IMG/VR virus record: IMGVR_UViG_3300025450_000136
Location: 1 to 22,500 of that record
Strand: one strand, 5' to 3'
Source of the DNA: a virus
DNA: 22,500 nucleotides
The position numbers were made by a program, and so were the translations under genes. This document shows, one piece after another, positions 1 through 22,500 of the stretch (position 1 is the first letter of the stretch; every line of letters starts with the position of its first letter). The notes beneath the pieces are model-generated. The model was not told the origin of the DNA and made no database searches. It was given only the letters and a program-made list of their open reading frames with translations.

Positions 1-30
1 TTGTTGGGGCATACCTTGTTGGGGCATACC
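1..30 (-). repeat. Tandem 15-bp direct repeat
   Basis: The unit TTGTTGGGGCATACC occurs twice in a row and then begins again with TTG. On the coding strand it encodes tandem Gly-Met-Pro-Gln-Gln units in the Lys-rich protein. The array may continue beyond the window edge. Confidence 0.85.
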
Positions 31-819
31 TTGCTGCATGGGAGGCTGCATGCCGGGGTTTTGAGGCGCCTGCATTTGATACTGGTTCATGCTAGGGCTA
101 ACCGGCAATTGACCGGGCATACCAAGGTTGCCATAACCGGCGGGCAACGGTGGATTCACATAATGTTTTGCTTTTCGAGCAAGTTCACGCGCCATGCTAA
201 TCGGGCTCAACGCGTCTTCCAATTCCATGTTGGCTTTAGCTGCGACGGCGTTGGGATCACTCACTTTGCGGCCGTCAGCATACTTTTTTACTTCACCACC
301 AGTCTTGTACTTGTTGGGCATTTCTTTTGCGCCAGAAGCAGCTTCGGCTTTTTTGTTGCCGGTAGGGGGAACCTTTTTGATTTTCTCGGCGTCGCCAGCG
401 GGCTTGCTTTTTTCTTTAGCAACGTCCGAGCCCTTCATGGCGGGCTTTTCTGCTGCCTTAGAAGGTGCAGCAGCTTTTTTGGGCTTGATGTCTTTGACTT
501 TTTCAATGTTGTCCAAGTCGCCAGAAGATTTTTTGGCTTCGTAGACGTTCTTAACTTCACCACCAGACTTAAATTTCTTCACGGTGCCTTTTTCCTTCTT
601 GGAACGGCCACCCTTTTTCAGCTTAATTTCTGTAGGTTCTTTATCGTGTTCAGCTTTATCATGCTGTTTAAAAGCCTTTTTAATCAAGGCCTTATCTTGC
701 TTCATGTCAACGTCGCCGCCTTCTTTCATCTTGGTCATACCGCCGCCGCAGTATTCTGCCTTAGCGTGGCCGCCTTCTTTGAAGTGCTGCATTTTGGGTA
801 GTGTTTTGAATCCGTCCAT
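1..819 (-). CDS. Lys-rich low-complexity protein with GG motifs (3' end outside window)
   Basis: The reading frame is open from an ATG at 819 to the window edge, giving at least 273 residues with no stop. The protein is very rich in Lys, Ala and Glu. Short motifs of the form K-x-GG-x recur (KEGGH, KEGGD, KKGGR, FKSGGEV, YKTGGEV). The C-terminal part turns into a Met/Pro/Gln/Gly-rich tail with tandem PQQGM units. An AGGAAA ribosome site lies a few bases before the ATG. The gene follows the endolysin after a 78-base gap that carries a promoter-like element. I know no catalytic motif here. Proteins with similar GG-V motifs occur as unknown proteins in aquatic phages, so a virion or DNA-associated role is only a guess. 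A long open frame on the opposite strand mirrors this gene, but it is Phe/Leu-rich and lacks protein-like features. Confidence 0.8.
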   Translation of the reverse strand, partial: MDGFKTLPKMQHFKEGGHAKAEYCGGGMTKMKEGGDVDMKQDKALIKKAFKQHDKAEHDKEPTEIKLKKGGRSKKEKGTVKKFKSGGEVKNVYEAKKSSGDLDNIEKVKDIKPKKAAAPSKAAEKPAMKGSDVAKEKSKPAGDAEKIKKVPPTGNKKAEAASGAKEMPNKYKTGGEVKKYADGRKVSDPNAVAAKANMELEDALSPISMARELARKAKHYVNPPLPAGYGNLGMPGQLPVSPSMNQYQMQAPQNPGMQPPMQQGMPQQGMPQQ

Positions 820-867
820 GGTATTTTCCTAGGTTAAATATTGAAAAGGGTGATCAATCCCTATTTC

Positions 868-902
868 TATTAATGCATAAAAACAGGCAATTTAGCCCTA
901 AA
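868..902 (-). promoter_or_regulatory. Promoter-like element A (TTTAGGGC-N17-TGCATTAATA)
   Basis: On the minus strand, TTTAGGGC (902-895) is followed after 17 bases by TGCATTAATA (877-868) and then GAAATAGGG. The same two blocks with the same spacing recur near 15205-15239. The element lies 48 bases before the ATG of the Lys-rich gene and partly overlaps the endolysin stop codon. The -35/-10-like spacing and position suggest a promoter. No promoter class has been proven. Confidence 0.5.
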
Positions 903-1326
903 TTCCACGTAGGAATAGGGCTCGTTCTTTTTTGCGACGTTCGGTCAATTCTTCTGGTTTATTCCAGCGGAGAAACTGATCGGCCGCTTCCTTGTAATTG
1001 CCGTTATTTAAAACCCGCAATAACGTGGATTCTTCAAAATGTTCTTTGCCAATGTTAAAACAAAGACTAAATAGCGCGTCTTTTTGATTTTGGGTAATCG
1101 GTACTTTTACATTATCATTAATGCAATCTTCGCACCAAGCCGCGTCTTTTTCGAATAGATTTTCAACCTGCTGATCTGTTAATTCAGCAGCAATCAGATA
1201 TTCCTCGTTAGGCAGTATTAAATGGCCTATGCCAGTCGTCCATAAACCTTTGGTGTCTTTGTAGGCGCGGCGTCTTTTACCCTCGAAACCAACAATTACA
1301 TCGTACGTAGACTTTGCAATAGCCAT
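898..1326 (-). CDS. Endolysin, GH24 T4-type lysozyme
   Basis: This 142-aa protein is a muramidase that cuts the N-acetylmuramic acid to N-acetylglucosamine bond of peptidoglycan at the end of infection. The T4 lysozyme triad spacing is exact: Glu15, Asp24 and Thr30, matching E11, D20 and T26 of T4, within FEGKRRRAYKDTKGLWTTG. A second family signature, ITQNQKDALFSLCFNIG, lies near residues 77-93. There is no signal peptide or N-terminal membrane segment, so it should wait in the cytoplasm for holin pores. The length is typical for phage GH24 endolysins. Its ATG overlaps the stop of the i-spanin (TAATG), and GAGG lies upstream as ribosome site. It closes the lysis cassette. Function is assigned with high confidence. 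Confidence 0.95.
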   Translation of the reverse strand: MAIAKSTYDVIVGFEGKRRRAYKDTKGLWTTGIGHLILPNEEYLIAAELTDQQVENLFEKDAAWCEDCINDNVKVPITQNQKDALFSLCFNIGKEHFEESTLLRVLNNGNYKEAADQFLRWNKPEELTERRKKERALFLRGI

Positions 1327-1895
1327 TATTTGGCTGCCTCAAACGCCTGCAAGTCGCGCAGTTGCTGCGCTACTTTGTTGTATTTGATGTTGTTTTCTGC
1401 GATGGCGGAGAGTAGGGTAGCAATGTCAACTTCGGAGGGGGTTCCATCATCGCCGCTGGGGCTTGAGGTTTCACCACTTGCACTGGCGTTGAACAGCCTG
1501 ACAAAGCCATTAGAAACGACACAACCACGATCGTCATCCACAACCACTGATTCAGCATTGCTTGGAGACAGGGGCTTTGTTGGGTCAATTGGAACTTGAA
1601 CTGTTCGAATAATCTGGACCGCCTTGGGAACTTGCTTTTGGACGCTGGCAAGATTGTCAGATAAAACATTAAGCTGGCTAACGTATTGTGCAACCAACTG
1701 GTCGCCTTTTTGCTGAATTGCATTCTTTTCCCTTTCTGCTGCTAAACTGCTTTGTGCAATTTTATTCTGGTAATGCTTAGATGTAAAGTCATAACCTAAA
1801 AAGCCTCCCAAAGCTAGGGAGGCTATAAACACAATAAGGTAAGCATACAAACCGCTTACCGCGCCTGTTAAACCTTCAATTAAGTTTTTCCACAT
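1326..1895 (-). CDS. Rz: i-spanin (Rz-like inner-membrane spanin subunit)
   Basis: From the ATG at 1895 the protein has 189 residues. One membrane segment near residues 12-34 is followed by a long Gln/Ala/Lys-rich helical stretch that looks like a coiled coil, then a Ser/Asp-rich linker and a final helical segment. This is the plan of an Rz-type i-spanin, which spans the periplasm and pairs with an o-spanin to fuse inner and outer membranes in the last lysis step. A complete Rz1-like lipoprotein gene is embedded in the +1 frame, which supports the call more than sequence similarity does. A GTG at 1919 in the same frame would add eight residues but has no ribosome site, so I prefer the ATG. 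The gene overlaps the holin candidate upstream and the endolysin downstream. Confidence 0.82.
   Translation of the reverse strand: MWKNLIEGLTGAVSGLYAYLIVFIASLALGGFLGYDFTSKHYQNKIAQSSLAAEREKNAIQQKGDQLVAQYVSQLNVLSDNLASVQKQVPKAVQIIRTVQVPIDPTKPLSPSNAESVVVDDDRGCVVSNGFVRLFNASASGETSSPSGDDGTPSEVDIATLLSAIAENNIKYNKVAQQLRDLQAFEAAK
1370..1558 (-). CDS. Rz1: o-spanin (Rz1-like lipoprotein), nested in the i-spanin gene
   Basis: This 62-aa protein is read in the +1 frame entirely inside the i-spanin gene, as in phage lambda. It starts MLNQWLW and has a hydrophobic stretch ending in the lipobox LSGC, with the lipid-carrying Cys at residue 22. The mature part is about 40 residues and Pro-rich (STPVQVVKPQAP, MEPPPK, PYSPPSQ), as is usual for Rz1 proteins. 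It should be cleaved by signal peptidase II, anchored in the outer membrane and bound to the i-spanin across the periplasm. The frame stays open further upstream to 1723, but that extension does not look like a signal peptide. A second possible start is the ATG at 1537. No strong ribosome site is visible for either, so the exact start is uncertain. Confidence 0.85.
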   Translation of the reverse strand: MLNQWLWMTIVVVSFLMALSGCSTPVQVVKPQAPAAMMEPPPKLTLLPYSPPSQKTTSNTTK

Positions 1896-2124
1896 CTTTT
1901 TGAGTTGCGGCCTTTCCACCGATCATAACGCCGGCGCCACCAAGCAACGACCCAATCCCAACCCCATACTCAGAGGGCTGGAACTGGTGGTTTATGATGA
2001 CGTGGGCAATACCAAGCGCAATAAATGAAACAACCGATATAAATGCAGAAACCCGGGCAATACACCATGTGTTATTGTCATCTTCGGTGAACAGGTCTAC
2101 AAAGAATCGCTTGAATTCACTCAT
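1876..2124 (-). CDS. Holin candidate, two membrane segments
   Basis: This 82-aa protein has a charged N-terminus, a first membrane segment near residues 25-44, and a Gly-rich second segment near 53-70 (GVGIGSLLGGAGVMIGG). It ends with a charged tail. Size, two hydrophobic spans, charged tail and position just before the spanins and endolysin fit a class II-type holin, which would open the inner membrane for the cytoplasmic endolysin. I cannot tie it to a named holin family from sequence alone. Its ATG overlaps the stop of the preceding small membrane protein (ATGA), and its 3' end overlaps the spanin start by about 20 bases, so translation is probably coupled. It could instead be the antiholin, with the 76-aa neighbour as holin. 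Confidence 0.65.
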   Translation of the reverse strand: MSEFKRFFVDLFTEDDNNTWCIARVSAFISVVSFIALGIAHVIINHQFQPSEYGVGIGSLLGGAGVMIGGKAATQKDVEKLN

Positions 2125-2351
2125 TTTCGTATTGAATCCAGTTTGTCTTCAATTCGGTGAACAGCTTTCAGAACCTCATCCCAACGGTCAGAAAAATCCG
2201 ACTTATGCATGTAGTTCTCTGCCAAATGGGTGCGTAGGTCGCCAAGGTCGCTTTTAAGATCTTGAACAGCATCCCAGAGTTCTTTACAAAACCAACCCAT
2301 TGCCACACAAACAATCGGAAGGACCGTATTGATAAGGGTCTGAACGTCCAT
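2121..2351 (-). CDS. Small membrane-anchored coiled-coil protein of the lysis cassette
   Basis: This 76-aa protein has one hydrophobic stretch near residues 6-22 (LINTVLPIVCVAMGWF). A charged helical region follows (ELWDAVQDLKSDLGDLRTHL) and then a Lys/Asp-rich end with heptad-like spacing. The layout suggests one membrane anchor with a coiled coil. It sits directly upstream of the holin candidate with an ATGA overlap, so an accessory lysis role such as antiholin or holin partner is plausible. This rests on context only. I recognise no catalytic motif. Confidence 0.7.
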   Translation of the reverse strand: MDVQTLINTVLPIVCVAMGWFCKELWDAVQDLKSDLGDLRTHLAENYMHKSDFSDRWDEVLKAVHRIEDKLDSIRK

Positions 2352-2352
2352 T

Positions 2353-2565
2353 TTATTTAGCCGTTTCCCGCGCTAGGCGTTCTGCAGCTTGGTCCAAAAC
2401 CATCTTGCGCCAAGGGGCCAATTCTTCGGCCGGAGTGGTTACCACGGGAGCGGGAGTGGCTTCTACCACGGGGGTAGGTTCAGGCTCAACAGCTTTAGGC
2501 AGAGATTTTAAAACCTCTAACTCTGATTCGATGGATGCAAGAAGGTTTTCTGCGATGGTAGTCAT
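2353..2565 (-). CDS. Small Pro/Glu-rich hypothetical protein
   Basis: This 70-aa protein has a predicted N-terminal helix, a Pro/Val/Thr/Glu-rich middle (PEPTPVVEATPAPVV) that is probably disordered, and an amphipathic C-terminal helix (PWRKMVLDQAAERLARE). The family is not recognised. An AGGAACC ribosome site precedes the ATG and partly overlaps the TAG stop of the short glycosyltransferase gene upstream. Only one base separates its stop from the next start, so it belongs to the same transcription unit as the lysis genes. Confidence 0.65.
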   Translation of the reverse strand: MTTIAENLLASIESELEVLKSLPKAVEPEPTPVVEATPAPVVTTPAEELAPWRKMVLDQAAERLARETAK

Positions 2566-2573
2566 GGTGGTTC

Positions 2574-3002
2574 CTATTTTAAATACGGTAAAACAATTTC
2601 AGGCTCAACAAAACGTTCGTCTTTATGTTCAATGAGTTCCCATGAAGTGAACGGATTTTCAACTAAATACGAACGATCTTTTAATAAATTAACATTTTCT
2701 GGATAGCCAAATATCAATGGGTCCGACGGGCCCCACAAAACAATTCCTCTTTTGCCAAAGTCCCATGCAAAGTGTTGTAAAAAACTATCGCATGAAATCC
2801 AGATTCTGCATTCTTTAATAATTTCTGCTAACTGATCCAATGAAAGATTTTTTCTAAAATCCTCAACAAGTTGCTCTTCACCATCAAGCCCAACTTGGAC
2901 AATTGGCTCATCAATTTGAGCAATTAGCTCTTTCCAAAAAGGATAGTTTTTTGGATTCCTACTATCATGCAATCTTTGTGCGAATGGAGAAATTAAGATC
3001 AT
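2574..3002 (-). CDS. GT9-like (heptosyltransferase-type) glycosyltransferase fragment
   Basis: This 142-aa protein resembles the C-terminal nucleotide-sugar-binding half of glycosyltransferase family 9, the ADP-heptose:LPS heptosyltransferase type. The key stretch is near residues 68-100: WISCDSFLQHFAWDFGKRG followed by IVLWGPSDP. It matches the family pattern of a D-S/T-x-x-x-H-x-A segment, a Gly, and then a strand ending in a Gly-Pro turn. Full GT9 enzymes have about 300-350 residues and two Rossmann domains, so the acceptor-binding half is missing here. The gene overlaps the GT2-like gene by ATGA and is followed by the lysis module. It may be a minimal enzyme, a partner of the upstream glycosyltransferases, or a relic. 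Similarity is moderate. Confidence 0.6.
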   Translation of the reverse strand: MILISPFAQRLHDSRNPKNYPFWKELIAQIDEPIVQVGLDGEEQLVEDFRKNLSLDQLAEIIKECRIWISCDSFLQHFAWDFGKRGIVLWGPSDPLIFGYPENVNLLKDRSYLVENPFTSWELIEHKDERFVEPEIVLPYLK

Positions 3003-3973
3003 AGATACAGCTTTCTAAAACCGTTTTCTAATGTGTCTCGCCAATTCCATTGGCTCATTTTTCGGTACACATTCCACTGCTCTATGCTACCAAAATAGTT
3101 ATAGGCATCTCTAAGACTTGCCCCCGGAACAATTTCTGGATAGCACGTAAATACCAAGGGGTTTTTGATCAACGGCAGTATTCTTTTAAATACAACGTGA
3201 TCACCGCGGCCGCAATTAAGAACAACAATCGTTGCATCAGCGCAGCGAAGGAAGTTTTTAAATATTTCCTCATCGTGTCGATACAAATCCATGTTGGTTT
3301 CGGCACGAATTCCACCTTGGGGGTTCTTCATGTGCCACGTTATTGCATTGGGCACAACCAATAAGTCATATCCCTTTTGATGCAACGCCCAAGTAAACAA
3401 TGTTTCTTCTCGGTGCGCTACACGCGATAAACCTAAGTTGTAATCACAAATACCTGCCCGGTACAAAAACGTGCAGTGTAAATGATCAACCTTTTTAACT
3501 TCTTTTATAACATTCCATTGAATGTTAGGCTCGTCAAAAATGTCATTGATTTTACCGGTTACTTTAGATGTGTCTGGAAAATCAGGCGGTGTTAACACAG
3601 CGCCACCAACCGCACCTAAATTTTTATATATTTTGGTGTATTCGTACAACGTTTCCAAAACATTTGGCTCTGGCACTGCGTCATCATCTACACGCCAAAC
3701 CCAGTCATACCCCATCACGTTGGCTTGGTGGTGGATGTGGTGCTGACCTTTTTTCTCCGCTTCACGCCATTCCCAAGGAACGCCTTTGCGGTCTAATATT
3801 TTGAAAAAATAATCATACACCAACTGGCCGCGCACATCTTTGAATACATCGTTGTCGTCAAAGATAATTAATTTATCTGGCAGTTTGGTTTGGTTGATGA
3901 TTGCATTCAACACTATCGGCAACGTCGTATCATAACGGCCTCGGGTTGCCACCGAGCAAAGTACTTTACTCAT
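2999..3973 (-). CDS. GT2-type (GT-A fold) glycosyltransferase
   Basis: This 324-aa protein begins with a nucleotide-binding strand (SKVLCSVATRGRYDTTLPI) as in family 2 glycosyltransferases. It carries an acidic metal-binding motif DDD at residues 96-98 in VWRVDDDAVPEPNVLE, the usual DXD position. A region near residues 170-200 (SRVAHREETLFTWAL) may hold the catalytic acidic residue. The product would be a soluble enzyme that moves an activated sugar onto an unknown acceptor. About 80 C-terminal residues after the GT-A core are not recognised. The gene overlaps both neighbours by a few bases, so the three glycan genes are probably translated together. Acceptor and sugar cannot be told from sequence. 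Confidence 0.82.
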   Translation of the reverse strand: MSKVLCSVATRGRYDTTLPIVLNAIINQTKLPDKLIIFDDNDVFKDVRGQLVYDYFFKILDRKGVPWEWREAEKKGQHHIHHQANVMGYDWVWRVDDDAVPEPNVLETLYEYTKIYKNLGAVGGAVLTPPDFPDTSKVTGKINDIFDEPNIQWNVIKEVKKVDHLHCTFLYRAGICDYNLGLSRVAHREETLFTWALHQKGYDLLVVPNAITWHMKNPQGGIRAETNMDLYRHDEEIFKNFLRCADATIVVLNCGRGDHVVFKRILPLIKNPLVFTCYPEIVPGASLRDAYNYFGSIEQWNVYRKMSQWNWRDTLENGFRKLYL

Positions 3974-5204
3974 TATCGTAGATACACAGCATTAAGTTGG
4001 CGGGGTTTTCAGAAGACACACTATTCAGCGTGTCAGATATGTTACCATCAAAGTCAACATATGTAAACTTAAACCCCGGAAAATCTTTTTCCGTCAAACC
4101 ATGCAGTTTGTGGTGTTCGCCCCAAAAACCTTTGGGCTCATCGTACGGCACCGAAATTAATAACCGTTTGCAATGGCCTTTTAGCTTTTCAACAATTTCC
4201 AAGCCATTATCAAGGTGTTCAATCACCTCAAAGGCAATGATTGTGTTATACCTGCCCAACTCAAATGTGTTAATGTCAGCATAATAAAAAGTTGCGTTGT
4301 CAGACCACTGTTGCTCTTTTGCCACTTTCACAATCTGTGGGTCGTAATCCAGCCCCATGTACGTAACATCTTCTGGCAAAAACTGGTAACCGTAGCCCGT
4401 GGAGCATCCAATCTCCAAAACTTGGCCGCCTTTTAGGTTACGAGCCGCCCATTCATAACGCTGTGTTTCTCTTGAAAACACTGGGTCGCCTTTAAGGAAC
4501 ACAGCGCGTTCATAATTGTTTGACAAGTACCAACGGTACCAGTCCATGTTGTTGTACTTCTTTGCCAGTTTGACTTCGTTGTCTGAAAACGTTTGTTTCC
4601 AGTCTTTAACTAACGTTTCGTCATGCACAGTGCCTTCAGCCACATGGAAGATTGGGAAGTCACCTTTATAACCCACATCAGCCAGCTTAAAACCCGCATC
4701 TAGGGCCCGTTTGCAAAAATCAATGTCTTCGCATCCACCAACGTTAAACTGTTCGTCTAATAGGCCAATTTTGTCAAATACCTTTTTCTGAATCATTACA
4801 CAGAAAAAGACACCAAATGGCTCGTTTGTAATTTTGGAGCGTTGCGTTAGAACTGCTGATATATCACCGATACACAAGCGTTCTAGCCATTTGTTTTTTG
4901 GCTGTTCCAACAACACCGTGTCGTTATTCAACAACACAATTTTGTCGGTTGTGGCCTTTTTAGTGCCCGCATTAGCAGCTTTGGCAAACCCAAGTGGCTT
5001 ATCATCCCAAAGGGCAATGAAATCCAAGCCGGTGGCTTGAAGAAAATTCAAGTAGGCCTTGGTGGCATCTTGACATCCATTTGCTACGATTATCAACTCG
5101 ACATCTGACATGTCGGTGTATTTGATGATCGACTCAATGCAAGGCTTGAGGTATCTTTCGCAGTTGTTGTAAGTTGGTATTACAACGCTATATTTTTTAG
5201 GCAT
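3966..5204 (-). CDS. Fusion of GT2 glycosyltransferase and SAM-dependent methyltransferase
   Basis: This 412-aa protein has two domains. Residues 1-230 are a GT2 domain: SVVIPTYNN at 6-14, the acidic motif LLNNDT at 91-96, and EDIDFCKR at 159-166, which is typical of the catalytic base region. Residues 245-412 are a class I methyltransferase: motif I VLEIGCSTGYG at 262-272, an acidic strand end LDYDP near 285-289, and FEVIEHL at 325-331 as in small-molecule and glycan methyltransferases. The protein could add a sugar and O-methylate it, or cap a chain. An inverted repeat and a promoter-like element precede the gene, and a 16-base palindrome overlaps the ATG. It heads the glycan cassette. The domain calls are strong, but the substrate is unknown. 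Confidence 0.88.
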   Translation of the reverse strand: MPKKYSVVIPTYNNCERYLKPCIESIIKYTDMSDVELIIVANGCQDATKAYLNFLQATGLDFIALWDDKPLGFAKAANAGTKKATTDKIVLLNNDTVLLEQPKNKWLERLCIGDISAVLTQRSKITNEPFGVFFCVMIQKKVFDKIGLLDEQFNVGGCEDIDFCKRALDAGFKLADVGYKGDFPIFHVAEGTVHDETLVKDWKQTFSDNEVKLAKKYNNMDWYRWYLSNNYERAVFLKGDPVFSRETQRYEWAARNLKGGQVLEIGCSTGYGYQFLPEDVTYMGLDYDPQIVKVAKEQQWSDNATFYYADINTFELGRYNTIIAFEVIEHLDNGLEIVEKLKGHCKRLLISVPYDEPKGFWGEHHKLHGLTEKDFPGFKFTYVDFDGNISDTLNSVSSENPANLMLCIYDNE

Positions 5205-5219
5205 ATACTTTACAGTATA
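5204..5219 (-). promoter_or_regulatory. 16-base palindrome at the start codon of the GT-methyltransferase gene
   Basis: TATACT and AGTATA form a perfect 6-bp inverted repeat with GTAA between them on the minus strand. The last base is the A of the ATG. It could be an operator, or a weak RNA hairpin that hides the start region. No clear Shine-Dalgarno sequence is present here. Confidence 0.4.
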
Positions 5220-5223
5220 AAAG

Positions 5224-5276
5224 TTTGAGGAATTTTCGCTTAACCGTCACCTATATTAATGCAAAAATCCCTCAAA
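5224..5276 (-). promoter_or_regulatory. Long inverted repeat holding promoter-like element B
   Basis: The arms 5276-5261 and 5239-5224 pair over 16 positions as RNA, with 14 Watson-Crick and two G-U pairs, around a 21-base loop. TGCATTAATA (5263-5254) sits across the end of the first arm and the loop and is followed by TAGGTGAC. The ATG of the next gene is 49 bases after the element, close to the 48 bases seen at element A. A short CTTTTA run after the stem could make it a weak terminator for the fibre operon. A promoter or operator is equally possible. Confidence 0.5.
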
Positions 5277-5292
5277 ACCGCCTTGTTTAAAT

Positions 5293-5745
5293 TTATGCTG
5301 TTGGCGCTGTAGGCCAAGTAATTTCCCAAGGAAAGCCAGCTTCTTTAGGCAAATCACGCAAGGCTTGACGGTATGTTGCCCATGCTGCTTTATCTACTGG
5401 CGCATCAGCAACTTGTGTCCAATCGCAAGCTGTCAACTTGGCGTTGCGCTGTTGGCGAACCGATGCGGCTTGGGCTGCGTCAGTTGCTGCTTTGGCGTCA
5501 GCGTCCATGTCAGTCACGACAAACGATGTGTACCATTGACCGTTTTCTTCAATAGCAGGGCCAGCACTAGCAACTTGACAGTGTGTTAGCGTAGGACTAG
5601 GCCCATCAAATACAACATCGGCTTGCAATTCGTCAAGAATTTCAGTCGTAGTTTGACCCCATGAAGGGCCACCGTTGGAAGCAATGTATTGGCGGAATGC
5701 TTCCTCAAACATTACTTGTCCGTTTGAGCGTAGTCGAATTTGCAT
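5293..5745 (-). CDS. Tail fibre assembly / tail-assembly-chaperone-like protein
   Basis: This 150-aa protein ends in a domain like the phage tail assembly chaperone family (Phage_tail_APC type). An R-x-x-x-L-x-x-x-D-W core (RNAKLTACDWTQVADAP) is followed by an A-x-W-A-x-Y-R-Q-A-L-R-D-L helix and the Trp/Pro-rich end PWEITWPTAP. Such small proteins usually lie right after a tail fibre gene and help fibres fold or attach. Here it directly follows the 661-aa fibre gene. The first 90 residues are not recognised. AAGGAC lies before the ATG. A second gene with the same C-terminal plan is at 8283-8681. The family call is reasonable, but chaperone function is inferred. Confidence 0.75.
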   Translation of the reverse strand: MQIRLRSNGQVMFEEAFRQYIASNGGPSWGQTTTEILDELQADVVFDGPSPTLTHCQVASAGPAIEENGQWYTSFVVTDMDADAKAATDAAQAASVRQQRNAKLTACDWTQVADAPVDKAAWATYRQALRDLPKEAGFPWEITWPTAPTA

Positions 5746-5754
5746 GATTTGTCC

Positions 5755-7740
5755 TTATGCGATAGCTAAGAAGATATAGCTTGCGGTTGCAATATTGGTT
5801 GTAGTGATTGCCGTTGCGCCTAATGTAAAGCCGCCAGAAGATGCGTAAACACCGTTGTTACCTGTTGTTTGTGCAGCATTTGAATTCCACCAAATATATG
5901 GGCTTGAAGAACTAGTAAGACCATTTGCACTATCAAAAACATACCAATTACCTGATGAGTCAGTGCGTTTAATTAAAACAAACCTTGCACCACTAGCACC
6001 AAATCCACAAGCTATTGATTGCCCTGTTCCGTTGCCTGTATATGAACCTACATATGAAACACCTGCTAATGTTGCAAATAAATATGCTACAAGTGTTCCA
6101 CCCGAACTATTTACGTTGGGTGAAGTTCCAATTGTAAAATTAGTTGATGTTGGGTTTGTATTATTCCATACAGTTGAATCTGTCGCAAAAGCATTTGTTG
6201 CATCTAATTTAACATATCCAGTATTTCCAAGTGATGAAACGTAAACATACCAACCAGCACTTGAGCCGGTTCTAGCTTTAACAAAAATTAGTTGCGGAAT
6301 TGCATTTAAATTATGATTTATTGTTTGCACCGAACCAGTACCTGAATAACAAACAATATCCATGAACCCAGGTGCTCTAGAAAAATTCCAATAAGTTACA
6401 TTGTCAGCAACACCTAAAGAACTATTGTGATAATCCGTAACTCCAACATTGCTATCAAAACCAAAACCACTTGTTGTGGTAGATTCAACACGACCAACAT
6501 TAGTAAATAAAGTAGCAGAACTTGTTGACAATGAGCCTCTTAGTCTATCAATATCATACCAATAAGCTGAAGTGCTTTGACTATTTTCACCTTCGATCAA
6601 AAGATCAACAGGAAAGTTAGTTGTTTCTAGTTGTCCTGATGTTGGACTATTTACTACAACAGGCTTAAACACCTTAGTCGGGTCAGTAGGCACAGCCATT
6701 GGGCCTCTGCGTATGGCTATGTAGATTATTTGTTGATTAGGAGCAAAAAACCCAGCTTGTCCTGTTGCAAATCCAGTTGCGTTGGGTATCAAATAACTCG
6801 GAGAATTACTTGCTGAATTTTCTAATTGCGCTTGATTTGGGTTTAAATATAAAAGTGTAGTTTGACTGAAGCCCCTCATTACATCAAACATATACCAATT
6901 GCTAGCAGCAGAAACACAATTAACCATTAACCATTGTGGTTCATAACCAAGATTAACACTTGCATTATCGCTGCTATCAGTCGTAAATGAACCGCAAGTA
7001 ATTACGTTATCTGTACCCGTCAGGCCAAAGCCCCCTGCATTAGAGGCGAATAAATAGGCAACGTAAGTGCCGCCAGACGCATTGACTGTTGCATCAGTTC
7101 CTACGCTAAACACAGTGCTTGTCGGCGCTGTGCTGTTCCATACAGTAGGTGCACTTGCTTGAGCATTAGCCAAATTTAACTGAATGCTATATGCAGCAGA
7201 CGTTAATCCACTGTGATAAACCTGCCAATTACTTGTCGTGTCAGTACGTTTAACAATAATGCAACCTGGAGCCGAGCCAAGGTTATGAGAAATCGTGTGG
7301 GCAGAACCCGTACCCGTATACGTCACAATATCAAAGAACTTTGGCTGCTTGCGGAATGTCCATGAGACAAAATTATCGCCAGATGTGTTTACTTGATTAC
7401 CAGAAGTGTTACCTGATCCAAGCGTAAAACCCGTTGTATTAAAAGCGGTTAACGAATTTGTATCAGTAACTGTAGCTGCTGTTGTATTTGAATGAGTTAA
7501 TTTAGTTGCGCCTTGAATAGTATCAAATAAATTGTTATTAGTACTATTTGTTGTCCTGTCTTTAATCCAAACCATTCCACCTTTAGTGGAAAGGTCAATG
7601 CTATTCGTAATGCTTTGAGTAGCGCCCGTACCCGTATACAAATAGGTACTAAACACATTCTCTACATAAACAGGAACAACGGCTTTACCACCGCCATACG
7701 CATCTTGCGTGTCATTACCCGAGGTTTGTTGCAATGGCAT
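5755..7740 (-). CDS. Large modular tail fibre / virion surface protein (DUF7483-like)
   Basis: This 661-aa protein is rich in Ser, Thr, Asn and Gly and consists of repeated beta modules. One module at about residues 136-233 (FFDIVTYTGTGSAHTISHNLG to YVAYLFAS) recurs at about 459-556 (FMDIVCYSGTGSVQTINHNL to VAYLFATLAG). Shorter related units such as YTGNGTGQSI and IKRTDSSGNWYVF appear near the C-terminus. A linker near 338-362 (IYIAIRRGPMA ... PTKVFKP) resembles the DUF7483 family found in aquatic phages. I infer a trimeric fibre or baseplate-attached surface protein that contacts the host. AAGGAATAG precedes the ATG, and the chaperone-like gene follows immediately. Confidence 0.78.
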   Translation of the reverse strand: MPLQQTSGNDTQDAYGGGKAVVPVYVENVFSTYLYTGTGATQSITNSIDLSTKGGMVWIKDRTTNSTNNNLFDTIQGATKLTHSNTTAATVTDTNSLTAFNTTGFTLGSGNTSGNQVNTSGDNFVSWTFRKQPKFFDIVTYTGTGSAHTISHNLGSAPGCIIVKRTDTTSNWQVYHSGLTSAAYSIQLNLANAQASAPTVWNSTAPTSTVFSVGTDATVNASGGTYVAYLFASNAGGFGLTGTDNVITCGSFTTDSSDNASVNLGYEPQWLMVNCVSAASNWYMFDVMRGFSQTTLLYLNPNQAQLENSASNSPSYLIPNATGFATGQAGFFAPNQQIIYIAIRRGPMAVPTDPTKVFKPVVVNSPTSGQLETTNFPVDLLIEGENSQSTSAYWYDIDRLRGSLSTSSATLFTNVGRVESTTTSGFGFDSNVGVTDYHNSSLGVADNVTYWNFSRAPGFMDIVCYSGTGSVQTINHNLNAIPQLIFVKARTGSSAGWYVYVSSLGNTGYVKLDATNAFATDSTVWNNTNPTSTNFTIGTSPNVNSSGGTLVAYLFATLAGVSYVGSYTGNGTGQSIACGFGASGARFVLIKRTDSSGNWYVFDSANGLTSSSSPYIWWNSNAAQTTGNNGVYASSGGFTLGATAITTTNIATASYIFLAIA

Positions 7741-7749
7741 CGCTATTCC

Positions 7750-8280
7750 TTATTTGTATTGTGTCAGGCTTGCCAATACGGTATATGCAGCACTTCCTGT
7801 TTTAACCACAGCATAGCGGTACACATCCAGACCAGAAGCATTACCAGCACTAGGAGCGCCACCAATCCATTTAGGCGTCACAGATGTACCGTCAATCGTC
7901 ACAGCGTTGTTGTAGTAAGCCGTAGAGCCTTGAGTTGTAATCAGCGTAAATGTTACTGATTGGCCTGTTGACAAAGCCGTGTTCAACGATGTACCAGAAC
8001 TGAAGGCGATATTCAGCGTCCAGTTGTTAGCAGCGTTTGATGTGTAATATTGAACCGAGCCGCTTTGAACGTAAAAGTTAGTCGTAGCAGAGGGCGCAGC
8101 AGCCACCACGTTGACCGTTTCGTTGCTGTCCAGTAGGGTAGTGCCAAACGTGCTTGTAGAGCCGTTAAACGTCTGTGTGGCTGTCCATGTATTCGAGTTA
8201 GCCGCCGAGAACGCAGTTGTTTGCGTGGTGCTGTCGCTAAACGTGACTGATGGCGATGAACCCGAAATTACCGTGGTCAT
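7750..8280 (-). CDS. Ser/Thr-rich fibre-associated protein
   Basis: This 176-aa protein begins with a Ser/Thr-rich stretch (SPSVTFSDSTTQTTAFSAAN, then TWTATQTFNGSTSTFGTT). Stretches of this kind are common at the N-terminus of phage fibre and tip proteins. The rest is beta-rich (TNFYVQSGSVQYYTSNAANN, VTFTLITTQGSTAYYNNAVT) and lacks charged clusters. It lies between a chaperone-like gene and the large fibre gene, so a short fibre or tip role is likely. I recognise no named family. GGAG precedes the ATG. Confidence 0.65.
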   Translation of the reverse strand: MTTVISGSSPSVTFSDSTTQTTAFSAANSNTWTATQTFNGSTSTFGTTLLDSNETVNVVAAAPSATTNFYVQSGSVQYYTSNAANNWTLNIAFSSGTSLNTALSTGQSVTFTLITTQGSTAYYNNAVTIDGTSVTPKWIGGAPSAGNASGLDVYRYAVVKTGSAAYTVLASLTQYK

Positions 8281-8282
8281 AT

Positions 8283-8681
8283 TTAATTACTCCAAGTATC
8301 TGTAGGAACAGCAGGGAAAGTTGCTGGTGTTGTAGGTGGGTTGACTGCAATCGCACGAACAGCATTGCGGTATGCAATGAAGTCAGCTTGGTTGGTCAGC
8401 TTGTGTGTGCCAGTTGTCACGTCAGCGTTGACAGACCAATCCGTAGCTTGCAGCAAAGCCGTTGCTTGGGTTTTGTTTTTAGCTTGAATCTGTTGGCCTT
8501 CATATGTTGTGTATGCGGCGTCCAGTTGAGCCTGTGTGGGCTGTGCGCCCAACTTGGCTGTGTTCCAAGTCAACACTTGATCTGGTTGGCCTTCAGGCTG
8601 ACCAGTTTGGTAGTCGCCGGGAGCGAAAGCAATGTTGTTGACTGTAAGATATGCAACGATGGTGTCGTTTAAAGATGCCAT
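8283..8681 (-). CDS. Second tail-assembly-chaperone-like protein
   Basis: This 132-aa protein has the same kind of C-terminal domain as the protein at 5293-5745: a basic helix leading to A-T-D-W (NKTQATALLQATDWSVNADV), then FIAYRNAVRAIA and a Pro/Thr/Trp-rich end (FPAVPTDTWS). The N-terminal 65 residues (LNDTIVAYLTVNNIAFAPGD) are not recognised but fit a small tail accessory protein. It follows directly after a fibre gene, the usual place for fibre assembly proteins. A clear AGGAG ribosome site precedes the ATG. Role inferred from domain and context. Confidence 0.7.
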   Translation of the reverse strand: MASLNDTIVAYLTVNNIAFAPGDYQTGQPEGQPDQVLTWNTAKLGAQPTQAQLDAAYTTYEGQQIQAKNKTQATALLQATDWSVNADVTTGTHKLTNQADFIAYRNAVRAIAVNPPTTPATFPAVPTDTWSN

Positions 8682-8693
8682 GATTTACTCCTA

Positions 8694-9446
8694 TTAAGAT
8701 GAGATGCCGTAGAGGGAAAAAGAACCCGAAACAATATTGCCAGTAAGCATTTGTATTTTTATTGCGGTTACTGACGCAGATACAGCAACTCCAGTAAAAA
8801 ACATACTTGTTTCCGCTTCCCAAACACTTGTATCATAATTGCCAGGACATCCGGAAAATTCTACAAAAGTACTTGAATTTGTACCTGCAATAAGGATTTG
8901 ACCCGATGCTTTTGTTTGATTTAATGTTGAACGACCTCCAATAAATCCTATATATGCACCTCCTGTATTATTTTGTGTTGCCGCTTGAGTTGTTGTTCCG
9001 CTACCATTATTATAATTTGAAAAATATCCTTGACCATAATATCCGCTAGTAACATATGTTGGGCCAGCTCCAGTACCAATTAAAGCCATCAATTGCGCGT
9101 TTGATTGCGCAGGTATTACATTTTCATAAATAAGAATGTATTTGTCGTAAGTAGATAACCCTGTCCAAGATAATGATGCTGAACTAGAAGCAGTCTGAGT
9201 ACTAATCAACGTCATTGCCCCTGTACTTGGAGTAGACCAAGTCGGCGCAGCACCAGAGCCAGCAGAGGTCAGCACCTGACCGCTAGTACCGTAAGAAGCA
9301 CCCGACCCTACACCCAAAGCCTGAGTGGTGTTTAGCGTTAGTGCTGGTGTGCCGTTGTTAGTTTGAAGCTGGAGAACACCAGAGGCATCTGCCAATGTAA
9401 TCAGACCGCTTGTAGAGCCGTTAGAGGCATTAATGATTGTGGTCAT
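8694..9446 (-). CDS. Tail fibre/tip protein, paralogue 1
   Basis: This 250-aa Ser/Thr/Gly-rich protein shares an N-terminal half with the next gene upstream (9459-10175). Common segments are LQLQTNNGTPALTLNTT, SYGTSGQVLTSAGSGAAPTW and GAMTLISTQTASSSASLSWTGL. The C-terminal half (residues about 105-240) differs, although both end in a S-G-S-x-x-L-Y-G-I-S motif. This is the pattern of a conserved attachment part joined to a variable receptor-facing part. I infer a fibre or tip protein exposed on the virion. It follows its paralogue by 12 bases and is followed by a chaperone-like gene. Confidence 0.72.
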   Translation of the reverse strand: MTTIINASNGSTSGLITLADASGVLQLQTNNGTPALTLNTTQALGVGSGASYGTSGQVLTSAGSGAAPTWSTPSTGAMTLISTQTASSSASLSWTGLSTYDKYILIYENVIPAQSNAQLMALIGTGAGPTYVTSGYYGQGYFSNYNNGSGTTTQAATQNNTGGAYIGFIGGRSTLNQTKASGQILIAGTNSSTFVEFSGCPGNYDTSVWEAETSMFFTGVAVSASVTAIKIQMLTGNIVSGSFSLYGISS

Positions 9447-10045
9447 TTGTTATTCCTATTAAGAAATACCGTAAAGAGTTACAGAACCCGAACTTATGTT
9501 TCCAGAAGTATAATAAATTGTTATTGCAGTAGTAGGGCCATTTGTTGAGGCAATTATTCCGGAACCTGTTTCTGTATAATACACAGAACCACCACCATAA
9601 GACGATATATACTGAACACTTGGATAAGTTGATGAATTAACATTATTAATGGTCAAAAAGCCATTAAATGCATTTTGTGCGCCAGTTTGTTGATTACCAT
9701 TACTTAAACTAATTGATGCAGATGATGTTATGTATTGAGTACTGCTAGCTGAAAAAGTTGATGTAATGTGGTAGCCAGATGTTATGTATGTCGGAGTTGA
9801 ACCATATCCTAAATATGCTAATAATATATTGGTTGTTGTTATAGGAGTAAGATTTGTAAACAACAAATAATATGCTCTATATCCACTCAACCCAGTAAAA
9901 GTCAAAGCTGCCGAATTAGAAGCAGTCTGTGTACTAATAAGCGTCATTGCACCAGTGGCCGGTGTAGTCCAAGTAGGAGCCGCTGCACTACCTGCTGAAG
10001 TCAATACTTGACCGCTAGTACCATAAGACGCACTCGAACCAACAC
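9184..10045 (-). repeat. Diverged duplicated segment shared by the two fibre paralogues
   Basis: The region at about 9184-9310 matches about 9917-10045 in base sequence over long runs, such as GAAGCAGTCTG and GACCGCTAGTACC on the plus strand. It encodes the conserved attachment-like segment of both proteins. The flanking C-terminal coding parts are unrelated at base level, so exchange or divergence happened at the module border. The coordinates span both copies. Confidence 0.65.
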
Positions 10046-10175
10046 CATGCGCCCCCGCTGCGTTAAGCGTCAATGAAGGTGTTGTGCCGTTAACTTGTAA
10101 AACCAAGTTACCTGTCGTATCGGCTGTCTCTACCAGCGCCGTTGTGCTGGTTGTTCCTGCTGCAATAGTACTCAT
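9459..10175 (-). CDS. Tail fibre/tip protein, paralogue 2
   Basis: This 238-aa protein is a paralogue of the gene just downstream. Shared blocks include LVLQVNGTTPSLTLNAAG, SYGTSGQVLTSAGSAAAPTW and GAMTLISTQTASNSAALTFTGL. The C-terminal part is Tyr/Ser/Thr-rich and different (TYITSGYHITSTFSAS, YISSYGGGSVYYTETGSG), ending GSVTLYGIS. No catalytic motif is present. Its ATG abuts the stop of the preceding gene. Like its partner it is probably an adhesin-type fibre component, and having two copies may broaden host binding. Function is inferred from composition and position. Confidence 0.72.
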   Translation of the reverse strand: MSTIAAGTTSTTALVETADTTGNLVLQVNGTTPSLTLNAAGAHGVGSSASYGTSGQVLTSAGSAAAPTWTTPATGAMTLISTQTASNSAALTFTGLSGYRAYYLLFTNLTPITTTNILLAYLGYGSTPTYITSGYHITSTFSASSTQYITSSASISLSNGNQQTGAQNAFNGFLTINNVNSSTYPSVQYISSYGGGSVYYTETGSGIIASTNGPTTAITIYYTSGNISSGSVTLYGIS

Positions 10176-10655
10176 TTAAATTACCACCCATCTTTGGCCC
10201 GAAGCCACTGTTACTGTGTTACCGCTATTGATTGTAACCGGCCCAACAGAAAAACCATTTTGGCCGCTAGAAATAGTTTGGTTAGATGATACCGTTGTCA
10301 AATTATACACAATTGGGCCAACCGAACCCGTCGGTGCCGACCACGCCGATGTAGTGCCATTACTTGTCAACACATAACCGCTTGTGCCGATACTCAACGC
10401 CGCTGTGGTATTTGTACCATTACCAACAATCAAACCGCCAGTCGAAATCGACGTAGGCAGAGAAATTTGCGCGTTATTTTTAAGCGCCAAAACCTGTACA
10501 GTGCCGGCATTGTCTTTATAAAACAATTTGCCGTCAGTGTAGTTCAGCGCCATTTCAACGCCATTAGTGCTGGTCGTCAAATTGGCCGCAAGGGGTGTAC
10601 TCCCAACCCCTGACGATCCGTATGTTAGAATCGGCGTGTAGCCGCTTTGTGCCAT
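10176..10655 (-). CDS. Short fibre protein with conserved G-T-S-G-x-V-L-T-S motif
   Basis: This 159-aa protein starts with a segment typical of phage fibre and tropism proteins (LTYGSSGVGSTPLAANLTTS, then GVEMALNYTDGKLFYKDNAG). It next carries IGTSGYVLTSNGTTSAWSAP, related to the GTSGQVLTSAG segment of the two paralogues downstream. The C-terminus is a short beta region (VTINSGNTVTVASGQRWVVI). I infer a short fibre or the base of a fibre complex, perhaps an attachment protein for the paralogues. A strong AGGGGAT site precedes the ATG. Confidence 0.7.
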   Translation of the reverse strand: MAQSGYTPILTYGSSGVGSTPLAANLTTSTNGVEMALNYTDGKLFYKDNAGTVQVLALKNNAQISLPTSISTGGLIVGNGTNTTAALSIGTSGYVLTSNGTTSAWSAPTGSVGPIVYNLTTVSSNQTISSGQNGFSVGPVTINSGNTVTVASGQRWVVI

Positions 10656-10673
10656 GTTAAATCCCCTTTATTC

Positions 10674-13019
10674 TTAAAATGCCCCACCAGCAATACCGGT
10701 TGGTACAGTCAAAAGCCCCGTAGTATCAATAGTCGCAGCAAGTCCACCGTTAACACTAAAATAAATAGGATTGCTGGTGGTAGAACCAAGAGCCAAAGGC
10801 CCTGAAGTTGAACTAACATACACCACATTCGGTATATTAAACGGCGTGGCCGATGTTCCCGACCAACCAGAACTATTTATACCAAAGTCACCATAATATG
10901 TGCCCGATGTACCAAGGTTGTTACTTACAACATAATCTGATGAGGCTGTAGATCCCGCATTTGTGTTTTGCAGAACAATCTGGTTATAGGTGTTTACACT
11001 TGAAGTATACGATGCAAAAATATTAACATCGCTATAGCTTAACGTACCATAATTAAATGCACCGGCTGTTAGGGCGCCTGTAATAGTGCCGGTTGCAGTA
11101 TGGAACGGCGAAGTAAATACTTTGGTTGAGCCGTTAAAATACAACCCATCGCTGCTAAAACCATACGCTGTTTGGTTCGATCCCAAAGCGGGAACAGCAA
11201 CCAAAAAGTAGTTGGCATTCGTCGTGCTATCCGTTGCGTTAATTTGCGTAGACGGCCCTGTTGCACCGCTAAAACCAGAGTAGCCAGAGATGCCACTAAA
11301 ACCAGAGTAGCCCGATACGCCAGAGCCGCTGTAACCCGAATAGCCAGAAATGCCACTATAGCCGGATAGGCCGAAACCGCTATAACCTGAAGTACCAGAG
11401 TAGCCAGAAATACCGCTATAACCAGAAATTCCGCTAAAGCCAGAGTAGCCAGAAATGCCACTAAATCCAGAGTAGCCTGATACGCCAGAGCCGCTATAGC
11501 CGCTTATACCGGACCAGCCCGAGATTCCACTAAAGCCCGAATAGCCGCTGATACCTGACCAGCCCGATATGCCGCTAAAGCCCGAGTATCCGCTATAGCC
11601 GCTGATACCAGACCAGCCTGAAATTCCACTAAAACCCGAATAGCCGCTTATGCCCGACCAGCCAGAAATGCCACTAAAGCCAGAGTAGCCACTGATGCCA
11701 GACCAGCCAGAAATACCAGAATAGCCGCTAAAACCAGAGTAGCCTGATATTCCGCTGGCGCCGCTATAGCCACTGGTTCCAGAATAACCTGAAATGCCAC
11801 TGAATCCAGAATAGCCTGAAATACCGCTATAACCTGAATAACCAGAAAGACCAAACCCAGAATAGCCAGAAAAACCACTGTATCCAGAATAACCAGAAAG
11901 GCCAAACCCAGAATAGCCAGAATAGCCGCTTGTGCCGGGAGGTCCTACAATCTGACCGACATTATTCCAAACCGTTCCAGACCAAACATACAAATCGCCA
12001 TTAGAGCTAACAATGTACGCATCGTTAACTTGATTGCCAGTTGCTGGCAAATTTGCCGGTGTGGCAACCGTACCTTTGATGTTGATCGAAGTACCTTGCT
12101 GTCCAGATATACCCGAAAAACCACTAAAACCGCTGTAGCCGCTTACTCCTGAGCCAGAGTACCCTGAGGTACCTGAATAGCCAGAAACGCCGCTAAAGCC
12201 CGATAAACCGCTGTAGCCGCTGAAACCAGAGAAGCTGGAGTAGCCAGAAAGTCCAGAATAGCCCGAAAAGCCACTATATCCGCTGATGCCGGACCAGCCA
12301 GAAGTGCCCGAATAGCCGCTAAAACCTGAAATGCCAGACCAGCCTGATGTTCCGCTGTAACCAGAATATCCGCTAAAACCACTCAAACCCGACCAGCCAG
12401 AAATACCCGAATATCCGCTAAAACCACTTAGGCCCGACCATCCGGAAATACCTGAATAGCCGCTATATCCACTGATGCCAGACCAGCCAGAAGTGCCCGA
12501 ATAGCCGCTAAACCCGCTATAACCTGACGTGCCCGATGTTCCTGATGTACCTACACCAGAATAGCCTGATGTGCCTGAATATCCAGAATAGCCAGAAACA
12601 CCTGAACCAGAATAGCCCGATGTACCAGAGTAGCCAGAAATTCCGCTAAAGCCTGATGTGCCTGAATATCCCGAAAAGCCGCTGTATCCAGAATAACCCG
12701 ATGTGCCAGTAACTTGGCCGCAATCAATAGTTGCGCCAGTTGTTTCAGTTAAAATCAAATGACCGTTGGAGTCAATTGTTGCTGAAACAAACCCCGGAAT
12801 AGGCCCAACTTGCGACGTTGTTCCATCGCTATAGTAAAAAATCAGGTCGTAATTTGATGGATTAAGTGCGACGTTGGTAATCAGTTTACCGGGCGAAGCT
12901 GCATTGGCAATCTGCGAAACAGACGCCTGTTTGGTTACCCCGTTTTGCACAACCGGAACTTGCTCATTACCTGTAAGGTTTAAAGCAACTGGCAGTTGTG
13001 TTATACTCTGATCAGCCAT
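10674..13019 (-). CDS. Collagen-like tail fibre with Pro-poor Gly-X-Ser repeats
   Basis: This 781-aa protein has a 104-residue N-terminal part (SITQLPVALNLTGNEQVPVV), probably for virion attachment. A Gly-X-Ser repeat follows (residues about 105-304), then a short globular insert (about 305-356; INIKGTVATPANLPATGN). A second Gly-X-Ser block runs to about residue 584, and a beta-rich C-terminal domain of about 195 residues follows. Gly occupies every third position over about 430 residues, almost always with Ser before it and Tyr, Phe, Trp, Ile, Thr, Leu or Val after it. This fits a collagen-like triple-helix stalk, but Pro is nearly absent apart from one GPPG. I infer a long trimeric fibre with the receptor-binding part at the C-terminus. 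Confidence 0.85.
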   Translation of the reverse strand: MADQSITQLPVALNLTGNEQVPVVQNGVTKQASVSQIANAASPGKLITNVALNPSNYDLIFYYSDGTTSQVGPIPGFVSATIDSNGHLILTETTGATIDCGQVTGTSGYSGYSGFSGYSGTSGFSGISGYSGTSGYSGSGVSGYSGYSGTSGYSGVGTSGTSGTSGYSGFSGYSGTSGWSGISGYSGYSGISGWSGLSGFSGYSGISGWSGLSGFSGYSGYSGTSGWSGISGFSGYSGTSGWSGISGYSGFSGYSGLSGYSSFSGFSGYSGLSGFSGVSGYSGTSGYSGSGVSGYSGFSGFSGISGQQGTSINIKGTVATPANLPATGNQVNDAYIVSSNGDLYVWSGTVWNNVGQIVGPPGTSGYSGYSGFGLSGYSGYSGFSGYSGFGLSGYSGYSGISGYSGFSGISGYSGTSGYSGASGISGYSGFSGYSGISGWSGISGYSGFSGISGWSGISGYSGFSGISGWSGISGYSGYSGFSGISGWSGISGYSGFSGISGWSGISGYSGSGVSGYSGFSGISGYSGFSGISGYSGISGYSGTSGYSGFGLSGYSGISGYSGYSGSGVSGYSGFSGISGYSGFSGATGPSTQINATDSTTNANYFLVAVPALGSNQTAYGFSSDGLYFNGSTKVFTSPFHTATGTITGALTAGAFNYGTLSYSDVNIFASYTSSVNTYNQIVLQNTNAGSTASSDYVVSNNLGTSGTYYGDFGINSSGWSGTSATPFNIPNVVYVSSTSGPLALGSTTSNPIYFSVNGGLAATIDTTGLLTVPTGIAGGAF
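11268..11947 (-). repeat. Gly-X-Ser coding repeat, block 2
   Basis: These 9-bp units (two Gly-X-Ser triplets make 18 bp) are organised in places as a 45-bp unit encoding ISGWSGISGYSGFSG. The units differ mostly at third codon positions, so protein sequence is conserved more than DNA. This is a coding repeat, not a CRISPR array: there are no unique spacers of constant length. Confidence 0.8.
12105..12707 (-). repeat. Gly-X-Ser coding repeat, block 1
   Basis: This is the same type of repeat as the downstream block, covering fibre residues about 105-304. It includes a run of three Gly-Thr-Ser triplets (GTSGTSGTSG) near 12530 and repeated ISGWSGLSGFSGYSG units near 12330-12430. Synonymous differences between units are frequent. 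Confidence 0.8.
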
Positions 13020-13028
13020 TTATTCTTC

Positions 13029-13655
13029 TTATGATACGTAAGTAAACCCGCCGTAATACGTGCCGGTTCCAAATGGAGATATAACAGCCACGTCAACAAT
13101 ACCATCAACGGCATAGGCCGGCGACGTTGCGACAATGGTTGTCGAGTTGATCAAATTAAATGTGGCTGATGTGCCGCCGAACCTAACGGTGTTTACAGCC
13201 GTAAAATTAGCCCCGGTAAGGGTAACCGTAGTACCGCCAGCTTTGGGGCCCGTATTGGGCGTTATAACCTCAATGTAGGGGTATAAAACCATCGGCGAAG
13301 GAACTACGTTGCTGTTTTTATTCAGGTCGCCTGTTCCGTTGGCATACGTACCACTTGTACCCTCAATGAACAACGAATTACCGTTTTGGAATCCGTTTTC
13401 TGTCGTAATCTGGTCACCACCAATTGGGCCCGTAGCCACAGACACATCAGGCCGCGGGAAACGCAGCGCAATATTTTCTGTTTGACGAGCGGGCAGCCGC
13501 CATGGGTCAAAATTATCTAAGTCGTCCTTGCACACCCGCATACCCGGAAAATTCGGGTCTGGCATTAGCTCTACATACGGAAATTTTCTGTTGCAGCGGT
13601 CACAGACCGCTACAGACAGAACCGAGTAGCTACTGGTGTCAAGAAAGACTGGCAT
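13029..13655 (-). CDS. Virion protein with N-terminal Cys motif and C-terminal IPT/TIG domain
   Basis: This 208-aa protein has an N-terminal Cys-containing motif: Cys18-x-x-Cys21 in CDRCNRKFPYVEL and Cys42 in MRVCKDD. It looks like a small zinc site with three Cys and perhaps an Asp. The middle is Gly/Asn/Thr-rich. Residues about 124-208 form an IPT/TIG immunoglobulin-like domain: ITPNTGPKAGGTTVTLTGAN, then VRFGGTSATF, IVATSPA and VAVISPFGTG. IPT domains occur in phage surface and tail proteins and bind carbohydrates or other proteins. The gene lies between a structural gene (its ATG directly abuts that stop) and the collagen-like fibre, so it may be a fibre-attachment or decoration protein. 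The IPT call is good, and the metal site is tentative. Confidence 0.75.
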   Translation of the reverse strand: MPVFLDTSSYSVLSVAVCDRCNRKFPYVELMPDPNFPGMRVCKDDLDNFDPWRLPARQTENIALRFPRPDVSVATGPIGGDQITTENGFQNGNSLFIEGTSGTYANGTGDLNKNSNVVPSPMVLYPYIEVITPNTGPKAGGTTVTLTGANFTAVNTVRFGGTSATFNLINSTTIVATSPAYAVDGIVDVAVISPFGTGTYYGGFTYVS

Positions 13656-14486
13656 TTAAGCAGTTTGACCGTCGTTCTTGATCAAAATACCGCCGGCGTA
13701 CACATCAGCGGCAAATGGAGAACCCGTATTGGCTTTAATTTGGTATTGAATGTCCGTACCCTCTTCGTGCGCCACTGGAATAGTGTAAGGAATATTCAAT
13801 GTCTGCACAAAGGGTGTCTGTGAAACTACAGTCGTATTGCTACCATAGTTGACAGGATAGCCATTGACATTATCGCCGCTAATTGCAATGTTGAATTTGT
13901 TATATTCAACAAATGTCATGTAGTTGCTAGATGTAAAACCAATGCTAGAATCACTTTGAACATAGCTCAAATAAAATGTATAGCCGCGAGGTACGGTATA
14001 CAAAGACATTTGTGTTTGACCAATGCCGGGATTAATTTGTGCGTACAAATTAGAACCGTTTTTGCAAGTAATTGTGCCAGCATTGATGCCGTTAGTTACC
14101 AACAAACCATTAATACGGAAATACGAGTTAACAGTTGTTACTGGAGTTGTTCCCGTCAAAGTAATGTACTCAGACAACAAATTAAAGTTTGCGTCCAAAC
14201 CCATAACAAAGATAATTTGCGTATCTGTGGTGGTGGATACCAACGTCATTTGCAAGGCAGAGCCGGGGTACACATAAGCGCCGCCAGAAAGGGTCAAACC
14301 TTCCCAAAGAGGGCCCAGTGCGGTAGAACCCACAGTTGCGCTGTAGCCAAAAATCTCAACGGGAATGTGGTCCATAATCTGCCCACGGCCAACCTGCAAA
14401 TCAAAGGGCTCGTAAGCACCCATTTTTGTTACAGATTGCGGGGGAGAAGGATTTTGCTGAAGATTTGTTTTTAAGATCGAAGCCAT
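13656..14486 (-). CDS. Hypothetical structural protein of the head-tail/fibre module
   Basis: This 276-aa protein has few charged residues and many predicted beta strands. It starts with a short Pro/Gln-rich arm (ASILKTNLQQNPSPPQSVTK) and ends in VAHEEGTDIQYQIKANTG and YAGGILIKNDGQ. I recognise no enzymatic motif or named family. Composition and place among virion genes suggest a structural component, for example a decoration, neck or tail-tube-related protein. It has an AAGGAATT site upstream of the ATG. A 52-base gap with a small GC-rich hairpin separates it from the preceding gene. Confidence 0.65.
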   Translation of the reverse strand: MASILKTNLQQNPSPPQSVTKMGAYEPFDLQVGRGQIMDHIPVEIFGYSATVGSTALGPLWEGLTLSGGAYVYPGSALQMTLVSTTTDTQIIFVMGLDANFNLLSEYITLTGTTPVTTVNSYFRINGLLVTNGINAGTITCKNGSNLYAQINPGIGQTQMSLYTVPRGYTFYLSYVQSDSSIGFTSSNYMTFVEYNKFNIAISGDNVNGYPVNYGSNTTVVSQTPFVQTLNIPYTIPVAHEEGTDIQYQIKANTGSPFAADVYAGGILIKNDGQTA

Positions 14487-14510
14487 AATTAATTCCTTAT
14501 AAGTTAAATC

Positions 14511-14527
14511 GGGGGCACAAGGCCCCC
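14511..14527 (-). terminator. Small GC-rich hairpin, possible weak terminator
   Basis: A perfect 6-bp stem GGGGGC/GCCCCC with a 5-base loop lies in the 52-base gap after the stop at 14539. Only a short GATTT follows on the minus strand, so it would be weak. It may be an RNA processing or stabilising hairpin instead. Confidence 0.35.
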
Positions 14528-14538
14528 AAGGTAATTAA

Positions 14539-15108
14539 TTATTGGTTGGTGTAGCCTTGGCCGACGTTGATGATCGAGCCAGTGTAATTACGTGCGGTGT
14601 AATCCACGGAGATAACGCCACCCAAGGTGCCGGTGTTAGCCGACACAGTAGCTGCGCTAAAAGTCAACGTGGCGTCAACCAAACCGATGTTTTCCAAAAT
14701 GGCTGCGGTGGCTGCTGTAGCAGTAAACACGCCAGCAATACGGCCACCAGCGGCTGTGGGAGTGATTGTACCAATAGCGGTAGTTGTCACGTTGCCAGTG
14801 GAGGGGTTAGTTTGTGCGATCGACACAGTGATCACGCCGCCGGTCAGGCCAGTGGCTGCAGTGTCTTGGTACAACGCAATGCCTTCAATGATTGCGCCAG
14901 CGGGCAACACGAAAGGAGTAACGGTTGTAGTACCAATATCGGCTGTAGTCAGCGTGGTGGCGCCGCTAGTGGTGCCAACGATGGGATTGGTGATGTAAGA
15001 TTGCTGTGAGCAACGAACAGCGCCTGAGTTATCAGGAGCAATAGTGCCGTTATTCGTGGGGTTGTTATATTTGTAAACACGAATCGGCTGATTAAAAGTA
15101 ACTGACAT
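14539..15108 (-). CDS. Hypothetical Thr/Ala/Gly-rich structural protein
   Basis: This 189-aa protein from the ATG at 15108 starts SVTFNQPIRVYKYNN and then is a Thr/Ala/Val/Gly-rich beta protein (PFVLPAGAIIEGIALYQDT, then GGVITVSIAQTNPSTGN). The family is not recognised. First place after the major capsid gene, high expression signals and lack of charge suggest an abundant virion protein such as a capsid decoration protein. The start is chosen for AGGAAA nine bases upstream. A GTG at 15141 in frame lies inside the leader hairpin region and has no ribosome site. Its 186-base leader carries a promoter-like element and a strong hairpin. Confidence 0.68.
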   Translation of the reverse strand: MSVTFNQPIRVYKYNNPTNNGTIAPDNSGAVRCSQQSYITNPIVGTTSGATTLTTADIGTTTVTPFVLPAGAIIEGIALYQDTAATGLTGGVITVSIAQTNPSTGNVTTTAIGTITPTAAGGRIAGVFTATAATAAILENIGLVDATLTFSAATVSANTGTLGGVISVDYTARNYTGSIINVGQGYTNQ

Positions 15109-15134
15109 TTGATTTTTCCTATCAAGAGTTTTTA

Positions 15135-15178
15135 GCCCCACTCAGTCGCTTGATCGTAGCCCCGGGAAGCGACGGGGC
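15135..15178 (-). promoter_or_regulatory. 5' leader hairpin of the structural gene
   Basis: A 7-bp stem GTCGCTT/AAGCGAC (15173-15167 with 15151-15145) encloses a 15-base loop. It is extended by GCCCC/GGGGC (15178-15174 with 15139-15135) after a 5-base bulge. It lies between the promoter-like element and the ribosome site. It could stabilise the transcript or control translation. Confidence 0.5.
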
Positions 15179-15204
15179 CCTGTTGGGGGCGAACTTCCTA
15201 TTCC

Positions 15205-15239
15205 TATTAATGCAAACATTTAGATTATATCGCCCTAAA
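15205..15239 (-). promoter_or_regulatory. Promoter-like element C (TTTAGGGC-N17-TGCATTAATA)
   Basis: TTTAGGGC (15239-15232) and TGCATTAATA (15214-15205) on the minus strand are separated by 17 bases, exactly as at element A, and are followed by GGAATAGGA. The element begins just after the terminator of the capsid gene, the natural place for a new promoter. A perfect TATAAT also lies between the blocks (15229-15224), so a host-type -10 is an alternative. Confidence 0.6.
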
Positions 15240-15241
15240 AT

Positions 15242-15275
15242 AAAAAACCCCCGACCTTTTAAGTCGGGGGTTTTT
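15242..15275 (-). terminator. Intrinsic terminator after the major capsid gene
   Basis: CCCCCGAC pairs with GTCGGGGG (15248-15255 and 15263-15270) around a 7-base loop. A-run and T-run flanks extend the stem to about 13 bp. On the minus strand the stem is followed by TTTTTTATTTT. It lies 19 bases after the capsid stop. The A/T flanks on both sides would let it work in both directions. Confidence 0.92.
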
Positions 15276-15294
15276 AGGGTGTTAATCTTTTAGA

Positions 15295-16212
15295 TTAAAC
15301 GCCTTGTGTGCCGTAAATATTACGGGCATCGTGCCAGCCGGTAGCATAACGCTCGGTGGCTTTGTAACGCATAGAGTCGGTTTCGAAATCGCCTTCCATA
15401 GATTTTTCCATGGGACGACGCATAACCAACATCAAACCGTTTTCAGCGTCGGTTTGAATCCACCATGCTTTAGAAGAGCTCAAACGAGTCACGACGTGAG
15501 TGCCCTTAGGCAACATGCCGGTAGACTTGATCGGGTTCAGATCGTTGTCGGCGGTGCCGGAACGCAGAACAGACTTCAGGATCACTTCAGCTTGGAATTC
15601 CAAAGCAGGAGGAACCACCAGTTGTTCAGCCTTCAGGCGGATACGCTTACCGTTATTGTCAACGGCGCTACGGATTTGAATCAACAACTGTTCAACAGAA
15701 GTTTGGCTCAAAGAAGCAGCGGTAGACAATTGGTTAGAGTAAGAACCACCGTTAGCAATGGGGTGAGCGGTGTTGATCAAGGTCACGCCGTCGCCGCCGA
15801 TGTAGCCGCTGGTGAACGCGAAGTTCAACAAGTTGGCGCACAAAGTTTCCTTGGTTTCAATCATCGATTGAGCCAAGTGTTTAGCGAAAGTGCTACCGAT
15901 ACGGATGTGGTCACCGTCTTCCATCAACACTTTGGTCAAGGCGTAAGCCAAGCCATAGATTTGATAGATGAAACGTGTGATGTACAGAGTACCGCCTTGG
16001 TCATAGCTGACAGGAGTGCCGTCAGGCATAGCTGGGGCGGCATTCATGCCGTACAACATCACTTCTTCGTGGTAGTTGCGGGGAATACCTTGGATTTGTT
16101 CAACAAATCCTTTCCATTCGTCCGCACGTTGTTCATAAACACCGTCAAAGACTTCGTTGATAATCGGTTCGACTACCGCACGAAAGTCCGTACTGCGCAT
16201 TGGGGTTGCCAT
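15295..16212 (-). CDS. Major capsid protein (HK97-fold, Mu gpT-like)
   Basis: This 305-aa protein resembles major head subunits of the Mu gpT-like group. It has an N-terminal helical segment (FRAVVEPIINEVFDGVYEQ) and a central IYGLAYALTKVLMEDGDHIR region. The stretch LINTAHPIANGGSYSNQ matches the N-T-x-H-P-x-x-x-G-G-x-x-S-N signature often seen in these capsid proteins. The C-terminus is basic and aromatic (AWWIQTDAENGLMLVMRRPM, then ERYATGWHDARNIYG). Length is normal for this group and no fused protease is evident. An AAAGGAT ribosome site precedes the ATG. Scaffold-like and portal genes upstream and a strong terminator downstream fit a highly expressed capsid gene. Confidence 0.88.
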   Translation of the reverse strand: MATPMRSTDFRAVVEPIINEVFDGVYEQRADEWKGFVEQIQGIPRNYHEEVMLYGMNAAPAMPDGTPVSYDQGGTLYITRFIYQIYGLAYALTKVLMEDGDHIRIGSTFAKHLAQSMIETKETLCANLLNFAFTSGYIGGDGVTLINTAHPIANGGSYSNQLSTAASLSQTSVEQLLIQIRSAVDNNGKRIRLKAEQLVVPPALEFQAEVILKSVLRSGTADNDLNPIKSTGMLPKGTHVVTRLSSSKAWWIQTDAENGLMLVMRRPMEKSMEGDFETDSMRYKATERYATGWHDARNIYGTQGV

Positions 16213-16236
16213 GGCTTATATCCTTTCGTTAATTAA

Positions 16237-16908
16237 TTAAACCGATACCGAGGCGGCAGCGAATTGGTTATTGCAGATTTGAACTTGCACGATTGTGTAA
16301 GCGTCACCCCAAGCGTTATTATAACCGCCGGGATAAGCCACTTCGCGGCCCAAACCAACAACACGAACTTGACCTTGGTTGCCTGTACCGACAGAAGTTG
16401 CCAACAAAGCGGCGGTCGAGAAGCCAGCGCCCCCGTTGCCGATTGCGTAACCGTCAGTCACTGTAGAACCAGTGGTCGTGTCGAAGTTGTACTCTGTACC
16501 AATAGCTGCTGTAGTAACAGAACCATTGACTTGAGCTTCATACACCAATGCGGGATCAGAGAAGATCCAGAAAATGATGTTGGTAGAAGCGTCCAAAGTT
16601 GTCTTGGATGCGTACTTAGCAACAGAACGACGACCGTCAGAGTTGGTGTACTCGACGCCATCAAACACGCCGAACACTTTGCCAGAGCCAGAGCCCGAAG
16701 CATTTTGTGCAGCGATTGTCAATTGACCTGTGGTAGTAATAGCCACGGGTTGGAATTGCCAGAAAGATTGGCCGGAGGACAGTGAGTACGGAGCGGTATA
16801 AGTAGTGCCGGGATTGTAGGTATTAGTACCTGCAAATGCCGTAGCACGATCCAAACCACTTGGATGATACACTGGCTTCAGACCAAAGGGTTGAAATACT
16901 GTGGACAT
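16237..16908 (-). CDS. Hypothetical virion protein upstream of the capsid gene
   Basis: From the ATG at 16908 the protein has 223 residues. It starts STVFQPFGLKPVYHPSGLDR and then is beta-rich with Gly/Thr/Ser-rich stretches (GSGSGKVFGVFDGVEYTN, then AIGNGGAGFSTAALLATSVG). The family is not recognised. Its place between the scaffold region and the major capsid gene, its composition and a strong AAAGGAAAA site suggest a head protein made in quantity, for example a decoration or minor capsid protein. The frame stays open to 17073, but that extension overlaps the preceding gene and has basic residues unlike the rest, so I reject it. Confidence 0.7.
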   Translation of the reverse strand: MSTVFQPFGLKPVYHPSGLDRATAFAGTNTYNPGTTYTAPYSLSSGQSFWQFQPVAITTTGQLTIAAQNASGSGSGKVFGVFDGVEYTNSDGRRSVAKYASKTTLDASTNIIFWIFSDPALVYEAQVNGSVTTAAIGTEYNFDTTTGSTVTDGYAIGNGGAGFSTAALLATSVGTGNQGQVRVVGLGREVAYPGGYNNAWGDAYTIVQVQICNNQFAAASVSV

Positions 16909-16933
16909 ATTTTCCTTTGTTATTTTGAAGTTG

Positions 16934-17485
16934 TTATTGGAAACGAATATTGCTACTCGCTTTTCGAGTTTCCTTTTCCATTTCCAGAATTCCGCCTTCA
17001 AGAATAGAACGACCGCCTTTTCCGTCTTGGGCCGTATCACGAACCGCTGCGGTAATATTGCGCTGATGCTCAAGGGGATCCTCTAAATGCATCATTTTCA
17101 TTACTTCTTGATAAACTTCTTCCGGCAATTTGAAAAGAATCATCTCGTTGCAAGAAACACAGCCTTCAAACTTGCCTGAATTCATTTTGCCTAGTCCCTC
17201 AAAGCCTTGTCCTAGTTCACTGGCTTTAACTGGCTCATAACCCAACGCCATACGTTTGTCGATACTGTCATATGTGTTGGTTGTTGACAACCAACACAAA
17301 TGCATTCCCGGGATTGCGTCCCGAGGAATATCTGGCAGTGCACTATTCTGCCATTTGTCACGGAAGGCCTCAAGACGCTCCCGTTGTGCCTTAGCGTCAC
17401 CACTTAAGGCCTGACGCTCATGAACTGCTTGTACGCGGTCGGCCAAACGGTCTTCGACATCGCGTTTAATACGTGTATTTGTCAT
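16934..17485 (-). CDS. Hypothetical head-module protein
   Basis: This 183-aa protein is mostly helical and charged, with an Arg/Glu-rich N-terminus (RIKRDVEDRLADRVQAVHER). A central segment, IPGMHLCWLSTTNTYDSIDKR, is followed by YEPVKASELGQGFEGLG, and a Cys-x-x-Cys-like pair (FEGCVSCNEMILFKLPEE) lies near residues 108-111. The C-terminus is again helical and basic (RSILEGGILEMEKETRK). I do not recognise the family. Similar unknown proteins sit between scaffold and capsid genes in related phages as far as I can judge. A structural or assembly role is inferred. AAAGGAT precedes the ATG. Confidence 0.68.
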   Translation of the reverse strand: MTNTRIKRDVEDRLADRVQAVHERQALSGDAKAQRERLEAFRDKWQNSALPDIPRDAIPGMHLCWLSTTNTYDSIDKRMALGYEPVKASELGQGFEGLGKMNSGKFEGCVSCNEMILFKLPEEVYQEVMKMMHLEDPLEHQRNITAAVRDTAQDGKGGRSILEGGILEMEKETRKASSNIRFQ

Positions 17486-17490
17486 TTCAT

Positions 17491-18468
17491 TTATCCTTTA
17501 TTCTGACGATCATATGCGGCGTATGCGCGGATCATCTTATTGCGTTTGTTAACATCATCCCAAGCCCCAGCCTCTTTAATGGCCTGCACACGATCACGAC
17601 TTAGCGTAATCTGGCCGGGTTTTGTGCCCTGTGCCTGTGCAGTACGGCTTGATGCCGTGGGGTTGGCTCGTCTGCCGCCTTTTCCGGTGTACCGGTGAGG
17701 CAAACGTGTTGACAAACGACTATCTAACTCGTCCCAATATTCTGGGTCTGCTGGGTCCCACCCATCGGCAGCGAGTTCGGAGTCAATTACTTTGGCAATT
17801 CTACTATCTGTATCACGTGCTTGGGGATCGTACCAAGAATTCTTCTTTAACCACGTTGTGGCGTTACGTTGAATCTCAGACGATGCCACATTAGGCACGT
17901 TTTGTTTGGGACTCCTTGCGGCGTCCACTTGTTGTTTCTTATAATGCTGGAGTTGCTGCAGTTTTTGCTTGGATTCTGTCAAAGCCTCCAAGTACTCAAC
18001 CTGAGCCGCTGCATCGCCATTACGTGCAGCTTCCATCATCTTCATTTTGGCGTATTCAACCCGAGTTGCCTCGTCTTCAACCGCCTTATCAATCTGCGCA
18101 AACTGGTATGATACAGCCGTGTTCTCTACAGCAGCCAATCGTTTTGCCAGTTCTTCGTTCCGTCGCTCCAGCGCCGAAATTTTATGTTTGGCAGACGCAT
18201 CACGTTCTTTTTGCAGTGCTTTTTTCAGCCGACGCTCTTCACGCCTTGCTTCTCGGATCTTCTCGCGGTCGTCTTCGGTATCGCCTTCGACATTTTCGTC
18301 GGCGCTGGCTTCAGTATCCTCTTCATCTACCGAACCACCTTCCGCTTTTTCGTCCGTATCTTCATCATCTTCCAACACATCGTCGGGATGGGTGCCAACA
18401 CTTGCTAGAACTGTGCCGTCTTCGCGTTCCTTAATCGGAATATTATCAATTTTTTCTTGTTCGCTCAT
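17491..18468 (-). CDS. Scaffolding-like acidic coiled-coil protein
   Basis: This 325-aa protein from the ATG at 18468 begins with a very acidic region (residues about 30-75; DDVLEDDEDTDEKAEGGS). A long Lys/Arg/Glu-rich helical stretch follows (REERRLKKALQKERDASAKH, then LERRNEELAKRLAAVEN) that should form a coiled coil. Next come helices rich in Gln and Ala, and then a C-terminal part with WYDPQARDTDSRIAKVI and PEYWDELDSRLSTRLPHR. Composition, length and place between portal and major capsid fit a scaffolding protein that directs procapsid assembly. No protease motif is visible. A TTG at 18492 in frame would overlap the preceding gene, so the ATG is preferred. Confidence 0.75.
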   Translation of the reverse strand: MSEQEKIDNIPIKEREDGTVLASVGTHPDDVLEDDEDTDEKAEGGSVDEEDTEASADENVEGDTEDDREKIREARREERRLKKALQKERDASAKHKISALERRNEELAKRLAAVENTAVSYQFAQIDKAVEDEATRVEYAKMKMMEAARNGDAAAQVEYLEALTESKQKLQQLQHYKKQQVDAARSPKQNVPNVASSEIQRNATTWLKKNSWYDPQARDTDSRIAKVIDSELAADGWDPADPEYWDELDSRLSTRLPHRYTGKGGRRANPTASSRTAQAQGTKPGQITLSRDRVQAIKEAGAWDDVNKRNKMIRAYAAYDRQNKG

Positions 18469-18481
18469 ACTTTTTCCAAAG

Positions 18482-18919
18482 TTAATCCACAAAGGCCTTC
18501 ATCTTTTGCGCTGCATCGAAAGATTTAATCTTAGAAATAATCTCACGTGCTTGAACGGTAATAAACACTACCGGTGCGCCTTCATCATCAGGTTGAATCA
18601 CATAACGATCGCCGCCGTATTTAATGGTGCGTACCAGATCACCTTCTTTACACCAAGGACCTTCAATCCAAGGGCTCAAATCATCTGGGCTCTTATACGC
18701 CAAAGGTCCAACTTGGATAACCTTGGCTACTGTCTCATTAAATCGGAGCGTTTGTTTAGTTTCATCAACTAAAATAATGCCGCCCTTGCTTGTTGTCTTC
18801 TCGCGTCGCAGTTGAACCAAGACACGATCACCTAAAACTTCGATACCACAATCTACATCCGGAAAACACTCTTTTTCCGAACGCAAATCAGGCTCGTCGC
18901 CTTGTTTAAAGTCAATCAC
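18482..18919 (-). CDS. GroES-like co-chaperonin
   Basis: This 145-aa protein has the cpn10 plan. LGDRVLVQLRRE (residues 29-40) matches the GroES start. A mobile-loop-like segment KTTSKGGIILVDETKQT (41-57) follows, containing the GG-I-I-L motif that in GroES docks on GroEL, and then NETVAKVIQVGPLAY (61-75). A later strand, YGGDRYVIQPDDEGAPVVFI, fits the rest of the barrel. Host GroES has about 97 residues, so about 28 N-terminal residues and an insert near 76-95 are additional. It would cap host GroEL while folding phage head protein, as T4 gp31 does. The GTG start is supported by AAGGAG nine bases upstream. It sits between the portal and scaffold genes. Confidence 0.85.
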   Translation of the reverse strand: MIDFKQGDEPDLRSEKECFPDVDCGIEVLGDRVLVQLRREKTTSKGGIILVDETKQTLRFNETVAKVIQVGPLAYKSPDDLSPWIEGPWCKEGDLVRTIKYGGDRYVIQPDDEGAPVVFITVQAREIISKIKSFDAAQKMKAFVD

Positions 18920-18934
18920 TTTACAGTGCTCCTT

Positions 18935-18948
18935 ACGCCTTACGGCGT
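18935..18948 (-). promoter_or_regulatory. Hairpin with GTAA loop before the co-chaperonin ribosome site
   Basis: ACGCC and GGCGT form a 5-bp stem with a GTAA (GNRA-type) loop on the minus strand, directly before AAGGAG in the 33-base gap. It could be a short RNA structure affecting initiation at the GTG codon. It is short enough to be chance. Confidence 0.3.
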
Positions 18949-18952
18949 TTAC

Positions 18953-19144
18953 TTACATATCCTCTTCGTCTTCGCTAAGGATTTGGTTTATAATATCCAA
19001 TGCATCTTGGATACCAACTTTTTGTCCAACTAACCTCTGGTAAGAGGCAAAATCGTGAACATTAACACCTGACGAAATTGCTAGGGTTAAATCTTTATCA
19101 GCGTTTTTCAAACGCTTTATCATTTCAGATACAATATCCTTCAT
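18953..19144 (-). CDS. Small hypothetical helical protein
   Basis: From the ATG at 19144 this protein has 63 residues: MKDIVSEMIKRLKNADKDL, a short middle (VNVHDFASYQRLVGQKVGIQ) and an acidic C-terminal helix (ALDIINQILSEDEEDM). The family is not recognised, but the pattern resembles small unknown proteins next to portal genes in tailed phages. A TTG at 19162 would add six residues but has no ribosome site. The gene lies 36 bases after promoter-like element D. Confidence 0.65.
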   Translation of the reverse strand: MKDIVSEMIKRLKNADKDLTLAISSGVNVHDFASYQRLVGQKVGIQDALDIINQILSEDEEDM

Positions 19145-19160
19145 ATCTTTATTAATACAC

Positions 19161-19188
19161 AAGGCGGAAAATACCCGCCCTTAATGCA
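19161..19188 (-). promoter_or_regulatory. Hairpin and promoter-like element D (TGCATTAA)
   Basis: TGCATTAA (19188-19181) on the minus strand shares eight bases with elements A-C. It begins one base past the first base of the TGA stop of the 77-aa gene. The last bases run into a hairpin, AAGGGCGG/CCGCCTT with a 7-base loop and one bulged G. No T-run follows, so it is a poor terminator. The match is shorter than at the other sites, so support is weaker. Confidence 0.35.
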
Positions 19189-19422
19189 TCAATAAAAATT
19201 GCCGCCGCCGATGTCTTTCAGGTTTTTATCTGGACCAATCTTCGAAGGTTTGGTCAGTTTTGCCTGAGCAGCGCCGATTTTCCAGTTGTTATCGCGGTGC
19301 GAGCCAGCGGGGCCTGCATCAAGGCCGGTTTCGCCGGGGCCACCAGCGTAGCCCATGTTGCCAGTTTGTTGGTAGGTCTTACGGAAGCCCAATTCGCCGC
19401 CGCTTTGTTTTTTATTCGCCAT
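19189..19422 (-). CDS. Small Gly-rich basic hypothetical protein
   Basis: This 77-aa protein from the ATG at 19422 starts ANKKQSGGELGFRKTYQQTG and continues with Gly/Ala/Pro-rich sequence (YAGGPGETGLDAGPAGSHRD), ending KNLKDIGGGNFY. It appears disordered and basic. The family is not recognised. The start is chosen for GAGGATC just upstream. It overlaps the portal stop by 11 bases, so translation is probably coupled. The frame is open further upstream inside the portal gene, but that part is a shadow of the portal's Gln-rich coding sequence. Confidence 0.68.
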   Translation of the reverse strand: MANKKQSGGELGFRKTYQQTGNMGYAGGPGETGLDAGPAGSHRDNNWKIGAAQAKLTKPSKIGPDKNLKDIGGGNFY

Positions 19423-22258
19423 TTTGATCCTCGGGTGGTTGTTGTTGTGGTTGAAGTTGTGCCTGCTGTTGGTTTTGAGCCAGTTGCTGGAAGTGTTGTT
19501 GCCGTGACTGAGCCGCTTGAGCCGCTGCCTGAGCCTGTTGTTGCGCTTGTTGTTGCACCATTTGCGCTTGGGCTTGGAAATTCTGCTGCTCAATCGCTAA
19601 ACCATGCTGACGAATGTCCTGTGTGGCTGCGTCAATCGCTTGAACCGCCGACATGTCCTGTTCATGTTCAATTTGGGCCTGTTGTTGGTCCATTTGGGCG
19701 CCGGTGGTGATTGTTGCAATCCGTTCCTTGGCAGAATTGTTGATATTTGCCATGGCAATCGTTGTTGCGTTGCGTTGGTTATCAATGCTGGTCTGCGTTT
19801 GGTACTTGGTTTGCAAATCTTGCACTTTTTGCTGCAATTCAGCGACCCGGATTTGATAATCTTGGGTGGCCTGAGCCATTTCGGCCTGCATTTTAGCTTG
19901 AAACTCTTGCGCCTTGCGTTGAGTCTCGGCCATTTGCGTTTTAAGCAGCACTTGTGCCGTAGGATCGGCCGCGGCAGCATTTTGTTGCTGCATTTGATTC
20001 ATTTGTTGCACCTTTTGCACCAGCGCCATGATGTCTTGCATATACGGCTGCATGATTTGCTGCGACTCTTGGTCGATAATCTTTGAAGCAACGGCCAAAG
20101 CCTGCTGAGATTCCCAATCCAAAGTCTTTTCTTCGTGCAAATCCAGCACATCCTTGCCGCCAGACACCTTTGCCACAATGTTTCGCATGGATTGGAGATA
20201 GAAAAGCATCAAATGTTGCTTGATGTGTTCCAATGCCACGGGTGCAAACGTCGGGCCAATGATCGGACTGCCGCCATACACTGGGTTTTTGGCGTATTCC
20301 AAGTGAATTTGGATGTGCGCCATGTGATCTTGGTCAGGATACGCCGCAGCAGGCCGTCCCATTGTCATAGAAACGTTCTCCAGCGCGGGATTTGACTCTT
20401 TGGCACCCTGTGGGTTCGGCAAAATTTGTTCGGCTTCCGGGATTTTTAGCTGATTTACCACACGGCTGTACACAGCACGTAGGTCAAACATGCCCGGAGG
20501 GGCCGTACTTGCCATTTGCAACAACGCTTGGTTCTGTGCCAACCGCTGTGTTTCAGAGAAAATGTTGGGATCCGAGACTGGGCGTACGTCACTGTTGTAC
20601 GAAAAGTCACGTACTTCAATTTCTTCGCCCGACTGGTTGTCCATTTCATCCAAGTACCAGTTATTGATACGAGAAATGATCTTGAGCGACTTGGCCTGCG
20701 AACGGTGCAAACGTGCATGGATGCTAGAAAAGACCTTAGCGCCTTGTTCAATCAGTGCCTGCGTTGTGCCAACGGGCATGTTGTTGTTTGCGTCACCGAT
20801 TTTTTCTTCGGCGGTGGTCACTACCCCCTTAGCCGCGTCTGTAAGCCAGCCTAGGAGGTTATAGAGGACGCTAGAGGGGCCCGGGAAGGGCAACTGCATT
20901 GCCAGCTTGCGCACGTCATCAACGCCCGGTGCGCCTTCGATTTCTACAACCTGCGTAGGTTCAATGCGGTCCGACTGGCCGCCAATTCGGCCACCCTTGA
21001 GCTTGAGAAGCGTCTGGCTATTGGAGATATGAGCCGCGTCCATAAGAGCACGAAGGGCGCCAGTAAGAGCAGCACTAAGACCGCCGATGAGATGAGGCAA
21101 CCCGATAGCGTATGCACCGCGCCATGGAATAAACTTGAACTCAACGTACCAGTCCAATTTTTCAAATTTGTCGTCCCCATCAGCCCAGTTACGGTACAAA
21201 GCTAACACCTTGCTGGTTGACTCATCAATAGTCAAAATGTACGGTGCGCGTTTGCCATTGGTTTGGTCGTCGTCATCCAAACGCATGAAACAAGTAATTT
21301 CATAAATACGGCGCATGCCGTCAATGTTCTTACCCGAATACTGTTTGCCTTCAATCTTGTCGTTGGCTTTTTCAGACTGCGTTTGGTCGTCGATCGGTGC
21401 GTCTGACGTGTAGGTCGAATCAATGTCGCGGTAGATACCCGCCTCAACACGCTGGAGGAACTCGTCCTCTGTAATGTCCTGAACCTCAGTTACACGCTGC
21501 GATGTGTAGAAGTTGGTCGATGCATATGGCAACAGGATGTTATCGATCGGGATCCATTCGCACATTGGGCGACATTGTTCCGAATCCCAGCGCCATTTTA
21601 GGAACTGCGAACCGCCAAGCGGCAGTTGGGTCAGCAGTTGCTCCATTTCATCGCGGTACTCAGGAATCTGCTCGGTCAACTGCCAGTTAAGAAAGTTAAC
21701 CTTGCGTTCGGCAACGTCCAACTTATTGCGGTCAGCCGTACCCTTGATGTTGGTTTTGGCAATCCCTTCAGGTGGCAATAACTCTTTCGCCGAACTGGCA
21801 GCAAAGTCTACACACGCCTCTGCCATAACAGGATGCACAACTTTAGAAGCACCGTCAAAAGTAGCACCGCCCGGAGCATCCTTACCCAAACCAGTGCGGC
21901 GTAGACCCTCCTCATACTGTTTGTCGCGTTGCTTACGAGCTTCTTTGTCTTCATCAATAAAGTCCAAGTATTCAATTGCTAAGTGGTCCAAGGAACCATC
22001 GTCGAATACCTCTGCCAAGTTCTCGTAGAACTCAGGGCTTTCTTTCGGGCCTTTAGTTTGTTCAAGGTTAACTACAACTGAGCCGTCTTCCAACTCAATA
22101 ATTTCACCTTCAGCTTCGCTTTCATCCAAATCCAAAGCGTCTTCAAGTTCGCTAATTTCGTCTTCTTGAAGTAAACCCTCCTCAACTTCTTTTTCGCGTC
22201 GAGGATTCAAAGACGGCAAATTGCCACCTGATTGGATTGGTAATGTTGGGTTTGCCAT
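19412..22258 (-). CDS. Portal protein (P22-like type), with long Gln-rich C-terminus
   Basis: This 948-aa protein forms the dodecameric portal at the capsid vertex, through which DNA is packaged and ejected. The first 100 residues are very acidic (DEISELEDALDLDESEAEGE). The portal core follows, with YEEGLRRTGLGKDAPGG, FDGASKVVHPVMAEACVDF near residues 132-152, LLPYASTNFYTSQRV, RGAYAIGLPHLIGGLSAA, NNNMPVGTTQALIEQGAKVF and PDQDHMAHIQIHLEYAKNP. These fit the large portal group of P22-like and related phages. Residues about 750-948 are Gln/Ala-rich and helical, and may form a long coiled-coil barrel reaching into the capsid. P22 portal has 725 residues, so this one is long. Its ATG overlaps the stop of the preceding gene (TAATG). 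Confidence 0.88.
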   Translation of the reverse strand: MANPTLPIQSGGNLPSLNPRREKEVEEGLLQEDEISELEDALDLDESEAEGEIIELEDGSVVVNLEQTKGPKESPEFYENLAEVFDDGSLDHLAIEYLDFIDEDKEARKQRDKQYEEGLRRTGLGKDAPGGATFDGASKVVHPVMAEACVDFAASSAKELLPPEGIAKTNIKGTADRNKLDVAERKVNFLNWQLTEQIPEYRDEMEQLLTQLPLGGSQFLKWRWDSEQCRPMCEWIPIDNILLPYASTNFYTSQRVTEVQDITEDEFLQRVEAGIYRDIDSTYTSDAPIDDQTQSEKANDKIEGKQYSGKNIDGMRRIYEITCFMRLDDDDQTNGKRAPYILTIDESTSKVLALYRNWADGDDKFEKLDWYVEFKFIPWRGAYAIGLPHLIGGLSAALTGALRALMDAAHISNSQTLLKLKGGRIGGQSDRIEPTQVVEIEGAPGVDDVRKLAMQLPFPGPSSVLYNLLGWLTDAAKGVVTTAEEKIGDANNNMPVGTTQALIEQGAKVFSSIHARLHRSQAKSLKIISRINNWYLDEMDNQSGEEIEVRDFSYNSDVRPVSDPNIFSETQRLAQNQALLQMASTAPPGMFDLRAVYSRVVNQLKIPEAEQILPNPQGAKESNPALENVSMTMGRPAAAYPDQDHMAHIQIHLEYAKNPVYGGSPIIGPTFAPVALEHIKQHLMLFYLQSMRNIVAKVSGGKDVLDLHEEKTLDWESQQALAVASKIIDQESQQIMQPYMQDIMALVQKVQQMNQMQQQNAAAADPTAQVLLKTQMAETQRKAQEFQAKMQAEMAQATQDYQIRVAELQQKVQDLQTKYQTQTSIDNQRNATTIAMANINNSAKERIATITTGAQMDQQQAQIEHEQDMSAVQAIDAATQDIRQHGLAIEQQNFQAQAQMVQQQAQQQAQAAAQAAQSRQQHFQQLAQNQQQAQLQPQQQPPEDQNGE

Positions 22259-22500
22259 TATTTTGAAATGTATGGTGGAAGTTGGTTTCGTGCAGCCAAC
22301 TCTTCATTTTCGTTGGGATTTAATTCGGTGCCATGCATCGCGTATACGGCAGCTTGCACAGGCAATGGCATTAAGCCAATTGCGGCATCTAAGCCGCTTT
22401 CTGCCGCGTTGCCATAATTGTGTTCGCGCATTTGATTAATAACATCCAAAGCTGGTAAACCAAACATAAACGTGTGGCCTAAAGCCGCCGGCAAATGGGC
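22258..22500 (-). CDS. Hypothetical protein, 3' end only
   Basis: The frame is open to the window edge, so only the last 80 residues are visible and the true start lies outside. Visible sequence includes LPAALGHTFMFGLPALDVIN, NYGNAAESGLDAAIGLMPLP and a polar end (NPNENEELAARNQLPPYISK). A moderately hydrophobic Ala/Leu/Pro-rich stretch might touch a membrane or form a helical bundle. No family is recognised. Its stop overlaps the portal start by one base, so it belongs to the same operon. A TTG codon at 22494 should not be taken as the start. Confidence 0.65.
   Translation of the reverse strand, partial: AHLPAALGHTFMFGLPALDVINQMREHNYGNAAESGLDAAIGLMPLPVQAAVYAMHGTELNPNENEELAARNQLPPYISK

Follow-up and report, generated by a model that had tools for sequence, protein, structure and literature searches.

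Probable TG-extended -10 promoters and a putative cognate sigma factor lacking region 4 in an uncultured group of freshwater phages

Middle promoters of phage T4 are served by MotA and AsiA at a box near -30 combined with a -10 element, and the activator replaces the contacts of sigma region 4. Late transcription in T4 uses the sigma factor gp55 with gp33 (PMC2988020). The candidate system described here resembles that of gp55 in having a small sigma70-family phage protein that would work with host core polymerase, a distinctive -10 element, and no part that reads a -35 element. It differs in that the phage sigma keeps regions 1.2 and 3 and the -10 element is of the extended TG type; moreover, the putative late sites here have a box upstream, an element that T4 late promoters lack, and gp33 does not read DNA. 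T4 middle transcription remodels host sigma70, whereas here a phage sigma without region 4 is found. Extended -10 promoters of sigma70 provide a further likeness, with TG one base before the -10 hexamer and sigma regions 2.4 and 3.0 that can be aligned, but the hexamer is ATTAAT or ATTAGT here and TATAAT in sigma70, and the contact residues differ between the classes of phage. Literature searches, which covered this group of phages and phage sigma factors that lack region 4, yielded no description of such a system.

The stretch of DNA analyzed (the window) is the whole of a 22.5-kb viral record, which is probably a fragment. It encodes structural and lysis genes, a GroES-like co-chaperonin, and glycosyltransferases. 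Its capsid protein shares 66 to 67% identity with its counterparts in Caulobacter phages RW and GB2A and in one environmental genome, and the 80 best viral contigs by capsid have capsid proteins at least 94% identical to that of the window. The element belongs to an uncultured freshwater phage group; a host search of a genome collection gave a single distant match only. Caulobacter phage RW and pelagiphage HTVC023P have homologous capsid and portal proteins, and RW shares the GroES-like gene, which lies within the head-gene cluster in both (window positions 18482 to 18919, minus strand). Unlike the window's group, RW and MW202545 showed no such sigma factor, no such decamer, and no match to the leader RNA model described below. 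RW (L084, L085) has a dispersed repeat of its own, in which GC-rich words such as CGCGCCGCTGAGGT occur more than 30 times. The window also encodes a tail-fibre-like protein with long runs of SGYSG-type repeats (10674 to 13019, minus strand). Within the spanin-like gene at 1326 to 1919, a 117-amino-acid open reading frame in another frame (1370 to 1723, minus strand) has the lipobox-like motif LSGCS and may be a nested outer spanin.

The promoter features of the window, all on the minus strand, are as follows.

868 to 877, minus strand: promoter 1, extended -10 decamer TGCATTAATA (exact match; matrix score, 42.4); predicted +1 at 862, gene ATG at 819
895 to 902, minus strand: upstream box TTTAGGGC, placed 17 bases ahead of the promoter 1 decamer (sequence context)
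5254 to 5263, minus strand: candidate promoter 2, decamer TGCATTAATA (exact match), preceding the glycosyltransferase gene at 3966 to 5204
5278 to 5284, minus strand: box of candidate promoter 2, degenerate (AAGGCGG) and one base nearer than usual (sequence context)
15205 to 15214, minus strand: promoter 3, decamer TGCATTAATA (matrix score, 47.7), past the capsid gene; predicted +1 at 15199
15232 to 15239, minus strand: upstream box TTTAGGGC of promoter 3 (sequence context)
15248 to 15270, minus strand: terminator-like stem-loop separating the capsid gene from promoter 3, CCCCCGAC-loop-GTCGGGGG and then a run of T (read from the sequence)
19150 to 19159, minus strand: promoter 4, core TGTATTAATA (sequence context; matrix score, 33.3)
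19177 to 19183, minus strand: upstream box TAAGGGC of promoter 4 (sequence context)
18953 to 19144, minus strand: small gene whose ATG is the predicted +1 of promoter 4; leaderless mRNA predicted

A preliminary description of the window had listed four intergenic copies of the element. Three of them, exact copies of TGCATTAATA at 877-868, 5263-5254, and 15214-15205 on the minus strand, were confirmed, and the record holds no further copy; sites 1 and 3 were indeed preceded by TTTAGGGC at a distance of exactly 17 bases. The fourth, placed at 19188-19181, had to be moved, because the word TGCATTAA assigned to it extends into AAGGGCGGG, which is the box belonging to the true site. There, the TGTATTAATA core lies 17 bases below GGGC and the ATG begins 15 bases below the start of the core; the orthologues of promoter 4 in contigs G002 and G004 likewise have TGTATTAATA. 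When one mismatch was allowed, TGCATTAATA had 7 matches in the window against 2.66 expected, a number reached in 2 of 100 shuffles. With a scoring matrix of 54 columns learned from the relatives, the scores listed above for the sites at 15214, 877, and 19159 compare with at most 9.7 in 50 shuffles, and the endolysin match at 1125, already suspected of being a decoy, dropped out. The second site (5263) scored below 4 despite its exact decamer, owing to a degenerate box placed one base nearer, and no other of the four is as weak. In locus L029, there is a similar site flanked by the same sequence.

In related loci, the full element consists of TTAGGGCG, 17 bases, TGCATTARTA, and then a T and an A at decamer positions 14 and 15 (T14-A15). 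Across 80 related loci, the exact decamer occurred 37 times on the gene strand versus 3 times on the other strand. The position of promoter 3 is shared with most relatives, and the layout of stem-loop and promoter seen in the window is repeated there: in most loci, the capsid gene is followed by a terminator-like hairpin, TTTAGGGCG, about 17 bases, the decamer, and then ATAGGAAGA. The spacing is fixed, with GGGC starting 21 bases ahead of the decamer in 134 of 161 distinct sites, and T14-A15 was found at 207 of 212 boxed sites compared with 391 of 7,067 control positions. At 75 of 193 distinct boxed sites (~39%), the A of an open-frame ATG falls exactly at decamer+15, and none falls at +14 or +16. 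This phase suggests that the A of T14-A15 is the transcription start and predicts leaderless mRNAs at the sites where it coincides with the ATG.

With +1 placed at this A, TG lies at -15/-14, ATTAAT at -12 to -7, and the box at about -37 to -31. Compared with a canonical extended -10 promoter (A at -11, T at -7), most classes have the TG and the T at -7, and position -11 is T, in a register that depends on the inferred +1. The T at -11, where sigma70 promoters usually have A, counts against the reading that we favor. In four long contigs, the box accompanies 23 of 24 sites on the structural strand versus 6 of 16 on the replication strand (Fisher P = 8.5e-5; two apparent decoys inside genes were left out, and one borderline box was scored as absent). 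Thus, the structural-strand sites do not consist of a -10 element only, as gp55-type promoters do. The box-less sites are probably middle promoters and the boxed sites late promoters. A scan for sigma70-type promoters in an early region showed no excess over shuffles. As a separate observation, L009, L016, L022, L035, L038, L050, and other loci have a short gene between the capsid gene and the leader promoter; by eye it is homing-endonuclease-like, and often a TATAAT-like element, with no phage decamer, stands just before its ATG.

Promoter 3 is followed by a leader of about 90 bases that appears to be structured.

15109 to 15198, minus strand: leader RNA, conserved and with pseudoknots, that separates promoter 3 from the ATG at 15108 (helix counts; model score, 65.3 bits, with the window in the training set)
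14539 to 15108, minus strand: gene after the leader, start taken at ATG 15108 (open reading frame; no PHROG match)

Four helices cross in three places, forming pseudoknots. In the 43 sequences of alignment A3 (the window and 42 relatives), 92.5% of cells pair, compared with no more than 53% in slid controls, a lenient comparison because the structure was read from the same 43 sequences. The double changes are the stronger point: 19 of the 24 pairs have changed on both sides, and covariation was 0.351 versus 0.152 after shuffling. The leader model matched once per genome, in the post-capsid place, and the leader RNA had no match in Rfam. We guess at a role in mRNA stability or in translation of the next gene.

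Each phage uses mostly one decamer word. Apart from single exceptions, G003 has TGCATAAGTA, G001, G007, and G008 have TGCATTAGTA, and G002, G004, and G010 have TGCATTAATA; further contigs use CGTATTAGT[AT] and TGTATTATTA. Among within-locus pairs of boxed sites, 227 of 238 were identical, whereas shuffling gave a mean of 76 and a maximum of 96. Variants were mixed in 7 of 69 loci.

A candidate reader of the decamer was found in the relatives. Sigma region 2 (PF04542) was detected in four of seven long contigs; the other three showed no sigma, and at least some of them are incomplete there. In single-protein scans, the region scored 23 to 31 bits around a cutoff of 24. In total, 80 sigma loci were found. 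The protein has 190 to 201 residues with regions 1.2, 2, and 3 and ends after region 3, so that region 4 is absent. Its profile aligns to residues 121 to 287 of the 390 of SigA (E = 8e-33), the predicted fold (mean pLDDT, 79) matches RpoS and SigA, and nothing in the phage collection exceeds about 40% identity to it. By these comparisons, it is identified as a truncated member of the sigma70 family. The window's contig and its closest long relative, G004, whose capsid protein is identical, lack the stretch where the sigma gene should lie. The sigma of the window's own phage would therefore be represented by those of G002 and G030, which use the window's decamer and carry sigma and capsid genes on one contig.

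The decamer follows the sigma. On a sigma tree from which the DNA-reading columns had been removed, the decamer state needs 4 changes, which is the minimum, compared with 17.8 after shuffling; on a capsid tree, it needs 24 changes against a minimum of 7, the two trees using partly different contigs. Eleven contigs have both genes, and 8 cases could be tested: the decamer was that of the nearest sigma in all 8 and that of the nearest capsid in 3. Both this pairing and the residue differences given below are correlations over few independent switches, about four on the sigma tree. In sigma70, the residues that bear on position -12 are Q437 and T440, and those that bear on the TG motif are E458 and H455, a contact of the extended -10 element (PMC2613000). 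Residue positions were assigned with an E. coli RpoD sequence as the ruler, and the region boundaries were checked independently. At the position of T440, the TTAAT class has T and the CGT class has E; the TTAGT class has mostly R or K, and the TAAGT class mostly N or Q. The CGT class, in which the TGC triplet is altered, is also the only one to replace N with K at the H455 position. Each phage thus appears to read its own decamer variant with its own shortened sigma, as natural lock-and-key pairs.

Taken together, host core polymerase with the phage sigma probably transcribes the middle and late genes through TGCATTAATA-type extended -10 elements, with a putative phage protein reading the box; we give this reading a probability of about 0.83. 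The preliminary description had proposed a phage-specific promoter recognized by a modified host or phage polymerase, and this proposal is favored by the recurrence of the element, its fixed spacing and +1, its uniformity within each phage, and the sigma pairing. Host core RNA polymerase would carry the ~190-residue phage sigma (regions 1.2, 2, and 3, no region 4), which would read TG at -15/-14 and ATTAAT at -12 to -7. Structural-gene sites would have the TTAGGGCG box in addition, at about -37 to -31. Its most likely ligand is another phage protein, which would take over from the missing region 4 and mark late promoters; replication-gene sites would mostly do without the box. Transcription would start at the A of T14-A15, which is also the start-codon A at about 39% of boxed sites. 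As in T4, a small sigma without region 4 would then have cognate late promoters, with late expression predicted from sequence.

A host sigma factor could instead read the element and the phage sigma have some other role: extended -10 promoters are also read by host sigma70, and no sigma is seen on the contig of the window. Different decamer classes may also belong to different hosts. However, phages whose capsids are nearly identical differ in their words, and the word goes with the phage sigma and not with the capsid; in addition, relatives of other hosts that lack the phage sigma also lack the decamer. We consider this explanation improbable.

Slightly less probable still is a single-subunit phage RNA polymerase reading the element in the manner of T7, with TTTGCATTARTANNNTATAGGAAGA as its promoter. 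T7-type promoters are similar in core size, in having conserved bases around +1, and in the use of a single word per phage. Nevertheless, no such polymerase was found among the ten early proteins of G004 that were scanned, or in a six-frame search of seven contigs, not all of them complete, in which the PF00940 control gave no signal. AGGAAG, conserved downstream of +1, belongs to an RNA helix and does not occur at leaderless sites, and the upstream box with its spacing fits a sigma-type layout better than a T7-type promoter. That the element is a protein-binding or replication/packaging mark travelling with the sigma-primase region, and no promoter core, is very improbable, given its exact phase with the ATG, its placement right after terminator-like hairpins, its strand bias, and the fact that sites distant from the sigma gene change with the sigma.

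For the reading in which the phage sigma recognizes the decamer, several candidates for the box reader were considered and rejected. A split sigma with a separate region-4 protein had one candidate, a 56-amino-acid protein of G001, which has no relative in the other long contigs. This protein (L088:17512-17682, minus strand) resembles sigma region 4 alone (E = 2e-6). In most sigma loci, a conserved protein of about 90 to 120 residues overlaps or abuts the sigma stop codon (A4; e.g., L107:10569-10898), and it had no Pfam, NCBIfam, or fold match. As box reader, the downstream neighbor of sigma was dropped because 16 of 64 sigma loci showed no sign of it, and boxed sites persist in several of those 16. 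Among the conserved small early proteins, a DUF3310 protein, a DUF6321 protein, and a weakly terminase-small-like protein gave no clear box reader. A sigma54 promoter, with GG and GC 10 bases apart, does not fit, as the box lies 17 bases before the decamer.

More tentatively, and with somewhat less than even confidence, there may be at least five recombining sigma-promoter pairs. In each, a sigma without region 4 would set the -10 word, a separate phage protein would read the AGGGCG box instead of region 4, and all promoters of a genome would take the new word when the sigma changes.

Several natural sigma-promoter pairs would make the DNA-reading rules of sigma, including the extended -10 contact, testable by pair swaps. 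The pairs also pose the question of how about ten promoters per genome switch word together. Uncultured phage contigs can be sorted by regulatory class, and exact transcript starts and leaderless mRNAs are predicted. In addition, the analysis uncovered a structured leader RNA that has no Rfam family.

Follow-up and report, generated by a model that had tools for sequence, protein, structure and literature searches.

Phage-encoded lids for host GroEL are known from T4 (gp31) and RB49 (CocO), both of which have the cpn10 fold. gp31 serves the ~56-kDa gp23, and is described as having a lengthened mobile loop (22 versus 16 residues) and no roof loops (PMC6318259). The view that a phage supplies a lid of its own because the host chamber cannot take so large a capsid protein rests on gp31. 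GroES is reported not to replace gp31 for gp23, and features besides size may matter (PMC3012670). GroES is also listed as one of the 13 core genes of HTVC023P-type pelagiphage genomes (PMC9599517) and is labelled in the figure of the CRP-901-type genome (PMC10149686), and phage RW, for which Riverwalkvirus has been proposed, is a described isolate (PMC11053796) that encodes a co-chaperonin of the kind studied here. Phage co-chaperonins, the core GroES of the HTVC023P type included, have therefore already been published, and the present protein adds a new member to them.

The window, by which we mean the whole stretch of 22,500 nt analysed here (positions 1 to 22,500 of IMG/VR record IMGVR_UViG_3300025450_000136), contains an ORF that matches Pfam Cpn10 (PF00166; E 5.9e-8, 33.1 bits against a cut-off of 21.1) and PHROG 3188 ‘co-chaperonin GroES’ (E 2.6e-11), and phmmer matched it to solved chaperonin-10 chains with a best E of 3e-5. 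It is the one Cpn10 match in the whole 22.5-kb fragment, and its relatives are encoded by 503 IMG/VR stretches. The ORF is a Cpn10/GroES co-chaperonin, beyond chance. A GroES-like gene had been read at this place in a preliminary description of the DNA, and it is present there, with Pfam, PHROG and fold in agreement. Its dN/dS, taken over 900 random pairs from 69 unique close sequences, was ~0.07; the loop by itself gave 0.056 and the N-terminal extension 0.089, all of these values being rough because synonymous sites are near saturation. The coordinates of the gene, its parts and its neighbours are collected in Table 1.

Table 1. The cpn10 gene, parts of its protein and neighbouring genes in the window
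Feature	Position	Strand	Remarks
Phage co-chaperonin (Cpn10/GroES-type lid), 145 aa	18482..18919	-	GTG start at 18919; stop codon counted in
Ribosome-binding site AAGGAG	18929..18934	-	9 nt ahead of the cpn10 GTG; read from sequence
N-terminal extension, residues 1-24	18848..18919	-	pLDDT block means 56 (1-10), 94 (11-20), 96 (21-30)
Mobile loop, residues 40-57	18749..18802	-	GGIIL at 46-50 (18770-18784)
Loop-arm insertion of four residues vs E. coli GroES, residues 58-61	18737..18748	-	Ungapped in 112/112 rows
Roof hairpin, residues 71-94	18638..18709	-	Aromatic 75, F/W84, W89, C90
C-terminal tail, residues 132-145	18485..18526	-	12 residues longer vs E. coli GroES
Portal protein, 948 aa, 106 kDa	19412..22258	-	PHROG portal, E 1.6e-17
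Small ORF upstream of cpn10, 69 aa	18953..19162	-	Pfam T3SS_needle_E match slightly under cut-off
Gene in scaffold position, 333 aa as listed	17491..18492	-	Acidic, coiled-coil-like by eye
ORF in block, 183 aa	16934..17485	-	Pfam/PHROGs give no function
ORF in block, 278 aa as listed	16237..17073	-	phrog_37556; true start probably internal
Major capsid protein, 305 aa, 33.8 kDa	15295..16212	-	Pfam Phage_capsid_4 / Mu-like gpT

The AlphaFold2 single-chain model, built from 104 aligned sequences, reached a pLDDT of 90.0 and a pTM of 0.85. Its input alignment (A5) consisted of the window protein, 98 of 102 cluster representatives and five close relatives; in alignment A6 one row is present twice. 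Both Foldseek and VIA-align ranked solved cpn10 chains highest for this model. VIA gave a Z of 9.5 (94 residues, 2.9 A) against GroES of H. thermoluteolus (8wuc), 8.0 against E. coli 1aon and at least 7.2 for 15 cpn10-type entries. The gp31 values were 7.7 and 6.8, in the range under 8 for which the tool cautions that a match may reflect no more than a common arrangement. The top row that is not of cpn10 type had a Z of 6.0, and the rows beneath it, mostly dehydrogenases and reductases, did not exceed this value. Superposition on solved GroES was moderate (Foldseek TM by query 0.38-0.51 in 24 cpn10-type rows), and the closest predicted viral structure was a ‘GroES chaperonin family’ protein of an uncultured Caudovirales, at 1.3 A over 126 columns. 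Thus the window protein is predicted to have the cpn10 beta-barrel fold, and it shares this barrel, the mobile loop and the roof hairpin with bacterial GroES (E. coli, T. thermophilus). Neither of the two failings named in the preliminary description, a loop that is not conserved and a fold other than the cpn10 barrel, was found, as the barrel is predicted and the loop is conserved.

Conservation was read from an alignment of 112 rows, made of the window protein, 101 unique proteins from loci that had been fetched by their capsid protein and 10 proteins from phage records; the four most distant phage proteins (L171, L172, L173 and L175) were kept out, as were cpn10 ORFs that were open at the 5′-end, scored 60 bits or less or were duplicates (105 to 101). 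The GGIIL motif that had been noted before is present at residues 46-50. Position 48 is I, V or L in all 112 rows, positions 48 and 50 are both hydrophobic in 110, and [GS]G stands ahead of the tripeptide in 102 and is absent in ten. In seven rows (L106, L107, L109, L111, L119, L126 and L083) GR, GM, SR or ER stands in place of the GG, with the hydrophobic tripeptide retained, and this change may tune GroEL affinity.

The spacing between the tripeptide and the roof glycine is 21 residues in every row (112/112), compared with 17 in each of E. coli GroES, phage CBB and Vibrio phage D93, 18 in T4 gp31 and 16 in Stenotrophomonas phage CM1. The additional residues form part of a helix, which covers residues 52-61 in the AlphaFold2 model, and all seven domain alignments displayed, with five PDB sequences, have a 4-residue gap at this loop arm. 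Among the four distant relatives outside the alignment (L171, L172, L173 and L175) the corresponding counts are 22, 22, 21 and 17; the GG motif is missing in L171 and the insertion itself in the archaeal-virus protein of L175, so the longer arm is not shared by all of the most distant members of the lineage. In the roof, position 75 is aromatic in 112 of the 112 rows, W89 is present in 104 and C90 in 83. E. coli GroES is gapped at the places of W89 and C90, and the WC pair is also missing there in the five PDB sequences displayed. The residues FP at 19-20 of the N-terminal extension occur in 40 of the 112 rows.

Partitioned between shared landmarks, the 48 residues by which the protein (145 residues) exceeds E. 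coli GroES (97 residues) comprise 23 at the N-terminus, 12 at the C-terminus, 5 in the stretch after the roof hairpin, and 4 each in the hairpin itself and between the tripeptide and the roof glycine. The preliminary description, which called the protein longer than host GroES, is borne out against the E. coli protein, but its 28 extra N-terminal residues come to 23; the insert that it placed near residues 76-95 corresponds to the four roof-hairpin residues, and it had missed the additions in the loop arm and at the C-terminus.

In the window, the genes run in the order portal, small ORF, cpn10, scaffold-like gene, two ORFs and capsid. The scaffold-position gene has a likelier start at the ATG at 18466-18468; Pfam and PHROGs give no match for it, and the label ‘scaffold’ therefore rests on its position and its look by eye. 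The earlier placement of cpn10 between portal and scaffold genes is thus correct as to position, with the qualifications that the 69-aa ORF intervenes on the portal side and that the scaffold identity is positional. Farther along the same strand, a 781-aa protein (10674-13019) consists mostly of collagen-like repeats of the GYSGFSG type (Pfam Collagen, 173 bits) and is probably a tail or surface fibre, and three glycosyltransferase ORFs (2574-5204, minus strand), one of them with a methyltransferase domain behind, perhaps serve surface modification.

To follow the gene in relatives, loci were fetched from IMG/VR and from GTDB contigs through capsid protein alignments and not through cpn10, and profiles were searched over all ORFs of at least 50 aa in each locus. 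In two capsid scans of IMG/VR, the second of which returned 80 rows with 7 already in the first set, cpn10 was found in 45/45 and 28/28 of the loci that hold portal and capsid, and in a further 7/7 and 7/7 (14/14) of those that hold no portal and more than 4 kb of upstream DNA. In all 73 of the loci with both genes, it lies between the two and shares their strand, at 73-154 bits. The same position was found in 51/51 GTDB contigs with both genes, so that cpn10 lies between portal and capsid in 124/124 loci. These are 118 distinct loci, because four contigs entered the count two times and another two pairs do not differ where compared, and they fall into 75 capsid clusters at 90% identity and only 9 at 70% (single linkage), which means few independent lineages; as the block is inherited as a unit, the co-occurrence partly reflects descent. 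Uninformative loci numbered 22/80 in GTDB and, by subtraction, 28/80 and 38/73 in the two IMG/VR scans. GTDB loci with upstream DNA and no portal had cpn10 in 5/7. The two misses were considered as counter-examples to co-inheritance and judged uninformative: in L388 the DNA far upstream of the capsid gene reads as bacterial and the contig is probably chimeric, and in L390 there are runs of N upstream of, inside and ahead of the scaffold-like ORF. The profile of the small ORF, at a low threshold of 8 bits, matches 113 of the 124 loci, and the ten sequences used for it are 55-74 aa long. Capsids with 97% identity were also seen in a beta-proteobacterial and a verrucomicrobial MAG (L327 and L328), which may be binning errors.

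Phage records gave a similar picture. The window capsid protein matches 21 of 50,697 INPHARED records, and Cpn10 was above cut-off in 16/16 of the whole records searched among them, some being near-copies (Pag-Yong1 and MinM2; CRP-901 and CRP-902). The gene is also present in four more of the capsid-matched records, GB2A, RLK, KcrB and Pra-JY27, and MW202604, which stood outside the whole-record search, has the same length and match coordinates as MW202601. In MW202601 and BK063670 cpn10 is present outside the portal-capsid interval, and adjacency is thus not obligatory. The preliminary description had proposed checking if the gene is retained by relatives that have this capsid, and it is retained in all 124 loci that hold portal and capsid. 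The literature titles and abstract openings searched held no description of such head-block co-inheritance across these hosts. With the lid gene beside the shell genes in nearly all relatives that could be checked, the virus probably needs its own lid for the head.

Among the closest named relatives are Caulobacter phage RW (RW_GP090c) and phages GB2A, RLK and KcrB, whose host is Caulobacter vibrioides. Their proteins are 40% identical to the window protein over 89% of its length, their gene order is that of the window, their capsid is 66% identical, and they have the FP motif ahead of the first strand; the protein is annotated as GroES in two of the four records and as hypothetical in the other two. 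HTVC023P-type phages (e.g. HTVC023P gp36) and Roseobacter phages of the CRP-901 type share the order small ORF, GroES, ~300-aa ORF, two ORFs and capsid, and their GroES has 26-28% identity to the window protein and the same loop-to-roof spacing of 21 residues. Unlike in the window protein, the N-terminal part is longer in the two pelagiphage proteins and their roof has a 3- or 4-residue gap; the CRP-902 protein is without W89, and all three are without the extra residues at window positions 113-118.

In contrast to T4, where gene 31 adjoins rIII and gene 30 and is not in a head block, the window cpn10 lies in one. The window protein keeps a roof, four residues longer than that of E. coli GroES, whereas gp31 has none; its extra loop residues (+4) lie C-terminal of the tripeptide, and gp31 has only one extra residue on that side. 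Moreover, no T4-like relatives were among the 13 phage records matched by the window protein (tblastn, E up to 0.01); gp31 matched 1355 phage records and E. coli GroES 89, five of which were brought into the comparison. The window protein resembles gp31 in outline, and is not of the gp31 family by sequence, roof or capsid size. It is an ordinary, well-supported phage co-chaperonin whose link to head assembly is clear and open to testing, and its lineage is set apart from both E. coli GroES and T4 gp31 by its loop arm and roof.

A GroEL family match (PF00118) was found in none of the 13 related records, five of which are possibly incomplete IMG/VR contigs, and none in the window; the same search found GroEL in 14/14 known genomes. 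The lid, if it acts as one, must therefore use host GroEL. We consider it probable, as a whole explanation, that the protein is a phage lid for host GroEL that forms a ring, docks, displaces GroES and serves the folding of a head protein. The protein would most likely assemble a seven-membered ring, which would dock on host GroEL through the observed GGIIL motif of its mobile loop. Late in infection this lid may displace host GroES and close the chamber around a folding head protein, the phage supplying only the lid and borrowing GroEL from the host. Gene linkage suggests the major capsid protein as the likeliest client and the scaffold-position protein as the next, and the longer arm together with the aromatic and cysteine residues of the roof may alter the height and lining of the chamber to suit it.

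The client could instead be the portal protein or the assembly of the portal ring, which we regard as quite unlikely. The portal gene lies close to cpn10 in the window, as it does in most of the 124 loci, with a median gap of 441 nt between the portal end and the cpn10 open frame, and the role of GroE in lambda proheads provides a precedent (PMC4294664). The 18 records matched by the portal of DSL-LC04 are, moreover, all within the 21 matched by the window capsid, so that co-occurrence cannot tell portal from capsid. Distances, however, weaken the portal as the most tightly linked partner: the portal-side gap exceeds 1 kb in 33/124 loci and the portal of CRP-902 is ~9 kb away, while the distance from the cpn10 end to the open frame in the scaffold position is -81 to 301 nt in 124/124 loci, which indicates that extra DNA falls on the portal side. 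Size also argues against it, since portals of 76-106 kDa (13 sequences measured, with capsids of 32.7-36 kDa in as many) exceed a closed chamber that is described as already strained by the 56-kDa gp23 (PMC6318259). Neighbour distances and protein sizes thus make the capsid or scaffold protein a better candidate client than the portal, short of proof.

A general take-over, in which the lid would substitute for host GroES or supplement it across many phage proteins, with no particular client, appears unlikely. gp31 and CocO are reported to stand in for GroES in essential E. coli folding (PMC3012670), and in two distant records cpn10 is placed elsewhere in the genome, as such a role would allow; yet the fixed place that the gene has beside the scaffold-position ORF in every one of the 124 loci, and a loop arm, roof and two termini that depart from E. 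coli GroES under purifying selection, speak for a more specific task. It is highly improbable that the protein has a structural or regulatory role in the head, with the cpn10 barrel retained and GroEL capping lost. Its location among virion genes, its N-terminal extension and the loss of the whole mobile loop in a second copy in locus L136 (see below) would fit such a role, but the main copy, that of L136 included, hardly varies in the tripeptide that docks on GroEL. As cpn10 is kept and adjoins the scaffold-position ORF, a head-protein client remains the best reading.

What counts against this explanation is that the capsid protein, at 33.8 kDa, is smaller than clients of the ordinary GroEL-GroES chamber. 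The modified folding cage that had been proposed by analogy with T4 gp31 is plausible in view of the invariant four-residue addition to the loop arm, but the T4 rationale does not transfer: with a capsid protein of 33.8 kDa against ~56 kDa for gp23, and with the roof kept, the idea that a large capsid protein calls for a larger cage is rejected on size. This widespread lineage, whose members infect Caulobacter, Roseobacter, Pelagibacter, Alcaligenes and cyanobacteria, has the lid gene beside its head genes in each of the 124 loci with portal and capsid, though its capsid protein is only ~33 kDa. It thereby makes the question of size versus chamber chemistry accessible to experiment, with phage RW on Caulobacter vibrioides as a tractable system. 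A tentative reading, possible and on balance doubtful, is that the lid is obligatory despite the small capsid and that the need is for a different chamber chemistry and height and not for room for a large client. If true, this would be another reason for a phage co-chaperonin than that of T4.

Phage cpn10 genes also occur in other surroundings. In Shewanella phage 1/44 and Vibrio phage 1.049.O (L410 and L411) the gene lies two genes ahead of the major tail protein, and in Pseudoalteromonas siphovirus B8b it is reported three genes ahead of the tape-measure gene (PMC4294664), hinting at tail rather than head clients in these three phages. The only other cpn10-profile match in the IMG/VR loci fetched by capsid is the second copy in L136 (6029-6310, plus strand), a protein of 94 aa whose gene shares an ATGA overlap with the start of the intact cpn10. 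It has lost the entire mobile loop and kept a WPEGEW roof, and its AlphaFold2 model (pLDDT 90.8) has a VIA Z of 10.6 to M. tuberculosis Cpn10. A scan of IMG/VR for close relatives of this copy returned only the L136 contig itself, and the copy could form mixed rings.
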